Assembly (NCBI GenBank): GCA_023666835.1 | Contig: JAMPBJ010000001.1 | Coordinates: 766,383-830,382, forward strand | Direction of reading: 5' to 3' | DNA: 64,000 bases | From: Bacteroides sp. | GTDB taxonomy: Bacteria > Bacteroidota > Bacteroidia > Bacteroidales > Muribaculaceae | Shown here: one piece after another, positions 1 through 64,000 of the stretch | Layout: every line of letters starts with the position of its first letter | Position numbering within the stretch: position 1 is the first letter of the stretch | The notes under the pieces: model-generated | What the model was told of the DNA's origin: nothing | Seen by the model: the letters and a program-made list of their open reading frames with translations, nothing else | The model's database searches: none | Translations under genes and position numbers: made by a program

Positions 1-924
1 GGGTCCCGATGTGATCAGTTGCACATTGGCAGCATCGCGGCCGGTGTAGGGAGTCACGTTGGCGCTTTCCTCGATCAGCGGATTGCCCATGAACGACCAG
101 TCGACTGCAAAGACATATTGCATGGCTGCAACACCGGGTCCGGATATGCGCAGGTGGGTGTCGCGCCAGCGGTCGAACTTGCCCCCGTCGATATATCGGT
201 CGGCAATGTTCATGCCGCCGATGTAGCCAACCGATCCGTCGACCACCACAATCTTGCGGTGATTGCGCCAGTTGATGCGTGTGGCAAACAGCGGGAACAC
301 CACCCGGAAAAACGGGTGGCATTCGATGCCGGTTTTCTCCATCTCCTTGAAGAACCGGCGCTTGGTGCCGAGCGAACCGATGTGGTCGTAGATCACGCGC
401 ACTTTGACTCCACGGCGGGCGGCATCGATCAGAGCATCCTTGATGCAGTTGCCCAGACGGTCGTCAGAGAAAATATAGTATTGCAGGTGTATATAGTGAT
501 GGGCGTTGGCTATGTCGGCAAGCAGGCTGTCGAATTTCTCCGTTCCGTCGTGAAACACTTTTATATGGTTCGACGGCAAAACCGTCGACTCCGTGAGTGC
601 CATGCCAAGCTCAATCTGTTGCTGCAGATGATCGGGAGTGTCGGCGGTTTTGATTACTTCATCGCTCACCTGAGCTACCGATTGGCGCAAGCGGCGCTTG
701 TTGCGGCGCGATATCATGTGCGTGTTCTTGATGCTGCGTCCAAAGAAGAGGTAGAGTATGATTCCGCCTATTGGAAGAGTCATCAGCACTGTGATCCAGG
801 CCAGAGATTTCAGCGGATTGCGGTTCTCGGCAAGGATGATGCCCACGATGGTTGCTATTGTGGCAACGTAGGCAATCGTCAGCAGGGCGTAGACCCATGT
901 CATGTTGATCGAGGCGATAATCAT
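1..924 (-). CDS. cls: Cardiolipin synthase, PLD family (3' part beyond window)
   Basis: Membrane phospholipase-D-type enzyme that joins phosphatidyl groups to make cardiolipin. The reading frame is open from an ATG at 924 to the window edge (308 codons), so the C-terminal half with the second HKD motif is missing. The N-terminus has two hydrophobic segments (about residues 8-28 and 38-60, ending GGIILYLFFGR), typical of bacterial Cls. Further on comes KVFHDGTEKFDSLLADI, then the first HKD motif as HRKIVVVDGSVGYIGGMN, where H, K and D are the catalytic positions. It lies downstream of the S8 protease gene on the same strand but is separated from it by a hairpin. Family assignment is firm; the product's exact substrate is by family knowledge. 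Confidence 0.93.
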   Translation of the reverse strand, partial: MIIASINMTWVYALLTIAYVATIATIVGIILAENRNPLKSLAWITVLMTLPIGGIILYLFFGRSIKNTHMISRRNKRRLRQSVAQVSDEVIKTADTPDHLQQQIELGMALTESTVLPSNHIKVFHDGTEKFDSLLADIANAHHYIHLQYYIFSDDRLGNCIKDALIDAARRGVKVRVIYDHIGSLGTKRRFFKEMEKTGIECHPFFRVVFPLFATRINWRNHRKIVVVDGSVGYIGGMNIADRYIDGGKFDRWRDTHLRISGPGVAAMQYVFAVDWSFMGNPLIEESANVTPYTGRDAANVQLITSGP

Positions 925-1022
925 GTTGCTAAATTATAAAAAGATAGAATTTTGAGTGATTTTTTGCACAAAAAAAAGATCTTTATGCAATAATGAATCT
1001 CATGCGAAGGGGCGGAAATAGT

Positions 1023-1058
1023 TTGGCCCGGATGTCGCTGATGCAACTTCCGGGCCAA
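1023..1058 (-). terminator. Hairpin terminator after the S8 protease gene
   Basis: A perfect 10-base inverted repeat (TTGGCCCGGA / TCCGGGCCAA) with a 16-base loop begins 20 bases past the stop of the protease gene. No strong T-run follows on the minus strand, so termination is inferred from the stem and its position. The rest of the 925-1077 gap is AT-rich and probably holds the cls promoter (TATCTTTT near 940-950). Confidence 0.6.
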
Positions 1059-1077
1059 TGAAGAGATATTTGTGATT

Positions 1078-3393
1078 TTATCTTACCATGACTTTGTGGT
1101 TGAACGTACGGCCGGATGCTCCTTTGACGGTCACGATGTAGACTCCGGCTGCGAGCGAGGATGTGTCGATGGTCGAGGCTTCGCCGCTTGCTGTGGTTTC
1201 GGCCAGGCGGATGCCCTGCAGGTTGTAGAGCGAGGTGGTGAATGCCGATTCGCCTGCGAGGTAAACGGTTAGAGAGCTGTTGCCGGTTTCGACAATGAGA
1301 GCTTTTTCAGCATCATCGTCGGCAATTGGATCGATACCCATTATTGATTTGCGGCTGAGCACTTCGATCAGACCGGCCACGGGATCAATGCGGCCATAAC
1401 CGGCTTTTTCGGTGTCGCCGGAGAGTTTGTCGTCGAGAGCTGAGGTCTTTGCTATGATCTCTTTCACGTCGGTGGTGGTCAGCGTTGGGTCGGCTTCAAG
1501 CCAGAGGGCCACGGTGCCGGTGACAAACGGAGTTGCCATCGAGGTGCCCGACATTGATGCGAAATAGTGGGTCTTGCTGCCCGATGTGGCCTGGCCTGAC
1601 ATGGATGTGGCAGCATTGTTTTTCCCCACATAGCATGAGCTGTAGGACGAAATGACGTTCATGCCCGGGCCGAGCACTTCGGGAAGTTGGCGTCCATCGG
1701 CCGAGGGTCCGTAGCTTGAGAAGTAAGTGACTGCGCCTTGGTTGAAGTTGGATTCGTTCATGTACGACACGTTGCCTCCGAGCGTTGCGTAGTAGCGGCG
1801 GTTGTCATACGAGCCAACGGATATCACGTCGGGGTTGCAGCAGCCATCACTGATTGAATAGGATGCGTCGCCGTCGACCGTGCCGCTGACCGCTGACTGT
1901 GCGGTGAATTCGCCGTAGTTCGAGAGAGTGCCAAACACTTCCTGGCCTTCTTTGCCGGTGATATTGATGTGGATGTAGGATGCCGAAGTGGAGGTTGCGG
2001 ATTTGCGGATATAATATACGAGGGCCATCACGTGGTAGCGTTTGTTGTTGGGATCGACTTCCGAAATGGCCACTATTTCCGCCTGGCTGTAAGCATTTTT
2101 CAGGGTGGTATTGTATGTGGTGCCTGACACGCCGCTCTGGCTGATGTAGTCAAACGACTGGTCGGCTGCCGTCACATTGAAAAGAGAGGTGTTGGTGTTG
2201 CGGATAAGGCCCGGTGTGAGATTGCTGAAGTTGACCGTAAACGGAGTGGCATCGTTGCCCCAGAAGTCGAGGATGCAGTAGCACTGCGTAGATGAGATGC
2301 TGGCATCGGGTGTGATACAGGTCTTCAGACTTTTATCGGATGACGTGAAGCGTTTGCCCACACTGATCTTGCCCTCGCCGTCGTTGCCGGATGCCATACA
2401 TACGATGGCGCCGTAAGAGTTGATGACTTCACTGATAGCCTGCGAGAAGGCATCCGTACCGTCGTGTGGACCTGTGATAGATCCGGCCGAAAAGTTTATC
2501 ACACAGGGCTGTCCGTTTTCCTGAGCGTATGAAGCCATGCGGGTGAAGCCGTCGATCACTGCTGCATCGGCGAGTGTGCCGGCTGAGATGAGCAGATCGC
2601 TTTCGGGAGCCACGCCATAGTAGGGGTTGCTCTTAGTGTTGACACCGCCGTTCCATGACGATCCGCTGGGCTCACACCACATGTATTGAGTGGTGCCTTT
2701 GTAGCCGCCGGCCATGATGCCGGTTGTGTGGGTGCCGTGGGTCTGGGTGCTGTCGTCGGTGGTGAAGCTGCCTATTTTCGACAGATCGATGATGCCTCTG
2801 TAGATGTCGTCGTTCTCGTCGGTATAGTAATATTGCAGCTGCTTGACGCGCGATGTCCCGTCGGTGTTGAGGAAGTTGATGTGGTTTGGTTCGATACCGG
2901 TGTCGAAGATTGCAGTGCATACGCCTTTGCCTGTGAATTTGTAGGTGTCGGAGCCAAAGGTGACTTTGCCGTTGTGGATGTCGTCGACGCCGGCATATGC
3001 GCGGGCCTCATCGAGATAAAGCTCCAGCTGGCGTCCGAATGACACTTGGCGCACGCAGTCGAGTTCGGCAAGATCTTCTACGTCGCTGACAGGAAGGCTG
3101 ACCACAACTACTGAGTTCAAGTCGGTGGTCACTTCAAATCCTGCGGCCGAAATGTCGGCGGCGGTGTATCCGTCGTTGAGCACCACCAGCGGCGATACGC
3201 GCGAGATAGTGGGTCCGGTCAGTGCTTCACTGTTGAGTGAAAACGGGGTAATTTTTTTGGTGAGGTCGAGGTGTGGAGTCTGTTTTTGTACCTGACCAAG
3301 TAGGATGCGACCGGGAAGGTCGATTTTGCTTTGCGCGTTTACGCTTAGCAAAGTGACAGTAAAAGCCGCCACAAATGTGTAAAAATGCTTCAT
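1078..3393 (-). CDS. Secreted subtilisin-like (S8) serine protease with type IX-like sorting tail
   Basis: 771 residues. Signal peptide at 1-20 (ends SVNA|QSK). The S8 catalytic triad is visible: Asp164 in FDTGIEPNH, His219 in THGTHTTGIMAGG, and Ser618 in MSGTSMATPFVTG, with the oxyanion Asn337 in ASGNDG. A long insert (about 345-510) separates His and Ser, as in many Bacteroidales surface proteases. The last 75 residues (SLYNLQGIRLAE...AAGVYIVTVKG...HKVMVR) resemble a T9SS type A C-terminal sorting domain, so export through type IX secretion and surface display or release are inferred. The gene stands alone between a terminator and a 320-base AT-rich upstream region. The substrate is unknown. 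Confidence 0.93.
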   Translation of the reverse strand: MKHFYTFVAAFTVTLLSVNAQSKIDLPGRILLGQVQKQTPHLDLTKKITPFSLNSEALTGPTISRVSPLVVLNDGYTAADISAAGFEVTTDLNSVVVVSLPVSDVEDLAELDCVRQVSFGRQLELYLDEARAYAGVDDIHNGKVTFGSDTYKFTGKGVCTAIFDTGIEPNHINFLNTDGTSRVKQLQYYYTDENDDIYRGIIDLSKIGSFTTDDSTQTHGTHTTGIMAGGYKGTTQYMWCEPSGSSWNGGVNTKSNPYYGVAPESDLLISAGTLADAAVIDGFTRMASYAQENGQPCVINFSAGSITGPHDGTDAFSQAISEVINSYGAIVCMASGNDGEGKISVGKRFTSSDKSLKTCITPDASISSTQCYCILDFWGNDATPFTVNFSNLTPGLIRNTNTSLFNVTAADQSFDYISQSGVSGTTYNTTLKNAYSQAEIVAISEVDPNNKRYHVMALVYYIRKSATSTSASYIHINITGKEGQEVFGTLSNYGEFTAQSAVSGTVDGDASYSISDGCCNPDVISVGSYDNRRYYATLGGNVSYMNESNFNQGAVTYFSSYGPSADGRQLPEVLGPGMNVISSYSSCYVGKNNAATSMSGQATSGSKTHYFASMSGTSMATPFVTGTVALWLEADPTLTTTDVKEIIAKTSALDDKLSGDTEKAGYGRIDPVAGLIEVLSRKSIMGIDPIADDDAEKALIVETGNSSLTVYLAGESAFTTSLYNLQGIRLAETTASGEASTIDTSSLAAGVYIVTVKGASGRTFNHKVMVR

Positions 3394-3534
3394 AGTTTAC
3401 CTTAAAAATTGTTTATTGAAAACTTTTCTGCAAGTATAACTATACATTTGTTAAATTGTTCTATGTGTAACGTAAATGTAACGAAAAATCGAGATTTTTA
3501 TTAAAAATGTTCACGAAATGAGATCAAAAAGTTT

Positions 3535-3582
3535 GAAAATGTTATTTTGACATGTGTAATATTGGCAAAATGCAACATTTTC
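3535..3582. repeat. 9-base inverted repeat in AT-rich gap
   Basis: GAAAATGTT (3535-3543) and AACATTTTC (3574-3582) form perfect arms 30 bases apart in the gap upstream of the S8 protease gene. The arms are far apart and AT-rich, so this may be an operator-like site or chance. The gap 3394-3717 otherwise holds the 9-base repeats and the rplI terminator and no gene. Confidence 0.35.
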
Positions 3583-3604
3583 ATGCTTACGCCTTATTAT
3601 ACAC

Positions 3605-3649
3605 CTTATATTTCTTATATGATTTATAAATCGTATAAGTCGTATAGAG
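3605..3649. repeat. Degenerate 9-base tandem repeats, locus 1
   Basis: Five consecutive 9-base units: CTTATATTT, CTTATATGA, TTTATAAAT, CGTATAAGT, CGTATAGAG. All five carry TATA at unit positions 3-6. The array lies directly downstream of the rplI terminator. Related arrays occur at 21672-21707, 31400-31435 and 52670-52696, and 17 bases (TATATGATTTATAAATC) are identical between this locus and the last one. Confidence 0.7.
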
Positions 3650-3657
3650 ATCGTTAT

Positions 3658-3693
3658 AAAAAAAAGAAGCTGTACCTTGTGGGGCACAGCTTC
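3658..3693 (-). terminator. Rho-independent terminator of rpsF-rpsR-rplI
   Basis: Stem GAAGCTGT / ACAGCTTC (3666-3673 and 3686-3693) with a GC-rich inner part. On the minus strand it is followed by a run of eight T (A-run at 3658-3665). It sits 25 bases after the rplI stop. Confidence 0.9.
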
Positions 3694-3717
3694 CGGGAGA
3701 TATATTGATTGGTTGGT

Positions 3718-4161
3718 TTATTCAGCAACGACTTCGAAGGGGATTTCGACCATAACTTCTTTGTGAAGTTTGAGGTTGGCGTTGTAGTTGCCCACTTCTT
3801 TGATGGTCTCTTTCACTTCGATCAGCTTGCGGTCGATGTTGAAGCCGAGTTTTTCGAGAGCTTCAGCAATCTGGATGGCATTGACAGAACCAAAGATTGT
3901 GCCGGTAGAGCTGGTCTTGGCACCGATGGTGAGTTTAACATCCTGGAGTGAAGCGGCGAGGGCTTCAGCGTCGGCTTTAATCTTTGCGAGCTTGTGAGCG
4001 CGCTGGCGCTGGTTTTCGGCGAGCACTTTAAGCGCTGCGGGAGTGGCGATGACGGCTTTGCCGAAGGGGATGAGGTAGTTGCGGCCGTAGCCTGATTTCA
4101 CTTCCACTACGTCGTCCTTGTATCCGAGGTTGGAAACGTCTTCTTTAAGTATAATCTTCAT
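3718..4161 (-). CDS. rplI: Ribosomal protein bL9
   Basis: 147 residues, normal length for L9. The N-terminal RNA-binding part is clear ([37 protein letters not shown]), followed by the long connecting helix (about 45-75) and the C-terminal domain ([17 protein letters not shown]...). It is the last gene of the rpsF-rpsR-rplI operon, 23 bases after rpsR and just before a strong terminator. Component of the large subunit near the L1 stalk. Confidence 0.98.
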
Positions 4162-4184
4162 AATTCCTAAGCGTTTAAAGTGGA

Positions 4185-4448
4185 TTATTTCATCAAGTCA
4201 GTCACATAGGGCAGAAGAGCGAGGTGGCGAGCGCGTTTAACGGCCTGAGCCACGCGGCGCTGGAACTTCAGCGAGGTGCCGGTGATGCGGCGGGGAAGGA
4301 TTTTGCCCTGTTCGTTAAGGAATTTCTTGAGGAATTCGGGATCTTTGTAGTCGATATACTTGATGCCACTGCGTTTGAAGCGGCAGTATTTTTTCTTTTT
4401 TACGTCAACTGACATCGGGGTCAGATAGCGGATTTCAGATTGTGCCAT
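4185..4448 (-). CDS. rpsR: Ribosomal protein bS18
   Basis: 87 residues. Typical S18 sequence: [64 protein letters not shown]. It pairs with S6 on the small-subunit platform. It begins 3 bases after the rpsF stop, so translational coupling is likely. Confidence 0.98.
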
Positions 4449-4451
4449 TGT

Positions 4452-4829
4452 TTAAGCCTCCTTTACTTCTGATTCAACTTCTTCTTTTACAGTCACTTCT
4501 TTTGCGCCTTTGAGGCTGCGACGTTTTGCAGCGTATTCGGCAGCGTATTTGTCGAGACGGAAAGTCAGGAAGCGCAGCACGCGTTCGTCGCGACGGAATG
4601 CGGTTTCGAGCTTTTTAACGAGGGTGGGTTCGCCGTCAAATTCAACGAGGGTGTAGAAGCCTGTTGTTTTTTTCTGGATGGGATAGGCGAGCTTGCGAAG
4701 GCCCCAAAGTTCTTCATTCACGATAGTAGCGCCGTTGTCGGTCAGTACTTTTGTGAATTTTTCTACCGCTTCCTTCATCTGTGCGTCAGACAAAACGGGA
4801 GTTAAAATGAAAACGGTTTCGTACTTCAT
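4452..4829 (-). CDS. rpsF: Ribosomal protein bS6
   Basis: 125 residues. It starts [25 protein letters not shown] and keeps the S6 core ([40 protein letters not shown]), with a Lys/Glu-rich tail as in other Bacteroidales S6. First gene of the operon, behind two promoter-like sites at 4893-4960. Known partner of S18 in 30S assembly. Confidence 0.98.
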
Positions 4830-4892
4830 GTTTGTTATTGATTGATGTTAATAAAGTTAGTGCGATTCGTAATAGTTTTTCGAAAAGCGATG

Positions 4893-4924
4893 CAAAGTTA
4901 CACCTTTTTCAGCTAATATGCAAT
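4893..4924 (-). promoter_or_regulatory. Proximal promoter of the rpsF operon
   Basis: On the minus strand ATTG, 20 bases, TAACTTTG: a near-perfect Bacteroidetes -33/-7 pair. It would give a leader of roughly 60 bases before rpsF. Confidence 0.75.
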
Positions 4925-4930
4925 ATTTCG

Positions 4931-4960
4931 CAAAGATAATTCTCGCTTTTTGATTGCAAA
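4931..4960 (-). promoter_or_regulatory. Distal promoter of the rpsF operon
   Basis: On the minus strand TTTG, 18 bases, TATCTTTG. The spacer is a little short, but both boxes match the consensus. Together with the site at 4893 it makes a tandem promoter, as expected for a ribosomal operon. Confidence 0.6.
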
Positions 4961-5011
4961 CGGTGTATAAGCGGTGTGTAGGCGGCGTGGATGGCGATGA
5001 TTCCTGTAAAG

Positions 5012-5038
5012 AAAAAGTTCCCGGGGTGGCGGGAACTT
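5012..5038 (-). terminator. Rho-independent terminator of the small gene at 5046
   Basis: Perfect 9-base stem AAGTTCCCG / CGGGAACTT with a 6-base loop, followed on the minus strand by TTTTTC. It starts 8 bases after the stop of the 55-codon gene, which supports that gene being transcribed as its own unit. Confidence 0.85.
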
Positions 5039-5045
5039 GTGGGAG

Positions 5046-5213
5046 TCAGTTGAGGATGGTGCCTGACAGAATGGGGGTCATTGATGGCTCGGGGTGGTAC
5101 ACTCGAGCAAACTGCCGCAGGAAGTTGAGTGTGGCCTGCTTGGGGCTTTTTGTTTTGGAGGATTGAGAGGTGTTGCTGTTGGCAGCGAAAGTCGGAGTAG
5201 AAGTTTTAGCCAT
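5046..5213 (-). CDS. Small basic protein of unknown function
   Basis: 55 residues from the ATG at 5213. The start is Ser/Thr/Lys-rich (MAKTSTPTFAANSN), then comes a helical basic core (KQATLNFLRQFARVYHP) and a hydrophobic end (LSGTILN). No signal peptide or known domain. From memory, similar short proteins ending in a LRQFAR-Y motif and a final aliphatic-Asn pair are annotated as hypothetical in Bacteroidales; this is recall, not a search. An in-frame ATG at 5311 would add 33 less regular residues; I prefer 5213 because the core begins there. A strong terminator follows at once. The 5214-5520 gap otherwise holds only the promoter and leader of the sigma gene. Confidence 0.6.
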   Translation of the reverse strand: MAKTSTPTFAANSNTSQSSKTKSPKQATLNFLRQFARVYHPEPSMTPILSGTILN

Positions 5214-5366
5214 AGGCAATGTCGTGTTAGGGTGAGTGATGAATGAGCAGAGAGATAGGGTCGTCTGACCGATACATTTTAATAACGCTACATCGCCCGG
5301 TTTATTATCCATAGATTGATATTTTTGCAAAAAAATAATAAAAATAAATCGGTGTAACCCGACGGT

Positions 5367-5398
5367 GTTGCAACGATGAAAATTATTTCGTAAATTTG
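5367..5398 (+). promoter_or_regulatory. Promoter of the ECF sigma factor gene
   Basis: GTTG (5367-5370), 20 bases, TAAATTTG (5391-5398): a full Bacteroidetes promoter. It implies a 5' leader of about 115 bases before the ATG at 5521. Confidence 0.75.
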
Positions 5399-5520
5399 CA
5401 GTCGCTCCTTGAAACAGGGAGCCGCAGTGTAAATAGTAAAACATCAATTATCAAAACCAATCTTAACTTTATTCTTGCCTATTGATCAGACGTTTACTTT
5501 AACTTTAAAGGCACAGAACA

Positions 5521-6114
5521 ATGCAAATACTTTCTAAGCTGTCCGACGATAAGTTGGTTGCGGCTTATGCTTCCGGGGAGAACCGGGCATTTGACATACT
5601 ATTGAAGCGACACCAGGATCGTGTGTTTTCCTACATACTTTCAATTGTTAAAAACACCGATATCGCAAACGACATATTTCAAGAGACATTCGTCAAGGCC
5701 ATCACTACGATCAAGCAGGGACGATACAGTGAGTCGGGCAAGTTTTCGGCCTGGATCACCCGTATAGCCCACAATCTTGTGATTGACTACTATCGTCAGG
5801 AAAAGAGCGAAAATCTTTGCTCGGCCGACGACGAGGCGGTCAATGTGTTGAACCGCAAGGAGCTGTCGGATGTCAATATTGAGGATGTGATCATCAACGA
5901 TCAGATCCATGACGACGTGCGCCGCTTGGTCGATGCTTTGCCTGACAATCAGCGCGAGGTGTTGATGATGCGCTACTATCGCGACATGTCGTTCAAGGAG
6001 ATTGCCGATGCCACCAAGGTGAGCATCAACACAGCTTTGGGCCGTATGCGCTATGCCATCATCAATATGCGTCGCATTGCCGAGGAAAACAATATCGTAT
6101 TGACAATGTCGTAA
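5521..6114 (+). CDS. ECF-type RNA polymerase sigma factor
   Basis: 197 residues with the two sigma-70 helical regions. Region 2 (about 25-90) includes DIANDIFQETFVKAITTIKQG and FSAWITRIAHNLVIDYYRQEK. Region 4 (about 130-185) includes LPDNQREVLMMRYYRDMSFKEIADATKVSINTALGRMRYAI, a clear helix-turn-helix. No membrane anti-sigma gene is adjacent; instead a prenyl synthase and tatD follow on the same strand with 15- and 22-base gaps. This isolated arrangement resembles the SigW-like housekeeping ECF found across Bacteroidales rather than the SusR/FecI type. The regulon cannot be read from this window. Confidence 0.93.
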   Translation: MQILSKLSDDKLVAAYASGENRAFDILLKRHQDRVFSYILSIVKNTDIANDIFQETFVKAITTIKQGRYSESGKFSAWITRIAHNLVIDYYRQEKSENLCSADDEAVNVLNRKELSDVNIEDVIINDQIHDDVRRLVDALPDNQREVLMMRYYRDMSFKEIADATKVSINTALGRMRYAIINMRRIAEENNIVLTMS

Positions 6115-6129
6115 TCTACCATCGAAGCC

Positions 6130-7095
6130 ATGCACACGATAAGCGAATATCTTGGAACTATCGAGAAACATCTCAAGGAGATCAAATATCCTGAAAATCC
6201 GGCCGGACTTTATGATCCGATAGCCTACACGCTCAATGGTGGTGGCAAACGCCTGCGCCCCATGCTGGTGCTCGCCACGTGTGAAGCTTTCGGTGGCGAT
6301 GTCGACAAAGCCATCAACCAGGCTTTGGCTGTTGAGATGTTTCACAACTTCACGCTTCTGCACGACGACGTGATGGACGATGCCGACATGCGTCGCGGCC
6401 GTCCGACTGTGCACGTCAGATGGGATTCGCGCACGGCTATTCTGTCGGGCGATGCCATGCTGACGCTTTCGGGCATTATTTCCCGGCGTGGATGTACGCT
6501 CGCGCAGGCTGCAGCCGTGGCCGAACTGATGGACCGCACCGCTATGGAGGTGTATGATGGCCAGCAGTACGATATGGACTTCGAGAACCGGGCCGATGTG
6601 ACTGTCGACGACTACATCAACATGATCCGGCTGAAAACTTCTGTGCTTCTGGGTTGTGCATGCCAGCTCGGCGCCGTCATGGCCAATGCTGATCCGGAGC
6701 AATCCCGCGTGATCTATGAGTTCGGTGTAAAACTTGGTCTTGCATTTCAGCTTCGCGATGACTATCTCGACACTTATGGCGACCCCATCATATTCGGCAA
6801 AGAGATTGGAGGCGATATAATCAACGACAAAAAAACGTGGCTGTCGATCACTGCCATGCAGGAAGATGCCGACGGTGTGATGCAACGCGAACTGTCGTCG
6901 CCTTCTGAACCGAAGGAGAAGATTGAGAATGTGCGGGGCGTCTACGATCGTCTTCATCTTGCCGAGCGCTGCCATCAGCTGATCAACCGCTATGTCGATG
7001 AGGCAGTGGCCGAACTCGACAAACTGGAGCTAACTCCGGCCGCCAAAGATTTCTTTGTTCAAATAGCCGAAAATTCCCGCACCCGCACTCATTGA
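6130..7095 (+). CDS. Polyprenyl diphosphate synthase, short-chain type likely
   Basis: 321 residues. All trans-prenyltransferase marks are present: GGKRLRP (38-44), first Asp-rich motif DDVMDDADMRRGRPTVH (from Asp79), and second motif LRDDYLD (about 220). The fifth residue before the first Asp motif is aromatic (Phe74 in HNFTLLHDD), where octaprenyl synthases have a small residue. By family knowledge this blocks chain growth, so a C15-C20 product (FPP or GGPP) is inferred rather than a quinone side chain. It is co-directional with the sigma gene (15-base gap) and tatD, probably one operon. Confidence 0.9.
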   Translation: MHTISEYLGTIEKHLKEIKYPENPAGLYDPIAYTLNGGGKRLRPMLVLATCEAFGGDVDKAINQALAVEMFHNFTLLHDDVMDDADMRRGRPTVHVRWDSRTAILSGDAMLTLSGIISRRGCTLAQAAAVAELMDRTAMEVYDGQQYDMDFENRADVTVDDYINMIRLKTSVLLGCACQLGAVMANADPEQSRVIYEFGVKLGLAFQLRDDYLDTYGDPIIFGKEIGGDIINDKKTWLSITAMQEDADGVMQRELSSPSEPKEKIENVRGVYDRLHLAERCHQLINRYVDEAVAELDKLELTPAAKDFFVQIAENSRTRTH

Positions 7096-7117
7096 GAGTT
7101 CGTCAAATAGCACAGCT

Positions 7118-7894
7118 ATGTTGATCGATACCCATACCCATCTATATCTCGAAGAGTTTGACTGCGACGGCGGTGGAACCGCTGCCGTCGATCGAGCATT
7201 GGCTGCCGGCATCGGCCATATGATCCTTCCAAACGTCGATCTCTCAACCATCGAACCCATGATGGCTTTGCATGAAGCTCGTCCCGAAGTCACGTCCATT
7301 GCCATGGGTTTGCATCCCACCGAGGTGACCGACAATTGGCGTGAAGATCTCGACCGGGTCAGGCAATGGCTTGGCGATGGAAGCGGATTTGTGGCAGTGG
7401 GAGAGATCGGCATCGATCTGTATTGGGATCAAAGCCGGAAAAGGGAACAGATGCAGGCATTCGAGCAGCAGTTGCAGTGGGCTGAGCAGTTGGATCTGCC
7501 GGTGATAATCCATTGTCGCGAGGGATTGAACGAAACCATGGAAGTGCTTGAATCATTTCCCGGGCTCAAAGGCGTGATGCACAGTTTCGGAGGCACGACT
7601 GACGATGTAGAGGCAGTGCGTCGCAAGGTAGATTTTCACTTCGGCGTCAATGGTATCGTGACCTTCAAGAATTCGAGAGTGCGCGACGTGCTTCCGGCCA
7701 TCGGCCTTGACCGGCTGCTACTGGAGACCGACTCGCCCTACCTGGCTCCGGTGCCTTATCGCGGCAAACGCAACGAGAGTGCCTACATGGTGAAAACTGC
7801 CGAGCATATAGCTCAACATCTCAATAAAACAACGGAGGCGATAGCCGTAGCCACCGCCTCCAATGCCGAATCACTGTTCGGTCTCGCTATTTAA
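7118..7894 (+). CDS. tatD: TatD-family metal-dependent DNase
   Basis: 258 residues, the normal length. TIM-barrel amidohydrolase fold with the metal site DTHTHLY at the N-terminus, GEIGIDLYWD (Glu ligand, about residue 93), PVIIHCREG, MHSFGG and LLETDSPYLAPVPYRGKRNES near the C-terminus. Members remove 3' nucleotides from DNA and some process D-aminoacyl-tRNA. Its last 8 bases overlap the convergent gene on the minus strand, so there is no space for a separate terminator. Confidence 0.94.
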   Translation: MLIDTHTHLYLEEFDCDGGGTAAVDRALAAGIGHMILPNVDLSTIEPMMALHEARPEVTSIAMGLHPTEVTDNWREDLDRVRQWLGDGSGFVAVGEIGIDLYWDQSRKREQMQAFEQQLQWAEQLDLPVIIHCREGLNETMEVLESFPGLKGVMHSFGGTTDDVEAVRRKVDFHFGVNGIVTFKNSRVRDVLPAIGLDRLLLETDSPYLAPVPYRGKRNESAYMVKTAEHIAQHLNKTTEAIAVATASNAESLFGLAI

Positions 7895-8693
7895 TGATCT
7901 GATAAAGGTATATTCGATGGGGGTTGCTTGACTCGGATATGAGTTCGGACTTAATTTGCTCTGCTGTGAAGGGCTCATTACTTAAAATCAAAATATAGCC
8001 GCCAAACGGCTTTTCATGGGTGTAGAATTGGCATCCCTTCAGATTTATCTCCTTATCTATGGGCAGGAACACACACTCGGGTAGAAGTGGTTCGACGTCT
8101 TTCGGATCTTTCAAAATAATATTGGCAAACAAGATCATTTCCGTATCATTCTTTATTGAGAAATGATATAGATTGTCGCCGTCATCAATAATGTTGACCG
8201 AGGCATATTTTATACTATCCTGCAAGCTGCCGTCCGGGCCGAGAAGATATGCAAGTGTGGTTATAGCATCAGGAGAATCCATTGATATACGTGATACTCC
8301 GGCCCGATCGAACCGTGTTTTGTCGATCTTGTCAAGAGATAATCCTTGTAGAAGGTTTTTATTGGTTGTTGCGATGCTTGATAGTGTTTTCGATTTGGCA
8401 TCTGTCACAAGTTCCTTAATGGTTTTCCCTTCCGCTCCGGTAGTGGTCCGAAATTTGTAAACCGCTCGCCGATTGTTGTTCTCCACAATCCATATCTCGC
8501 TATTGTTATTTATGCGCAGGCGCGTGTCGCCGTTTAATTTTGAGCCGGGAGCAACTTTGATGGCTTTTGCCCCTGATATTTCACATACAATTCCTTTCAC
8601 CTTAAAGGTGAGAAAGTTTTGGGCTATTGCTGCTGATGTTGTCATAAGCAGCAGAGTGATAGTCGTTATGCATCGTTTTAAAATCGTTATCAT
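7887..8693 (-). CDS. Secreted protein of unknown function, partner of CHASE2 protein
   Basis: 268 residues from the ATG at 8693, chosen because it opens a good signal peptide (MITILKRCITTITLLLMTTSAAIAQ). An upstream in-frame ATG at 8738 would bury it. The mature part begins NFLTFKVKGIVCEISGAKAIKVAPGSKL and has a repeat-like segment RLRINNNSEIWIVENNNRRAVYKFRTTTGAEGKTIKELV, which recalls small beta-rich domains seen in Bacteroidetes secreted proteins associated with caspase-like or CHASE2 genes; I cannot name the family. It follows the CHASE2 gene closely and is probably co-transcribed and periplasmic. Its function is not known. Confidence 0.75.
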   Translation of the reverse strand: MITILKRCITTITLLLMTTSAAIAQNFLTFKVKGIVCEISGAKAIKVAPGSKLNGDTRLRINNNSEIWIVENNNRRAVYKFRTTTGAEGKTIKELVTDAKSKTLSSIATTNKNLLQGLSLDKIDKTRFDRAGVSRISMDSPDAITTLAYLLGPDGSLQDSIKYASVNIIDDGDNLYHFSIKNDTEMILFANIILKDPKDVEPLLPECVFLPIDKEINLKGCQFYTHEKPFGGYILILSNEPFTAEQIKSELISESSNPHRIYLYQIIK

Positions 8694-8748
8694 GGTCTGT
8701 TTTTCCGGTTTGGGTTTATGTTTTATCGTGAGAATCATTTTCGCTGTT

Positions 8749-9921
8749 TTATTTTGAAAATATTATTTTGACACGAGGTGTCAGACGTTTACTTGTTAGA
8801 TCCCATATGCCCGTTATGACATCCATCGCCACGAGCCCGAGCAGCGAGAGTGTTACGGTTGGGGCGAAATCTATTGAATAGTGTCCATTGATGTAGATGT
8901 AGGAGCCTATGTTTAGTGCAAGTACTATCAGTACTACTTGTAAAATCCTGACCACCAGTCCGACCCATTTCTTTTTCATATCGGTATAATATACTCTCAG
9001 GAATAGTATGGCAAAACACGCTGTGAATGCTACCAGCCAGTTGACCATACGACCTGAGTAGTCAATATAGTCGCCATCGATTATGTTGGCAATAGTGTGG
9101 GCGTGAATCACGATGCCCGGCATACTGGTGGTCAGCGGCACGCGATGTATGTCAGATAGATTCTCCACACATCCTATCAATATGATGTGTCCTGTGATGA
9201 GTTCGGGCACTTTTGTCATTTCCTCGGGAGAGAGTATGGTAAATTCCCGTCCGGAAAAGTTGATCAATTCCATATTGTTGCGTCTGTTGAGCAACTTCTG
9301 GAAGCTCCCCGGAGAATATTTTTCGGCGATCAGTGCCGAAAAAGTAGGCATCGTTTCCCCATTGCTCAATTCAAGTTCGCCCTTGAAGAAGCGTGTGGTG
9401 TTTAACCTCGATCCTCCGTTTATATTCACGGCGGCATATTCATGTGGTTGTTCCAACCATGAGTCGAAGTAGGCAACTTCGGCAGCTTGAAAACGCCCTT
9501 TTTCATCAGGATTGGAAAGAACCACGGGCAATACCACGTTGCGGGCCGTGTCGATGGCCTCAATAATTGAATCCACCAGGACGGTTGTGGGTTCAGATAA
9601 TATTAAGTCTATGCCAATGACAGCGGCTCCGGCTGAGTCGGCAAAGGCTATTGCCCTGCCTATCTCCGCACGTGAACATCCGTCGGTTGCAATGATGGTC
9701 ACATTACGGTCTAAAGGCACGACCTCATTTTCATAAGCCATCATGGCGTAGAAATCGCTGAAGTCCACATCGTTGGTTTTCTCTTTGGGGAGAAAGACCT
9801 CGAGCGATGTCAGCGGTCCGGGAAGAAGTAGCGACAGAAGCCAAGCGCCCAATGTGAATACGGCGGTTTTAAGCAATATTCTGCTTAATTTTGGCTTCTC
9901 TTGTTTTTCCTTGTTGCACAT
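8749..9921 (-). CDS. Membrane protein with CHASE2 sensor domain and no output domain
   Basis: 390 residues from the ATG at 9921 (the ORF could extend to 9975, but MCNKEKQEKPKLSRILLK then a membrane helix is the natural start). One N-terminal helix (about 14-34) is followed by an extracytoplasmic domain of about 270 residues with CHASE2 features: VTIIATDG, AGAAVIGIDLILSEP, PEEMTKVPELITGHIILIGC, and PGIVIHAHTIANIIDGDYI. Three C-terminal membrane helices follow (NWLVAFTACFAILFL, VVRILQVVLIVLALN, TLSLLGLVAMDVITG). CHASE2 normally feeds a kinase, cyclase or GGDEF domain; here the protein stops after the last helix, so signalling must go through another protein or not occur. It is followed by a secreted partner gene and preceded by a long leader. 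Confidence 0.88.
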   Translation of the reverse strand: MCNKEKQEKPKLSRILLKTAVFTLGAWLLSLLLPGPLTSLEVFLPKEKTNDVDFSDFYAMMAYENEVVPLDRNVTIIATDGCSRAEIGRAIAFADSAGAAVIGIDLILSEPTTVLVDSIIEAIDTARNVVLPVVLSNPDEKGRFQAAEVAYFDSWLEQPHEYAAVNINGGSRLNTTRFFKGELELSNGETMPTFSALIAEKYSPGSFQKLLNRRNNMELINFSGREFTILSPEEMTKVPELITGHIILIGCVENLSDIHRVPLTTSMPGIVIHAHTIANIIDGDYIDYSGRMVNWLVAFTACFAILFLRVYYTDMKKKWVGLVVRILQVVLIVLALNIGSYIYINGHYSIDFAPTVTLSLLGLVAMDVITGIWDLTSKRLTPRVKIIFSK

Positions 9922-10300
9922 GATGATGGGCTGACGGATTATTGGTTTATTTGCCTGTCTGGTCCCAACTCCCATTTAGGAGACGCAGTGCAAGATGTGT
10001 TTGCTGTGTGTTTATAAACAAAGACGTGGGAGTCTTCACCTGTCGCCCATCCCACGTATCCGGGCTCTCGCATTGCCCATCTCTTTTGGAACGGGCAACG
10101 TCGAAACCCCACGCCGATATGATATAGAAACGTGTCTATAAGCATACCCGGGGCATCTGCCGTTGCCTTGTCCGGAAAGAGATTGTGAATTTGCGAGATT
10201 CGGATCCGCCGGTACAAGCGCTACTGGTAAACGCCTTATAAATATGTATCGCCACCCATATCCCGACCGTCGTTACACGGCCATTCGGCGTGGCTCGCCA
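9922..10300 (-). other. Long 5' leader of the CHASE2 gene, possibly structured RNA
   Basis: About 380 bases lie between the predicted start of transcription (near 10296) and the CHASE2 start. On the minus strand several hairpins can be drawn: GTTGCCC / GGGCAAT (13-base loop), CGTGGGA / TCCCACG (18-base loop, perfect 7 bp), and a TGTTTATAAACA palindrome. GC content is higher than in neighbouring gaps. A 92-codon ORF (10217-9939) crosses it but has no recognisable sequence. I tested by eye for tmRNA, RNase P RNA, 6S and SRP RNA hallmarks and found none. It is either a regulatory leader or an independent small RNA. Confidence 0.45.
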
Positions 10301-10332
10301 CAAATATAGTGAAAAATTTTAAACTTTGGAAA
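10301..10332 (-). promoter_or_regulatory. Promoter of the CHASE2 operon
   Basis: On the minus strand TTTC, 20 bases, TATATTTG. The -7 box is perfect and the -33 box has one change. It defines the long leader. Confidence 0.65.
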
Positions 10333-10445
10333 TATTATCGCCGTATTCTGTTATTTTATGTTAAATATTTTGATGTTCTTTGAAAACAGCTAGGTTCGTG
10401 TCTTTTCGAATGAAAATTGCTATATAATCCCGGTAAATATAAGCG

Positions 10446-10474
10446 GAGCGCCGGTCGTAAGCTGGCCGGCGCTC
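10446..10474 (-). terminator. Hairpin after nqrF
   Basis: Perfect 9-base GC-rich stem GAGCGCCGG / CCGGCGCTC with an 11-base loop, 30 bases beyond the nqrF stop. No clear T-run follows, so its role as terminator of the nqr operon is inferred from position and stability. Confidence 0.6.
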
Positions 10475-10504
10475 TGGTTGTTGTCGTAATGTGGGGGAGT
10501 GGGA

Positions 10505-11809
10505 TTAGCCTCCGAAGTTGTCGTAGTGGATGTTTTCGGGGTCGACGCCGAGTGAGTCGAGCATCTTGTTGACTGCGGCGCTCATCGGACCGGGGCCACA
10601 CATGTAGTATTCGATGTCCTCAGGATTTTCGTGATCTTTGAGGTAGGTGTCGTAGATGACCTGATGCACGAAGCCGGGGGTGTATTTCACACCGGCTTTG
10701 TCGGCAGCCGGGTCGGGGCGGTCGAGAGCCAGGTGGAAATGGAAGTTGGGGAATTCCTTTTCGAGCTGCAGGAAGTCGTCGAGATAGAACACTTCGTTGA
10801 GGGCACGTGCACCATAGAAATAGTTCATGACGCGGTCAGTGGTGTGAAGCGTCTTGGTCATGTGCATGATTTGTGCACGCAGAGGAGCCATGCCTGCACC
10901 GCCGCCGATCCACATCATCTCTTTCTTGGAATTGAATATGGGGTGGAAGTCGCCGTAAGGGCCGCTCATCAGCACCTTGTCGCCGGGTTTGAGGGTGAAG
11001 ATATAGCTCGATGCGATGCCCGGCATCACGTCCTGGAATCCTACTTCGGGTTTCGGCTTGAACGGCGGTGTGGCGATGCGCACTGTCAGCATGAAGCGGT
11101 CGCCCTCGGCCGGGTAGTTGGCCATGGAGTAGGCTCGTACGGTGGTTTCGTCGTTGTGGCATTTGAGCGAGAACAGGCCGAATTTTTCCCACGACGGGAG
11201 ATATTCTTCGCCGATCGAAGCCTTGTCGATGTCCTTGTCGTAGTCCATAGAGTAGGGGGGTATCTTGATCTGGGCGTAGGATCCGGGTATGAAGTCCATG
11301 TGGGCGCCTTCGGGCAGGGCTACGATGAATTCCTTGATAAACGTCGACACGTTGTTGTTGCTGATCACGGTGCACTCGTATTCTTTGATGTCGAGCACCG
11401 ATGCGGGCACTGCCATCGACAGGTCTTCTTTCACTTTCACCTGGCAGGCCAGACGCCAATGGTCCTTGACCTCTTTGCGGGAGAAGTGAACCGATTCGGT
11501 GGGGAGTATCTCACCGCCGCCTTCAAGAACCTGCACTTTGCACTGTCCACAGCTGCCCTTGCCGCCGCAGGCCGAAGGGAGGAAAATGTTGTTGTCGGCC
11601 ATGGTGCTCAGCAAAGGTTTGCCTGAGAGAGCCTCCACTTTGGTGTCGTTGTTGATGGTTATGGTCACCTTGCCGGTATGGACAAGGAAGTGTTTGGCCG
11701 TCAGAAGTATGGCCACGAGCAGGAGTGTGACCAGCAGAAATATGCCCACTCCGGCTATGATGGTGAGGGTTGAGGGTGATGCGGATAACAATATTTGATT
11801 GAGTAACAT
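10505..11809 (-). CDS. nqrF: Na+-translocating NADH:quinone reductase subunit F
   Basis: 434 residues; the electron-entry subunit. One N-terminal helix (about 15-38) anchors a [2Fe-2S] ferredoxin domain with the ligand cluster SACGGKGSCGQCKVQV and a later Cys in RLACQVKV. Next is an FAD-binding domain with RAYSMANYP, then the NADH domain with MIWIGGGAGMAPLRAQI and the closing YYMCGPGPMSAAVNKML...HYDNFGG. It passes electrons from NADH to the FMNs of the complex. Last gene of nqrABCDEF. Confidence 0.97.
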   Translation of the reverse strand: MLLNQILLSASPSTLTIIAGVGIFLLVTLLLVAILLTAKHFLVHTGKVTITINNDTKVEALSGKPLLSTMADNNIFLPSACGGKGSCGQCKVQVLEGGGEILPTESVHFSRKEVKDHWRLACQVKVKEDLSMAVPASVLDIKEYECTVISNNNVSTFIKEFIVALPEGAHMDFIPGSYAQIKIPPYSMDYDKDIDKASIGEEYLPSWEKFGLFSLKCHNDETTVRAYSMANYPAEGDRFMLTVRIATPPFKPKPEVGFQDVMPGIASSYIFTLKPGDKVLMSGPYGDFHPIFNSKKEMMWIGGGAGMAPLRAQIMHMTKTLHTTDRVMNYFYGARALNEVFYLDDFLQLEKEFPNFHFHLALDRPDPAADKAGVKYTPGFVHQVIYDTYLKDHENPEDIEYYMCGPGPMSAAVNKMLDSLGVDPENIHYDNFGG

Positions 11810-11836
11810 TGCAGCCTTGTTTTATCAGTTAATGTG

Positions 11837-12454
11837 TCAGATTTTAATGCCGAGGAAGCTCATGAAGGCTATGCCCATCAGTGCAGTGAGGATGAATGTG
11901 ATGCCGATGCCACGCAGAGGACGGGGAATGTTGGAGTAACTGGCGAGACGTTCGCGGATGGCGGCGATGGCCACGATGGCGAGCAACCAGCCGAGTCCCC
12001 AACCGCCGCCGGCGCAAACGGCGGTGAATACGCTTGTGAAGCCTCTCTGCTGCATGAAGAGAGAGCCACCGAGGATGGCACAGTTGACGGCGATCAGTGG
12101 CAGGAAGATGCCGAGGGAGCCGTAGAGTGCTGGGCTGTATTTTTCGACCGCCATCTCGACGAGTTGTGTCATGGAGGCGATGACGGCGATAAACATGATG
12201 AGCGACAGAAAGCTGAGGTCGACATCGGCATATTCCGGTCCGAGCCATGTGAGAGCGCCGGCGCGGAGCACGTAGGTTTCAAGCAGATAGTTGATGGGTA
12301 GGGTGATCACCAACATGAAAGTGACAGCCACGCCGAGGCCGAAGGCGGTCTTGACGTTTTTCGAAACGGCGAGAAATGAACACATGCCCAGGAAGTAGGC
12401 AAAGATCATGTTGTCGACGAAAATCGATCGTATGAATAGATTGAGATTTTCCAT
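11837..12454 (-). CDS. nqrE: Na+-NQR subunit E
   Basis: 205 residues, six membrane helices. It has the half-channel Cys motif near the start (NMIFAYFLGMCSFLAVSKNVKTAFGLG) and a second Cys in IAVNCAILGGSLFMQQRGF. By knowledge of the family these Cys residues hold an intramembrane iron cofactor shared with NqrD. Spaced 32 bases from nqrD and 27 from nqrF. Confidence 0.97.
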   Translation of the reverse strand: MENLNLFIRSIFVDNMIFAYFLGMCSFLAVSKNVKTAFGLGVAVTFMLVITLPINYLLETYVLRAGALTWLGPEYADVDLSFLSLIMFIAVIASMTQLVEMAVEKYSPALYGSLGIFLPLIAVNCAILGGSLFMQQRGFTSVFTAVCAGGGWGLGWLLAIVAIAAIRERLASYSNIPRPLRGIGITFILTALMGIAFMSFLGIKI

Positions 12455-12486
12455 TTTGAAAATTGACGGTTGATGTTAGTGATTAA

Positions 12487-13113
12487 TCAGTCTTCCTGAA
12501 GATCCTTGTTGTATAGTCGGTGAATCCATATGATGCATGCAACTACGATGAGAGCCATCGGGGGCAGGATCATAAGACCATTGTTGACATATCCGTGGTC
12601 GTAGCACCACTGGGGCACCACCTGATATCCAAGCAGCGTGCCACTGCCGAGAAGTTCGCGGAAGAAGGCCACGATGACGAGGATGATGGCGTAGCCGATG
12701 CCATTGCCGATACCGTCGAGAAACGAAGGCCAGGGTTTGTTGGCCATGGCAAACGCCTCAAGACGTCCCATCAGTATACAGTTGGTGATGATGAGGCCGA
12801 TGAACACCGACAGCTGTTTGCTGACGTCGTAGGTGTAAGCCATCAGCAGCTGGTTGACGATGACCACAAGTCCGGCCACTACTACGAGTTGAACGATGAT
12901 GCGGATGTTGGTGGGAATGGTGTTGCGGATCAGAGAGATGATCACGTTGGAGAATGCCAGTACGGCGATCACCGACATGCCCATGACGATTGCCGGTTCG
13001 AGTTTGGCGGTGACGGCAAGCACCGAACAGATGCCCAGCACTTGTACGATGACCGGGTTGTTCTTCGAAAACGGATTGAACAGTACGCTCTTGTTGCTAA
13101 CTTTTTCGGCCAT
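12487..13113 (-). CDS. nqrD: Na+-NQR subunit D
   Basis: 208 residues, six membrane helices, homologous to NqrE in inverted topology. Key Cys-bearing helices are VIVQVLGICSVLAVTAKLEPAIVMG and IGLIITNCILMGRLEAFAM. The stretch FLDGIGNGIGYAIILVIVAFFRELLGSGTLLG is typical of NqrD/RnfE. It begins 2 bases after nqrC ends. Confidence 0.97.
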   Translation of the reverse strand: MAEKVSNKSVLFNPFSKNNPVIVQVLGICSVLAVTAKLEPAIVMGMSVIAVLAFSNVIISLIRNTIPTNIRIIVQLVVVAGLVVIVNQLLMAYTYDVSKQLSVFIGLIITNCILMGRLEAFAMANKPWPSFLDGIGNGIGYAIILVIVAFFRELLGSGTLLGYQVVPQWCYDHGYVNNGLMILPPMALIVVACIIWIHRLYNKDLQED

Positions 13114-13115
13114 GA

Positions 13116-13823
13116 CTATTTGGTTCTGATGGTTTCTAAAAATGATTTGTAGGGCGACAGACAGTTGTCGATCATGTCGCTGACACCTTTGCTGGTGATC
13201 GTGCCGCCTGAAATGGCGTCGACATAATCGCTGTCGTCAGCCGGTTTCTGGCCTTTCTTCATGACGGCGATGGGGAGGAACTGACCGTCTTTGAATAGGT
13301 TTTTGCCTTTGAATTCGTCGCGGAAGAATGGCTTTTCGATTTCAGCGCCCAGACCCGGAGTCTCGCCTTGGTGAGCGAAATATGCTCCATAAACTGTTGA
13401 GCCGTTGTCGTCGAGCGATATATAGCCCCAGATCGGGCCCCATAGTCCTGCGCCGTAGGCTGAAAGAATATATTTGTTGCCATTGTCGGTGCGGCACACG
13501 TAGACCGGCAGCAGGCGCTGGTCGGCCGGCAGCGTAATCTGTTTGGCCACATCGATGTCGAAGGCCTTGACGTCGCCGTCGACTCTCTCGCCCTTGGAGT
13601 TGACCACAAACTGGTCGACGATCGATTTCTCAAACATTTCAACGGCGTTGTCGGTGTTGGCTTCTATGTTGACCGACAGAAGTATCTGAAGCATTTTGTC
13701 GGCTTTGACATTTTCGTTTTGTCGATCCTTAAGCTGGAGCGAGGTCACCACAAGCACGGTGCCGACGATCAGCACAAGCAGAACGATGTATATAATGGTG
13801 TAGGGGATGCTTTGCTTATTCAT
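13116..13823 (-). CDS. nqrC: Na+-NQR subunit C, covalent FMN carrier
   Basis: 235 residues: one N-terminal membrane helix (about 8-28) and an extracytoplasmic FMN domain. The flavinylation motif is AISGGTITSKGV near residue 210, where the Thr of GGT-I-T bears the FMN by family knowledge. The segment GLWGPIWGYISLDDNGSTVYGAYFAHQGETPGLG matches the FMN_bind fold. Two bases before nqrD. Covalent attachment needs an ApbE enzyme, which is not in this window. Confidence 0.96.
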   Translation of the reverse strand: MNKQSIPYTIIYIVLLVLIVGTVLVVTSLQLKDRQNENVKADKMLQILLSVNIEANTDNAVEMFEKSIVDQFVVNSKGERVDGDVKAFDIDVAKQITLPADQRLLPVYVCRTDNGNKYILSAYGAGLWGPIWGYISLDDNGSTVYGAYFAHQGETPGLGAEIEKPFFRDEFKGKNLFKDGQFLPIAVMKKGQKPADDSDYVDAISGGTITSKGVSDMIDNCLSPYKSFLETIRTK

Positions 13824-13838
13824 GTTCTTGTAGTTTTG

Positions 13839-15032
13839 TCAGGATTTGGATATCAGACGGCGCAGACGTGCGCGGACGTTGATCTGCACTACGCAGTAGT
13901 CGATCAGCGGTGCGAATGCATTCATCAGGAGCACGGCGAGCATGGCGCCTTCGGGGTAGCCGTTGTTGTAGACGCGGATCAGGATGGCGATGACACCCAC
14001 GAGGAAACCGTAGATATATTTGCCCACTCCGGTGCGGGCGGCCGTCACGGGATCAGTGGCCATGAACACGGCTGCGAAGGCAAATCCGCCGTAGAGCAGC
14101 TGGTCGAGGGGCTGCAGGCTTGAAGCCGGATATAGGGGCGAAGCGAAAGTGTGGGCGATCCAGCCCATGAACAGTCCGCCGACAAACACCGACAGCATGA
14201 TGCGCCAGCTTGCGATGCCGGTGATCAGTAGTATGGCGGCTCCGATAAGTATGCACAGAGTGGAAGTTTCGCCAAACGAGCCGGGGATAAGGCCGAGGAA
14301 TGCGTCCCATGTCGTGATGGGCTGACCGTTGGCAAGTACCAGGTCGGTCGAACCGGTGGCGAGCTGTCCGAGCGGGGTGGCTCCGGTGAATCCGTCGGCG
14401 AATGTCACGTTGCCGCCCAGGCCGAGGATCGGTTTGGTGGCAATGAACGCGTTGTCGCCGCTCATCGATGCAGGATAGGCGAAGAAGAGGAATGCGCGGG
14501 TGGTCAGTGCCACGTTGAAGATATTGAAGCCGGTGCCTCCGAACACTTCCTTGACGAAGATCACGGAGAATGCCGTGGCCACTGCCAGCATCCACACGGG
14601 GGTGGTGATGGGGCAGATGAGCGGCACCAGAATGCCGGTGACCAAAAATCCTTCCTGGATCTCTTCACCGCGGTATTGCGCCACGATGAATTCAATGCCA
14701 AGGCCCACGACGTAGGTCACCACGATGCGGGGTAGAATGGCCAGTGCTCCGTAGGCCACCATTTTCCAGAAGTCGAGCGGAGTGTTGGAGCACAGAAAGT
14801 TTTGATAGCCTGTGTTGTACATACCGAAGAGCAGACAGGGAATGAGGGCAATGACCACGATGATCATCACTCGCTTGGAGTCGATGGCATCGTGGACGTG
14901 CACTCCCGACTTCGACGTCTCGGTGGGAGTGTAGAGAAAAGTCTCAAAACCCTCAAACACCGAACGGAAAGCTGACAGCTTGCCGCCCGGCATGAAGTTG
15001 GGCTTTATTTTGTCGAGATATTTTCGTAACAT
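13839..15032 (-). CDS. nqrB: Na+-NQR subunit B, membrane FMN carrier
   Basis: 397 residues, the main membrane subunit with about ten helices and the riboflavin and quinone sites in characterised members. The covalent FMN site is GFTGATPLGQLATG (Thr of the S/TGAT motif). Other family marks are HVHDAIDSKRVMIIVVIALIPCLLFGMYNTGYQ, GFLVTGILVPLICPITTPVWMLA and the C-terminal AVFMATDPVTAARTGVGKYIYG. Sits between nqrA and nqrC with 36- and 15-base gaps. Confidence 0.97.
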   Translation of the reverse strand: MLRKYLDKIKPNFMPGGKLSAFRSVFEGFETFLYTPTETSKSGVHVHDAIDSKRVMIIVVIALIPCLLFGMYNTGYQNFLCSNTPLDFWKMVAYGALAILPRIVVTYVVGLGIEFIVAQYRGEEIQEGFLVTGILVPLICPITTPVWMLAVATAFSVIFVKEVFGGTGFNIFNVALTTRAFLFFAYPASMSGDNAFIATKPILGLGGNVTFADGFTGATPLGQLATGSTDLVLANGQPITTWDAFLGLIPGSFGETSTLCILIGAAILLITGIASWRIMLSVFVGGLFMGWIAHTFASPLYPASSLQPLDQLLYGGFAFAAVFMATDPVTAARTGVGKYIYGFLVGVIAILIRVYNNGYPEGAMLAVLLMNAFAPLIDYCVVQINVRARLRRLISKS

Positions 15033-15068
15033 AGCTTTTGATGCTGTGGTTTGTTGTTGCAGAAGCGG

Positions 15069-16439
15069 TTAGTTGAGTTCTTTGCGGAGATAGTCGAGAC
15101 CTTCGCGCACTATTTTCTGAAGTTCGAGTTTCGACGGGTCGACATATTCGCACAAAGCGAAGTCGGCCGGAGTGACTTCATAGATGCCCAGGGCTTCCAT
15201 CTTGTCGATGTCGCGCGCCAGAATGGCCTTGACCAGATATTCGGGCATCACCGACATCGGGAACACCTTTTCATATTGTCCGGACATGATCATTGCACGG
15301 CGACCTCCGTTGAGTCGTGCGTCGGGGGCAAACTTTTTGCCGCCCAGAAGTTTGGATAAGAACGAGCGGTTCTCGCTCATCTTGTTGGGCGAGAGCGATG
15401 CCCATCCCATGAACTCGTTGACGTCGTCGCCTTCGGGGATCACGGTGATCTGCCGATAGGGGAAGCGAAGGAAGCCATCGGGGCCAACGTTGATGCCCGT
15501 CAGGACGTTGCCGGCAATGATGCGTTTGTGGCAGTCGTTGTCGGCGATGCGTCCGGCTGTCAGAGGGGCTATCTCAGCTCCCACCACGGTGACTACTTCT
15601 GCCGGCTCGGTCACTTCCGATCCGGTGATGGCCACGGTAGTCGACCAGTCGGCGCGGCCGTTGAGCACTACGTCGCCCAGACGCACGGCAACAGTGATGT
15701 CAAGAAGCCAGATGGTCTCACCCTTGTTGACCGGGGCTATGTTTGCTGCCTGAATGCTCGGCAGTCCGACAGGATGCGGTCCTTTGAAAACCGTGATCTT
15801 TACTTTCCCATTCCCGGTGGCGGCAATCTTTTGCCACACTTCATTGTCGGCCTCTTCGGGATTGATACCGATATATACTTTGCCCTCGGTCAGCGATGCG
15901 AGTGCTTCGACGCCGGCTGCCACGCAGTCGGTTTTGTCGGCTGTGCGTGCAAGCAGCGAAGTGGCCAGAGGAGCGCTGTCGAAAGCCGTGATGAAGATGT
16001 CGCGCGGAGCAACCGTTGGATCCGGCACGATATCGTAGGGGAGCTGGCGCATCAGGGGCCAGATGCCCGAGCTGAGCATTGCACGGCGGATCGATTCGGC
16101 CGATTTGTCGGGACGCTCTGCCGCGGCAACAGGTTCAGTGCCGTCACATGTGACAACCACGCGGAGCACTTTGCGGCGTTCGCCGCGCACCACGTCGTCG
16201 ACCGTGCCGCCGGTGGGCGACACCAGCACGATTTCAGGATGCAGCTTGTCGGACATCAGTGGCTGGCCGGCTGCAACAGTCTGGCCGGGCTTTACCAGCA
16301 CGCGTGGGGTGAAACCCGGAAAATCGTCGGGCGTCAAGGCCACGCGTCCAACTTCGATCCGGCTCACGGGGGCTGAACCGTCGACCGATCCTTTGAGTCG
16401 GAGGTCGAGGCCTCGTCGGATAGATATTTCGTCAAACAT
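15069..16439 (-). CDS. nqrA: Na+-NQR subunit A
   Basis: 456 residues from the ATG at 16439 (MFDEISIRRGLDLRLKGSVDG). The longer frame to 16484 is rejected because a -7 box (TACCTTTG) lies at 16482-16489, which would place transcription start inside it. NqrA is the cytoplasmic, cofactor-free subunit near the quinone site. Typical segments are TPDDFPGFTPRVLVKPGQTVAAGQPL and VSPTGGTVDDVVRGERRKV (barrel-sandwich hybrid). First gene of nqrABCDEF. Confidence 0.97.
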   Translation of the reverse strand: MFDEISIRRGLDLRLKGSVDGSAPVSRIEVGRVALTPDDFPGFTPRVLVKPGQTVAAGQPLMSDKLHPEIVLVSPTGGTVDDVVRGERRKVLRVVVTCDGTEPVAAAERPDKSAESIRRAMLSSGIWPLMRQLPYDIVPDPTVAPRDIFITAFDSAPLATSLLARTADKTDCVAAGVEALASLTEGKVYIGINPEEADNEVWQKIAATGNGKVKITVFKGPHPVGLPSIQAANIAPVNKGETIWLLDITVAVRLGDVVLNGRADWSTTVAITGSEVTEPAEVVTVVGAEIAPLTAGRIADNDCHKRIIAGNVLTGINVGPDGFLRFPYRQITVIPEGDDVNEFMGWASLSPNKMSENRSFLSKLLGGKKFAPDARLNGGRRAMIMSGQYEKVFPMSVMPEYLVKAILARDIDKMEALGIYEVTPADFALCEYVDPSKLELQKIVREGLDYLRKELN

Positions 16440-16481
16440 CGTATGTAGGTTAAAACGGAAATTATACAATAGTTCAGATTG

Positions 16482-16489
16482 CAAAGGTA
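16482..16489 (-). promoter_or_regulatory. -7 box of the nqr operon promoter
   Basis: TACCTTTG on the minus strand, about 43 bases before the nqrA start. No good -33 TTTG is found at the usual distance, so strength may depend on an activator or the box may be a coincidence. It helps fix the nqrA start at 16439. Confidence 0.5.
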
Positions 16490-16582
16490 TTTATAAATTT
16501 TGATAATTTTTTAGGTTTGATGACGAAAAAAAATGATAAAACTAAAGAAATAGTAGAAAAGGGCATTTTTGAAGATTATTTT

Positions 16583-16614
16583 TTTGGAATTTGAAAATTT
16601 TATCAATACATTTG
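16583..16614 (+). promoter_or_regulatory. Promoter of exbB-exbD-exbD-tonB
   Basis: TTTG (16583-16586), exactly 20 bases, TACATTTG (16607-16614). It gives a leader of about 220 bases before exbB, which contains only a small GGCC/GGCC hairpin near 16750. No gene is visible in 16440-16839. Confidence 0.8.
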
Positions 16615-16839
16615 CATTAATGTTTACACATGACTCCGGCAACACTTCGAGCCGATGCATGGCAAGCATTGCAATCATTGACCGGTGGAAAAAGACATGA
16701 ATCCTCATAGACCGCATTGAAAAACTGTTAAAAGCAATATAAAGCACGGCCTTCAGTGGCCGACCTTAAACCTGACAATAACTAAAACTCAAATAAAATT
16801 TAAAACCCAAATCATTTAAACAATTAGTAATTATTAATT

Positions 16840-17730
16840 ATGGAAGCTACAAAGCCCATCCAGCCCCAGGCTCAGCCTAAGGCTCCGAAAGCAAAAGCAC
16901 AACCTGCTAAGAAAAATGTGAAAGGTATCAAGAATGCATTCCTCGTGATCGTGGTTTGCTTCTGCGTTGCCGTTTGCTTGTTCCTCTTCTTCTTTGGTAA
17001 TCCCTCTCACTTCGATCCCGAATCGTTTGAAGGTGCAACTGCAAAATGGACAGTTTGGGGCATCGACAAAGCTCACCCGGTCGACCTCATCGGTACAATC
17101 TTCAAAGGTGGTATCATCGTGCCTGTTCTCCAGACTCTATTCCTCACTGTAATCGTTCTCTCTGTTGAACGTTGGATCGCTCTCTCAAGCGCCAAAGGCA
17201 AAGGCAACACTGCCAAATTCGTTGCTCAGATCAAGGGCTACCTCGCTAAAAACGATATCGCCGGTGCTCAGGCTTGCTGCAAACAGCAGAAGGGTTCTGT
17301 AGCTGCCGTTGTTGCTGCTGCTCTCGTTCGCTACGAAGAAATGGACAAAAACACCGTTCTCTCTAAAGAACAGAAAATCGCTACTCTTCAGAAAGAAGTA
17401 GAAGAAGCTACCGCTCTTGAGATGCCTGCTCTCCAGCAGAACCTCCCGATCGTTGCTACCATGACCACTCTCGGTACTCTCGTCGGTCTTCTCGGTACTG
17501 TAATCGGTATGATCAAATCATTCCAGGCTCTTTCCAACTCAGGTGCTCCTGACTCGTCGGCCCTTTCGACCGGTATCTCTGAGGCCCTTGTGAACACCGC
17601 CTTCGGTATCGCAACCGGTGCTTTCGCTGTAATATCCTACAACTTCTACACCAACAAAATCGATAACCTCACTTACGCTATCGACGAAATCGGTTTCTCG
17701 ATTGTTCAAACATTCGCAGCAACCCACTAA
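16840..17730 (+). CDS. exbB: ExbB/TolQ/MotA-family proton channel protein
   Basis: 296 residues. A Lys/Pro/Ala-rich cytoplasmic start (KPIQPQAQPKAPKAKAQPAKK) is followed by a first helix (about 28-50), a second (FKGGIIVPVLQTLFLTVIVLSVERWIAL) and the conserved pair of helices MPALQQNLPIVATMTTLGTLVGLLGTVIGMIKSFQAL and ALVNTAFGIATGAFAVISYNFY. It forms the pentameric motor that uses proton motive force to drive TonB. Codon use is strongly biased (GCT, CTC, GTT, AAC), unlike most neighbours, suggesting high expression. First of four co-directional genes. Confidence 0.96.
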   Translation: MEATKPIQPQAQPKAPKAKAQPAKKNVKGIKNAFLVIVVCFCVAVCLFLFFFGNPSHFDPESFEGATAKWTVWGIDKAHPVDLIGTIFKGGIIVPVLQTLFLTVIVLSVERWIALSSAKGKGNTAKFVAQIKGYLAKNDIAGAQACCKQQKGSVAAVVAAALVRYEEMDKNTVLSKEQKIATLQKEVEEATALEMPALQQNLPIVATMTTLGTLVGLLGTVIGMIKSFQALSNSGAPDSSALSTGISEALVNTAFGIATGAFAVISYNFYTNKIDNLTYAIDEIGFSIVQTFAATH

Positions 17731-17778
17731 ATTTCCATATTACACACATTAATTAATATCTAAGAATAATCAAGTAAT

Positions 17779-18600
17779 ATGGGAAAAGTAAAAATTAAAA
17801 GAAAAAGTACCCTCATCGACATGACCGCGATGAGTGACGTGACTGTTCTTTTGCTTACTTTCTTCATGTTGACCTCCACCTTCCTTCAGAAGGAACCGGT
17901 GACCGTAGAGACCCCTTCGTCCGTTCAGGAACAAAAGGTGGCTACATCCAACGTTGTTAACGTGCTGGTGAGCCCCCACGGCGAAGTCTTCCTCAACGTG
18001 GCCGGTGAAGCTGACCCTGATGCGTCGATGAATTATGCCAAAGAGCAAAATCCCGATCTCAGCCCGGCCGAGCTTCGCAAGGAAAAAGGCAAATGGGCTT
18101 CCGACTCTATCCGTCGCGAAGTCATCATCCAAGCTATTGCCGACTACAACAGCACCGGCAAGACTCCCGTCGAGCTGACTAAATCTGAAGTGGATCAGCT
18201 TGCCAAACTTGGAACCATCGGCGTGCCTTTTGCCTACCTGAAGGATTTCCTCAACCTCCGTCAGGTTGAACAGGACAAACTCTTCACCGACTTCTACAAG
18301 ATGACCGACGAAGAGAAGGAAGCCTACAACAAGCAGAAGGGTACAATCCACGTCGGAATACCTATCGATACAGATCACAACCGTACGAACGAATTCCAGA
18401 TCTGGATGCGCGCCATCAAGAAAGTGGCTCAGAACAATTATCCCAAGCTCAACGAAGCCATGACCAAGGGCGAAGGTATTGCCGTTAAGGCCGACCGCCG
18501 CACTGAGTTCGAAAAAATGCACGTTGTGCTCGATAACCTTCAGACACTCAAGATGACACGTTTCACTTTGATGACTGCACTTAAATCACAAGATCAATAA
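17779..18600 (+). CDS. exbD: ExbD/TolR-family transport protein, first copy
   Basis: 273 residues, longer than the usual 130-200. The basic start (MGKVKIKRKSTLIDMTAMSDVTVLLLTFFMLTSTFL) contains the single helix with the essential Asp (SDV) that carries protons in ExbD. The periplasmic part has an inserted region of roughly 100 residues (about 75-175; ADPDASMNYAKEQNPDLSPAELRKEK...) before the usual C-terminal fold (FQIWMRAIKKVAQNNYPKLNEAMTKGEGIAVKAD). Works with ExbB and TonB; followed after 2 bases by a second exbD. Confidence 0.92.
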   Translation: MGKVKIKRKSTLIDMTAMSDVTVLLLTFFMLTSTFLQKEPVTVETPSSVQEQKVATSNVVNVLVSPHGEVFLNVAGEADPDASMNYAKEQNPDLSPAELRKEKGKWASDSIRREVIIQAIADYNSTGKTPVELTKSEVDQLAKLGTIGVPFAYLKDFLNLRQVEQDKLFTDFYKMTDEEKEAYNKQKGTIHVGIPIDTDHNRTNEFQIWMRAIKKVAQNNYPKLNEAMTKGEGIAVKADRRTEFEKMHVVLDNLQTLKMTRFTLMTALKSQDQ

Positions 18601-18602
18601 TT

Positions 18603-19364
18603 ATGGCACAGATTGAACAATCAGATAAGGGCAAAAAGAAAAAAGGCGCCCAGAAGAAGATGGCGATCCATGTCGACTTCACCCCTATGGTGGACATGAA
18701 CATGCTTCTCATCACGTTCTTCATGCTCTGTACCACAATGTTGAAATCGCAGACATTGAAGATCGCTCTTCCAACCAACGAAAAAGTTACAAACGAACAG
18801 AAAAACCAGGCCGGTGAGTCGCAGGCCATCACCCTGCTCCTCGACGTCGAACGCGACGCTCAGGGCAAGCCCGTGACCGATGCCTTCGGCAACACAAAGA
18901 CCGTCATTTACTACTATGAAGGTGCTTTGAAAACCGACGACGCCGGCAACCCCTACCGCGAACAGCTCCGCACCGAGGCCTTCCTCGGCAACGAGAACAA
19001 CGTTCAGCGCGGTATCCGCAAAATCCTTCACGACCGCAATAAGAAAATTATTGCCGAAGTCAACAAGCTCAAGGAAGATTGGCGCAACAACAAATTCGCT
19101 GAAGACGATGATGAAAATAAGCGTTTGTATGAGGAAGCCGCCAACAAGGTGCGCAACAATGACGAGTACAAATATCCCATCGTCATGATCAAAGCCACCC
19201 CCGAAGCTACTTGGGACAGCGTGATTGGAGCCCTTGACGAAATGAGTATCAACGAAATTTCGCATTATCAGCTTGAAAACCTCAACAATCAGGAACGCAA
19301 AATGCTCGGTCTTCCCCTCGTGGAAGAAGCTGCTCCGGCAGCTGCAGCTCCCGCTGGTAACTAA
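18603..19364 (+). CDS. exbD: ExbD/TolR-family transport protein, second copy
   Basis: 253 residues. N-terminal KKKGAQKKMAIHVDFTPMVDMNMLLITFFMLCTTM has the proton-carrying Asp in the MVDMN motif. The periplasmic part is again enlarged with a Lys/Glu/Asn-rich helical section (about 140-190) and ends in an Ala/Pro-rich tail (EEAAPAAAAPAGN). Two different ExbD proteins downstream of one ExbB are usual in Bacteroidetes TonB clusters; both carry the functional Asp, so neither looks degenerate. Confidence 0.92.
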   Translation: MAQIEQSDKGKKKKGAQKKMAIHVDFTPMVDMNMLLITFFMLCTTMLKSQTLKIALPTNEKVTNEQKNQAGESQAITLLLDVERDAQGKPVTDAFGNTKTVIYYYEGALKTDDAGNPYREQLRTEAFLGNENNVQRGIRKILHDRNKKIIAEVNKLKEDWRNNKFAEDDDENKRLYEEAANKVRNNDEYKYPIVMIKATPEATWDSVIGALDEMSINEISHYQLENLNNQERKMLGLPLVEEAAPAAAAPAGN

Positions 19365-19406
19365 TTGATGATCGATATATATTAACCCAAAAATCAGAAA
19401 AGAAAA

Positions 19407-20267
19407 ATGGCAAAAGATGTAGATCTTTCATCAGAAGAATGGCGCGACTTAGTGTTTGAAGGAAAAAACAAGGATTTCGGTGCCTACGAACTCCGCAAAA
19501 ACTCCCCCAAACGCCACAATTGGGCCATGGTTGCAGTTGTTGTGTTTATCCTCGCCGTTTTCCTCTCTTCACTGCTGGTTAGCCAGGTGATGAAGGAGGA
19601 AGAACAACCCAAGGAAAACAAGGGTCAGGCTGAAATGGTGAACTACGAAGAAGAGGCCATCGAAGAAGAAATGCCCGAAGAAGAGGCATTCGAGATGCCC
19701 GAAGAGCAGATCGTCACTGAGGAAGAAGTCCTCTCTCAGGAGAAGGTGACTGAAATCCTCATCAAACCCGACGATCAGGTGACCGAACCCCCGCGTTCGC
19801 AGGACGAGTTGCAGCAGTCAGAAGTTGCAGCCGGTGCGGCTACCGTCGAAGGTAACTCCAACGACATCATCGAGGCCAAGGCCTTCGTTGAAGAAGTGAA
19901 ACCCGAACCCCCGGCACCCCCGGCACCCCCGAAACATGACGATAACAAAGTGTTTGACTCTGTTGAACAGGATCCCGTGTTCCCCGGTGGACAGGCTGCC
20001 CTTCTCAAATATGTAGCTGACCACCTCAAATATCCGCCTATCGCTGCCGAGAACGGTATCCAGGGCAAAGTGACAGTTCAGTTCGTCGTTACCAAAACCG
20101 GTGCCGTTGGCCAGGTTAAGGTGGTTCGCGGCAAAGACCCCGAACTCGACAAAGAAGCTGTACGCGTTGTCAAATCGCTGCCGAAATTCACCCCCGGTAA
20201 GATGAACGGACACGCTGTGAATGTGTGGTACACTCTGCCTATCACATTCCGCCTCGCCGGTCAGTAA
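19407..20267 (+). CDS. tonB: TonB energy-transducing protein
   Basis: 286 residues. N-terminal cytoplasmic part (DLSSEEWRDLVFEGKNKDFGAYELRKNSPKRH), one helix (about 37-58), then a Glu-rich spacer (about 62-115) and a Pro-rich stretch (EPPAPPAPPK). The C-terminal TonB domain (about 195-286) reads QDPVFPGGQAALLKYVADHLKYPPIAAENGIQGKVTVQFVV...FTPGKMNGHAVNVWYTLPITFRL. It links the ExbB/ExbD motor to outer-membrane receptors such as the B12 receptor in this window. Last gene of the operon; a strong terminator follows. Confidence 0.97.
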   Translation: MAKDVDLSSEEWRDLVFEGKNKDFGAYELRKNSPKRHNWAMVAVVVFILAVFLSSLLVSQVMKEEEQPKENKGQAEMVNYEEEAIEEEMPEEEAFEMPEEQIVTEEEVLSQEKVTEILIKPDDQVTEPPRSQDELQQSEVAAGAATVEGNSNDIIEAKAFVEEVKPEPPAPPAPPKHDDNKVFDSVEQDPVFPGGQAALLKYVADHLKYPPIAAENGIQGKVTVQFVVTKTGAVGQVKVVRGKDPELDKEAVRVVKSLPKFTPGKMNGHAVNVWYTLPITFRLAGQ

Positions 20268-20303
20268 TCCCTACGCGTAACTTCCACGCATTATAATCTG
20301 CAA

Positions 20304-20350
20304 TTGCGGAGACTTCCCGACCATCGTCGGAGAGTCTCCGCAACTGATTT
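20304..20350 (+). terminator. Rho-independent terminator of the tonB operon
   Basis: Eleven-base perfect stem TTGCGGAGACT / AGTCTCCGCAA with a second short stem (CCGA/TCGG) inside the loop, followed by CTGATTTTTGC. It lies 37 bases after the tonB stop. Confidence 0.88.
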
Positions 20351-20425
20351 TTGCTATTTTCGCTTCAGTCACCATAAGATTTTTGCTATTTTCAGATCAT
20401 ATCGGATCGTTTCATGCTATCTTTG
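20346..20425 (+). promoter_or_regulatory. Repeated -7-like boxes before the M16 peptidase gene
   Basis: A 16-base direct repeat GATTTTTGCTATTTTC occurs at 20346-20361 and 20378-... ending 20393, 32 bases apart. Each ends in a -7-like TATTTTC. The best -7 box, TATCTTTG, is at 20418-20425, 31 bases after the second. This last box lies inside the longer reading frame of the next gene, so it fixes its start at 20435. Confidence 0.55.
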
Positions 20426-20434
20426 CAGTCGATT

Positions 20435-21664
20435 ATGACAAACAGCATTCCTCAATTGATGACTCTCGACAACGGGCTCCGCATCGTGGCCTGTTGCGAT
20501 CCAAATGCCAAAGTCGACTATTTCGGACTGACAGTCGACGCCGGCAGTCGCGATGACGGACCGCGGCGACATGGACTTGCGCATTTCGTGGAGCATACAC
20601 TATTCAAAGGCACTGACAGACGGCGTTCGTGCCATATCATCAACCGCATGGAGGCGTGCGGCGGCGAGCTGAATGCATATACCACCAAGGAGTCGACCAC
20701 CGTTTATTCTGTCTTCCCATCCGGCAATCTGGGGCGTGCCGTGGAGTTGATAGCTGATCTGGTGATCAATTCCCGTTTCCCAAAAAAGGAAATCGACATG
20801 GAGCGTGGCGTGGTGGCCGATGAGATCGACTCCTATCTCGACATTCCTGCCGAAGCTGTCTACGATGATTTTGAAGACCGGTTGTGGGCCGGTTCATCGT
20901 TGGGCCACAATATACTCGGCACTAAAGAAGCTCTTTCTGAATTTGACTCCGCCGTGTGTCGCGATTATCTTCACCGGCTTTATGCGGCCGACAATATGGT
21001 CGTGTTTTACTCAGGCAATCGCCGACCGGCAGAAGTGGAAAGACTGATTTCGCGACATTTTGCCACTCTGCCGCTTAAAGCTCAAAAAATCAACCGCACA
21101 TCGCCTGTCGGCATTGCACCGTTTCAAGACTCCGTGGCTATTTCCAGTCACCAGACTCACACCATCATCGGCACGAGTGTCTGCGACATGTACTCCAATC
21201 GGCGCTACGCGCTGAGTCTTCTCGTCAATATGCTCGGAGGTCCGGGCATGAATTCACTGCTCAACGTCGAACTGCGCGAGAAGCGCGGACTCGTATATTC
21301 CGTTGAAGCAAATGCATCGTTTCTGACTGATACTGGCATCTTCACCGTCTACTACGGATGCGACCCGGAGGATTCCCGGCGCTGCCACCAACTGACCGCC
21401 TCGGTCATCGACCGCCTTGTCAGCACCGCGATAACTTCCCGCCGACTTTCCGCAGCAATCCGCCAATATGTTGGTCAAATGATTGTCAGCACCGACAATC
21501 GTGAGAACATGATCATCGCCCTCGCCAAGCAGCTGCTTTATCGCGGAGGCATAGTGTCGTTTGAAGATACGATCGACCGCATCCGCTCGCTTACCCCCGA
21601 TCAACTCCGCGAAGCCGCAGCCATGATAGCACCCGACGGCCTCTCCACCCTCACCCTCATCTGA
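20435..21664 (+). CDS. M16-family zinc peptidase (pitrilysin/insulinase type)
   Basis: 409 residues from the ATG at 20435; an earlier ATG at 20414 is rejected because it precedes the -7 box. The inverted zinc motif HxxEH is HFVEH (His50, Glu53, His54), and the third ligand Glu is in GVVADEIDSYLDIPAE (about 130). The second M16 half includes LLVNMLGGPGMNSLLNVELREKRGLVYSVEA. No signal peptide, so it is probably cytoplasmic, as with the single-domain processing-peptidase-like members. Substrate unknown. It stands alone, followed by 9-base repeats. Confidence 0.93.
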   Translation: MTNSIPQLMTLDNGLRIVACCDPNAKVDYFGLTVDAGSRDDGPRRHGLAHFVEHTLFKGTDRRRSCHIINRMEACGGELNAYTTKESTTVYSVFPSGNLGRAVELIADLVINSRFPKKEIDMERGVVADEIDSYLDIPAEAVYDDFEDRLWAGSSLGHNILGTKEALSEFDSAVCRDYLHRLYAADNMVVFYSGNRRPAEVERLISRHFATLPLKAQKINRTSPVGIAPFQDSVAISSHQTHTIIGTSVCDMYSNRRYALSLLVNMLGGPGMNSLLNVELREKRGLVYSVEANASFLTDTGIFTVYYGCDPEDSRRCHQLTASVIDRLVSTAITSRRLSAAIRQYVGQMIVSTDNRENMIIALAKQLLYRGGIVSFEDTIDRIRSLTPDQLREAAAMIAPDGLSTLTLI

Positions 21665-21671
21665 ATCACTG

Positions 21672-21707
21672 CATATAAATCATATAAATCTAATAAATCA
21701 TATAAGC
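21672..21707. repeat. Degenerate 9-base tandem repeats, locus 2
   Basis: Four units: CATATAAAT, CATATAAAT, CTAATAAAT, CATATAAGC. Three of four have TATA at positions 3-6. It starts 8 bases after the stop of the M16 peptidase gene. Same 9-base period as the loci near 3605, 31400 and 52670. Confidence 0.7.
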
Positions 21708-21761
21708 CCACCCGATGAATTCTCGCAGATTTTTGCTAACTTCGCAAAAATATATGTAGCT

Positions 21762-22772
21762 ATGAAAATCGGCGAAATTGATCTTGGAAAATATCCTGTG
21801 ATGTTGGCGCCCATGGAGGACGTCACCGACCGCTCTTTTCGGCTGATATGTCGGGAGCAGGGTGCCGATATGGTCTATTCCGAGTTTGTGTCGGCCGATG
21901 CATTGATACGCAACATCTCGGCCACAACGCGCAAACTTCAGATAGATCCGGGCGAACGCCCAACTGCCATACAAATCTATGGACGCGAGCCGGAGCCTAT
22001 GGTTGAGGCGGCCAAAATAGTTGAGGAAGCCGACCCTGATGTTATTGATATCAATTTCGGTTGTCCGGTGAAGAAGGTAGCCGGAAAAGGTGCCGGAGCA
22101 GGGCTGCTTCGCGACATCCCCAAAATGATAGAGATCACACGCGCCGTGGTTGCTGCCGTCAAAAAGCCTGTCACAGTTAAGACTCGCCTGGGCTGGGACC
22201 ACAACAGCAAGATCATACCCGAACTGGCCGAGCGTCTGCAGGACTGCGGCATTCAGGCTCTGACCGTTCATGGACGCACACGCTCGCAGATGTATACCGG
22301 CCAAGCTGACTGGGAAATGATAGCTCGTGTGAAGGAGAATCCACGACTGGTAATACCGGTGATCGGCAACGGCGACATTGCCACGCCCGCGCAGGTTCGC
22401 GATGCTTTTATGCACTATGGCGTCGATGGCGTGATGGTGGGTCGTGCATCGATAGGCGCTCCCTGGATTTTCCGCGAACTCAAGGGTGCTGTTGCCGACT
22501 CCGCAACCGCTCCGGCTACGATCGAAGAGAAGTTTGCAATGCTGCGCCGTCAGATCACTGAGAGCATTGACCGCATCGATGAATACCGCGGCATATTGCA
22601 CATCCGCCGCCATCTGGCAGCCTCGCCGCTCTTCAAGGGCATTCCCCATTTTCGCGAAACACGCATCGAGATGCTTCGCGCATCTACTTTCAGCGAACTT
22701 TCCGATGTGCTGGACCGCATACAGTTTGAAATATTGCCGACATTGGACGGCACAACGGATGCTGAATCATAA
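21762..22772 (+). CDS. dus: tRNA-dihydrouridine synthase (DusB-like)
   Basis: 336 residues. FMN TIM-barrel enzyme that reduces uridine in the tRNA D-loop. Visible marks: MLAPMEDVTDRSFR at the start, active-site Cys101 in DINFGCPVKKVAGKGAGAGLL, VKTRLGW, LTVHGRTRSQMYTGQADW, IGNGDI and DGVMVGRASIGAPWIF. The C-terminal helical domain (LRRQITESIDRIDEYRG...) binds tRNA. It is followed after 3 bases by the DUF2807 gene, so the two are probably co-transcribed. Confidence 0.95.
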   Translation: MKIGEIDLGKYPVMLAPMEDVTDRSFRLICREQGADMVYSEFVSADALIRNISATTRKLQIDPGERPTAIQIYGREPEPMVEAAKIVEEADPDVIDINFGCPVKKVAGKGAGAGLLRDIPKMIEITRAVVAAVKKPVTVKTRLGWDHNSKIIPELAERLQDCGIQALTVHGRTRSQMYTGQADWEMIARVKENPRLVIPVIGNGDIATPAQVRDAFMHYGVDGVMVGRASIGAPWIFRELKGAVADSATAPATIEEKFAMLRRQITESIDRIDEYRGILHIRRHLAASPLFKGIPHFRETRIEMLRASTFSELSDVLDRIQFEILPTLDGTTDAES

Positions 22773-22775
22773 GCT

Positions 22776-23471
22776 ATGAAAACGAAGATATTGACAATAA
22801 TGTTCATGTGGCTTACGGCCATCGCTGTTCAGGCTGCCGACGGACACTACCATATGCAGCTTAAGGACTTCGACGAACTTCGCGTGATCGATGGAGTGAA
22901 TGTTGTCTATCAATGCAATGCCGACAAGGCAGGGCTGGTGGAATTTGATTCCCCGGCTGAAATGGCTTCGGCCGTTATGTTCGAATCAAACAACGGTCGC
23001 CTGACCATCTCATTGGCTCAAACCGACAAGCCACTCACCGCTCTTCCGACCATTCATGTCTATTCCTCACATCTTTCGAAGGTGAGCAACGACGGCGATT
23101 CGCTCGTGACACTTTCATCGCTCCCCGTGTCGCCTTCGTTGAATATTCGTGTCATCGGCAATGGCAGCATCGAGGCGCGTGGCCTGAATGTCGGTCAGCT
23201 AAAGGCATCGATCGTCTCCGGACATGGTAATATCATAGTCACCGGGCGAGCCGACAATGCATCCTATAGCATTACGGGCACAGGTATCATCGAGGCTATG
23301 CGTCTGACTGCGCAGGAAGCAAGTTGCCGGAGCACCGGCACAGGAACGATCACGGTTTACGCCATCAAGACTCTGAGTCTCGGAGGCCTCGGCGGAACCA
23401 TTCGTTACTACGGTGATCCGCAAATCAAAAAGAAATTTCTCACATCGCTCAAAATCGAACACATAGACTGA
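22776..23471 (+). CDS. Secreted DUF2807 (head GIN-type) beta-rich protein
   Basis: 231 residues. Signal peptide MKTKILTIMFMWLTAIAVQAADG. The mature part opens HYHMQLKDFDELRVIDGVNVVYQCNADKAGLVEFDS, typical of the DUF2807 N-terminus, and continues as repeated short strands with Gly-X-Gly turns (IRVIGNGSIEARGLNV, IVSGHGNIIVTGRADNASYSITGTGIIEA), a right-handed parallel beta-helix pattern. The end (TVYAIKTLSLGGLGGTIRYYGDPQIKKKFL) is also typical. Its role is unknown, probably periplasmic or surface. Lies between dus and a flippase with 3- and 4-base gaps. Confidence 0.87.
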   Translation: MKTKILTIMFMWLTAIAVQAADGHYHMQLKDFDELRVIDGVNVVYQCNADKAGLVEFDSPAEMASAVMFESNNGRLTISLAQTDKPLTALPTIHVYSSHLSKVSNDGDSLVTLSSLPVSPSLNIRVIGNGSIEARGLNVGQLKASIVSGHGNIIVTGRADNASYSITGTGIIEAMRLTAQEASCRSTGTGTITVYAIKTLSLGGLGGTIRYYGDPQIKKKFLTSLKIEHID

Positions 23472-23475
23472 ACCA

Positions 23476-24972
23476 GTGAGCACTACGCCCGACAAAAGCG
23501 AAATGAAGATGCGGGTTGCCCGCACGCTGAAGTGGAACGTCATCGACAAGTTTTCCACCCAGCTGCTCTATGGCGTCACGGGGGTGGTCCTCGCTCGTGA
23601 GTTGTCGCAGGCCGACTTCGGTCTGGTCGGCGCGATACTTGTATTTCAGGCGTTTGCCACAATGTTTGTCGATGGCGGATTTTCCTATGCTCTGATTCAG
23701 CGCAAAGAGCCGGCCGACCGCGACTACAGCACCGTGATGTGGTTCAATATAGCCATGTCTGTCGTGCTCTATGCCATTTTGTTTCTGTGTGCTCCGCTGA
23801 TAGCCGACTGCTTCGAGGGCGATCAGCGACTGATCCCATTGTCGAGGGTCATGTTCTTTTCGTTTGTCATCAATGCATGTTCGTCGGTTCAGCAGAGCCG
23901 CCTGCTCAAACGAATGGAGGCCAAGTCGGTGGCGGTCAGCAATTCGCTGGGCTTGTTTGTCGCCGCCGTAGTCGGTGTGGCTCTTGCCGTCAATGGTTTC
24001 GGCCCGTGGGCATTGGTTTGGCAGACCATCACTCTTGCCGTGGTCAAATCTATGCTCCTGTGGGGATTGTCGGGTTGGCGCCCGCAGTTCTATTTCTCGT
24101 GGCATGTGCTTCGCAGCTTTGCCAGAGTGGGTGGCGGCATGTTCTGCTCGTCGTTCCTCAACGTGCTGTTTCAAAACATCTACTCTTTTTTCATCGGCAA
24201 TCGAGTCGGACTGGTGTCGCTGGGCTATTACACGCAGGCCGACAAGTGGAGTAAAATGGGCATAGCCTCTCTGTCGCAGGTGCTCAGTTCCTCGTTTTTG
24301 CCCGCGTTGTCGTCATATCAGGACAATCCGGAACGCTTCGCCGCCACCACATCGAAGATGAACCGTTTCACGTCATATCTGACCTTCCCTGCCATGGTGA
24401 TGCTGATGGTGATGGCACGTCCGATATTCCACGCGCTCTTCGGCGAGAAGTGGGATCCGGCCATTTTCCTGTTTCAGCTCCTGCTGTTCAGAGGTATTTT
24501 CACCACACTGGGCATGCTTTACAACAATTATGTGATAGCCGTTGGCAAATCGCGGCTTGTGCTTGTTGCCGAGTTCGTCAGAGATGGCACGGCTCTTGCA
24601 GCAATATTCATCACTCTGCCCTTCATCGCCATGACATTCCCCGATGATCCGACCTATGGAGTGGCCATATTCATCTGGGGTCAGGTGGCGGCTGCTATAC
24701 TTGCCTGGGTTTATATGCTTGTGGTGGCTGCCAAAATTTCATGGCACAAGCCATGGGATTTCCTGGTCGACAGCGTGCCCTATGCCACACTGTCGATTGT
24801 TGCCGCGGCTGCTATGATCCTTGTCGGCACTTTGGTCGATAATCCCTGGATCGAGATCGCACTTCAGCTGACCGTGGGAACCGCTGTATATATGGGCATC
24901 GCTGCAGCCCTTGGATCGGTGGTGCAAAAAGATGTGGTGGCATATTTTATGAAACGAAAAAATGAAAAATAG
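23476..24972 (+). CDS. Lipopolysaccharide/oligosaccharide flippase (Wzx-like, MOP superfamily)
   Basis: 498 residues with about 12-14 membrane helices. The N-terminus (MRVARTLKWNVIDKFSTQLLYGVTGVVLARELSQADFGLVGAILVFQAFATMFVDGGFSYALIQRKE) is typical of the WzxC/PST family that moves lipid-linked sugars across the inner membrane. The start is a GTG at 23476, 4 bases after the previous stop; an ATG at 23503 is possible. No glycosyltransferase genes are adjacent, so the glycan cannot be named. Confidence 0.9.
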   Translation: MSTTPDKSEMKMRVARTLKWNVIDKFSTQLLYGVTGVVLARELSQADFGLVGAILVFQAFATMFVDGGFSYALIQRKEPADRDYSTVMWFNIAMSVVLYAILFLCAPLIADCFEGDQRLIPLSRVMFFSFVINACSSVQQSRLLKRMEAKSVAVSNSLGLFVAAVVGVALAVNGFGPWALVWQTITLAVVKSMLLWGLSGWRPQFYFSWHVLRSFARVGGGMFCSSFLNVLFQNIYSFFIGNRVGLVSLGYYTQADKWSKMGIASLSQVLSSSFLPALSSYQDNPERFAATTSKMNRFTSYLTFPAMVMLMVMARPIFHALFGEKWDPAIFLFQLLLFRGIFTTLGMLYNNYVIAVGKSRLVLVAEFVRDGTALAAIFITLPFIAMTFPDDPTYGVAIFIWGQVAAAILAWVYMLVVAAKISWHKPWDFLVDSVPYATLSIVAAAAMILVGTLVDNPWIEIALQLTVGTAVYMGIAAALGSVVQKDVVAYFMKRKNEK

Positions 24973-24984
24973 CAAATGATTCAC

Positions 24985-24992
24985 TATCTTTG
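24985..24992 (+). promoter_or_regulatory. -7 box before ssb
   Basis: TATCTTTG, 19 bases before the ssb ATG at 25012. A perfect -7 match; the -33 box is not clear. Confidence 0.55.
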
Positions 24993-25011
24993 ACAACATT
25001 ACATATTAATC

Positions 25012-25353
25012 ATGTCAGTCAACAAGGTCATACTACTGGGCAATGTGGGGCGCGACCCCTCGATCCGATACATCGGTCAGCGACAAGTGGCGGAGATAGC
25101 TCTTGCCACCAACGAACGTGCACGCACGCTCCCGTCGGGCGAACAGGTACCCGAACGCACCGAATGGCACCGTCTGGTGCTGTGGGACGGCAATGCCGAA
25201 CTCGCTGAAAAATATATCCGCAAGGGCACGAAGCTCTATGTCGAAGGCATGCTTCGTAGCCGGGTGTGGGAAGACCGCAATACCATAAAGCACCAGGTGA
25301 CGGAGATCTATGTCGATCATCTTGAGATTCTCTCTCGACCTCAACAGCAATAA
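25012..25353 (+). CDS. ssb: Single-stranded DNA-binding protein, short form
   Basis: 113 residues forming one OB fold: VNKVILLGNVGRDPSIRYI, VAEIALATNER, TEWHRLVLW, AELAEKYIRKGTKLYVEGMLRSRVWED and TEIYVDHLEIL. It ends at the fold (LSRPQQQ) and lacks the linker and acidic DDDIPF-type tip that recruits partners in standard SSB. It may therefore be a second, specialised SSB, with the main one elsewhere in the genome. It is followed after 20 bases by the OPT transporter gene. Confidence 0.92.
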   Translation: MSVNKVILLGNVGRDPSIRYIGQRQVAEIALATNERARTLPSGEQVPERTEWHRLVLWDGNAELAEKYIRKGTKLYVEGMLRSRVWEDRNTIKHQVTEIYVDHLEILSRPQQQ

Positions 25354-25373
25354 TCGAAAATAATAACAAACAT

Positions 25374-27398
25374 ATGAATCAGAGCAATGAAAATTATGAG
25401 GATCAGACTCAGATAGTCGACGCTGATCCCGTGCAGCTTCCTGAAAACGCGTTCCGCGAGCTTGCTGCCGACGAGGACTATCGGCCGGTGATGCATCCGG
25501 CCCGCGAATATCCCGAAGTAACCACCTACTCGGTCACCATGGGCCTGATACTTTGCGTGGTGTTCAGCGCAGCAGCTGCCTATCTCGGTCTGCGCGTGGG
25601 TCAGGTGTTTGAGGCTGCCATCCCCATCTCAATCATCGCCGTGGGGCTGTCGGGCGCGCGTCATGTGCGTCATCCGCTGGGCCAGAACGTGATCATCCAG
25701 TCGATCGGTGCATGTTCGGGGGTGATCGTGGCCGGTGCCATTTTCACTCTTCCGGCTCTTTATATCCTTCAGGCCAAGTACCCCGACATTTCGGTCAATT
25801 TCTTTGAAGTGTTTCTGAGCTCGCTGCTCGGCGGTGTGCTCGGCATCTTGTTCTTTATCCCGTTCCGCAAATACTTCGTCAAGGATATGCACGGCAAATA
25901 TCCTTTCCCCGAAGCCACTGCCACCACACAGGTGCTCATGTCGGGTCAGGCCGACAAATCCTCCACAGGAGGTCAGGCCAAGACGCTTGTAATCTCTGCG
26001 CTTATAGGCGGTTTGTATGACTATGTTGTGGCCACGTTCGGATGCTGGGCCGAAAACATCTCCACCGCGGCCACATCATGGGGCTCTGCGATAGCTGAAA
26101 AGGCCAAAGTGGTGGTCAGCTGCAACACAGGCGCTGCACTGCTCGGTCTGGGCTACATCGTGGGTCTACGGTATGCGTTTATCATTTTCGCCGGTTCGGC
26201 TTTGGTTTGGTGGGTTCTCATCCCGCTTCTTGGCACCTATGGCGATATGACCATGCAATATCACCCGGCCGAATGGATCTTCTCTGAATATGCACGCAAG
26301 ATAGGTATCGGCGGTATAGCCATGGCCGGCGTGATCGGCATCATCAAGTCGTGGCCCATCATTGTTCAGGCTGCAGGTCTGGCCGGTCGCGAATTCAAAA
26401 GCGGCGCGGTCAAAACGCGTCCGGTGCGCTGGCAGATGGATATCTCGATGAAGCACGTGCTCTATTTCATGGCGCTGGCTCTCGTGGCTGTTCTTCTGTT
26501 CTTCTGGTTCGGCGTTCTCCATAATTTCTGGCAGGCTATTGTGGCATGGGTTGTTGTGACCGTCATAGCATTCTTGTTCACCACCGTGGCTGCCAACGCC
26601 ATTGCCATCGTGGGCACCAATCCCGTATCGGGCATGACACTGATGACGCTTATCATCGCATCGGCAATTTTTGTGGCTGTGGGCATCAGTGGCACATCGG
26701 GCATCGTGGCTTCAATGGTGATCGGTGGTGTCGTGTGCACGGCTCTGTCGATGGCCGGCGGATTTGTCACCGACCTAAAGATAGGCTATTGGCTCGGATC
26801 CACACCACGCAAACAAGAACAGTGGAAATTCCTCGGCACTCTGGTGTCTGCTGCTACCGTTGGTGGTGTGCTTCTGTTACTCAACGAGGTCTACGGCTTC
26901 AGCGGTGAAGGCGCGCTTGTGGCACCCCAGGCCAACGCTATGGCCAACGTGATCGAGCCGATCATGATGGGTGGCGACACTCCCTGGATGCTCTACGGCA
27001 CAGGCGTTGTGCTCGCCTTGCTCCTCAACTGGCTCGGAGTGCCGGCCCTCGCTTTTTGCCTCGGTATGTTCATCCCCATGGAACTCAATGCTCCCCTGCT
27101 TGTCGGCGGTGCCATCGCATGGTTCGTGTCAACTCGTTCGAAAGACGAAAATGTCAACAATGCTCGTCGCGACCGCGGTACGCTCATTTCTTCCGGTCTG
27201 ATTGCTGGCGGTGCTCTCTTCGGAGTCTTCTCGGCTCTCACACGTTTTATTGCCGGCGATATGACGGTAGAGATGAATCAAAGTCTCAATCAGCTGCTCG
27301 GCGTGCTGTTCTACATAGCCATCATTGCCTACCTTGTTTGGGACAGCATGAGAGGCGCAAAAAACAAGCATGACCGCATAGACACACCCTCAGTGTAA
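25374..27398 (+). CDS. OPT-family oligopeptide transporter
   Basis: 674 residues with about 16 membrane helices after a soluble N-terminus of about 40. Family marks are EVTTYSVTMGLILCVVFSAAAAYLGLRVGQVFEAAIPISI, HPLGQNVIIQSIG, YPFPEATATTQVLMSGQADKS and GLRYAFIIFAGSALVWWVLIPLLG. Prokaryotic OPT proteins import peptides or metal chelates. The substrate here is not visible. One base separates it from the MATE gene. Confidence 0.93.
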   Translation: MNQSNENYEDQTQIVDADPVQLPENAFRELAADEDYRPVMHPAREYPEVTTYSVTMGLILCVVFSAAAAYLGLRVGQVFEAAIPISIIAVGLSGARHVRHPLGQNVIIQSIGACSGVIVAGAIFTLPALYILQAKYPDISVNFFEVFLSSLLGGVLGILFFIPFRKYFVKDMHGKYPFPEATATTQVLMSGQADKSSTGGQAKTLVISALIGGLYDYVVATFGCWAENISTAATSWGSAIAEKAKVVVSCNTGAALLGLGYIVGLRYAFIIFAGSALVWWVLIPLLGTYGDMTMQYHPAEWIFSEYARKIGIGGIAMAGVIGIIKSWPIIVQAAGLAGREFKSGAVKTRPVRWQMDISMKHVLYFMALALVAVLLFFWFGVLHNFWQAIVAWVVVTVIAFLFTTVAANAIAIVGTNPVSGMTLMTLIIASAIFVAVGISGTSGIVASMVIGGVVCTALSMAGGFVTDLKIGYWLGSTPRKQEQWKFLGTLVSAATVGGVLLLLNEVYGFSGEGALVAPQANAMANVIEPIMMGGDTPWMLYGTGVVLALLLNWLGVPALAFCLGMFIPMELNAPLLVGGAIAWFVSTRSKDENVNNARRDRGTLISSGLIAGGALFGVFSALTRFIAGDMTVEMNQSLNQLLGVLFYIAIIAYLVWDSMRGAKNKHDRIDTPSV

Positions 27399-27399
27399 A

Positions 27400-28716
27400 G
27401 TGAAAAATATTTTGAAATTCGACCGACGGGAGTTGAAAGCGATAGTTGCGCTGACACTCCCGTCGGTGATTACAAACATCACCACGCCTTTGCTGGCGCT
27501 GACCGACGTGGCCATCGTGGGCCACATGGGCAGCGCTGTCTATATCGCGGCCATAGCCGTGGGTGGCACTATGTTCAACACGCTCTACTGGCTCTTCGGC
27601 TTCATACGCATGGGGTCGAGCGGACAGACAGCACAGGCTCACGGAGCTGCCGACCGAAAGCAGGCGCAGCGTGTGCTTGACCGGGCATTGCTTGTGGCTC
27701 TGTTGGCCGGATTGCTGCTGATTCTGTTCAGCCCTGCGTTGTCCGACGGTCTGCTGTTGCTCATCGATGCCGATGAGGCCACGGCACGGTTTGCTGTAGA
27801 TTATTTCAGAATATGCATCTATGGAGCGCCGGCCACGTTGGGCATGTTTGCTCTGACCGGGTGGTGCATCGGCATGCAGAACTCTTTTCTGCCCATGTGT
27901 GTGTCGCTGTTTATCGACGTCTTCAACATAGCACTCAGTCTGACTCTGGTGTTTGGCTTCGGAATGAAGATCGAGGGCGTAGCAATCGGCACTCTGTGTG
28001 CACAATGGGCCGGCTTCGTATTGTCACTTGTATTGGTGATTCGACGCTACGGATGGATCAACGTTCGCCTCGGCGAACTTAGTCACGGTTTGGGACGGTT
28101 TTTCCGCATCAACATCGACATCTTTTTGCGCACCCTTTGTCTTGTCGCTGTCACTCTATGGTTCACGCGATGCGGTGCTGAGCAAGGACCGCTTATGTTG
28201 GCGGTCAATGCATTGCTAATGCAATTGTTCACGTTGTTTTCCTACTTTATGGACGGGCTGGCCTTTGCCGCCGAGGCCATCAGTGGCGACCGATTGGGAT
28301 CGGGCGACAGTCAGCGATTGCGTTCAGGTGTGCGATCCATAATGATGCTTGGATCCATACTTGCATTGGTCTTCACTATCCTGTATTTTGTCGGGGGCGA
28401 TTGGCTGTTGTCGATACTCAGCTCTGAGCGCGATGTTGTCAATAGGGCAGAGGAGTTCACGGTCTGGGCCGTATGCGTGCCGTTGGTGTCGTTTGTAGCC
28501 TTCATGTGGGACGGCATCTTCATTGGTCTGACGCGCACCCGCATGATGCTTCTGAGCATGGCCGTGGCAATGATCGTGTTCTTCGGGTTGCTGTGGTGGC
28601 TGATGCCTCGTATCGGCAACCATGGTCTGTGGATCGCTTTTTTAGGTTATCTTGCAGCACGAGGCGTAGTGCTGACCATTGCCGGACGTCACTATTTGTG
28701 GTATTCGGCAAGATAG
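27400..28716 (+). CDS. MATE-family efflux transporter (DinF-like)
   Basis: 438 residues, 12 helices. The start is a GTG at 27400, one base after the OPT stop, reading MKNILKFDRRELKAIVALTLPSVITNITTPLLALTDVAIVGHMGSAVYIAAIAVGGTMFNTLYW, a classic MATE N-terminus. GSSGQTAQAHGAADRKQA is the conserved loop. It exports cationic drugs or metabolites using Na+ or H+. Its 3' end overlaps the convergent DUF3109 gene by 25 bases. Confidence 0.93.
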   Translation: MKNILKFDRRELKAIVALTLPSVITNITTPLLALTDVAIVGHMGSAVYIAAIAVGGTMFNTLYWLFGFIRMGSSGQTAQAHGAADRKQAQRVLDRALLVALLAGLLLILFSPALSDGLLLLIDADEATARFAVDYFRICIYGAPATLGMFALTGWCIGMQNSFLPMCVSLFIDVFNIALSLTLVFGFGMKIEGVAIGTLCAQWAGFVLSLVLVIRRYGWINVRLGELSHGLGRFFRINIDIFLRTLCLVAVTLWFTRCGAEQGPLMLAVNALLMQLFTLFSYFMDGLAFAAEAISGDRLGSGDSQRLRSGVRSIMMLGSILALVFTILYFVGGDWLLSILSSERDVVNRAEEFTVWAVCVPLVSFVAFMWDGIFIGLTRTRMMLLSMAVAMIVFFGLLWWLMPRIGNHGLWIAFLGYLAARGVVLTIAGRHYLWYSAR

Positions 28717-29291
28717 GCTTCGCATGCCTCGCACAGCTCGTCGTACCATTCTTGGCCGAACCGTTCGATCAGCGGTTCTCGCATGAACTGATACAGGCGC
28801 ACTCCCTCTTTGCGTCCCAGTGCAAGAGCGCACTTACATATCTTCCAGCGATGATAGTTGACGGCTGTGAATGTCGGATATTCGGTGAGTCGCAGTGGAT
28901 ACAGGTAACATGAAATCGGCTTGCGAAAATCACAACGTCCCTCGCGGTAGGCTTTGTCGATGGCACACAGACACATGCCGTCCGTGCCGTAAGTTGTGAA
29001 CACGCAGTTGCGTCCGTCGACAATCTGGGTGACAAGATCGCCTTCCTCATCGATATAGGTCACTCCGGCCTCCTTGATCCGAGCCTGTGCCGACGGCAGT
29101 AGGTCGTCCCACACCACCGGCAGTATTTCCTCAAGTTTCTGACGCTCTTCATCGGTGACCGGAGCGCCGGCATCGCCTTCAATGCAGCACTCACCCAGGC
29201 ATTTGGATAGATCGCAGATAAAAAACTCTTCGGCAAGGTCGAGCGACACGAGAGCATCCTTTATTTGTAGCATGACGGTTTCTTCATCCAT
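28692..29291 (-). CDS. Cys-rich DUF3109 family protein
   Basis: 199 residues, soluble. The conserved Cys pattern is visible: FFICDLSKCLGECCIEGDAGAP near the start, NCVFTTYGTDGMCLCAIDKAYREGRCDFRKPISCYLYPLR in the middle, and WKICKCAL plus LCEACEAYL later. This is the arrangement of DUF3109, related to YkgJ-type putative zinc or iron-sulfur proteins. Function unknown. It begins 3 bases after the T9SS plug gene ends and is the last gene of the ung-plug-DUF3109 run. Confidence 0.9.
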   Translation of the reverse strand: MDEETVMLQIKDALVSLDLAEEFFICDLSKCLGECCIEGDAGAPVTDEERQKLEEILPVVWDDLLPSAQARIKEAGVTYIDEEGDLVTQIVDGRNCVFTTYGTDGMCLCAIDKAYREGRCDFRKPISCYLYPLRLTEYPTFTAVNYHRWKICKCALALGRKEGVRLYQFMREPLIERFGQEWYDELCEACEAYLAEYHK

Positions 29292-29294
29292 TGG

Positions 29295-30557
29295 TTACTG
29301 ACCTGAAGTGATCATGGTGACGCCGACGAGACGGTCGTAGCGCTCGCCGGGTCGACGTTGGTACACTTTTATCAGGTATTGGTTGTTGGTTTGATAGTGA
29401 TTGCCTTCGATCGGTGCAGCGCTTCCGGCAGTGGAACCGTCGCGTTTCACGACAAGATACTGGTAGTTGTATGCCCCTTGTTTCAGAAGCATGGCGTTTT
29501 CATATAACCCCTTGGCGCGGTTATAGACCATACGCGACTCGGGTGAAAACCGGCGTTGCACCATGTCGCCGTCGATAAAAATGTCGCAGTCTGTCAGCTC
29601 GGGCATGTCGAGCGAGAAGTGCACCATCACGTAGTCGGCCTCGATGTCGGAATCGTCGGAGTTGTATTCGCGCACCTTAAACCGCCCGAACTGCGTCTGA
29701 TCGTAGGAGTAGGGCATGTCGTGGCGCGGCAGGTCGGTGAAGAGGGTGATGTGATAGATCGGGTCGGCATAGGTGATATCGGCCACGCCCATACCGGGGT
29801 AGGTGGTCGATACGGCTTCCATGCGGCGATATTCGTTTCCGGCATCGAAGATCAGCTGCTGATTGTGGACAAACTCCAACGTGCCTCCGGCCACGAGCGT
29901 CGGGCGATTGACGGTGACCATGTTGTCGATGCGGCCGTCCTGTTCCACCACTACGGCGAAGTCGGTGTATATGTTGTCGACCGGAGCATTGTCGGTGTCG
30001 ACATATATGCTGAGCTGCTGGTGGCCGAGATTGTAGTCGATATCAGTGCGTGAGCTGACTTTGGCATCCACCTCCATTTTGCGCTCCACAATGCAGAACC
30101 TGACCTGGAGCAGAGTGGCCTCCGGATCGTTTTCGTCGAAGATGCGCAGAAGATAATTGCCCGAAACCGTTGGGCGCATCACATCGTTGGGTATCGTCAA
30201 CCGATAGTTGACGTAGTGAACGAGTGTGGCCTGAGAGTATTCGAAGTCGTCGATCGTGCCCTCATTGAATCCGTCGAGATATTCCGGAGCGACCAGTCCG
30301 TCGGGGCGCCATGCAGCATCGCAGTGTATCAGTTCGTAGCGCATGTAGCGACGCTCGTCAGCGAGTTCGTCGAATGTGATGGTGATATAGTCGTCGGTGT
30401 CGAGATAGATGACCGGCGGAAGCTGTTCGTTGTCCTGTGGGCGGAGTTGCAGGGTGTGGAATGCCGGATTGAAAATGGCTGTGCGAGTGTCGCGCACGGC
30501 TGCTCCGACCGTCATCGACAGTAGTAACAGTATTATTTTTATACAGCTTCTTACCAT
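29295..30557 (-). CDS. Type IX secretion plug protein (DUF5103)
   Basis: 420 residues from the ATG at 30557, chosen because it opens a signal peptide (MVRSCIKIILLLLSMTVGAA); the frame runs further upstream through ung without coding character. The mature protein has the DUF5103 pattern: FNPAFHTLQLRPQDNEQLPPVIYLDTDDYITITFDEL, YELIHCDAAWRPDGL, FNEGTIDDFEYSQATLVHYVNYRLTIPN, and SGNYLLRIFDEN. In the SprA translocon this protein closes the empty pore on the periplasmic side (family knowledge). The start ATG overlaps the ung stop (ATGGTAA), so coupled translation is likely. Confidence 0.92.
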   Translation of the reverse strand: MVRSCIKIILLLLSMTVGAAVRDTRTAIFNPAFHTLQLRPQDNEQLPPVIYLDTDDYITITFDELADERRYMRYELIHCDAAWRPDGLVAPEYLDGFNEGTIDDFEYSQATLVHYVNYRLTIPNDVMRPTVSGNYLLRIFDENDPEATLLQVRFCIVERKMEVDAKVSSRTDIDYNLGHQQLSIYVDTDNAPVDNIYTDFAVVVEQDGRIDNMVTVNRPTLVAGGTLEFVHNQQLIFDAGNEYRRMEAVSTTYPGMGVADITYADPIYHITLFTDLPRHDMPYSYDQTQFGRFKVREYNSDDSDIEADYVMVHFSLDMPELTDCDIFIDGDMVQRRFSPESRMVYNRAKGLYENAMLLKQGAYNYQYLVVKRDGSTAGSAAPIEGNHYQTNNQYLIKVYQRRPGERYDRLVGVTMITSGQ

Positions 30558-31213
30558 TCGATCGGAGTTTTGCCTTTTGATTTTAAATACTCGTTGGCCA
30601 GTGAGAAGTGGTGGTTGCCGAAGAAACCTCTTGATGCGCTCAGTGGCGAAGGATGTGCAGATGTCAGCACGAGATGACGCGAATGATCGATTAGCTGACT
30701 TTTTCTGCCGGCATAGGCTCCCCACAGCAGGAACACGAGGCTGTCGCGGCGGTCGCTGAGAGCTTTGATGGCTGCATCGGTGAGTGTTTCCCAACCTTGG
30801 CCCTGGTGCGATCCGGCTTCATGAGCTCTGACGGTAAGGGTGGCGTTGAGCAACAGAACTCCCTGTTGTGCCCAGCGGGTCAGATCACCGTTTTCGGGTA
30901 TAGGGCGGTTTAGGTCGTCACGGATCTCTTTGAAGATGTTGACGAGCGAACGTGGGATCGCCACTCCGGGCGCCACCGAGAAACACAATCCGTTGGCCTG
31001 ACCGGGTCCGTGATACGGATCTTGACCAAGAATCACCACTTTAACCTTATCGAATGGACACGCATCGAAAGCCGCAAATATTTTTGATGCAGGCGGATAC
31101 ACAGTGGTGTTGCGGTACTGTTCATGCACGAATTCGGCCAGCCGCCGGAAGTAGGGTTGATCCCATTCCGACGATAGTGCCGTGAGCCACGATTTATCGA
31201 TGCGTACGTTCAT
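30551..31213 (-). CDS. ung: Uracil-DNA glycosylase
   Basis: 220 residues, normal length. Motifs: catalytic water-activating GQDPYHGPGQANGLCFSV (Asp and His), and the minor-groove loop HPSPLSASRGFFGNHHFSLAN. It removes uracil from DNA as the first step of base-excision repair. Its last codons overlap the T9SS plug start by 7 bases. A -7 box for it overlaps the divergent tRNA-Arg promoter. Confidence 0.97.
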   Translation of the reverse strand: MNVRIDKSWLTALSSEWDQPYFRRLAEFVHEQYRNTTVYPPASKIFAAFDACPFDKVKVVILGQDPYHGPGQANGLCFSVAPGVAIPRSLVNIFKEIRDDLNRPIPENGDLTRWAQQGVLLLNATLTVRAHEAGSHQGQGWETLTDAAIKALSDRRDSLVFLLWGAYAGRKSQLIDHSRHLVLTSAHPSPLSASRGFFGNHHFSLANEYLKSKGKTPIEW

Positions 31214-31228
31214 TTGTGATGGAGATGT

Positions 31229-31260
31229 TTTGCAAATCTACAAAAAAAAGAGTAATTTTG
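31229..31260 (+). promoter_or_regulatory. Promoter of tRNA-Arg
   Basis: TTTG (31229-31232), exactly 20 bases, TAATTTTG (31253-31260); the tRNA begins 23 bases later. Confidence 0.78.
31233..31240 (-). promoter_or_regulatory. -7 box of ung, inside the tRNA-Arg promoter
   Basis: TAGATTTG on the minus strand, 20 bases before the ung ATG at 31213. It occupies the spacer of the opposing tRNA-Arg promoter, so the two transcription starts should interfere. Confidence 0.5.
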
Positions 31261-31282
31261 CATCGTTTGCAACCGGAAAGAT

Positions 31283-31354
31283 GCGCCCGTAGTTCAATGG
31301 ATAGAATATCGGATTCCGGTTCCGACGATTGGGGTTCGACTCCCCACGGGCGTA
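31283..31354 (+). tRNA. tRNA-Arg (anticodon CCG)
   Basis: Cloverleaf: acceptor GCGCCCG / CGGGCGT (one G-U), D arm GTTC...GAAT, anticodon stem TCGGA / TCCGA with loop TTCCGGT giving CCG, and T arm GGGG-TTCGACT-CCCC. CCA is not encoded. It reads the CGG codon. Confidence 0.95.
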
Positions 31355-31359
31355 CAAAA

Positions 31360-31390
31360 CGAAAGCGGCTTCCCTCCGAAGCCGCTTTCG
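31360..31390 (+). terminator. Bidirectional hairpin after tRNA-Arg and the kinase gene
   Basis: Perfect 13-base stem (31360-31372 and 31378-31390) with a 5-base loop, 5 bases after the tRNA. It lies between the tRNA and the convergent kinase gene; on the minus strand it is followed by GTTTTG. Confidence 0.85.
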
Positions 31391-31399
31391 TATTTCTGA

Positions 31400-31435
31400 C
31401 TTATGCGATATATGCGATTTATAAGATTTATATGG
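31400..31435. repeat. Degenerate 9-base tandem repeats, locus 3
   Basis: Four units: CTTATGCGA, TATATGCGA, TTTATAAGA, TTTATATGG, followed by CGCC. It lies between the tRNA-Arg terminator and the 3' end of the kinase gene. The tail TTATATGGCGCC resembles TCTTATGGCGCC at locus 4, also next to a tRNA terminator. Confidence 0.7.
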
Positions 31436-31441
31436 CGCCTG

Positions 31442-33025
31442 TTAGATGGTGTTGGATCTTTTACGGCGTATGGTGCCGGATGAGGTGCCGTCGTCGTTTG
31501 AGCCTGAGCCTGAGCCTGTGGAGCGGCGTATAGTGCCTGTGCCGTTGTCGGAACCTGAACCTGAACCTGAGCCGCTGATGCGCGATGCTTTGTCGGTTGC
31601 GGCCGGGCTATAGGAGGGAGTGGTGGTGCTCGGAGTTGGTTTTGATGCGGTCGGTGTGGTGGTCTTTTTGGGTTTCGCTTTAGGTTTTGGCGCAGGTGCC
31701 GGAGCAGCAACAGGCTCGGGCGCAATTGCAGGAACTGAATCTACAGCAATTGCTGTGTCAGCCTCTTCAACCACTTCCTCAACCATGATTTCTTCCCATG
31801 CAGAGTCGGCTATGGAGTCGGCCTCTACCGAGTCATTACCTTTTCCATTGCCTAAGATGAAATAGAGGCATGCACCGATTATGGCAAGAACCAAAATGGT
31901 GAGAATTATGATCAGGAGCACAAGGTTGGTCTTTTTCTTCTTAGGCTCTTTTCCCGGTTCTTTCTTGGGATCAGGGACAGGCGAAAGAGGAGTGGGATCA
32001 ATAATGGTGGTATTGGACGATTGAACGTCGGCAATGGAGGAGTTGATGATCATCGTGTGATCATCGTCGGAGGTGCCGTAGCCCGGATTGAATGCAGGGC
32101 GGTTCATGATGTCGATCACCTGATTGAGTTGCGACAGCATCACTCCGGCATTGGGGGTGCGATCGTTGACATGGGTCGCAAGAGCGCCCATGAGCCATGA
32201 CCGGAATGCGGGTGTGATGTTTTGCGGGAGCATGGCGAGAATTGTGGCCGGTTGAAGCCCAATGGCCTTAGGCAGTACTTTGCCGGTGAGGCAGAAGACG
32301 ATTGTGGCAGCCAAAGAATACACGTCGCTGGCCGGTGAAAATGTTGATATGCCGGCATATTGCTCTTCGGGAGCAAAGCCGTCGGTGTAGCCGTGGACGT
32401 TGATTGTCGATGTGGCGGAGCCATCGTCGTTGTAGTGCTTCGAAAGCCCGAAGTCGATGAGCACCGGACGTTCGTTGCCAGCAGTATCGACTGCCAGCAT
32501 GATGTTGGCCGGCTTGATGTCGAGGTGGGTTATGTTGCTGCGGTGAAGAAAAGCCACTGCGTCGATGATCGGTTTTATCATGCCGATCGTGGTCTTTTCG
32601 TCAAGCGGACCGTGTTGTTTGATATATTCTTCAAGGGTTTGTCCCTGAAGATGTTCCATGACGTAGTAGGCGGTGTTGTTGGCTTCGAATACTTCGTTGA
32701 CACAGACTATATTGGGATGCTGACCGGAGATATCTCTCAATCGCTGAGCTTCGCGTATGAAGTCCTTGCGGGCTTTGTCGACTCTGTCGGTCGACGGAAC
32801 GGAGTAGCTGACGGCATGGGTGTCAGAGCGTTCGAAATCAGATTTGAGAAACATCTCCTTGATAGCCACTGTCACGCGATAGGTCAGATTGCCGAGTTTG
32901 ACATCGGTCAGAGCCGTATAGGTGATTCCGAAACCTCCCGAACCTATCATTTTGTCGATGGTGTAGACATGGTCATTGGATTGAAGGTTGAATCCTTTGG
33001 GGAGAAATTGATCGTTGTTTGCCAT
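31442..33025 (-). CDS. Transmembrane Ser/Thr protein kinase
   Basis: 527 residues from the ATG at 33025 (MANNDQFLPKGF); the frame extends to 33139 but that part overlaps trkH. Kinase domain about 20-300: glycine loop GSGGFGITY (28-36), ATP Lys56 in VAIKE, catalytic HLDIKPAN (Asp169, Lys171), DFG at 191-193, FAPE at 218-220. One membrane helix at about 367-391 follows a KKK stop. The outside part is acidic, then Pro/Ala/Lys-rich, then Ser-Gly repeats with GTIRR twice at the end. HLD in place of HRD marks it as a non-RD kinase. It lacks PASTA repeats. It is last in a run with dxs, trkA and trkH, suggesting a link with potassium uptake. Confidence 0.93.
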   Translation of the reverse strand: MANNDQFLPKGFNLQSNDHVYTIDKMIGSGGFGITYTALTDVKLGNLTYRVTVAIKEMFLKSDFERSDTHAVSYSVPSTDRVDKARKDFIREAQRLRDISGQHPNIVCVNEVFEANNTAYYVMEHLQGQTLEEYIKQHGPLDEKTTIGMIKPIIDAVAFLHRSNITHLDIKPANIMLAVDTAGNERPVLIDFGLSKHYNDDGSATSTINVHGYTDGFAPEEQYAGISTFSPASDVYSLAATIVFCLTGKVLPKAIGLQPATILAMLPQNITPAFRSWLMGALATHVNDRTPNAGVMLSQLNQVIDIMNRPAFNPGYGTSDDDHTMIINSSIADVQSSNTTIIDPTPLSPVPDPKKEPGKEPKKKKTNLVLLIIILTILVLAIIGACLYFILGNGKGNDSVEADSIADSAWEEIMVEEVVEEADTAIAVDSVPAIAPEPVAAPAPAPKPKAKPKKTTTPTASKPTPSTTTPSYSPAATDKASRISGSGSGSGSDNGTGTIRRSTGSGSGSNDDGTSSGTIRRKRSNTI

Positions 33026-33077
33026 AATTGGAAAGGGGTGATAAGGGTGGTATGTGTTTGGGGGGTTGTGTGTCGGT

Positions 33078-34556
33078 TTATTTTCGCCAGAATCCAGATG
33101 TGAAAAGGATAAGCACGGTGAAGAGTTCAAGACGGCCAATTAGCATCAGAAGCGAGAGTATCCATTTGCCGACCGCAGGTATGATTTCGAAGCTTTCGCC
33201 GTAGCCCGTCATGCCGGCGCCGAACCCGGTGTTGCTGACGCAGGAGAACGAAGAGAAGAATGCATCGACCAGCGGAATGCCGATAGCCGACAGGGCAATG
33301 CCTCCGAATGTGATGACCAGGACATAGATACAAAGAAATGCTATGACTTTCGAAACGACGTCGGGCGACATCACTTTGTTGTTGATCCTAACGCTTGTGA
33401 TGGTGTTGGGATGAATCGAGCGGTAGAGCTCGTTGCGGCAGTTTTTGTAAAGAAACAGCATGCGGTCAATCTTGGCTCCTCCGGTGGTCGACCCGGCACA
33501 TGCGCCTGAAAACATCAGCAGGAACATCAATGCCAGGATGAACGATCCCCATGCCTCGAAGTTGCACACCGAAAGACCGGTGGAAGTGATGGTCGATACG
33601 ATCTGAAACAGTGGGTAGATAGTGACGTCGCGCCAATCGTTGACCTGGCCGCGTGCTATGATCGACACCACAAACATGACGAAGAATATGGTGATGGTGG
33701 TCACGTAGGCTTTGAACACATCGTTGTTGCGAAGCGAGCACGCTTTGCCGCTCAGCACTTTATAGATCAGCGAAAAACTCGTACCTCCCAAAAACATAAA
33801 CACCATGACCACTATAGTTAGGTAAACCGAATCGAAGTGTGCCAGACTGTCGTTGTAGGTCGAGAATCCGCCGGTGGAAATGGTGGAAAACGCGTGGCAC
33901 ACTGCATCGTAAAAAGTCATCGGACCGGCCCATAGCAGGATGATGAGCATGGCTGTCAGCAGAAAGTAGATACCCCAGAGGCTTTTGGCGGTCTGGCTGA
34001 TGCGCGGGCGCAGTTTGTCGTGTGTGATACCGGTGACTTCGGCGTTGAACATCTGCATTCCACCCGAGTGGTTGAGCATGGGGATCACGGCAAGGGTGAA
34101 CAGTATGATACCCATGCCGCCGATCCATTGGGTCAGCATGCGCCAGAAGTTGATGGCTCGGGAGAAGTGGTCGACTGAGTCGAACGCCGAGCATCCGGTT
34201 GTGGTAAAGCCCGACATCGCTTCAAAGAACGCCGAACTGATGTCGATGTCAGTAGGCCCGATCAGAAATGGAAGCATTCCGAACAGTGAGAATGCCACCC
34301 ACACCAGAGCGGTCAGCAGAAAGCCTTCGTGTTTGCCCATGTCGTGGCGCCCGCCGCGGCAGCATATGGTCAATGCAGCTCCTCCTATGAATGTGGCCGA
34401 TGCCGATATGACGAAGGCTATGGCGTCGGATTCGCCATAGTAGAATCCGACAATCATCGGCAACACCATGAATGCTGCTTCGATCATCAAGAGCCAGCCG
34501 ATTACACGGAACACGAGGCTGTAGTTGATCAGGCGGATATGTGAATTGCGGCGCAC
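33078..34556 (-). CDS. trkH: Trk-type potassium uptake membrane subunit
   Basis: 492 residues, four repeated M1-P-M2 units. The four selectivity-filter loops are visible: SGFTTTGCSAF, ISTGGFSTYND, TSTGLSVCN and SNTGFGAGMTG, each with the central Gly that binds K+. The N-terminus has the two extra helices of TrkH (VIGWLLMIEAAFMVLPMIVGFYYG). It begins 18 bases after trkA ends, so it acts with the TrkA ring next door. Confidence 0.96.
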   Translation of the reverse strand: MRRNSHIRLINYSLVFRVIGWLLMIEAAFMVLPMIVGFYYGESDAIAFVISASATFIGGAALTICCRGGRHDMGKHEGFLLTALVWVAFSLFGMLPFLIGPTDIDISSAFFEAMSGFTTTGCSAFDSVDHFSRAINFWRMLTQWIGGMGIILFTLAVIPMLNHSGGMQMFNAEVTGITHDKLRPRISQTAKSLWGIYFLLTAMLIILLWAGPMTFYDAVCHAFSTISTGGFSTYNDSLAHFDSVYLTIVVMVFMFLGGTSFSLIYKVLSGKACSLRNNDVFKAYVTTITIFFVMFVVSIIARGQVNDWRDVTIYPLFQIVSTITSTGLSVCNFEAWGSFILALMFLLMFSGACAGSTTGGAKIDRMLFLYKNCRNELYRSIHPNTITSVRINNKVMSPDVVSKVIAFLCIYVLVITFGGIALSAIGIPLVDAFFSSFSCVSNTGFGAGMTGYGESFEIIPAVGKWILSLLMLIGRLELFTVLILFTSGFWRK

Positions 34557-34574
34557 GGATTGGTTGGATTGGTA

Positions 34575-35909
34575 TCAGTTGAAAAGACGTTCGATTTTGT
34601 GGATCACTCCCGACAGACAGAACACCAGCACGTGGTCGCCCGGCAGAATCTGCGTCATACCGCCCACTAGCATGCCGCGGTCGTCGCGAATGAGGCCGGC
34701 TATGGTCATGTCGCGCGAAAGCGACAGATCCTTGACCAGCGCACGGGTCACCTTGGCTTTCTCCTTGACTTCGATCTCGATGACATCGGCGTCGGCAAGT
34801 GCCATGAATTTGGATGATTCGGCGTCTTCGTCGAGCAACATCTGGAAGATCTTCGATGATGCCAGAAGTTTTTTGTTGATCGTGGTGCCGATGTTGAGGT
34901 TTTCGGCTTCGGATATATATTGCAGGTCCTCAACTTCGGCTATGGTCTTGCGCACACCGTGCTCTTTGGCTGTCAGTGAGGTGAGAATGTTGGTTTCGCT
35001 TTGTCCGGTCAAGGCTATGAAGGCGTCCATGTCGGTGATGCCCTCTTCGCGGAGCACGTCGACGTCGCGGGCATCGGCATTGATCACGGTGACATTTGGG
35101 CACAGTTCGGTGAGACGGGTACACCGCTGACGGTCGCGTTCGATGATTCGGAAGCGGTAGATGTCGGGAGCCATGTCGATCAGTCGCACCGCAATGCGGC
35201 TTCCGCCCATGATGAGAACCTTGCGAATGTCGACTTCCGTTTTGCCGCAAAGCTGTCGAAGGGCTTCGACGCCCGATGCTGTAGTGGTGACGTAGAGGAT
35301 GTCGCCCATGCGCAGATAGTCGTCGCCTCGAGGTATGATGGTCTCGTGGTTGCGTTTGATGGCCGATATGTGGAATTCGGTGCTGAGCGAGGGGAGATCG
35401 CGCAGCTGGATGTCGACAAGAGGAGCACCTTCGCGGATCTTCACTCCGATCACAATGAGTTGACCCTCGTGGATTTCAAACCAGTTGCGCACCCAGTTGC
35501 GCTGCAATGCCTTGAGTATTTCTTTGGCTGCGAGATATTCCGGATAGATCATCACGTCGATGCCCATGTCCTTGAAGAAGGCGTTGTTGCGCTGCTTCAT
35601 GAATTCATAATTGTCGATGCGGGCCACGGTTTTGGCAGCGCCCAGGCTCTTGGCCATCGTACAGGCCACTACGTTGGTGGTCTCTTCGGGAGTGACCGCT
35701 ATGAAAAGGTCGCAACGGTCGACCATGCATTCCCTCAGCGAGTCGAACGAAATGGGCGAACCGCGGTGGGTCAGCAGATTGCATGTGGCATCGATCACCG
35801 AAAGTTTGTGCTCGTCGCTGTCGAGGAGCACGATATCTTGATTTTCGCGGGAGAGAAGTTTGGCCAGGTGCGTACCGACTTCTCCTGCGCCGGCTATGAC
35901 TATTTTCAT
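34575..35909 (-). CDS. trkA: Trk potassium uptake regulatory subunit
   Basis: 444 residues with two RCK units. The first NAD-binding fold starts MKIVIAGAGEVGTHLAKLLSRENQDIVLLDSD, and the second KVLIMGGSRIAVRLIDMA. Each is followed by a TrkA-C domain (around 145-215 and 365-440). It gates TrkH by nucleotide binding. The start ATG overlaps the dxs stop by 4 bases (ATGA), so translation is coupled. Confidence 0.96.
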   Translation of the reverse strand: MKIVIAGAGEVGTHLAKLLSRENQDIVLLDSDEHKLSVIDATCNLLTHRGSPISFDSLRECMVDRCDLFIAVTPEETTNVVACTMAKSLGAAKTVARIDNYEFMKQRNNAFFKDMGIDVMIYPEYLAAKEILKALQRNWVRNWFEIHEGQLIVIGVKIREGAPLVDIQLRDLPSLSTEFHISAIKRNHETIIPRGDDYLRMGDILYVTTTASGVEALRQLCGKTEVDIRKVLIMGGSRIAVRLIDMAPDIYRFRIIERDRQRCTRLTELCPNVTVINADARDVDVLREEGITDMDAFIALTGQSETNILTSLTAKEHGVRKTIAEVEDLQYISEAENLNIGTTINKKLLASSKIFQMLLDEDAESSKFMALADADVIEIEVKEKAKVTRALVKDLSLSRDMTIAGLIRDDRGMLVGGMTQILPGDHVLVFCLSGVIHKIERLFN

Positions 35910-37882
35910 GAGTTCGGTGATGTTAGTTCGACAATTGATGAAAGGATGGCGTCGGCGTCCATACGACAGAGCTTGCGAAGTTGTGCGATGGTGCCCTGGC
36001 TGACGAATTTGTTTTCAGGCACACCGATGCGGCGCACGCGGTTACTGTAGCCGTGGTCGTTGAGCCATTCGACTACGGTGGATCCCAGTCCGCCTTTGAT
36101 CGAGGCGTCTTCAACGGTGATGACCGGTATGTTTTGGCGGCCGAGCGAGTCGAGAATCTCAGTATCGATCGGACGCAGGAAGATCATGTCGTAGTGGGCG
36201 GTATCGATGCCTTTTTGCCGTGCGGCTGCCACAGCTTTGGCAGCTTCGTCGGCTATCGGTCCGAGTGAGAGCACGGCTATTTGGGAGCCGGGGGTGAGAA
36301 GTTCGCCGCGACCCGTTTCGAGTTGTTTCATCGGCTGCTGCCAGTCGACATTTGATCCCGCTCCACGGGGGTAGCGTATGGCCCACGGACCGGCTTGGTC
36401 GGCCGGAAGGCTCAGCGCTGTGTGCATCAGATGGCGTAGATAGATTTCGTTGCGCGGCGATGCTATGGTCATCGAGGGGATGTCGCTAAGATAGCTCAGG
36501 TCGAACAGGCCATGGTGTGTTGCGCCGTCTTCGCCTACAAGTCCGGCACGGTCGATGGCAAAGAGTACCGGTAGCCGCTGAAGAGCCACGTCGTGGATGA
36601 TGTGGTCGTATGCTCGCTGCAAGAATGAGGAGTAGATTGCCACGACGGGGCGTTTGCCATCCTTGGCCAATCCGCCGGCGAATGTGACGGCATGACCTTC
36701 GGAGATGCCCACGTCGAAAGTGCGCTCGGGGAATTCTTTCTGCAGTTTGCTCATCGAAGTTCCCGAAAGCATGGCTGCCGTAATGCCGACAATGTCGGGG
36801 TTCTCACCTGCAAGTTCGACAAGGGTAGTGCCGAACACATCCTGGTATTTCGGGGGGCACTTGGCGGATGACGATTGTTTGCGCTCACCGTTTTCGGGAT
36901 CGAATTTGCCGGGAGCATGCCACTGTGCCGGATTCTCCTCGGCCGGTTTGAATCCTCGACCTTTGACGGTGCGCAGATGGAGGAGTCGCGGACCGTTCAT
37001 GTCCTTGATTTCCTGGAGCACCTTGATCATACGCGGCAGATCGTGGCCGTCGAACGGGCCGAAATATCGTATGTTGAGACCTTCGAAGAGGTTTTGCTCT
37101 TTGGTGAAGAACGATTTGAGAGAGTTGTTGAGACGCATGATGCGGCCTCGCCCTTTGTCGCCGATCAGTCCTATGCGACGCAGACCCTTGAACAGCTTGA
37201 AGCGGAAGCTGTTGTAGGCGCGCGAGGTGGTCATGTGGGCCAGATAGCTGTTGAGAGATCCAACGTTGCGGTCGATCGACATGTCGTTGTCGTTGAGTAT
37301 GATCAGCAGATTGTTGGCCTGGTTGGCGGCATTGTTGATGCCTTCGAAGGCCAATCCGCCGCTGATTGAAGCATCGCCTATGACTGCCACCACATGACGC
37401 CGCGGATCGTCGCCGCTGAGCTGAGCGGCCACCGACATGCCCAGAGCGGCTGAAATGGAGTTGGATGCATGGCCGGCGGAGAAAGTGTCGTATTCGCTTT
37501 CGGCCGGATTGGGAAATCCCGACATACCGCCGAATGAGCGGTTGGTGTGGAACAGTTCGGCCCGTCCGGTCAGCAATTTGTGGCTGTAGGCCTGATGTCC
37601 CACGTCCCACACGATGCGGTCGTAGGGGGTGTCGAACACATAGTGGAGTGCTACGGTGAGTTCAACGGCGCCCATGCTTGAAGCGAAATGTCCGGGATTG
37701 GAGGCGAGAGAATGTATGAGGAAGTGTCGGAGTTCTTTGCAAAGGTCGGTGAGCTCGTCGATGGAGAGCTTTCGCAGATCGGCCGGCGTCTTGATTTTGT
37801 GTAGCAGTGGATACTGCTTTGGATCGAGCGGACGGCGGTCGAGGTTAGGTTCGGCGGATATGATGTTGGAGTTGTCTGTCAT
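35906..37882 (-). CDS. dxs: 1-deoxy-D-xylulose-5-phosphate synthase
   Basis: 658 residues. Thiamine-diphosphate enzyme that joins pyruvate and glyceraldehyde 3-phosphate, first step of the MEP isoprenoid pathway. Marks: HFASSMGAVELTVALHYVFDTPYDRIVWDVGHQAYSHKLLTGR, ThDP site GDASISGGLAFEGINNA...NDNDMSI, and IDRAGLVGEDGATHHGLFDLSYL. It overlaps trkA downstream by 4 bases and the 57-residue gene upstream by 4 bases. Its product feeds the prenyl synthase at 6130. Confidence 0.97.
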   Translation of the reverse strand: MTDNSNIISAEPNLDRRPLDPKQYPLLHKIKTPADLRKLSIDELTDLCKELRHFLIHSLASNPGHFASSMGAVELTVALHYVFDTPYDRIVWDVGHQAYSHKLLTGRAELFHTNRSFGGMSGFPNPAESEYDTFSAGHASNSISAALGMSVAAQLSGDDPRRHVVAVIGDASISGGLAFEGINNAANQANNLLIILNDNDMSIDRNVGSLNSYLAHMTTSRAYNSFRFKLFKGLRRIGLIGDKGRGRIMRLNNSLKSFFTKEQNLFEGLNIRYFGPFDGHDLPRMIKVLQEIKDMNGPRLLHLRTVKGRGFKPAEENPAQWHAPGKFDPENGERKQSSSAKCPPKYQDVFGTTLVELAGENPDIVGITAAMLSGTSMSKLQKEFPERTFDVGISEGHAVTFAGGLAKDGKRPVVAIYSSFLQRAYDHIIHDVALQRLPVLFAIDRAGLVGEDGATHHGLFDLSYLSDIPSMTIASPRNEIYLRHLMHTALSLPADQAGPWAIRYPRGAGSNVDWQQPMKQLETGRGELLTPGSQIAVLSLGPIADEAAKAVAAARQKGIDTAHYDMIFLRPIDTEILDSLGRQNIPVITVEDASIKGGLGSTVVEWLNDHGYSNRVRRIGVPENKFVSQGTIAQLRKLCRMDADAILSSIVELTSPNS

Positions 37883-38052
37883 TTCCGGAAATACTTTTTA
37901 TACAGCGGGACAAAAACCACGATGCCTGAAGCGACAATCAAAAAGATCTCGCGGAGGGTGATGACAGGGCACGAAGAGATTAGCAGCCAGCACAATATGA
38001 GCCAGAGCAGTGCGATGCACACGAGTCGGAATATCGTAGATTTTCCCATCAT
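37879..38052 (-). CDS. Small two-helix membrane protein upstream of dxs
   Basis: 57 residues, MMGKSTIFRL then a helix at about 9-29 (VCIALLWLILCWLLISSC) and a second at about 36-50 (IFLIVASGIVVFVPL), ending YKKYFRK. The stop TGA overlaps the dxs ATG (ATGA). A -7 box TAAATTTG at 38064-38071 lies only about 12 bases before the start, so the mRNA would be almost leaderless. No family recognised. The overlap and promoter position argue that it is real; alternatively it is a leader peptide controlling dxs. Confidence 0.7.
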   Translation of the reverse strand: MMGKSTIFRLVCIALLWLILCWLLISSCPVITLREIFLIVASGIVVFVPLYKKYFRK

Positions 38053-38063
38053 AGTAAGCGTGG

Positions 38064-38071
38064 CAAATTTA
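38064..38071 (-). promoter_or_regulatory. -7 box of the orf57-dxs-trkA-trkH-kinase run
   Basis: TAAATTTG on the minus strand, perfect -7 match; ATTG lies about 23 bases further upstream, slightly beyond the usual spacing. Confidence 0.5.
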
Positions 38072-38147
38072 GAAAAAAAATTTGATATTTCCTACAATGC
38101 CGCCGCAGTGCCGAGGCGGGATGGAAGAGGTGACGGAGGAGGCTGTG

Positions 38148-40199
38148 TCAGAAGGCTTTGAAGGAGATGCCAATGAAGGCTTCGAAGTTGATGCCTGGCA
38201 TGGGGCGGGAGAGCACTGACAGGTAGTCTTCGTTGAACAGGTTGTTGACGGCCAGTTTGAGCTGGAGGTCGACGGGACGGAAATGCAGGTCTTTGCCCAG
38301 GGCGATGTTGCTCATGAAATATTGGGGCAGGTGGCCGGTGATGGTGTAGTCGTTGCTCGACATTGTGAATCGTTGGCTGTAGTAGGCCCATTTGTATAGA
38401 AAGTTCCAGCCTTTCCACTCAACGCGTCCGGTGAGCGATGCAGAATGACGCGGCACGTAGGGGAGCTGGCGGCCTACCGACTGGTCGGCGGGCGACATGG
38501 GTGTGCCACGGTTGATCGACGGTGTCCAGGAGTAGGAACCGTTGATGTCGAAAACCCAGCCTTTGAAGGGCTCGAAGGCTGCCGACAGACGTGCCTCGAT
38601 GCCATAGGCATGGACTTCCTTGACATTTCGAGGCGAGAAGAAGCCTTTGGTCGTCGGTAGCCATATGATCCAGTCGTCGATGTGGGAGTCAAACCAGGTG
38701 ACGGAGCCTGAAAGAGTGGTGGCAAAGGGATGTTGGAATCCGTGCTCGAAGCTGAGACCGGCGTCGTAGGTGAAGCCCGATTCGCTTTTTAGGTTGGGAT
38801 TGCCTCCGGGCAGGAAGTAGAGGTCGTTGAGCGTGGGAAAGCGGTGGTTGCGTGTGACGGATGCTTTCAGCAGCAGATTGCCTTTGGGTGAGAGAAGGAA
38901 GTCGGCAAAGAAAGCGGGAATCACCGGGGCCCAGTCGCGACCATACATTTCTTCGCGCACCACGGCCGAGAAACCGAGCCGTTCGTTGGGCTGCCAGCGG
39001 GCCGACAGCGATCCGGAGAGTTCGATGCGTGAATTGTCGTAGCCCACAACGGCGTTGCCCTGGCCATTCTGGAGGATGATGTTTTTGTCGCGGCTCTTGA
39101 CGAATTGCTGATGGGCTGAGAACGAAGCGTTGAAGAGCCATCGACGCGTGGGAGAGTATTGGCCTTCGGCCTGGCCGTAGACGGTGTTGATGCGCGAACG
39201 TGAGCGCGTCATTGACGCCCAGTTGTTTTCGGCCACTTCACGGCGGTAGTCGTAGGCCATCCAGGTGTTGACGTAGCCTCCACGAAGGGTTGTTTTCCAG
39301 TTGCTTCGGGTGTGTTCCCACGACAGGATGCTGCGGAATGTGCGTTCGCGCTGTCGGTTTTCGAAGTCGCGTTCATCGCCGTAGTCGGTGGTGAGCATAG
39401 GCAGCTCGCGATTGGAGTTGATGAACCAGGCGTTGAGGCCTATGCGGTCGCCGGAGCGGGGTGTATAATACACTTCCTGAAGCAAGTGCATGTCCTTGTA
39501 GGCACCGGAGCGGTTGCGCTCGGTTGGGTTGTAGGATCCGATGATGTTGTGATCATCGTCGTAGATGTTGATGCGCTTGTCGTGATTTGTGTATTTGTAG
39601 TCGTTGGGCGATGAGGAGTAGACAAATCGGGTCGATGTGGCCCAATGGGTGGTGTCGGAGTAGCCGATGCGCAGAAATTCGTCGAACGTAGAGAATGAGC
39701 CGATGCCCTGCACATACTGCATGTTGAGTCCGGGAGCCACTTCTGGCGATGTCGAGAGGCTGACCAGACCACCGAGACCGCCGCCAGTTTCATTGACCGA
39801 CGATGTGCCGTGGAGCATTGTGGCCTGATCGATGAAGTAGGAGGGGATAGTTGAAAAGTCGGTCATGCCAAGCATGGGGTTGTTGATGCGCATGCCATTC
39901 CATGTCACCTGGGTGTGGCTTGGCGATGTGCCGCGGAAAGCCACGGTCGACAATGTTGCGCGGCCATAGCTTTTGACGAATACCGACGAATTGAATGTCA
40001 GCACGTCGGCCATCGAGAGCGATATGTTTTCCTTTAAGGCGATGGAGTCGAACGTGGTTTTCTGCACGCCGATGTCCTTCATGGGTCGCCGGCCCCAGGC
40101 TGTGACTTCTCCAAGATGGCGCACTCTCGACTGAGCGCTGACACATGGCGTCAAAAGTGCTGTCAGTGATATGATGATGGTTGAAAGGATGCGTTTCAT
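38148..40199 (-). CDS. btuB: TonB-dependent outer-membrane receptor, BtuB-like
   Basis: 683 residues with signal peptide (MKRILSTIIISLTALLTPCVSAQ). Plug domain about 45-160 (SMADVLTFNSSVFVKSYGRATLSTVAFRGTSPSHTQVTWNGMRINNPMLGMTDFS; GTSSVNETGGGLGGLVSLS), then a 22-strand barrel ending in Phe (ISFKAF). SPSHTQVTWNG and GGGLGG are typical of cobalamin/iron receptor plugs. There is no SusD partner. Last gene of a run behind a cobalamin riboswitch, which supports cobamide import driven by TonB; specificity is inferred from context. Confidence 0.92.
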   Translation of the reverse strand: MKRILSTIIISLTALLTPCVSAQSRVRHLGEVTAWGRRPMKDIGVQKTTFDSIALKENISLSMADVLTFNSSVFVKSYGRATLSTVAFRGTSPSHTQVTWNGMRINNPMLGMTDFSTIPSYFIDQATMLHGTSSVNETGGGLGGLVSLSTSPEVAPGLNMQYVQGIGSFSTFDEFLRIGYSDTTHWATSTRFVYSSSPNDYKYTNHDKRINIYDDDHNIIGSYNPTERNRSGAYKDMHLLQEVYYTPRSGDRIGLNAWFINSNRELPMLTTDYGDERDFENRQRERTFRSILSWEHTRSNWKTTLRGGYVNTWMAYDYRREVAENNWASMTRSRSRINTVYGQAEGQYSPTRRWLFNASFSAHQQFVKSRDKNIILQNGQGNAVVGYDNSRIELSGSLSARWQPNERLGFSAVVREEMYGRDWAPVIPAFFADFLLSPKGNLLLKASVTRNHRFPTLNDLYFLPGGNPNLKSESGFTYDAGLSFEHGFQHPFATTLSGSVTWFDSHIDDWIIWLPTTKGFFSPRNVKEVHAYGIEARLSAAFEPFKGWVFDINGSYSWTPSINRGTPMSPADQSVGRQLPYVPRHSASLTGRVEWKGWNFLYKWAYYSQRFTMSSNDYTITGHLPQYFMSNIALGKDLHFRPVDLQLKLAVNNLFNEDYLSVLSRPMPGINFEAFIGISFKAF

Positions 40200-40214
40200 G
40201 TGAGTTGTGGGATC

Positions 40215-41288
40215 TTATTTCCAACAAAATGCGCCGGGTATGACACCAACGTAGAACTGATCGAGGAGCTCGCCATCGGGGTTATATCGATAGATGATGC
40301 CTTGCTGCTGGTAGTCAATGGCATCGGCAATGTAGACTTCGTCGTTGTAGGGGCATACGGTCAGGCCGTAGTAGATGGTGCCTTGTGCGTCGATAAACGG
40401 GCGCACGGGCAGACGTGTTGAGTTGACGTCCATCGACCATATATCGTCGTTGATCCAGTAGATGCGATCGCCCGAACCGTTGATCTGCACTTCCGACGGG
40501 TTGGATCCGAATTTGAACTTGAAGCGTTGCTCGATCTGAAACGTTTCGGCATCTATTCGGTAGAGCGACGGAGCTTCGTAGCCGTAGGGCGAGCCTTCAT
40601 ATCCGCCGTCGGTGATGGTCCAGAGCTTGTAGTTGCGGTCGATCACGAGCGATGTAGGCTGGATGCCCACGGTCAGCTCATCGACCACCTGATCGGTCTC
40701 GGTGTCGATCTTGATGATGCGGTTTTGATAGCTCCAGCAGTTGCAGTAGACGTATTTGCCGTAGCGCACCATCTGCTCGGTCGATCCGCTTTCCATTGTC
40801 ATGTCGGGCACCTGAATGTAGCCGGTGATCTGATAGGTTTTGGGGTTGACGATGATTATGCGGTTGTCCCAAAGCTGGGTGACGTAGGCTTTCGTGTCGG
40901 AGAGAAAGCACATGTAGCGCGGCGATGTCAGATTTTCGATCTGGCCCACTATCTTGAAGGTGTTTGGGTCGATGGCAAAGATGACGTGTGAATTGTTGAC
41001 CACGATCCAAGCCAGTCCGCCATGCATGGTCATGGACTGGGCCACGTCGCCGAGTTTTACGCCGTTGGCGCGGAAAAACACTTCGTTTTCAACCGTGTTG
41101 GTCATGGGGTCGTAGTAGGAGAGAGAAGCGTTACCGTATTGGAAATTGCCTTCGTTGGTGATGAACAGTCCGCGGGAGTTGGCTCCGATGTCGAAGTCTT
41201 CCATCCGGTTGGAATAGTCCCATTCCATGCAGCCTCCGAAGAGGACTGCAAAGAACAGAACGACAGAAAAAAAGAGTATCTTTCTCAT
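40215..41288 (-). CDS. btuG: Surface lipoprotein beta-propeller, BtuG-like
   Basis: 357 residues. Lipoprotein signal MRKILFFSVVLFFAVLFGGC (lipid on Cys20). Seven-bladed YncE/DUF5074-type repeats follow: LFITNEGNFQYGNASLSYYDPMTNTVEN, GLAWIVVNNSHVIFAIDPNTFKIVGQI, KAYVTQLWDNRIIIVNPKTYQITGYI, KYVYCNCWSYQNRIIKIDTETDQVVDEL. BtuG proteins of gut Bacteroidetes are surface propellers that bind B12 tightly and dock on BtuB. Position directly before the receptor gene (15-base gap) and behind the riboswitch supports that role. Confidence 0.88.
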   Translation of the reverse strand: MRKILFFSVVLFFAVLFGGCMEWDYSNRMEDFDIGANSRGLFITNEGNFQYGNASLSYYDPMTNTVENEVFFRANGVKLGDVAQSMTMHGGLAWIVVNNSHVIFAIDPNTFKIVGQIENLTSPRYMCFLSDTKAYVTQLWDNRIIIVNPKTYQITGYIQVPDMTMESGSTEQMVRYGKYVYCNCWSYQNRIIKIDTETDQVVDELTVGIQPTSLVIDRNYKLWTITDGGYEGSPYGYEAPSLYRIDAETFQIEQRFKFKFGSNPSEVQINGSGDRIYWINDDIWSMDVNSTRLPVRPFIDAQGTIYYGLTVCPYNDEVYIADAIDYQQQGIIYRYNPDGELLDQFYVGVIPGAFCWK

Positions 41289-41302
41289 TTAATGACCATG
41301 AT

Positions 41303-43081
41303 TTACTTGATGGAGAGATCCTGGAAGCCAGCTATTTCGGTCGAAACTTCGCCGAGCCATCCGGCTTTGGAGTTGATGCCGGTCTGGACTTTTATGAAGT
41401 CGACGTATTGCAGTTCGATCGGGGTGCCGTCGGGCATCATTGCGTTGCTGATATGGAATCCGTTGCGCTGGCCTTCACCGCCGCCGCCATTGTTGCTTGA
41501 GAGAGTGTCGCTACCCATGTTGTCGGCATAGCCCCAGTCATATGCGCTGTTGTCCCATAAGCCGGTCGATGAGTTTTGTGATGTCTGAGCTGCGAGGCGT
41601 GTGCCACGAAGCGTATAGCTGTCGGCGTCGATCCATGCCGGGTAGTAATAGTCCTGTCGGTGGAACGATGCGAGATAGTCGATGGTGCCTGATTGACCGA
41701 GATTGTCGGTCCACTGCACGTTCATTCGGGGAGCTGAGGGGCGATAGTAGGTGACGGCATAGTTTCTGATAGTGCCTGAAGATGATGATTCGGAGCCGCG
41801 CAGTTCATACCATTCATCGTCGGGCAGGCCGTTGCCGTTGACATCCTGACTTACGTAGACAATGCCCGATTCGTTTGATCCGCCGGCGTCGTTGGAGAGA
41901 TTGAAGAATGCGTTGGCAAGGATTGAGAAGTCGTAGTCGGTAGAACGGGCGGCCACGCTGTGGTCAAAACCGACTATGATGTAGCCTCCGAAGCCTCCAA
42001 GCGATACGAAGGCATTGGCCTTGATCCGCGATTCGGCCCATGCCAGTGCTGCGGCGTGGGTGGTTTCGTTGCCGGTCATGCCGCCGGTCTGGGTGTCGCC
42101 GATGAACTGTCCGGGTCCGGGCACCCATTCATACACGATGTTGCTCCACGATGAGCAGGAAGCAGTGGCTGCCCTACGGCGCGAAGCCTCGGTAGCATCC
42201 ACACAAACCACTTTGACCGAAGCGCTTGCCGATCCGTCGACCATCAGGTTGACGGTGTATTCACCGGGCTTGTCGGGGGTGAACAGATAGTGCTCGGTGT
42301 CGCAATCAACCGGGGTGCCGTCGATGCTCCAGCTGAACGTTTTGCTTTCGAGACCGCTGATGATGGGTTGCAGCCATACGGGGCGGCCGGGGAAGGTGTA
42401 GCGCGTGGTCGACGGTTGGAAATAGGACTGCGAGGGGAAGAAGAGTTCAAACGGCAGTTGGTCGACAACTTTGATGGTGAACCCGCGGCTTTCGGTGCCG
42501 TCGGAGTTGGTGGCCGTCACTTCGACGCTGTAGGTGCCCAGTTGGGAGGCGTGATAGTGAAGTGTGGTGCCGTGCTCGTAGACCGAGCCGTCGATCGTCC
42601 AGACAACTTCGAGCTCTTCGCCGGTGCTGTTGGCAAATTCGGGGGTCAGCACGTAGTCAGTGCCTTCTTTGAGAAGGAGCTCGTCGCCTGCAATAGGCAG
42701 CGAGATATACGGTAGGCCGAGAGGAAGGACATCGATGCGCATTTCGGCATGAGCTGAGCCGGCAGGTGTTGTGACGTAGAGATCCACGTAGTATTCGCCG
42801 GTTTGGTCGCTCGAGAAGGTGAGCTGCGGGGTATTGGCCACTGTGACACCATCGACTTTCCAGTCGTAGACGGCGCCTTCGATGTTTTTGTAGTCGACAC
42901 TGATAGTGATGCTGCGCCCCACTCGCACTTCATATACGCCATCGGAGTCGTCGGGCAGAATGATTACGGGAGCATTGGCGGAGGTGATGAGGTTGTCCTC
43001 GTTGCAAGAACTAATCATTCCCCCGATCAGAATGACCGGGAGAATGAAAAGGAATGAAAAGAGTTTGGAATGTTCAATCAT
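41303..43081 (-). CDS. PKD-like surface lipoprotein of the cobamide operon
   Basis: 592 residues. Lipoprotein signal with lipobox MISSC (Cys26). Three immunoglobulin-like PKD-type repeats follow, each with a Tyr-Trp core: VYDWKVDGVTVANTPQLTFSSDQTGEYYVDLYV, EVVWTIDGSVYEHGTTLHYHASQLGTYSVEVTA, and TFSWSIDGTPVDCDTEHYLFTPDKPGEYTVNLMV. A C-terminal half of about 290 residues (IVYEWVPGPGQFIGDTQTGG...GGFGGYIIVGFDHSV...NGNGLPDDEWYEL) recurs in proteins next to B12 receptors in Bacteroidetes. It probably helps capture cobamides at the surface; the ligand is not proven. Confidence 0.82.
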   Translation of the reverse strand: MIEHSKLFSFLFILPVILIGGMISSCNEDNLITSANAPVIILPDDSDGVYEVRVGRSITISVDYKNIEGAVYDWKVDGVTVANTPQLTFSSDQTGEYYVDLYVTTPAGSAHAEMRIDVLPLGLPYISLPIAGDELLLKEGTDYVLTPEFANSTGEELEVVWTIDGSVYEHGTTLHYHASQLGTYSVEVTATNSDGTESRGFTIKVVDQLPFELFFPSQSYFQPSTTRYTFPGRPVWLQPIISGLESKTFSWSIDGTPVDCDTEHYLFTPDKPGEYTVNLMVDGSASASVKVVCVDATEASRRRAATASCSSWSNIVYEWVPGPGQFIGDTQTGGMTGNETTHAAALAWAESRIKANAFVSLGGFGGYIIVGFDHSVAARSTDYDFSILANAFFNLSNDAGGSNESGIVYVSQDVNGNGLPDDEWYELRGSESSSSGTIRNYAVTYYRPSAPRMNVQWTDNLGQSGTIDYLASFHRQDYYYPAWIDADSYTLRGTRLAAQTSQNSSTGLWDNSAYDWGYADNMGSDTLSSNNGGGGEGQRNGFHISNAMMPDGTPIELQYVDFIKVQTGINSKAGWLGEVSTEIAGFQDLSIK

Positions 43082-43088
43082 ATGTTGG

Positions 43089-44738
43089 TTAGAATATTAC
43101 GGCGACGTCGTCGTAGGCGAAATATGCAGGTTGGCTGAAGCCGTAGCCATTGTCGCTTGAACCGGTGATGTTGAATTCTATTTTGGCAACTTTGCCGAGC
43201 GATGAAAGATCCCATTTGGTCCAGTCGCGAACGATGTTGTCGGGTCCGTTGCACATGTAGATGGAGGTTTCGCCCACTTTGTTGTCGCTTGCATCGTAGC
43301 CGATGGCGATGAGTTTAACCCAATCGTCGGGGCCGATCTTGGCTGTCAGGCCGTTGCCGGATACGTAGGAGTTCATTGCATAGTTGGAGTTCATGACCCA
43401 CATGTGGTCGATCATGCGTTCGGTGCCGTCGTAGAACGAGAGGGCAGGCAGTTCGGAGGTCATGTTGAAGGACGAACCATCGATATATCCGTAGTGCATG
43501 GCGAAGTTGGCCGATCCATTGTGGCCACCTTGTCCGTAGACAGATAGCTGGTGAGTGAAGTCGCCTTCAGAGAGGTTGGTGGTGGCGTAGTTGGAAACTG
43601 CATGTCCGCCACCCCAATAGCAATAGCTGCCGTAGGAAGAGGGCATGATGTGCATGAGCTCGGTGTTGTTCTGGTCATACCAGTAGTAGGGTTCGTCCAT
43701 GCCGTAGCCACTGGTGCCGTAGAGCAATGTGCCACCATACTGCTTGTTGTCGATCAGATCCGACCATGTGTTGATGGTCTTGGATGCATAGCTCAGGGGA
43801 TAGGCATCGAATTTGGCATCGGCGTCTTCGAAGGTGAGGATGCGCATTTCATAAGTGGCCACGGGGATTTTGACAATCATGCTCTTGCCGGCAGTTGAGA
43901 GTACGACGATCGAAACGTCGCCATCCTGTTCGGCATATGTGTTTTCAGCCACAGGGGCGGTGATGGTCAGAGTATTGCTCTCGAAAGCCGCGCGCCATCC
44001 GTCGGGTTTCTGGATCGTGTAGGAGGCGATGTTGGCTGTTTCGACCTTGTAGGATTTCGACTGGCCGTTGCGGATCACCTGAGTGCCTTCGCAGTTCTGC
44101 ACTGAGAAGAGGGCGGAGGTAGAATCGTAGCGGGGGATCTGAAGGGTGGTGCCGTCGGTGAGTGTAAAGGTGACGTAGTCAGAATTGTTTGTGTCGACGT
44201 TGGAGAACAGTGACTCGCCGTTGTCGCCTTTGGCTGATATACCGGTCGAAGCCCATGAGATTCCGCCATCGGTCGAAATTTCCCATTCGTTGGTGGTGGG
44301 GTTGATGCGCACCTGGGGAGCCACGGCGTCCTGACCGTCGGTGGCCGAAGCTCTTACTTTCTGACCGTCGGCCATGAGCCACTGGCCATCAATTGTCCAG
44401 TAGTAGTAGCCGTCGGAGTCTTTTTTGATGGAGATTTCGGGAGCCGATACGCCGTCGACACCGTTGGAGATGGTGGCTTCAGAGCCATCGGAGAATGTGA
44501 TTTTGTAGCCGTTGGCAGTGTCGGTCACAGCTGTGATTGATAGGTTCTGCTGGAGGGCGCGAACGATGGTCTGGATGGCGGCTATGTCGGCCGACATGTC
44601 GTTGGAGGCTTGTTCAAGTTTGTCGACGCGATCTGTCACGTCGTTGACAGCGCTCCAGATGTCGTCGTCATCATAGCTGCATGATGTGGACGCCAAAGCA
44701 AGGGCTGCAAGAGGTAATAAAAGAAAAAACTTTCGCAT
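43089..44738 (-). CDS. Surface lipoprotein with PL29-type N-terminus and DUF4465, BtuH-like
   Basis: 549 residues. Lipobox STSC (Cys20). A short coiled coil follows (AVNDVTDRVDKLEQASNDMSADIAAIQTIV), then DUF4988/PL29 N-terminal repeats (YKITFSDGSEATISNGVDG; YYYWTIDGQWLMADGQKV). The C-terminal 270 residues are DUF4465: LTFEDADAKFDAYPLSYASK, GGHNGSANFAMHYGYIDG, MWVMNSNYAMNSY, DDWVKLIAIGYDASDNKVGETSIYMC, WTKWDLSSLGKVAKIEFNI. DUF4465 proteins of gut Bacteroides B12 loci were, to my recollection, named BtuH and bind cobamides. First gene after the riboswitch. No lyase catalytic domain is present. Confidence 0.85.
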   Translation of the reverse strand: MRKFFLLLPLAALALASTSCSYDDDDIWSAVNDVTDRVDKLEQASNDMSADIAAIQTIVRALQQNLSITAVTDTANGYKITFSDGSEATISNGVDGVSAPEISIKKDSDGYYYWTIDGQWLMADGQKVRASATDGQDAVAPQVRINPTTNEWEISTDGGISWASTGISAKGDNGESLFSNVDTNNSDYVTFTLTDGTTLQIPRYDSTSALFSVQNCEGTQVIRNGQSKSYKVETANIASYTIQKPDGWRAAFESNTLTITAPVAENTYAEQDGDVSIVVLSTAGKSMIVKIPVATYEMRILTFEDADAKFDAYPLSYASKTINTWSDLIDNKQYGGTLLYGTSGYGMDEPYYWYDQNNTELMHIMPSSYGSYCYWGGGHAVSNYATTNLSEGDFTHQLSVYGQGGHNGSANFAMHYGYIDGSSFNMTSELPALSFYDGTERMIDHMWVMNSNYAMNSYVSGNGLTAKIGPDDWVKLIAIGYDASDNKVGETSIYMCNGPDNIVRDWTKWDLSSLGKVAKIEFNITGSSDNGYGFSQPAYFAYDDVAVIF

Positions 44739-44895
44739 GATAAATTAATTAAAGATTGGTTGTACGCAAAAAACAAATCCCGTTCGCGCAATCAGCCGGG
44801 ACAAAGACAGCGGATTATGCATGCGGACGGGGTGGAATTTATTTAATGCGTAGTCGATCAAAGCGAAAGCATTTGAAGGAGTGGAAATAAAGTCG

Positions 44896-44926
44896 GAATG
44901 AGGGAAGCGTGTGAAGCTTCTCATTC
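44896..44926 (-). promoter_or_regulatory. Hairpin between cobalamin riboswitch and first gene
   Basis: Stem GAATGAG-AAGC with GCTT-CC-CTCATTC on the minus strand (11 bp, two-base bulge), about 50 bases after the B12 box. A weaker hairpin at 44779-44800 (TCCCG / CGGGA) is followed by a T-rich stretch. One or both may be the expression platform. Confidence 0.45.
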
Positions 44927-44974
44927 AAACCAGGCCCATAAACCCGCAGGCACGATTTCTGTCTTTAATTTGAA

Positions 44975-45186
44975 ATGCGGCAGGTATTCTGACTTATTCC
45001 TTCACCGCAAGCGCCTTCCCAATTGTTAATTATGAAAATCAGTGGCGTGATGCTTTCGGTTTACCGGTCAGCATAGACCGGACGGAAATTACAGCAGCGG
45101 GTACTGTCGGGGATTCTCACCCCGTTCCCTCTTGAAGATCCAGATGTAAGGGCCGACTCTTCGCGCCCATGGATCTACCGCTTTCG
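44975..45186 (-). ncRNA. Cobalamin riboswitch
   Basis: On the minus strand the conserved parts occur in order: GGGAACGGGGTGAGAATCCC, then CAGTACCCGCTGCTGTAA, a variable hairpin (CCGGTCTATGCTGACCGG), AATTGGGAAGGCGCTTGCGG, and the B12 box AAGTCAGAATACCTGCC (44980-44996 region). These match the cobalamin aptamer closely. It begins a few bases after a consensus promoter and lies upstream of four cobamide-uptake genes, which it should switch off when B12 is plentiful. Confidence 0.96.
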
Positions 45187-45190
45187 CTTG

Positions 45191-45222
45191 CAAAGATATA
45201 AACTCTCAGCCGTTCTTGCAAA
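45191..45222 (-). promoter_or_regulatory. Promoter of the cobamide-uptake operon
   Basis: TTTG, exactly 20 bases, TATCTTTG on the minus strand. It lies 11 bases after the cinA stop and just before the riboswitch. Confidence 0.85.
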
Positions 45223-45233
45223 TTTTTTTATAA

Positions 45234-46481
45234 TCAGGGGTTGAGGGCGCGGATGGCCATGATGAGTGCTGCGAGGGTGGCCCGGCGGATCACGCCGAGG
45301 CGGTCGCCTCCGAAGCGAAAGCAGCGAGCCGTGGTGGCGATGGGAGTAGAGACTGCTATCCATACTGTGCCCACCGGTTTCTCTTCAGTGCCTCCACCGG
45401 GACCGGCTATGCCGCTGGTGGCCATCGAAAGGTAGGCTCCGGTCAGTCGGCGGACGCCTTCGGCCATTTGTGTCACAACCGGTTGGCTGACAGCGCCGTT
45501 GGTGGCTATGACTTCGGGGTCGACACCCAATACGTTAGCTTTCACTTCGTTGGCATAGGATATGACACCGCCAAGCATCGCTGCCGATGATCCGGCTATG
45601 GAAGTGATTGCGTGGGCTATATTGCCGCCGGTGCAACTTTCGGCTGTTGCTACGGTACGGTTCGTAGTCTTGAGCAGGTCGAGGAGTATTTCGGCAGGTG
45701 ATTTGTCGCCGTCGTAGAGCAAATGCTCGCCACACATGTCTTTCAGCTGATGAGAATACAGGTCTATCTCTTTGGCGAGAACCTCGCTATCAGATCCTTT
45801 GGCGTCGAGGCGCAGACGCAGAATGCCACTGTCGGGCAGGTATGCGAGATGGAAGTTGGACGGGAGAGCCTTTTCCCATGGTTCGAGCTGTAGCGCCAGT
45901 GCTGATTCCGATATGCCTTCCACCATGATGGTGTGGTGGACTGTCTGCTCAGTCGATGGAAATTTTTCGAGAAGCCGGGGAAATACCTCTTCGACAAACA
46001 TGTGGCGTGTTTCGGCCGGCACTCCGGGCATCGCTACGAGAACGCGTTCGCGAATCGTGTCTTCAAACCACATGATGGGTGCCGTGCCCCAACGATTGTT
46101 GAGGATATGTGCCGATGTAGGCACCATGGCTTGCGACTCGGTCAATGCATTCATCTGCAGGCCACGCTGTTGGAATATGCGGCGACAGTTGGCCATGACT
46201 TCTTCGTTGTATTTCAGCCGGCCACCGAAGTAGTTGAGCAGAGCTTCTTTTGTGATATCGTCTTTTGTGGGGCCAAGGCCACCGGTGGTGATCACGATCG
46301 AGGAGCGGTGAAATGCGCGGTCGATGGCTGAAATGATGTCGGCGGAGGAGTCGGCCACGACAGCCACGTCGGCCACGCGCCAACCTTCGGGCGATATCGT
46401 GCGGGCTATGAATCCGCTGTTGGTGTCAGTCACCTGACCCAGAAGCAGTTCGTCGCCAATGGCTATGATTGAAATTTCCAT
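45234..46481 (-). CDS. cinA: CinA family protein (NMN amidohydrolase / pyrophosphatase)
   Basis: 415 residues, full-length two-domain form. N-terminal MoCF/COG1058 domain: IAIGDELLLGQVTDTNSGFIA, VITTGGLGPTKDDITKEALLNYFGG, AMPGVPAETRHMF. C-terminal CinA domain (about 255-415): TVATAESCTGGNIAHAITSIAGSSAAMLGGVISYANEVKANVLGV and MATSGIAGPGGGTEEKPVGTVWIA, with the catalytic Ser and Lys region of NMN deamidase. It recycles pyridine nucleotides. Downstream of tsaD by 18 bases. Confidence 0.95.
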   Translation of the reverse strand: MEISIIAIGDELLLGQVTDTNSGFIARTISPEGWRVADVAVVADSSADIISAIDRAFHRSSIVITTGGLGPTKDDITKEALLNYFGGRLKYNEEVMANCRRIFQQRGLQMNALTESQAMVPTSAHILNNRWGTAPIMWFEDTIRERVLVAMPGVPAETRHMFVEEVFPRLLEKFPSTEQTVHHTIMVEGISESALALQLEPWEKALPSNFHLAYLPDSGILRLRLDAKGSDSEVLAKEIDLYSHQLKDMCGEHLLYDGDKSPAEILLDLLKTTNRTVATAESCTGGNIAHAITSIAGSSAAMLGGVISYANEVKANVLGVDPEVIATNGAVSQPVVTQMAEGVRRLTGAYLSMATSGIAGPGGGTEEKPVGTVWIAVSTPIATTARCFRFGGDRLGVIRRATLAALIMAIRALNP

Positions 46482-46499
46482 GATGTGTGTTGATGAAGG

Positions 46500-47516
46500 T
46501 CAGACAGTTACGCGGGCATATGGCACTTGGTCATAGCTGCAGAACTGTCGGTCGAGATATTTATAGTAGCCCGCTATGGCCACCATGGCGGCATTGTCGG
46601 TGGTGAAGGCTCGCTCGGGGATAAATGCTGTCAAGCCTCTATTTGAACAATAGTCGGCAACGGCTTGACGCACACCAGAGTTGGCCGAAACGCCACCGCC
46701 GATGGCCACGCTTTTGACACCTGTCTGACGCACGGCTTTGTCGAGCTTGTCGATGAGGATGTCGATGATGGTCTTCTGTAGCGAAGCGGCCAGGTCGGCA
46801 CGGTTCTGCTCTATGAACTGCGGATCCTCTTTCAGACGGTCGCGCAATGTGTAGAGAAACGATGTCTTAAGCCCCGAGAAGCTGTAGTCGAGTCCGGGAA
46901 TATGAGGTTTGGAGAATTTGAAAGCGGTCGGATTGCCTCCGGCGGCCAGACGGTCGATGTGCGGGCCGCCGGGGTAGGGTAGTCCCATCACTTTGGCGCA
47001 TTTGTCGAAGGCTTCGCCTGCGGCGTCGTCGATAGTTGCGCCGAGTATCTCCATGTCGTTGTAGCTTTTGACGAGGATGAGCTGGCTGTTGCCGCCCGAG
47101 ATCAGAAGGGTCAGAAAGGGATATTCGGGCACGCGGTCGTCGGCCTCCCGACGAATGAAGTGGGAGAGCACATGGCCGTGAAGATGGTTGACATCGACCA
47201 GCGGACAGCGAAGCCCGAGCGACAGGCCTTTGGCAAACGATGTGCCAACAAGGAGCGATCCGAGCAAGCCTGGTCCGCGGGTGAAGGCTATGGCCGAGAG
47301 TTCGTGCTTGTCGATGCCGGCACGGTCGAGCGCGGCTTTGACCACCGGCACGATGTTTTGTTGGTGGGCGCGTGAGGCCAGTTCGGGCACCACGCCTCCG
47401 TATTCTTCGTGAACGCTTTGCGAGGCGATGACGTTGCTCAGCAGCAGTCCGTCGCGGATTACGGCTGCCGATGTGTCGTCGCACGATGATTCGATTCCCA
47501 GTATGGTGATACTCAT
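46500..47516 (-). CDS. tsaD: tRNA N6-threonylcarbamoyladenosine transferase
   Basis: 338 residues from the ATG at 47516 (MSITILGIESSCDDTSAAVI). The longer start at 47540 is excluded because a -7 box (TAACTTTG) overlaps it. Metal-binding HQQNIV and HLHGHVLSH, with later GGNSQLILV and AIGGGVSANSGVRQAV, are the Kae1/TsaD signatures. It transfers threonylcarbamoyl to A37 of tRNAs reading ANN codons. Also in this window is tcdA, which cyclises the same base. Confidence 0.97.
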   Translation of the reverse strand: MSITILGIESSCDDTSAAVIRDGLLLSNVIASQSVHEEYGGVVPELASRAHQQNIVPVVKAALDRAGIDKHELSAIAFTRGPGLLGSLLVGTSFAKGLSLGLRCPLVDVNHLHGHVLSHFIRREADDRVPEYPFLTLLISGGNSQLILVKSYNDMEILGATIDDAAGEAFDKCAKVMGLPYPGGPHIDRLAAGGNPTAFKFSKPHIPGLDYSFSGLKTSFLYTLRDRLKEDPQFIEQNRADLAASLQKTIIDILIDKLDKAVRQTGVKSVAIGGGVSANSGVRQAVADYCSNRGLTAFIPERAFTTDNAAMVAIAGYYKYLDRQFCSYDQVPYARVTV

Positions 47517-47537
47517 ATATCGCGAATTTTTACGGTG

Positions 47538-47545
47538 CAAAGTTA
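47538..47545 (-). promoter_or_regulatory. -7 box of tsaD-cinA
   Basis: TAACTTTG on the minus strand with a TTT about 20 bases upstream. It sits 22 bases before the chosen tsaD start. Confidence 0.6.
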
Positions 47546-47559
47546 CTTAAAAATCGCAA

Positions 47560-47588
47560 CAAAAAAAACAGCGGCGCGTGGCCACTGT
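47560..47588 (-). terminator. Rho-independent terminator of the DUF2059-DUF4838 operon
   Basis: Eight-base stem ACAGTGGC / GCCGCTGT (one G-U) with a 5-base loop followed by eight T on the minus strand, 27 bases after the last gene. Confidence 0.88.
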
Positions 47589-47614
47589 CTTTATTATATT
47601 ATAAGGTGTGTGGA

Positions 47615-47998
47615 TCAGTCGACGAGTGCATAGCAGAGGGTGAAGCCGTCGTAGTCGATATAGAGTCGCGTATACCCGTCTTTGTGAATGCGGATGCGGA
47701 TGTTGCATGGGTCGCCATCCGAGTCGACGCAACGATTGGAGAAGATTTTACCTTTACTGTCCTCAACCACTTCACCGTAGTTTTTGACACGGAAAGTGAG
47801 GTTGCCTACTTTGATGATGTCGGTATTGTAATTCAAAATGACGTAAGTGTCGTAAACTTTTTCCCAGTCTGTCCATTCGTCGGACCCATCAACAGAATAG
47901 GATACGTCGGTGGCGCGGTAGGTGACTATGTTGCTGTCGGCTTTCGTTACGGCTACTACAAACAGGCTGAAGAGGATAAATGAAAGAAGTCTTTTCAT
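47615..47998 (-). CDS. Small secreted protein of unknown function
   Basis: 127 residues. Signal peptide MKRLLSFILFSLFVVAVTKADS. The mature part of about 105 residues looks beta-rich: VTYRATDVSYSVDGSDEWTDWEKVYDTYVILNYNTDIIKVGNLTFRVKNYGEV and a Cys pair in VDSDGDPCNIRIRIHKDGYTRLYIDYDGFTLCYALVD. No family recognised. It follows the DUF4838 gene by 25 bases and precedes a strong terminator, so it is the last gene of that operon and probably periplasmic. Confidence 0.8.
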   Translation of the reverse strand: MKRLLSFILFSLFVVAVTKADSNIVTYRATDVSYSVDGSDEWTDWEKVYDTYVILNYNTDIIKVGNLTFRVKNYGEVVEDSKGKIFSNRCVDSDGDPCNIRIRIHKDGYTRLYIDYDGFTLCYALVD

Positions 47999-48023
47999 GA
48001 GTTTCTGATTTTGATGAGGTTGA

Positions 48024-50219
48024 TTATTCTACTGTGATTTCGTCGAGGAAGAACCAGCATGGGTTGCCAACGCCGTAGTGCCAGCCGGGGCATTGCTTGG
48101 TGCCTTCGACTGATACCTTGATGTATTTGGCCGCGGTTGGGGCGTCGAATTGCTCCTTGACGCTGACAAATTTCACTTTGGGGTCGCGGTCTTCGGCAAG
48201 TTCGTGGCGGGGAAGTGTGGTCCATGTGGTGCCGTCGGTACTGATGGAGTAGGTGACCGATTTGGGTTGCAGGATCCACGATCCGAGCTGCTGAAGGAAG
48301 TCGGTGTCGATCGAACGGATTTCCTTGACGGAGCCCAGATCTACGGTCATGTCCACGTCAATACCTTCCCATCCTATCCAGCTGTCCTTGTAGGTGGTGC
48401 CACCGAAAAGTCCGTCGGTGAGCGAGGGTGCTCCGAGTCGGTCGTAGGGAGCCGACAGGGGTGTAGAGAAGGTGATGTCGGCGCCGGCTGCGAGGTTTTT
48501 GGTGTCGCGAGGCAGGTAGCGCTGTCGATAGAGTGACACATATTCGTGGGGCGTATTGTTGCGTTCGTTCAGTGAGGCAAGGCCGAAGCGGGCGGTGCGT
48601 GTGTCGAATGTGTCGAGCATCTCGCTGATACGGGCCGGATTTTTGTTGGGGTTGGATCGTTCGATCTCGAGTTCGCTGTATTGGAGCGACAATCGTGAGC
48701 GCTGCACTCTGGCAAGCAGGGCCGAGTCGGCAGCCACGGCTTGCTCGGCGCGGTCAAAGAGATCGTTGTAGTGCATGCGCATCTGCTCGTTGAGCATGCC
48801 GTCTTTGTGGGTCAACGGCGAGTCGTAGATCCAAAGCGGTGTGCGGCTGCCCAGCAAGGCGCCTTCCATGAGTTTGAGATATTGCTGCATGTAGGGGGCG
48901 GCTGCTCCGTAGTAACCGTTGAGGAAGGTGTTGGTCAGTGAGTCGACGTCGGCATCGGGATTCCACATCAATTTGGATATGAGCCAGGTGCGAAGTTCCG
49001 ACATGTCGCCTCCTCGATAGCCGGCAATTTGCGAGAAGTGCATCTTGACGTTATTGTCGCGGAACGTCTGTATGTTGGGTTGGATCACGTGGAAGTTGGG
49101 AAACGGCGTGGTGGTGCCGTCGAAGTTGATGCCGTAGTCCCACACGAATATGTTGTCGGAGATCTTTGCCCAGCCTTCGAGTGCGCTTAGGAAGTCGCGA
49201 CCCGAGGTGTTGTATTGCATGGGCACTTCGCGGTAGCAGTCGATCGAGCAAAGCATTATGTTGACGTTGGGGCGAGGCTTCACGTGTTTGGGCGGATGCA
49301 TGGTGTAGAGATAGGCAAGTGTTGAGAACTGCTTGTCGGGGAATCTGTCGGCCAGGCGGTTGAGGAAGTGAATGATGGTGCCGGATGGTGAGCCTTCCAC
49401 TGAGTCGATGGCCATACAGGTCTCGCAGCGACAGTTGGTGTAATTGCCGTCGTTTTGGCTGACGGATATCATGTTGAGTCCGGGATTAGCTTTGAACACG
49501 GAGTCGACCTGTTGGCATACGATCTCAAACACTTCGTCGTTGGTCAGACACCATTGGCCGGCCTGCCCGGGGTGGCGTGCGCCGTCGAACCAGGCATAAT
49601 ATTCGGGATGCGACTCCCCGTAGCGTGCTGCCGGCAGCAAGCGGTTGAAAGTGTGCACCCAGTATCCGCCGGCAAATTCGTCGGTCGGCTCTTCGAGGCG
49701 CATCCACTGCCGGTAGATCGGGTCGGTGCGGAGTGCGTAGTTCTGGCTCTGGCGATAGCGAAAGGCGGGATTGTCGATGCGGTCGATGCGAGGCAGAGCG
49801 ATTGTGGCCTGCTTCGGAGCGCTGAAGTCGAATTCACTCCAGTAGTTGCATCCGAGATAGTCTTCAAGTAGGGTAACAACACCATAGACTGCACCGCCGC
49901 GGTCGCGGCTCTCAATCGTGAGCCAACCGGGAAGGGTCGACAGCTTGAAGCCGTCCTCTTTGATAGCCTTGTTGTCGGACAGACTGAACACCACATCGCC
50001 TTTGCGTGGCGCGACTTTGCCTGTCACTACGGGCAACTTGACGTTGGCGATGCGCTCCACAAAGTCTTGTAGCAGCGTGGCTCCGGGTTGTTGGATGGTG
50101 TCGGTGCAGATGATGCGACCGGCGGCGCGGTGGTTCTTGACGATGGTTGCCTGACCCAGTGCACAGGCTATGGTGACAAGTGCAGCGGCAAGAAGTGTCA
50201 GTCGTTTCATGATATTCAT
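48024..50219 (-). CDS. Secreted DUF4838 protein with C-terminal discoidin-like domain
   Basis: 731 residues, signal peptide MKRLTLLAAALVTIACALGQ (from Met4). An N-terminal glycosidase-associated alpha/beta domain (about 30-130; TLLQDFVERIANVKLPVV, YGVVTLLEDYLGCNYW) is followed by the DUF4838 core, a TIM-barrel-like region (WVHTFNRLLP, AWFDGARHPGQAGQWCLTNDEVFEIV, VSQNDGNYTNCRCETCMAID, PNVNIMLCSIDCYREVP, VWDYGINFDG). The C-terminal 150 residues form an F5/8 type C (carbohydrate-binding) domain with PSLTDGLFGGTTYKDSWIGWEG and MTVDLGSVKEI. It probably acts on a glycan; the enzyme activity of this family is not established. Confidence 0.88.
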   Translation of the reverse strand: MNIMKRLTLLAAALVTIACALGQATIVKNHRAAGRIICTDTIQQPGATLLQDFVERIANVKLPVVTGKVAPRKGDVVFSLSDNKAIKEDGFKLSTLPGWLTIESRDRGGAVYGVVTLLEDYLGCNYWSEFDFSAPKQATIALPRIDRIDNPAFRYRQSQNYALRTDPIYRQWMRLEEPTDEFAGGYWVHTFNRLLPAARYGESHPEYYAWFDGARHPGQAGQWCLTNDEVFEIVCQQVDSVFKANPGLNMISVSQNDGNYTNCRCETCMAIDSVEGSPSGTIIHFLNRLADRFPDKQFSTLAYLYTMHPPKHVKPRPNVNIMLCSIDCYREVPMQYNTSGRDFLSALEGWAKISDNIFVWDYGINFDGTTTPFPNFHVIQPNIQTFRDNNVKMHFSQIAGYRGGDMSELRTWLISKLMWNPDADVDSLTNTFLNGYYGAAAPYMQQYLKLMEGALLGSRTPLWIYDSPLTHKDGMLNEQMRMHYNDLFDRAEQAVAADSALLARVQRSRLSLQYSELEIERSNPNKNPARISEMLDTFDTRTARFGLASLNERNNTPHEYVSLYRQRYLPRDTKNLAAGADITFSTPLSAPYDRLGAPSLTDGLFGGTTYKDSWIGWEGIDVDMTVDLGSVKEIRSIDTDFLQQLGSWILQPKSVTYSISTDGTTWTTLPRHELAEDRDPKVKFVSVKEQFDAPTAAKYIKVSVEGTKQCPGWHYGVGNPCWFFLDEITVE

Positions 50220-50228
50220 GATGAAGGA

Positions 50229-50654
50229 TTATTTTTGCATGTATTTGGTGAGAATGTTGATCATACGCGTTTGATACTTTTGTTGTATGATCTGCTGAAT
50301 TGCCGTTGCCATTGCCGAACTGTACTTGGCAAATTTTCGACCCGCAGGTGAGGCATAGAACTGATTGATGGCCTTCAGGTCGGCAAGTGTGAAATACTTA
50401 CGGTATTCAGCTGTGAGATCCTTGACAAGATCCGGCCATATATCATCGACTACTTCTTTGGCGGCTGCTTCGCAGTTGAAAGGAAGATTCATGTTTTTCC
50501 ATGTCGAAGCAATCATATTGGCTTTGGTGTTAGAAGTTTCAAGCACCTTGTAGACTTCGGTTGCATAGCCGTCGGATTGTGCTGACTGAGCCATGCAGCA
50601 CACAGGCGCCATGGCAAGAATCAAAAGGATGATGACGTGTTGGATTCGTTTCAT
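50229..50654 (-). CDS. Secreted DUF2059 protein
   Basis: 141 residues with signal peptide MKRIQHVIILLILAMAPVCCMAQ. The mature part is helical; the DUF2059 core is about 70-135: VKDLTAEYRKYFTLADLKAINQFYASPAGRKFAKYSSAMATAIQQI, where FYxSPxGRK is the family hallmark. Function unknown. First gene of a three-gene operon behind a perfect promoter and divergent from typA. Confidence 0.88.
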   Translation of the reverse strand: MKRIQHVIILLILAMAPVCCMAQSAQSDGYATEVYKVLETSNTKANMIASTWKNMNLPFNCEAAAKEVVDDIWPDLVKDLTAEYRKYFTLADLKAINQFYASPAGRKFAKYSSAMATAIQQIIQQKYQTRMINILTKYMQK

Positions 50655-50669
50655 GGTGTTATTTTCTTA

Positions 50670-50701
50670 CAAAGATAGTGAATGTTGTGTGAAAAATCAA
50701 A
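50670..50701 (-). promoter_or_regulatory. Promoter of DUF2059-DUF4838 operon
   Basis: TTTG, exactly 20 bases, TATCTTTG on the minus strand, 16 bases before the DUF2059 start. Confidence 0.82.
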
Positions 50702-50761
50702 TTGCTTCCACGTGGTGAAAAATTACTTCGGCTAATGGAACCGTATTTCAGGAATAATGGC

Positions 50762-50769
50762 TATCTTTG
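50762..50769 (+). promoter_or_regulatory. -7 box of typA
   Basis: TATCTTTG, 22 bases before the ATG at 50792. It lies within the longer reading frame that opens at 50702 and so rules that start out. The -33 box is weak. Confidence 0.6.
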
Positions 50770-50791
50770 CACCTTGAAAAATAGAAAGGCT

Positions 50792-52591
50792 ATGCAGAAT
50801 ATCCGAAATATTGCAATCATTGCACACGTCGACCACGGCAAAACGACTCTCGTCGACAAGATGCTCCTGGCCGGTAACCTCTTCCGCGACAATCAAAACG
50901 CCGGTGAACTCATTCTTGACAACAATGACCTTGAACGCGAACGCGGCATAACGATTCTTTCGAAAAACGTGTCGATCAACTACAAGGGCTACAAGATAAA
51001 CATCATCGACACCCCGGGACACGCTGATTTCGGCGGCGAGGTGGAGCGTGTGCTCAATATGGCCGACGGATGTCTGCTGCTGGTCGATGCTTTCGAAGGT
51101 CCGATGCCTCAGACGCGTTTCGTGCTTCAGAAAGCCATTCAGATGGGGCTGAAGCCTGTGGTGGTGATCAACAAGGTTGATAAGCCCAACTGCCGCCCCG
51201 ACGAGGTGCAGGAGATGGTGTTCGACCTGATGTTCAATCTCGATGCCACCGAGGAGCAGCTCGATTTCCCCACCGTCTACGGTTCGGCGAAACAGGGCTG
51301 GATGAGTCTCGACTGGAACAAACCGACCGACAATATCACGGCCGTGCTCGACACTATCATTGAACACATACCCGCACCGGTCACGCTTGAAGGTCCGGCC
51401 CAGATGCTGATCACGTCGCTCGACTATTCATCGTATGTTGGCCGAATCGCCGTTGGTCGTGTGCACCGCGGCGAATTGCGCGAAGGTCAGGATGTGGCCG
51501 TCATCAAAAAGGATGGCACCATCGATCGCCAACGCATCAAGGAGCTTCACGTGTTTGAGGGAATGAGCCGCCGCCGCGTCGACTCTGTCAAGAGCGGCGA
51601 CATCTGTGCTCTCGTAGGAATTGCCAACTTCGAAATCGGCGACACTGTGGCCGACATCGACACCCCCGAAGCTCTGCCGCGCATAGCCATCGACGAACCC
51701 ACGATGTCGATGACATTTACCATCAACGACTCGCCCTTCTTCGGTCGCGACGGCAAATACGTCACTTCGCGTCATATCGGCGACCGCCTCACCCGCGAAC
51801 TCGACCGCAACCTGGCGCTGAGAGTCGAAAAAGCTCCCGAGGACGATGTGTGGACCGTGTTTGGCCGCGGTGTGCTCCACCTGTCTGTGCTCATCGAGAC
51901 CATGCGTCGCGAGGGATATGAACTTCAGGTAGGCCAGCCCCAGGTGATCGTCAAAGAGATCGACGGCGTGAAATGCGAACCTGTCGAGATGATGACCATC
52001 AACGTGCCCGAAGAATATGCGTCGAAAATGATCGATATGGTCACTCGCCGCAAGGGTGAGCTCATCTCAATGCTCACGCAGAACGATCGCGTCAACATGG
52101 AATTCTTCATCCCCTCACGCGGTATCATTGGCCTGCGCAACAATGTGTTGACCGCCTCGGCAGGCGAAGCTATTATGGCTCATCGATTCCACGAATACCA
52201 GCCTTGGAAAGGTGATATTGAACGCCGTACAAACGGCTCGCTCATAGCCATGGAAGCCGGTACGGCTTATGCCTATGCCATCGACAAACTTCAGGATCGC
52301 GGCCGCTTCTTCATCTTCCCCCAAGAGGAAGTGTATGCCGGACAGGTGGTTGGCGAAAACGCCAAGGACAACGATATTGTGGTCAACGTGACTAAATCGA
52401 AGAAGCTCACCAATATGCGAGCATCTGGCGCCGACGACAAGGCACGCATCATTCCGCCGGTAGTATTCTCGCTTGAAGAAGCGCTGGAATACATCAAGGA
52501 GGACGAATATGTGGAAGTAACGCCCCATCACCTGCGCCTTCGCAAAATCATCCTCGATGAACTCGAGCGCAAGCGCGCAAACAAATCCTGA
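50792..52591 (+). CDS. typA: Translational GTPase TypA/BipA
   Basis: 599 residues from the ATG at 50792 ([28 protein letters not shown]). G motifs: P-loop AHVDHGKT, switch [33 protein letters not shown]-like domains III and V and the unique C-terminal domain follow (YEPQ-type [51 protein letters not shown]). It binds ribosomes and aids 50S assembly and stress responses. Single gene with its own terminator. Confidence 0.97.
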
Positions 52592-52613
52592 CTTCAAAAT
52601 AATCAGATACCTG

Positions 52614-52651
52614 GCGGGCAGGGAGCGGCGATTGAGTCGACCCCTGCCCGC
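52614..52651 (+). terminator. Hairpin terminator of typA
   Basis: Perfect 10-base stem GCGGGCAGGG / CCCTGCCCGC with an 18-base loop, followed by TCTCCTATAATAT. It starts 22 bases after the typA stop. Confidence 0.75.
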
Positions 52652-52669
52652 TCTCCTATAATATGACAA

Positions 52670-52696
52670 CATATATGATTTATAAATCTTATGGCG
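52670..52696. repeat. Degenerate 9-base tandem repeats, locus 4
   Basis: Three units: CATATATGA, TTTATAAAT, CTTATGGCG, between the typA and tRNA-His terminators. It shares 17 identical bases with locus 1 and the TTATGGCGCC-like tail with locus 3. Confidence 0.68.
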
Positions 52697-52702
52697 CCAA
52701 AT

Positions 52703-52740
52703 AGCAAGAGGTCATGTCGCTGTCGACATGACCTCTTGCT
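52703..52740 (-). terminator. Terminator of tRNA-His
   Basis: Perfect 17-base stem (52703-52719 and 52724-52740) with a 4-base loop, directly after the encoded CCA of the tRNA. It is the strongest hairpin in the window. Confidence 0.85.
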
Positions 52741-52818
<78 letters not shown>

Positions 52819-52870
52819 ATTTGGATGGTGTGAAACGGCTGACGCAAGGTCGTTTCCGATTTTCACGATG

Positions 52871-52900
52871 CAAAGTTACAAATTTTTTCTTTCTCTGCAA
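52871..52900 (-). promoter_or_regulatory. Promoter of tRNA-His
   Basis: TTG, 19 bases, TAACTTTG on the minus strand, about 53 bases before the tRNA 5' end. Confidence 0.68.
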
Positions 52901-52916
52901 TAGTATTGGGCGATTT

Positions 52917-54053
52917 TTATTTTTGTTTTTTGTGGAAGTGCCTGAATATTGTGGCTAGCGGATGGCGCTGATACCGGCTTATGGGGAGGGTGTCGAGAGG
53001 CACATCGATGTTGCGGCGATCGAAGATGGCTCGGGCACGGGTGTAGAATACCTTGCGTTCCGATTCGTTGGAGGGCGAGGGGAGAGCCCCGTCGACAAGA
53101 CGGTAGCTGCGATCGGTTTTGTAGGGTTCGACGGTGAACACGGTGCGGTAGGAGGCTCGTTTGACGCAGGCGTTGCCCGCGGAGTCACGCCCGATGGTGA
53201 CTCTGGCCATGGCTCCGCCACGGGTGTCGGTGGTGCGCATGGCCGATATGAAGTTGCCCAGCGAGTAGCATAGAAATATGTTTTTGTCCAGAGTCGGGCT
53301 GCGACGCATTTCCATGGGTTGGATGACGTGGGGATGACCACCGATAATCAGGTCGACACCCTGCTCGGTGAGGAAATCGGCCATCTCCTTTTCGGATTTG
53401 ACAGGCATCAGAGTATATTCTTCGCCCCAGTGCATGCATACCACGATCAGTTCGGCCCCCTTCTGTCGGGCGGCAGCTATATCTCGCTTGATCAGATCGC
53501 GGTCGATGTAGTCGACCACGGCTCCATTGCGTGCAATCAGTCCATTGGTGCCATAGGTGTAGTTGAGAAATGCTATCCGGTAGCCTTTGACGTTGACAAT
53601 GAGGGGCACTATGGAGTCGCGTTCGGCTCTGTTGGAGTATGCTCCTACATGAGGCACGCTGAGTGCGTCGAGTCGGTCAATTGTACGTCGCAGACCCTGG
53701 TCGCCTCGGTCGAGGATGTGATTGTTGGCGTTGAGAATCAGGTCGAAACCGGCATCGAGCAGCGCATTGAGATACGAATCGGGAGCGCAAAAGCGCGGAT
53801 AGCCGGAGTAGGGACTGCCGCCGAGTGGTAGTTCGAGATTGACCACGGCATAGTCGGCCGAGGCAATGTAGGGCGTGATGGCTGAATAGTAGTGAGAGAA
53901 GTCGTAGGTGCCGTCAGTGGTCGCGGCTGCTGTCAGCTGTCTTTGGTGCATCATGGCGTCACCTGCGAAAACGATGTCGATGTCACCGCCGTTGATTCCG
54001 AACAGCGAGAGCAACGCCAGGTAGACAGGCAGATACAGAGGCGTGACGGCCAT
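52917..54053 (-). CDS. CapA-family protein (metallophosphatase fold)
   Basis: 378 residues with a short hydrophobic start (about 3-20). Family motifs in order: IVFAGDAMMHQRQL, ADYAVVNLELPLGGSPYSGYPRF, ILNANNHILDRGDQGLRRTI, LNYTYGTNG, VCMHWGEEYTL and DLIIGGHPHVIQPME, giving the His/Asp/Asn metal site of the CapA/PGA_cap fold. CapA is linked with poly-gamma-glutamate export in Bacillus, but no capB/capC genes are near, so the function here is open. Eight bases after folD. Confidence 0.92.
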   Translation of the reverse strand: MAVTPLYLPVYLALLSLFGINGGDIDIVFAGDAMMHQRQLTAAATTDGTYDFSHYYSAITPYIASADYAVVNLELPLGGSPYSGYPRFCAPDSYLNALLDAGFDLILNANNHILDRGDQGLRRTIDRLDALSVPHVGAYSNRAERDSIVPLIVNVKGYRIAFLNYTYGTNGLIARNGAVVDYIDRDLIKRDIAAARQKGAELIVVCMHWGEEYTLMPVKSEKEMADFLTEQGVDLIIGGHPHVIQPMEMRRSPTLDKNIFLCYSLGNFISAMRTTDTRGGAMARVTIGRDSAGNACVKRASYRTVFTVEPYKTDRSYRLVDGALPSPSNESERKVFYTRARAIFDRRNIDVPLDTLPISRYQRHPLATIFRHFHKKQK

Positions 54054-54061
54054 CGACGCTA

Positions 54062-54946
54062 TCAGTCTTTGTAGATCTCATGTCGCGCCGCCAGCAGAGT
54101 GTTGCGCATGAGCGACACGATGGTCATAGGGCCTACACCGCCGGGCACCGGTGTGATGTAGGAGCATAGTGGGGCCACATTGTCGAAGTCAACGTCGCCG
54201 CGGAGACGGAATCCGCTCTTGCGGGTGCTGTCGGCTACTCTTGTTGTGCCCACGTCAATTATCGTGGCTCCCGGTTTAACCATGTCGGCGGTGACAAATC
54301 CGGGGCTGCCGAGGGCGGCGATGATGATGTCGGCTTCGCGGCAGATTTCTTTCAGTCCGACTGTGGCGCTGTGGCACACGGTGACAGTGGCGTCGCCCGG
54401 CAGTGCTTTCTGCATCATTAGCATGGCCACGGGCTTGCCCACGATGTTGCTTCGACCAAGTACCACACAACGCTGTCCGCGGGTGGGAATGTCGTAGCGG
54501 CGAAGTAGTTCGACGATGCCTTGCGGGGTGGCGCTGACATAGGTCGGAAGACCGATCGACATGCGACCTACGTTGATCGGATGGAATCCGTCGACATCCT
54601 TGCGGTAGTCGATGGCCTCGATGATGCGCTGTTCGGAAATATGGCGCGGCAGCGGCAGCTGCACGATGAAGCCGTCGACATCGGGGTCGTTGTTGAGAGC
54701 GTGGATGGTTTCGAGCAGCGTCTCTTCGCTCACTTCGTCCTCAAAGCGGATCAGAGAGGAGCGGAAGCCGCATTCTTCGCAGGCTTTCACTTTGTTGGCA
54801 ACGTAGGTTTCGCTGCCACCGTCGTGGCCCACAAGGATGGCTGCCAGGTGAGGGCGCTTGAGCCCGAGATCAATCATTTCGTTGACAGCCGATGCTATTT
54901 CGGCTTTGATTTCCGAGGCGATTTTCTTTCCGTCGATCAGTTGCAT
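54062..54946 (-). CDS. folD: Methylenetetrahydrofolate dehydrogenase/cyclohydrolase
   Basis: 294 residues, normal length. Folate-binding Lys in [35 protein letters not shown], and the NADP site [18 protein letters not shown], closing with [19 protein letters not shown]. It interconverts one-carbon folates. Between ffh and the capA-like gene on the same strand. Confidence 0.97.
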
Positions 54947-54987
54947 GGGGTGGAGTGTGGTTAGGGTGGATATGGGATTGGCGGGGG

Positions 54988-56322
54988 TCAGGGACGATGC
55001 TGGCGCATCTGGCGCATCATCTTCATCGGGTTTTTGATCGATGTGGCCATCTTCATCATCTTGCGCATCTGGTCGAATTGCTTTATCATGCGGTTGACCT
55101 CGATGATTGTAGTGCCGGAGCCTTTGGCTATGCGCTGGCGGCGGCTGGCGTTGATGGCCGAGGGGTTCTGGCGTTCGTAGGGTGTCATGGACTGGATCAT
55201 GGCTTCGATGCCTTTGAATGCGTCGTTGTCGATGTCGATATCCTTGATGGCCTTGCCCATGCCGGGTATCATTGCGGCAAGATCCTTGATGTTGCCCATC
55301 TTCTTGATCTGGTTGATCTGAGCCAGATAGTCGTTGAAGTCGAACTGGTTTTTGGCAATGCGCTTCTGGATGCGGCGTGCTTCCTCTTCGTCGTAGGCCT
55401 GCTGAGCTTTTTCAACGAGGGTCACGATGTCGCCCATGCCGAGTATGCGGTCGGCCATACGGGTGGGGTGGAACACTTCGATGGCGTCCATCTTTTCGCC
55501 TGTGCCGACAAATTTGATCGGCTTGGTGACCACGGTGCGGATCGAGAGTGCGGCACCGCCGCGGGTATCACCGTCGAGTTTCGTGAGCACAACACCGTCG
55601 AAGTCGAGGCGGTCGTTGAATGTTTTGGCTGTGTTGACGGCATCCTGACCGGTCATCGAGTCGACCACAAAGAGCGTTTCCTGCGGACGGATGGCTTTCT
55701 TGATGGCCTCGATCTCGTTCATCATGGCTTCATCGACGGCCAGACGGCCGGCGGTGTCGACAATGACGAGGTCGAGATGGTTGGCCTTGGCATAGGCTAT
55801 GGCGTTTTGAGCGATCTCAACGGGGTTGGTGTTGCCCTCTTCGGTGTAGACAGGCACATTGATCTGCTCGCCGAGCACCTTCAGCTGTTCGATGGCCGCC
55901 GGACGATACACGTCGCAGGCCACGAGCAAGGGACGCTTGGCTTTTTCGCTTTTGAGTTTCTTTGCAATCTTGCCCGAGAATGTTGTCTTACCGGAGCCTT
56001 GCAGACCCGACATAAGGATCACCGTGGGATTGCCCGAAAGATTGATGGGGGCTGTCTCTCCGCCCATGAGTGCGGCGAGTTCGTCGTGGACGATTTTCAC
56101 CATCATTTCGCCCGGCTTGACGGCTGTCAGCACGTTTTGGCCGAGAGCTTTCTGCTTCACGGTGTTTACGAAATTCTTAGCCACGTTGTACTGCACGTCG
56201 GCGTCGATCAGCGAGCGGCGCACCTCTTTGAGCGTTTCGGCGACGTTGATTTCGGTTATCTTGCCTTGACCTTTAAGGATCTTGAAACTTCGTTCGAGTT
56301 TCTCGGATAGATTTTCAAACAT
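54988..56322 (-). CDS. ffh: Signal recognition particle GTPase
   Basis: 444 residues. N domain at about 1-90; G domain with [35 protein letters not shown] and [14 protein letters not shown]; and the Met-rich M domain from about 300 to the end ([23 protein letters not shown]), which binds 4.5S RNA and signal peptides. The SRP RNA gene is not in this window. Confidence 0.97.
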
Positions 56323-56380
56323 ATGTCGGTGTGTCTGTGATTTTGTTGTGTGGGGTTAGTGATTGGGAGAGTTGCGGCAG

Positions 56381-56737
56381 TCAGTCGACAAGTCGGTTGG
56401 TGGTAGTGTCGGGGAACACGACGGTGGGCTTGAACGTGCGGGCCTCTTCGAGGCTCATGCGTGCATAGGCCATGATGATGACGATGTCGCCGCGGTGCAC
56501 CCTGCGTGCGGCGGCTCCGTTGAGGCACACGACACCGGATCCGGGCTCGCCGGCAATAGTGTAGGTGTCGAACCGCTCGCCGTTGTTGTTGTCGACGATA
56601 AATACCCGTTCGCCGGGCAGGATTCCCGCTGCTTCCATGAGCAGACTGTCGATGGTGATGCTTCCGATGTAGTCGAGATTGGCCTCCGTGACTGTCACAC
56701 GGTGGATTTTCGACCTGAGCATTTCGACTTGTATCAT
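56381..56737 (-). CDS. panD: Aspartate 1-decarboxylase
   Basis: 118 residues. The self-cleavage site is YIGSITID (Gly-Ser at about 24-25), which becomes the pyruvoyl cofactor. [42 protein letters not shown] is the rest of the family core. It makes beta-alanine for pantothenate. Its ATG overlaps the panC stop by 4 bases, so the two are coupled. Confidence 0.97.
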
Positions 56738-57579
56738 AATGAGTAGGTTATGTTGTCAATTAGACGTACGTCGCCGCAGTAGACCGTCACGCATCCAACG
56801 GGGCAGTCGGTTTCGGTCCAGTCGGCGATAGGTTGCATCGTCTTGCCGTCGACGATCTGATAGTATTCGGTGCGCATTTGCGGATAGCTGTCGATGGTGT
56901 CGACCACAAAGCGGATGGTATCGGCCACCGATTGCGTTTTGGCCATGGGCAGACTTGCTGCCAGTGTTTCGTGGATTTTGGGGGCTATGGCACGCTGCTC
57001 TGGAGTGAGGCGCACGTTGCGGCTCGACATTGCAAGTCCATCGGGATGTCGCATGATCGGGCATGCAATGATGTCGATGTCGAAGTCCTCTATTTCAGCC
57101 ATGCGTCGAATGACGGCTATCTGCTGATAGTCTTTTTCACCGAAGTAGGCGCGGGTCGGTGTGGTCATCTCAAACAGTCGGCTGACGATCTGTGCCACAC
57201 CGTTGAAGTGGCCCGGACGCATGGCGCCTTCCATCACTTCGGCCACAGGGCCGAGGTCGAACTGTCGAGTGTCGGGTTCGGGATATATCTCTTCGACCGA
57301 GGGAATAAATGCGTAGTCTACGCCGACCGATTCCATGGCCGTGCAATCGGCCTCTTCGGTGCGGGGATAGGTGCGCAGATCCTCCGGATTGTTGAATTGC
57401 GTGGGGTTGACAAACACGCTGGCAACGACGATGTCGTTGTCCTCGCGGGCGCGTTTCATCAGTGACAGGTGCCCCTGATGGAGGGCGCCCATTGTTGGCA
57501 CGAGGCCTATCGATTGGCCGCGGTCGCGGTGGGCCTGCATGGCCTTGCGGAGTTCGCGGACGGTGCGTATGACTTTCAT
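56734..57579 (-). CDS. panC: Pantothenate synthetase (pantoate-beta-alanine ligase)
   Basis: 281 residues from the ATG at 57579 ([14 protein letters not shown]). The ORF runs to 57678, but a promoter at 57611-57642 lies inside that extension. ATP-binding [14 protein letters not shown] (HxGH), [43 protein letters not shown] and MSSRNVRL are all intact. It joins pantoate to beta-alanine, the latter made by the next gene panD. Confidence 0.97.
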
Positions 57580-57610
57580 TTCGTTTTCTGAATAATGTCG
57601 AATAGACGCG

Positions 57611-57642
57611 CAAAAATAACAATTAATTACGATATACGAAAA
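57611..57642 (-). promoter_or_regulatory. Promoter of panC-panD
   Basis: On the minus strand TTTT, 20 bases, TATTTTTG, 31 bases before the panC start. It decides that start. Confidence 0.6.
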
Positions 57643-57665
57643 CCAGGGGCGGTCAAAATGAAGCG

Positions 57666-57707
57666 AACCGGCCGACACTCCGCATGTTTGACGGGTGCCG
57701 GCCGGTT
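57666..57707 (-). terminator. Hairpin terminator of htrA
   Basis: Long inverted repeat beginning AACCGGCCG on both arms, extended by CAC/GTG after one mismatch, 20 bases after the htrA stop. No strong T-run; assignment is by position. Confidence 0.65.
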
Positions 57708-57726
57708 GGGTATGTGGTGCAGTGGC

Positions 57727-59214
57727 TTACTGTTCGAGGTCGACTGCGTAGTATGCTTTCTTGCCTGTGGGGTAGATGCCGGTGATAAACATTACGTTCT
57801 CAGAGGCGTCGGGCGAGGTGACCTCGTTGTAGGCGGCTTCCATGTCGTCGACAGAGTTGATGCGTCGGTTGTTGACTTCAAGTATGATGAAACCGTCCTT
57901 GATGCCGGCGTCCTTGAACGGACCGTCTTTGATGCCGGCCACCTGAATGCCGTAGGATATCTTGAGCTGGCGTTTGGTCTCGTCTTTGAGTACCTTGAAA
58001 GCGCATCCGAGGTCGGCCAGTGAGGTGACAGCCGACAGGTTGGTGTTGCCCGCGCTGTTGTAGAGTGTGGCCTGGGTGGTGTATTCCTTGTTGTCGCGGA
58101 TATAGGTGATGGTGATCTTTTCGCCGGGGCGGAAGAGGTTGATCTGCTCCATCAGTTCGGATGTACGGTGGGTGGGTTTGCCGTTGATGGCGATAATGAC
58201 GTCGCCCTCTTTGAGTCCGGCTTCCATGGCAGCGCTGCGGTCAGCCACATTGCCTACAATGAGGCCTTCGGTCACTTTGGTGATACCGCGGTCGGCGGCT
58301 ATCTTGGCAGTGAGTTCGGAGTAGGAGATGCCGAGCACAGCACGCTGCACGGTGCGGAATTTCTGCAGGTCTTCAGCTACTTTTTTCACGATTGAGGTGG
58401 GTATGGCGAAGGAGTAGCCGGTGTATGATCCGGTCTGGGAGTAGATGGCTGAGTTGATGCCTACGAGTTCACCTTTGAGGTTGACGAGTGCACCGCCAGA
58501 GTTGCCGGGATTGACGGCGGCGTCGGTCTGGATGTAGCTTTCGATGCCCATGCGGCCTTGTTGGCCACCTGATATGGAGCGTGCCTTGGCGCTGACGATG
58601 CCGGCGGTGACGGTGGAGTTAAGACCGAAGGGGTTGCCCACGGCAAGCACCCATTCGCCGATCTTCAGATCGTCGCTGCTACCCCATGGAATTACTGAGA
58701 GACCGTTGCAGTCAATCTTAATCAGGGCAAGGTCGGTGGCTGCGTCGGTGCCGATGACTGTGGCGTTGAACACGCGGTTGTCGTTGAGAAGCACCTCAAG
58801 GCGTTCGGCGCCTTCAACCACGTGGTTGTTGGTGATGATGTAGCCGTCTTCTGAAATGATCACGCCGGAGCCCATGCCCTTTTCGCGCTGTTGTGACTCG
58901 TCGTTGCGGCCGCCACGGCGACGAATCTGGCCGTCGTTCGAGTCGGGTGAAGCAGCCGAGGGAGTGTAGTTGTTGGGGAAGAAGAATTCAAACGGATCCA
59001 TGAATCCGGAGAAGGGTGACGACTGGCTGCGAATGGTGGCAAAGCTCTTGATGCAGACCACGCCGTTGATGGTCGATTCGGCAGCTGTTGTGAAATCAGT
59101 GTTTTGTATTGTTCGTTGTGCAACCGTGAATAGTTGCGCGTCAGTCTGGGCGTTGACAGCCGTAGTGGCGGCGATCAAGCCGAGGCCTAACGAAAGAAAT
59201 CTGATCAGTTTCAT
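57727..59214 (-). CDS. htrA: Periplasmic Do-family serine protease/chaperone
   Basis: 495 residues, signal peptide MKLIRFLSLGLGLIAATTAVNAQ. Trypsin-like triad His131 (TNNHVV), Asp161 (DLALIKID) and Ser239 (NPGNSGGAL). A loop rich in Ser/Pro/Arg lies at about 62-112. Two PDZ domains follow (about 295-385 and 410-490), with LIVGNVADRSAAMEAGLKEGDVIIAINGKP in the first and KDAGIKDGFIILEVNNRRINSVDD in the second. Degrades or refolds damaged envelope proteins. Single gene. Confidence 0.96.
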   Translation of the reverse strand: MKLIRFLSLGLGLIAATTAVNAQTDAQLFTVAQRTIQNTDFTTAAESTINGVVCIKSFATIRSQSSPFSGFMDPFEFFFPNNYTPSAASPDSNDGQIRRRGGRNDESQQREKGMGSGVIISEDGYIITNNHVVEGAERLEVLLNDNRVFNATVIGTDAATDLALIKIDCNGLSVIPWGSSDDLKIGEWVLAVGNPFGLNSTVTAGIVSAKARSISGGQQGRMGIESYIQTDAAVNPGNSGGALVNLKGELVGINSAIYSQTGSYTGYSFAIPTSIVKKVAEDLQKFRTVQRAVLGISYSELTAKIAADRGITKVTEGLIVGNVADRSAAMEAGLKEGDVIIAINGKPTHRTSELMEQINLFRPGEKITITYIRDNKEYTTQATLYNSAGNTNLSAVTSLADLGCAFKVLKDETKRQLKISYGIQVAGIKDGPFKDAGIKDGFIILEVNNRRINSVDDMEAAYNEVTSPDASENVMFITGIYPTGKKAYYAVDLEQ

Positions 59215-59421
59215 ATTGTATTGTGGTTGTGTTTGTAAATGTGTGGTTGGTTGAGAGATTGGTTTTCAATAATATCGGATGCAAAAATAAATCGAATTAT
59301 TTAATTATGGTATATGAACAATGCGGTTTTAAATTCATTTAATAACAGTACACTCTATTTTTATCTTTTTTTGCAGACACAAAAAAATATTGGAAAATAT
59401 TAGCAAAGCAAAAAAAACTAT

Positions 59422-59429
59422 TAAATTTG
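59422..59429 (+). promoter_or_regulatory. -7 box of the NlpC/P60 lipoprotein gene
   Basis: TAAATTTG, 15 bases before the ATG at 59444. It lies inside the longer reading frame from 59390 and so supports the later start. Confidence 0.55.
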
Positions 59430-59443
59430 TGGTCGAACAAGCT

Positions 59444-60316
59444 ATGAAAATGAAAGTGAGCCGAAAAATCATTCTTTCGCTGGCTGTCACGGCGCTGATG
59501 TTTGCCGCATCGTCGTGCGGAGTTTCGCGCACGGCCACAACCGGTAGCACAGCAACTGTGAGTGGTTCTTCGTCCGGGTCCGGCAAGACTTCATCACGCA
59601 CTATATCGCCGGCCCCTGCCAAGCCTGCAGTACCTTTGAAGCATATAGATTTCGCCTCGTTGCAGCTTGATCCTGTTGTGGAGAATTTGCTCCGCGAGGC
59701 CGATTCGTGGATAGGCACCCCGTATGTCTACGGAGGCAATGACCGCCAGGGTGTTGACTGTTCTGGCTTTGTGGTCGAGGTGTTTAGAAACTCCTCAGGA
59801 ATAAAATTGCCACGCACTTCGCTCCAGCAGCAGGAATTTTGCGCTACGGTCGACCGTGAATCCATGGAGCCGGGCGATCTGGTCTTTTTCACCGTCAGGG
59901 GCGGTGATGTGGTAGGCCATGTCGGCATCTATATTGGCAACGACTGCATGGTGCATGCATCGTCGTCGAAGGGAGTCATCATCAGCTCGCTTAATGCCAA
60001 CTATTACGTGGTCAATTATTTCGGGAGTGGCCGAGTTGAGCCGTTCTATGCCCTGACCGGAAAGAAAAAAGCACCGGTTGCCGTTCCGGCTCCGACGTCT
60101 CCCGTGGTTGCTCCGACGGCTAATTTGGCCATAGTGCCGAAACCTGCTCCTACCGAAGCTGCCACGAAGGAAGATGTGGCAAGTATTGCTGCCCAGCGGG
60201 TAAAACGCATTGGGAATATTGAGGACACCCCCGCAGATGCACAAAGTCGGCCTTCGGTCACAACCGGCACCGGCAATGCTGACGCAGGATCGGATCTGGA
60301 GGATTTCTTTGACTGA
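59444..60316 (+). CDS. NlpC/P60-family lipoprotein, peptidoglycan endopeptidase
   Basis: 290 residues from the ATG at 59444. Lipobox ASSC with Cys25. A Ser/Gly/Thr-rich linker (about 28-60) leads to the NlpC/P60 domain (about 80-205): WIGTPYVYGGNDRQGVDCSGFVVEVF with catalytic Cys106, PGDLVFFTVRGGDVVGHVGIYIG with His159, and MVHASSSKGV with His171. The C-terminal third is Pro/Ala/Thr-rich and unstructured. It cuts peptide cross-links in the cell wall. tcdA follows after 4 bases. Confidence 0.93.
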   Translation: MKMKVSRKIILSLAVTALMFAASSCGVSRTATTGSTATVSGSSSGSGKTSSRTISPAPAKPAVPLKHIDFASLQLDPVVENLLREADSWIGTPYVYGGNDRQGVDCSGFVVEVFRNSSGIKLPRTSLQQQEFCATVDRESMEPGDLVFFTVRGGDVVGHVGIYIGNDCMVHASSSKGVIISSLNANYYVVNYFGSGRVEPFYALTGKKKAPVAVPAPTSPVVAPTANLAIVPKPAPTEAATKEDVASIAAQRVKRIGNIEDTPADAQSRPSVTTGTGNADAGSDLEDFFD

Positions 60317-60320
60317 TACA

Positions 60321-61070
60321 ATGACTGAAAAAGATATATTCAACCGGGTGGAGCTGCTTCTTGGCGATGAGGTCATGCAACGGCTCAAGGACACTCGTGT
60401 GATAGTGTTCGGAGTGGGAGGCGTTGGCAGTTGGACTGCCGAGGCTCTCGCCCGCACCGGTATAGGCCATATGACTATTGTCGATGCCGACCGCGTGGCC
60501 GCTTCCAATATCAATCGACAGCTGATGGCCACGGTCGACACGGTGTCGCAGGTCAAAGTCGATGTGCTTGCTCGTCGACTTTTGTCGATCAATCCCGAAT
60601 TGGATTTGCAAGCCGTCGAGGCACGGTTTGATAAATCGACAGCCGACGATTTCCACCTGCAGGAGTATGACTATGTGGTCGATGCCATTGACTCGCTGAC
60701 CGACAAGGCTTTGCTTATTAGTATTGCCACGAGGCTGAAGGTCAAATTGGTGTCGTCGATGGGTGCGGCATTGAAGCTGGATCCCACGCGCATACGTGTG
60801 GCTTCGTTTGAGCGCGTGACCGGATGCCGGCTTGCAGCCGCTTTGCGGCGCAAATTCAAGCAGACGGGCATCTATCCGTCAAGAAAATTCAAATGTGTGT
60901 ATTCCGACGAGTTGCTGCCCAACCGTGGAGCTGTCGCTGATACTTTCGGAACGATGACCTATGGCAAAGTGGTGACCAACGGAGCGCTGTGCCATATCAC
61001 TTCAATTTTCGGCATGACACTCGCCGGCCTCGTCATAGAGGGTATCTGCAAAAATAGGAGTGTCGGCTGA
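60321..61070 (+). CDS. tcdA: tRNA threonylcarbamoyladenosine dehydratase (ThiF/E1 family)
   Basis: 249 residues from the ATG at 60321; longer frames begin inside the upstream gene. The E1-like nucleotide site is VIVFGVGGVGSWTAEALARTGIG, with DADRVAASNINRQLMAT, VVDAIDSLTDKALLI, and VSSMGAALKLDPTRIRVA, which are TcdA features. It converts t6A37 to the cyclic form ct6A using ATP, downstream of TsaD's reaction. Ends inside a hairpin shared with the convergent gene. Confidence 0.93.
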   Translation: MTEKDIFNRVELLLGDEVMQRLKDTRVIVFGVGGVGSWTAEALARTGIGHMTIVDADRVAASNINRQLMATVDTVSQVKVDVLARRLLSINPELDLQAVEARFDKSTADDFHLQEYDYVVDAIDSLTDKALLISIATRLKVKLVSSMGAALKLDPTRIRVASFERVTGCRLAAALRRKFKQTGIYPSRKFKCVYSDELLPNRGAVADTFGTMTYGKVVTNGALCHITSIFGMTLAGLVIEGICKNRSVG

Positions 61071-61083
61071 GATGCCGACACTC
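61058..61083. terminator. Bidirectional hairpin between tcdA and lipoprotein gene
   Basis: Perfect 10-base stem GAGTGTCGGC / GCCGACACTC with a 6-base loop. The tcdA stop codon lies in the loop region. Both flanking genes converge on it. Confidence 0.72.
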
Positions 61084-61107
61084 ATAGTAATGTGATTCCT
61101 ATGGAGG

Positions 61108-61677
61108 TTAGTTGCCGACGGTGGTTATCGATGCGCCGGTTTCGTCGTTGATGGTGGTGACGTCGGTTGACGTTGCTGTCGAATCGCCGGCTGTGGTGAT
61201 TGTGGTCTCTTCGCTTTCCTGCGCCTCTTCTGGATCACCCGCACCTGTGTCGTCGCCAACTTTCAGAGTGGTGCTGTAGTCGGCATAAAGATTCTGAATG
61301 TCAACGCCGAAGGTTCGCTTCATTTTGTCGAATGCCTCATACATGTTGTCGCCGTGAATGTCGAGCATAATGCCGTAGAGATCAACAAATTTGCGCATCG
61401 TTTCCTCACGCGGAGTGCCCGAGGTCTGGCCTATGATGGTGCTGAGCATTTTCAGCGCTCCGGCGGCCTGGCCCGGGGTGAGATCGTCGGGAGAGAGTAT
61501 CAGTTGGTCGAGTTGGCCGGCAGTGATCTGCTCAGGGCCACGTTCGTAGTCTACCGGATCGGTTTCTTTCGACGATGCGTTGGCAGTCGATTCAGAGCCG
61601 TCGGAGTTTGAAGAACTGCAGCTGAAGTTGCTGAATACGAGGGTTATTGCTGAAAGGATTATGAACAGGCGTTTCAT
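61108..61677 (-). CDS. Lipoprotein of unknown function
   Basis: 189 residues. Lipobox FSC (Cys20) after MKRLFIILSAITLVFSNF. A Ser/Glu-rich linker, then a helical part (about 50-140: AGQLDQLILSPDDLTPGQAAGALKMLSTIIGQ, RKFVDLYGIMLDIHGDNMYEAFDKMKRTFGVD), and a Thr/Glu-rich tail (EEAQESEETTITTAGDSTATSTDVTT). No family recognised. It lies 25 bases after the nfnB stop on the same strand and may be transcribed from there. Confidence 0.82.
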   Translation of the reverse strand: MKRLFIILSAITLVFSNFSCSSSNSDGSESTANASSKETDPVDYERGPEQITAGQLDQLILSPDDLTPGQAAGALKMLSTIIGQTSGTPREETMRKFVDLYGIMLDIHGDNMYEAFDKMKRTFGVDIQNLYADYSTTLKVGDDTGAGDPEEAQESEETTITTAGDSTATSTDVTTINDETGASITTVGN

Positions 61678-61702
61678 TTCTTGTATCTTTGGAGTGTTAG
61701 TT

Positions 61703-63175
61703 TTAATTTTTGGTTAGAGCTTCGGCCATAGATCGGGCGGCCCGGCGTCCGTCGCCCATGGCAAGGATCACTGTGGCGCCTCCGCGCACGATGTCGCCTC
61801 CGGCAAAGAGCGTGGGAATTGATGACTGCATGGTGTCTGGGTTGACAACGATGGTGCCACGCTGCGACACGTCAAGACCCTCGATGGCAGATGGAATGAG
61901 CGGATTGGGCGACACACCCACGCTGACGATGACCATGTCGACCGGTACGTCGATGATGGCGCCCTCGATCGGCTCGGGGCGGCGGCGTCCCGACTGATCG
62001 GGCTCGCCAAGGCGCATCTGCTGCAGGCGCATCACCGACACACGGCCCGTTTCGTCGGCTATATATTCGATAGGGTTATGGAGCGTCAGGAATTCGACGC
62101 CCTCTTCCTTGGCGTGTTTGATCTCTTCAAGGCGTGCCGGCATTTCTTCTTCGCTGCGGCGATAGACCAGCATCACATGAGCGGCACCCATACGCCGTGC
62201 TGTTCTGACCGAGTCCATGGCCGTGTTGCCGCCGCCGATGATGGCCACGTTGCCACCGACGAGAACCGGCGTGTCGTGGCCTGGCTGGCCTGCGCACATC
62301 AGGTTGACGCGTGTCAGATACTCGTTGCTCGACATGACGCCTATATAGTTTTCGCCCGGGATGTTCATGAACCGTGGCAGACCTGCTCCGGAAGCCACGA
62401 ACAAGCCCTTGAACCCCATTTCGACAAGGTCGGAATGTGAGAGCGTTTTGCCAATGATCACATCGCGCATGAATTTGACTCCCATGGCTTGGAGGTTGGT
62501 GATCTCGCGGTCGACAATCGAGTTGGGCAGACGGAATTCAGGAATGCCGTATTTGAGCACGCCACCGATCTGGTGGAGCGCTTCGAACACGGTGACTTCA
62601 AATCCGAGCGAAGCTATTTCGCCGGCAAATGACAGTCCGGCAGGACCGCTTCCGGCTACTGCCACCTTGATGCCGTTAGATGCCGGCGCCGTCATTTCCA
62701 CATTGGAGGCATTGTCGGCAGCGAATCGTTCGAGATAACCAATGGCCACCGGCTGCTTTTTCATCTTGTTGTAGATGCATTTGCTTTCGCACTGCCGCTC
62801 CTGCGGACACACGCGGCCACACACGGCCGGGAGGGCACTTGTGGCGCGGAGCACTCTTGCGGCTTCATCGACGTTGCCCCGCTGAATGTTTTTGATAAAG
62901 CCGGGGATGTCGATTGAAACGGGGCATCCGGTGGTGCACTGCGGGTCGGGACAATCGAGGCATCGCGTTGCCTCAACTACGGACTGCTCGCGGCTGATAC
63001 CCTGGTTCACTTCCTCATTGCATGTGATTCGATAAGCCGGATCGAGTTCGGGCATCTTGACCCGTGGAATGTCGGCACGTTGACGTGCTGTGAGAGCCTG
63101 CCGCAATTCTTCGCGCCATGTTGCCGAGCGCGGAGCTATGTTTTTAGTATCGTTGTCTGCCATGTTATTAGACAT
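61703..63175 (-). CDS. nfnB: NfnB / GltD-type NADPH oxidoreductase (large subunit)
   Basis: 490 residues. N-terminal Cys clusters CLDCPDPQCTTGCPVSIDIPGF and CGRVCPQERQCESKC bind [4Fe-4S] centres. Two FAD/NAD folds follow: VAVAGSGPAGLSFAGEIASLGFEVTVFEA and NVAIIGGGNTAMDSVRTARRMGAAHVMLVYRR. The sequence alone fits glutamate synthase small subunit, but no gltB is near; the gene pairs with an NfnA-like gene 4 bases upstream, the arrangement of the electron-bifurcating NADH-dependent ferredoxin:NADP+ oxidoreductase. The original start (MSNNMADND) could also be the second Met. Confidence 0.88.
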   Translation of the reverse strand: MSNNMADNDTKNIAPRSATWREELRQALTARQRADIPRVKMPELDPAYRITCNEEVNQGISREQSVVEATRCLDCPDPQCTTGCPVSIDIPGFIKNIQRGNVDEAARVLRATSALPAVCGRVCPQERQCESKCIYNKMKKQPVAIGYLERFAADNASNVEMTAPASNGIKVAVAGSGPAGLSFAGEIASLGFEVTVFEALHQIGGVLKYGIPEFRLPNSIVDREITNLQAMGVKFMRDVIIGKTLSHSDLVEMGFKGLFVASGAGLPRFMNIPGENYIGVMSSNEYLTRVNLMCAGQPGHDTPVLVGGNVAIIGGGNTAMDSVRTARRMGAAHVMLVYRRSEEEMPARLEEIKHAKEEGVEFLTLHNPIEYIADETGRVSVMRLQQMRLGEPDQSGRRRPEPIEGAIIDVPVDMVIVSVGVSPNPLIPSAIEGLDVSQRGTIVVNPDTMQSSIPTLFAGGDIVRGGATVILAMGDGRRAARSMAEALTKN

Positions 63176-63179
63176 ACTC

Positions 63180-63959
63180 TTAATATTGTCTGAGTCGCAT
63201 CATCATTTCATCGAAATCGACTTGGTGGGCGTCGAATTCCGGACCGTCGATGCATACGAATTTTGTCTTTCCTCCTACCGTCACGCGGCATGCGCCACAC
63301 ATGCCCGTGCCGTCGACCATGATGGTGTTGAGCGAGCATACGGTGGGAATGTCGTATTTCTTTGTGAGCAGTGCCACAAACTTCATCATTATGGCGGGTC
63401 CGATGGCCACGACCTGGTCCACCTTTTCACGCCGGATCACCGACTCAACGCCGGCCGTCACGAGGCCTTTTTGTCCGTATGATCCGTCGTCGGTCATGAT
63501 GATGACTTCGTCGCTGTATTCCGCCACCTGCTTTTCGAGGATTATCAGATCCTTTGTGCGGGCTGCCAGAACGGAAACTACGCGGTTGCCTGCAAGCTTC
63601 AATGCTTTGATGATGGGGAGGAGGGGAGCCACGCCCACGCCACCGCCGCAGCACACCAGGGTGCCAACGCGGTTGATGTGTGTGGCCTGTCCAAGCGGAC
63701 CGACCACGTCGGTGAACTCATCGCCCGGCTCCAGGACGCATATCTTACGGGTGGAGACACCCACGGCCTGAATGACGAGAGTGATGGTGCCGCGGTCGAT
63801 ATCGGCATCGGCAATGGTCAGCGGTATGCGTTCGCCGCCGTCGCCCACTCGCACGATCACAAAGTGGCCGGCTCGGCGGGCACGTGCTATCATGGGAGCT
63901 TCGACCACGAGCTTGACCACGTTTTCTGAAAAATGCTCTTTTTCTACAATTTTAAACAT
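63180..63959 (-). CDS. nfnA: NfnA-like FAD/[2Fe-2S] subunit (small subunit)
   Basis: 259 residues: FAD domain (1-95; ARRAGHFVIVRVGDGGERIPLTIADAD), NAD domain (about 100-210; VCCGGGVGVAPLLPIIKAL; VAIGPAIMMKFVALL) and a C-terminal [2Fe-2S] cluster with Cys in TVCSLNTIMVDGTGMCGACRVTVGGKTKFVCIDGPEFDAHQVDF. It matches the dihydroorotate-dehydrogenase electron-transfer/sulfide-dehydrogenase beta family used as NfnA. The four bases between it and nfnB imply one operon. Upstream (63960-64000) is AT-poor and may still be leader; the window ends there. Confidence 0.88.
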   Translation of the reverse strand: MFKIVEKEHFSENVVKLVVEAPMIARARRAGHFVIVRVGDGGERIPLTIADADIDRGTITLVIQAVGVSTRKICVLEPGDEFTDVVGPLGQATHINRVGTLVCCGGGVGVAPLLPIIKALKLAGNRVVSVLAARTKDLIILEKQVAEYSDEVIIMTDDGSYGQKGLVTAGVESVIRREKVDQVVAIGPAIMMKFVALLTKKYDIPTVCSLNTIMVDGTGMCGACRVTVGGKTKFVCIDGPEFDAHQVDFDEMMMRLRQY

Positions 63960-64000
63960 CGCAATGTATCGGTTGTCGATCGGGAGAGATGATTTGGAAA

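Follow-up and report, generated by a model that had tools for sequence, protein, structure and literature searches.

The degenerate 9-bp repeats analysed here form a dispersed family of short tandem arrays, mostly just past the 3' ends of genes, for which an arrangement of protein-binding sites is the most likely reading and a non-functional minisatellite is nearly as likely. With somewhat less than even confidence, we regard them as putative protein-site arrays: gene-end elements that act at the level of DNA and share the placement of REP/BIME repeats, but not their construction. Four such arrays lie in the window, i.e., the whole stretch of 64,000 nucleotides that was analysed (Table 1). Their coordinates and their size of three to five units agree with the preliminary description, and so does the phase of the unit, TATA being found exactly at positions 3-6 in 12 of the 16 units (by reading). 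The 17 identical bases reported for arrays 1 and 4 were also confirmed; this word includes a 12-base perfect palindrome and has three occurrences in 464 kb of the window genome, and thus reflects the common unit and gives no reason to think these two loci particularly related. An Rfam scan of the window at the gathering score yielded two tRNAs and a cobalamin riboswitch, and no model match at the arrays. The hexamer GGCGCC directly follows arrays 3 and 4, which on a rough reckoning is taken as coincidence. Arrays accompany two of eight tRNAs in the window genome (0.12 expected; both in the window), one of eight in its array-rich congener G118, and none of eight in the Chlorobaculum genome G154.

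Table 1. The four 9-bp arrays of the window and the features next to them
Feature	Coordinates	Strand	Remarks
Array 1	3605..3649	.	five 9-bp units; TATA chain from 3598; past rplI hairpin
Terminator-like hairpin and T-run past rplI	3666..3693	-	by eye; array 1 just outside
rplI, ribosomal protein L9	3718..4161	-	Pfam PF03948/PF01281; 3' end toward array 1
M16 peptidase gene	20459..21664	+	Pfam PF00675; upstream of array 2
Array 2	21672..21707	.	four units; 7 bases past M16 peptidase stop
Dihydrouridine synthase gene	21762..22772	+	Pfam PF01207; downstream of array 2
tRNA-Arg(ccg)	31283..31355	+	array 3 begins 46 bp past 3' end
GC hairpin, terminator-like	31362..31388	+	by eye; between tRNA-Arg and array 3
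Array 3	31400..31435	.	four units; 6 bp from 3' end of opposite-strand kinase-like gene
BipA/TypA gene	50792..52591	+	Pfam BipA_C; 3' end toward array 4
Hairpin past BipA gene	52615..52650	+	by eye
Array 4	52670..52696	.	three units; between BipA and tRNA-His hairpins
Hairpin past tRNA-His	52704..52739	-	by eye; other side of array 4
tRNA-His(gtg)	52741..52817	-	array 4 lies 48 bp past 3' end

The existence of a dispersed family beyond chance, proposed from the window, is strongly supported by the genome. In 464 kb of the window genome, 17 arrays of at least three TATA units at a 9-bp pitch were found in 255 intergenic gaps, whereas 40 dinucleotide shuffles of the gaps gave a mean of 0.23 and a maximum of 2; other periods remained near background in the same test (0-3 arrays at 6-8 and 10-15 bp). 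TATA pairs in 400 kb number 34 at a spacing of 9, compared with 7 at spacing 8 and 5 at spacing 10, and the whole window genome contains 72 triple TATA matches versus 4 for the reversed pattern. Chance and AT-richness are ruled out as the source of the arrays by these shuffles, spacing counts and the reversed-pattern control. The helical repeat of DNA is about 10.5 bp, and the earlier suggestion that the 9-bp period is a near-helical one is not supported, since at this pitch successive TATA boxes fall on different faces of the DNA.

The unit is a near-palindrome of eight constrained bases and one free base, in which the second half (ARTC or GWC) is conserved as well as TATA. It reads approximately TATA-AATC-N/TATA-ARTC-N in the window genome and TATA-n-GWC-n/TATA-RGTC-N in Chlorobaculum, and may lie in either orientation. 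The preliminary description did not cover the near-palindromic form of the unit, its conserved second half or its mixed orientations, nor the wide but patchy occurrence and the relatives with other units of like architecture. In the gaps of G154, GWC is repeated three times at 9 bp in 32 instances, against a mean of 0.4 in eight shuffles, and such triples number 0-2 at periods of 6-8 and 10-13 bp; GWC at the 9-bp pitch also has 40 occurrences in the coding sequence of this genome. When G154 arrays were selected on GWC alone (96 units), the unselected TATA columns proved to be 78-88% conserved, and the two flanking columns were freer, with the commonest base at only 56% and 38%. When they were selected on TATA, 88 of 97 linkers could be oriented and the unselected G preceded TC in 88 of 88, the last base being C in 43, T in 22, G in 15 and A in 8. 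The window genome has 40 orientable linkers out of 46 (last base A 13, T 12, G 13, C 2) and a weaker response to the reciprocal GWC-type selection (TATA columns 52-65%); conservation of the TATA half falls to about one half at other loci in Chlorobaculum. These data support a constraint on particular letters rather than on AT content, which is clear in Chlorobaculum and weaker in the window genome. Such a letter-specific constraint would be compatible with a bound protein, for example the nucleoid protein suggested at the outset. The bases flanking TATA do not covary either in G154 (P 0.23) or among the GTDB loci listed (P 0.58), as would be expected of recognition sites and not of paired bases; hairpin pairing as the source of the constraint was rejected on this ground.

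Most arrays are found no more than about 120 bp from the 3' end of a gene, which strongly supports the association noticed in the window. Where G154 gap positions are more than 120 bp from any start codon, arrays cover 529 of 10,393 positions if a 3' end is at most 120 bp away and 0 of 14,550 if it is farther; closer to start codons, arrays do occur (422 of 20,827 positions). A pattern scan of GTDB genomes matched at least 111 stretches, 80 of which were used for the analyses of unit runs, linkers, skew, gap types, distance and likeness, and folds, and the remaining 31 only in the later analysis of gap types and orthologues. With gap types that are approximate, being based on gene calls of a simple codon-usage caller, and with gaps over 2 kb left out here and in the 3'-end-distance test, divergent gaps contain 0 of 59 arrays in the 80 loci, where their length would predict 8.4. 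The corresponding figures are 0 of 29 for the 31 further loci and 1 of 24 for G154. In tandem gaps, the half after the stop holds 45 of 61 arrays (P 1.3e-4). The claim that arrays follow the 3' end of a gene or a terminator thus stands for all four arrays of the window and does not extend to the whole sample of their genome, which does not avoid divergent gaps (3 of 17 arrays, 4.5 expected). Placement of the REP/BIME type, in convergent or unidirectional gaps past genes, is strong in the GTDB loci and G154, and weak in the window genome.

Placement at gene 3' ends would also suit elements that work at the RNA level, forming hairpins that terminate transcripts or stabilise their 3' ends, which we consider improbable. 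The arrays of G154 fold strongly (z below -2 in 24 of 26, median z -6.7) and their unit order is palindromic over the whole array (P<0.001), and z is below -2 in 10 of 18 window-genome arrays as well. However, the window-genome folds have little absolute stability (median -5.2 kcal/mol), whole-array palindromy is absent there (P 0.46), and the lack of covariation between facing bases across TATA also counts against function in RNA. By eye, relatives that have no array past rplI still have terminator-like hairpins in this gap, and a Chlorobaculum array comes right after a T-run that the relatives keep without it. At both loci compared in this way the arrays lie outside the terminator, and the array itself as a hairpin with a T-run was rejected there. 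Some flanks are T-rich before the array and A-rich after it, opposite to what an intrinsic terminator requires, and others are the reverse (by eye). Rho-utilisation sites, i.e., YC dinucleotides at regular intervals in the RNA being made downstream of the stop codon, are hardly credible. Although the sense strand is C-rich in some orthologous arrays of Chlorobaculum (by eye), and tandem-gap arrays with C>G outnumber those with G>C by 7 to 2 in the window genome, the respective counts are 20 and 12 among the GTDB loci listed and 3 and 7 in G154, and sense-strand Rho sites were rejected because of this inconsistency between genomes.

The occurrence of the family is wide but patchy, a similar 9-bp unit recurring under several phylum names. 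Genomes of the same genus have 72 (the window genome), 39, 6, 3, 2, 2, 1 and 0 triple TATA matches, the low values being near control; 12 of 119 genomes of the family have at least 10 triple matches that also amount to three or more times the control count, most others are near control, and G154 has 93. Comparison of orthologous gaps for gain and loss, a check proposed at the outset, revealed rapid lineage-specific turnover. In the rplI gap, the array is present in one of 29 readable loci of relatives, namely that of the window genome itself. Among 63 distinct orthologous gap sequences, 25 have 9-bp periodicity by any of three tests and only 9 have TATA units; elsewhere the arrays are absent or swapped for other flavours. 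In the sampled parts of the window genome and G118, 33 shared adjacent gene pairs have no array on either side; in the lag-periodicity test both genomes had high baselines at all lags, real and shuffled, probably because of N runs. A second 9-bp family has a similar architecture and a differently spelled core, and 7-bp arrays and other 9-bp flavours occur in the same gaps. The purine/pyrimidine pattern was found in 12 genomes of the window's order, and its reversed control in 18. Since the six reversed-control genomes examined contain another 9-bp family, and several of the 12 pattern-positive ones are ATAAAGTTC-like, this pattern is not specific to the TATA/GWC unit in the order. The evidence on a spread of the arrays with phages is mixed: 15 stretches of viral contigs match TATARRNYY x3 + TATA, mostly as uniform repeats of other units, and GWC-type units are near absent from them (1 of 55 tabulated linkers), but three (L164, L165 and L175) are uniform TATAAATCC repeats, spelling the unit of the window genome.

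Many of these observations could be explained if the arrays were non-functional minisatellites, in which a self-complementary 9-mer prone to slippage and hairpin-mediated template switching is repeatedly born near hairpin-rich gene ends, drifts and gets lost without any host function; we consider this quite possible, if also short of even confidence. The erratic presence of arrays within one genus would be odd for a host function, and the single array among the rplI gaps, the fast turnover of orthologous gaps, the second family, the other flavours in the same gaps and the uniform viral repeats of various 9-bp units all fit this explanation. Adjacent units are more alike than in shuffled order (P<0.001 for the GTDB loci listed, P 0.01 for G154); the likeness in the GTDB loci and the homogeneous unit runs in some other genomes among them point to plain slippage in many genomes. 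Within-array identity in the GTDB loci listed is 3.76 versus 2.48 between arrays, the arrays being from different species; an 18-bp higher-order repeat is present in G118; and the whole-array palindromes and strong folds of G154 are again consistent. On the other hand, neutral drift should randomise the nine columns alike, whereas G154 keeps TATA and GWC and its spacers vary; the arrays drop sharply at more than 120 bp from a 3' end, including in places far from any start codon; and a similar unit is found under several phylum names. The identity of G154 units within arrays (3.19 of 5) barely exceeds that between arrays (3.08), so the likeness there is not merely due to recent local copying. 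In both G154 and the window genome the units vary widely at the free columns, unlike the nearly identical units of simple repeats.

In the protein-site reading, which we prefer, each 9-bp unit would be the site of a small two-fold symmetric DNA-binding protein or topoisomerase. Copies of the putative protein would be aligned on the array at 9-bp steps, and the filled array may mark or insulate the border where one transcription unit meets the next. The arrays would be supplied and remodelled by slippage and hairpin-mediated copying, and binding would keep the letters of the unit. Against this reading stand the erratic occurrence within a genus, the loss or exchange of orthologous arrays, the half-conserved TATA at other Chlorobaculum loci, the arrays in divergent gaps and the weaker reciprocal selection in the window genome, the G154 arrays near start codons, the GWC repeats in G154 coding sequence, and the signs of plain slippage in many genomes. 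A bolder proposal, which we consider rather unlikely, is that the arrays represent a widespread unnamed class of transcription-unit boundary elements, composed of 9-bp palindromic sites with lineage-specific letters (TATA/GWC, GTAC-centred, and others), situated just outside terminators and filled by a putative, undescribed cooperative sequence-specific DNA-binding protein. If a protein does hold the unit, the arrays would point to a boundary system absent from the literature searched; if none does, they clearly exemplify a minisatellite process that is sequence-selective and linked to the ends of transcripts. With 72 and 93 triple matches in the window genome and G154, they are common enough to test, and they could mislead predictions of promoters and binding sites.

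Whether gene-end repeats of the REP/BIME kind are selfish DNA, stabilise RNA or serve as topological sites is a long-standing debate, and a trait of this class is that gyrase, IHF or DNA polymerase I binds to it. The 9-bp family, which recurs under several phylum names and has at least one differently spelled counterpart, joins REP-like placement to a very short unit with a fixed grammar. The initial statement that it belongs to no named family holds for the literature searched, which yielded related kinds and not arrays of the 9-bp TATA unit. PMC3733652 describes REP/BIME repeats (those of E. coli and the GTAG- and CGTC-tagged families) as dispersed intergenic palindromes of 20-40 bp that are numerous in a genome and mostly follow genes, in gaps of the convergent or unidirectional type, the main families being tagged GTAG or CGTC and the GTAG ones often RAYT-linked. 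The 9-bp arrays are similarly dispersed, intergenic, palindromic, high-copy and mostly past genes, and differ by the 9-bp tandem unit, the missing tag and the absence of arrays around 12 Y1 loci. Spread as a REP-type mobile element by a Y1 (RAYT/IS200-like) transposase is very improbable. Y1_Tnp was found in 8 of 9 array-rich and 3 of 9 array-poor hand-picked genomes (P 0.05), but a TATA array accompanies 0 of 12 Y1_Tnp loci (12 of 29 matches above the Pfam cut-off), two of which have some other 9-bp periodicity, and no Y1_Tnp was seen in the window genome (79% complete). The tags are not clearly enriched: the ends of 26 G154 arrays have 0 GTAG/CTAC and 3 CGTC/GACG, versus about 1.8 at random gap positions, and the ends of 18 window-genome arrays have 0 tags of the GTAG/CGTC type. 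Flanking duplications are absent, and in a check for MITE or transposon remnants the shared flanking words were no longer than random. The REP/RAYT element was rejected for want of clear tags, duplications and arrays at the Y1 loci.

Among other short repeats, STRR, the heptamer repeats of cyanobacteria, are dispersed tandem short units of scattered phylogeny. The introduction of PMC4679880 refers to the "long simple sequence repeats" (LSSR) of Mrazek et al. 2007. Like STRR and LSSR, the 9-bp arrays are dispersed short tandem units at a fixed period with scattered phylogeny; STRR and LSSR repeat one fixed unit, whereas the array units differ strongly and keep certain columns. The same source reports TAACTGA heptamer direct repeats in Beggiatoaceae, Cyanobacteria and five Bacteroidetes; in the genome it chiefly deals with, most of them immediately precede start codons, and its author saw no transfer mechanism (PMC4679880). 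By this account both are short tandem units, dispersed, intergenic, erratic and cross-phylum, but TAACTGA is a fixed 7-bp unit, and the 9-bp arrays are near-palindromic, degenerate and mostly past stop codons. BrickBuilt of Porphyromonas gingivalis, another dispersed tandem repeat of a Bacteroidales genome, is given in PMC4596501 as a minisatellite-MITE with a 23-nt unit, leader, tail and terminal inverted repeats; no flanking duplications were seen at the 9-bp arrays. In Caldithrix abyssi, PMC5317091 describes a REP-like 18-nt palindrome, high-copy, intergenic and probably downstream of genes. It resembles the arrays in these respects and is a single palindrome rather than a tandem one. The met boxes, bound by MetJ, are a tandem operator array of adjacent short palindromic sites. 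Unlike them, the 9-bp arrays lie mostly away from promoters, and their bound protein is only putative; in their tandem palindromic sites of similar length, the met boxes provide a working analogy for cooperative binding.

The four window arrays of the preliminary description, which had taken runs of a 9-base unit past gene ends for more than random AT richness, were confirmed at the coordinates tabulated below with 5, 4, 4 and 3 nine-base units, and their excess over chance survived comparison with both shuffled gaps and the full genome. In 464 kb (the window and a further 400 kb of its contig; 255 gaps between genes from our own codon-usage caller), arrays were defined as at least three units, none differing from TATA at more than one base and at least two being exact. 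At period 9 there were 17 arrays, versus a mean of 0.23 and a maximum of 2 in 40 dinucleotide shuffles; the same gaps held 0-3 arrays at periods 6-8 and 10-15. Counts of exact TATA pairs over the 400 kb were 34, 22 and 13 at spacings 9, 18 and 27, and 7 and 5 at spacings 8 and 10. The triple TATA pattern had 72 matches across the window genome (1.79 Mb, 79% complete), against 4 for the reversed pattern.

Coordinates of the arrays and of other features seen nearby or in compared genomes
Feature	Location	Strand	Remarks
Array 1	window 3605-3649		5 units
Array 2	window 21672-21707		4 units
Array 3	window 31400-31435		4 units; array past a tRNA gene, 31402-31432
Array 4	window 52670-52696		3 units; array past a tRNA gene, 52672-52693
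Cobalamin riboswitch	window 44973-45185	-	Rfam gathering score
Hexamer repeats TGAGCC, GAACCT	window 31499-31570		inside kinase-like gene 31442-33025
Second repeat family, TACTTRRAG-like units, 9-bp pitch	G792, G563, G722, G799, G616, G857 (window's order); loci among L336-L349
7-bp arrays (GATAATG, GAATTAT, ATCAACT, ATTATCC types)	Chlorobaculum loci L261, L268, L285, L286, L297, L314, L315		share gaps with 9-bp arrays or occupy their orthologous gaps
Dispersed repeat of ~75 bp	L221 9335-9413 (Chlorobaculum, G154)		numerous copies in Chlorobaculum genomes; no apparent relation to the arrays

The near-palindromic character of the unit is evident from the 5-base linkers separating the TATA boxes. 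In the Chlorobaculum genome G154 most linkers read RGTCN or its reverse complement. In all its arrays with at least four units, 88 of 97 linkers were orientable; with T and C set by the orienting step, G preceded TC in 88 of 88, 79 of 88 began with A or G, and the final position was unconstrained (C43 T22 G15 A8). Orientable linkers made up 40 of 46 in the window genome, with AATCN the commonest (last base A13 T12 G13 C2), and 393 of 544 in 80 GTDB loci among the matches listed. A reciprocal test, in which G154 gap arrays were picked by GWC at 9 bp alone, avoids circularity. It yielded 32 gap arrays versus a mean of 0.4 in 8 shuffles, with 0-2 at periods 6-8 and 10-13, and 40 further arrays in coding sequence by identical selection. 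In the 96 units of the gap arrays the unselected TATA columns were conserved at 81, 88, 88 and 78%, and the commonest base reached 56% and 38% in the two flanking columns. Thus, at least in G154, the unit consists of eight informative positions and one spacer. Conservation of the TATA columns was only 47-58% in the 43 units of 18 arrays from other Chlorobaculum loci. In the window genome, ARTC repeated twice was found 25 times at period 9 versus 3-9 at other periods, and TATA was recovered less cleanly (52-65%) from arrays picked in this way. The bases flanking TATA showed no covariation in G154 (P 0.23) or in the GTDB loci among the matches listed (P 0.58).

The arrays tend to follow genes. 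The 59 gap arrays of the 80 GTDB loci among the matches listed comprise 23 convergent, 36 tandem and no divergent cases, against 8.4 divergent ones predicted from gap length (P 1e-4), and 31 further GTDB stretches gave 9, 20 and 0. The corresponding numbers are 10, 13 and 1 in G154 (n=24) and 2, 3 and 1 in G118, an array-rich congener of the window genome (n=6); the window genome itself (5, 9 and 3; n=17) shows no avoidance of divergent gaps. Of 61 arrays in tandem gaps, 45 occupy the gap half on the side of the upstream stop codon. Promoter avoidance alone does not account for this placement. Among G154 gap positions more than 120 bp from any start codon, 529 of 10,393 are in arrays where a gene 3' end lies at most 120 bp away and 0 of 14,550 where it lies farther, the latter zone being the weaker part of the claim because long gaps may conceal unannotated genes. 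A comparable fall past 120 bp was seen in the window genome and in the GTDB loci among the matches listed. Near start codons, 422 of 20,827 G154 positions are also in arrays, since many gaps are short. Both window tRNA genes are followed by an array 46-48 bp beyond the 3' end, which makes 2 of 8 tRNAs in the 464-kb sample versus 0.12 expected.

The pattern of three TATARRNYY units followed by TATA was found in at least 111 stretches in species genomes; heterogeneous GWC arrays account for 48 of the 80 among the matches listed and for 22 of the remaining 31. By record titles, these 48 belong to Bacteroidales (Prevotella, Barnesiella, Alistipes, Tidjanibacter, Muribaculaceae and others) and to Chlorobi, Cloacimonadota, Nitrospira, Aminicenantes, Planctomycetaceae, Lentisphaerae, Puniceicoccales, Opitutaceae and Portnoybacteria. 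As the majority of these records are metagenome bins, single cases may be contamination, but several bins are represented by at least two contigs. The stricter purine/pyrimidine pattern (ATRRRNYYY three times, then AT) matched 30 of 395 phylum genomes, at least 27 of them in the family of G154, and its reversed control matched one of the 395. In the window's order it matched 12 of 393 genomes, several of which carry ATAAAGTTC-like units instead, and the control matched 18 of 393 (up to 83 matches in a genome); in the six control genomes inspected, 9-bp units such as TACTTRRAG are repeated in tandem and form a second, near-palindromic family with other letters. Fairly uniform ATAAAGTTC-like tandem arrays lie at several places in G571, G576 and G579 of the same order. 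Fifteen matching viral stretches are mostly uniform repeats of other units, and one of 55 tabulated viral linkers is of the GWC type; three viral stretches are uniform TATAAATCC repeats, spelling the unit of the window genome.

Identity of the arrays with terminators was rejected at the two loci compared. Past rplI (best 30 of 95 matching family loci, 29 readable, G118 not among them) an array is present only in the window genome itself, and most other loci have a terminator-like hairpin by eye. In one Chlorobaculum gap a T-run is followed at once by the array, and relatives retain the T-run without it.

At the DNA level, an array could be a row of sites for a putative two-fold symmetric protein. 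We regard this reading as tentative, and as slightly likelier than a functionless minisatellite with sequence selectivity. It is slightly favored by the letter constraint, the single free spacer and the exact 9-bp pitch, and likewise by the occurrence of both orientations, the lack of base-pair covariation and the position beyond terminators at gene ends.

The functionless minisatellite is a serious contender, itself short of an even chance. It is supported by the rplI array, found in 1 of 29 readable loci (best 30 of 95), and by erratic triple TATA counts within the window's genus (72, 39, 6, 3, 2, 2, 1 and 0, the low counts being near control). Turnover in five orthologous Chlorobaculum gaps, scored by a TATA array, three GWC at 9 bp or lag-9 periodicity, points the same way. 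Here 7/19, 4/10, 3/14, 6/9 and 5/11 distinct gap sequences of relatives (25 of 63 in total) carry 9-bp arrays, with TATA units in only 9; other flavors are CATAAGTCC, TGGGACNNN and ATCNGWCNG, and some orthologous gaps hold 7-bp arrays in place of 9-bp ones. A motif-free scan found lag 9 in 36 windows versus 0.2 in G154 gaps, and lag 7 in 22 versus 0.4 and lag 9 in 18 versus 0.2 in other Chlorobaculum loci. Within arrays, neighboring units resemble each other more than after shuffling of their order, both in the GTDB loci among the matches listed (P<0.001) and in G154 (P 0.01); in the window genome the difference is not significant (P 0.24). Ordering as whole palindromes was seen in G154 arrays (3.81 of 5 vs 3.24, P<0.001), and no such ordering was found in the window genome (P 0.46) or in the GTDB loci among the matches listed (P 0.57).

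Literature searches by literal sequence and by topic, covering few subscription papers, gave no description of the TATA/GWC 9-bp family. In placement the arrays match REP elements as these are described in PMC3733652. They differ in their 9-bp unit; no clear GTAG/CGTC tags by the arrays and no target duplications at them were found, and none of 12 loci of the REP-associated Y1 transposase has a TATA array, and on these grounds membership in the REP family was rejected. Among tandem repeats, the TAACTGA heptamers come closest; in their main genome they are located upstream of starts (PMC4679880). Finally, the cleavage of BIME-2 repeats by gyrase, reported in PMC6379681, offers a precedent for a topological role.
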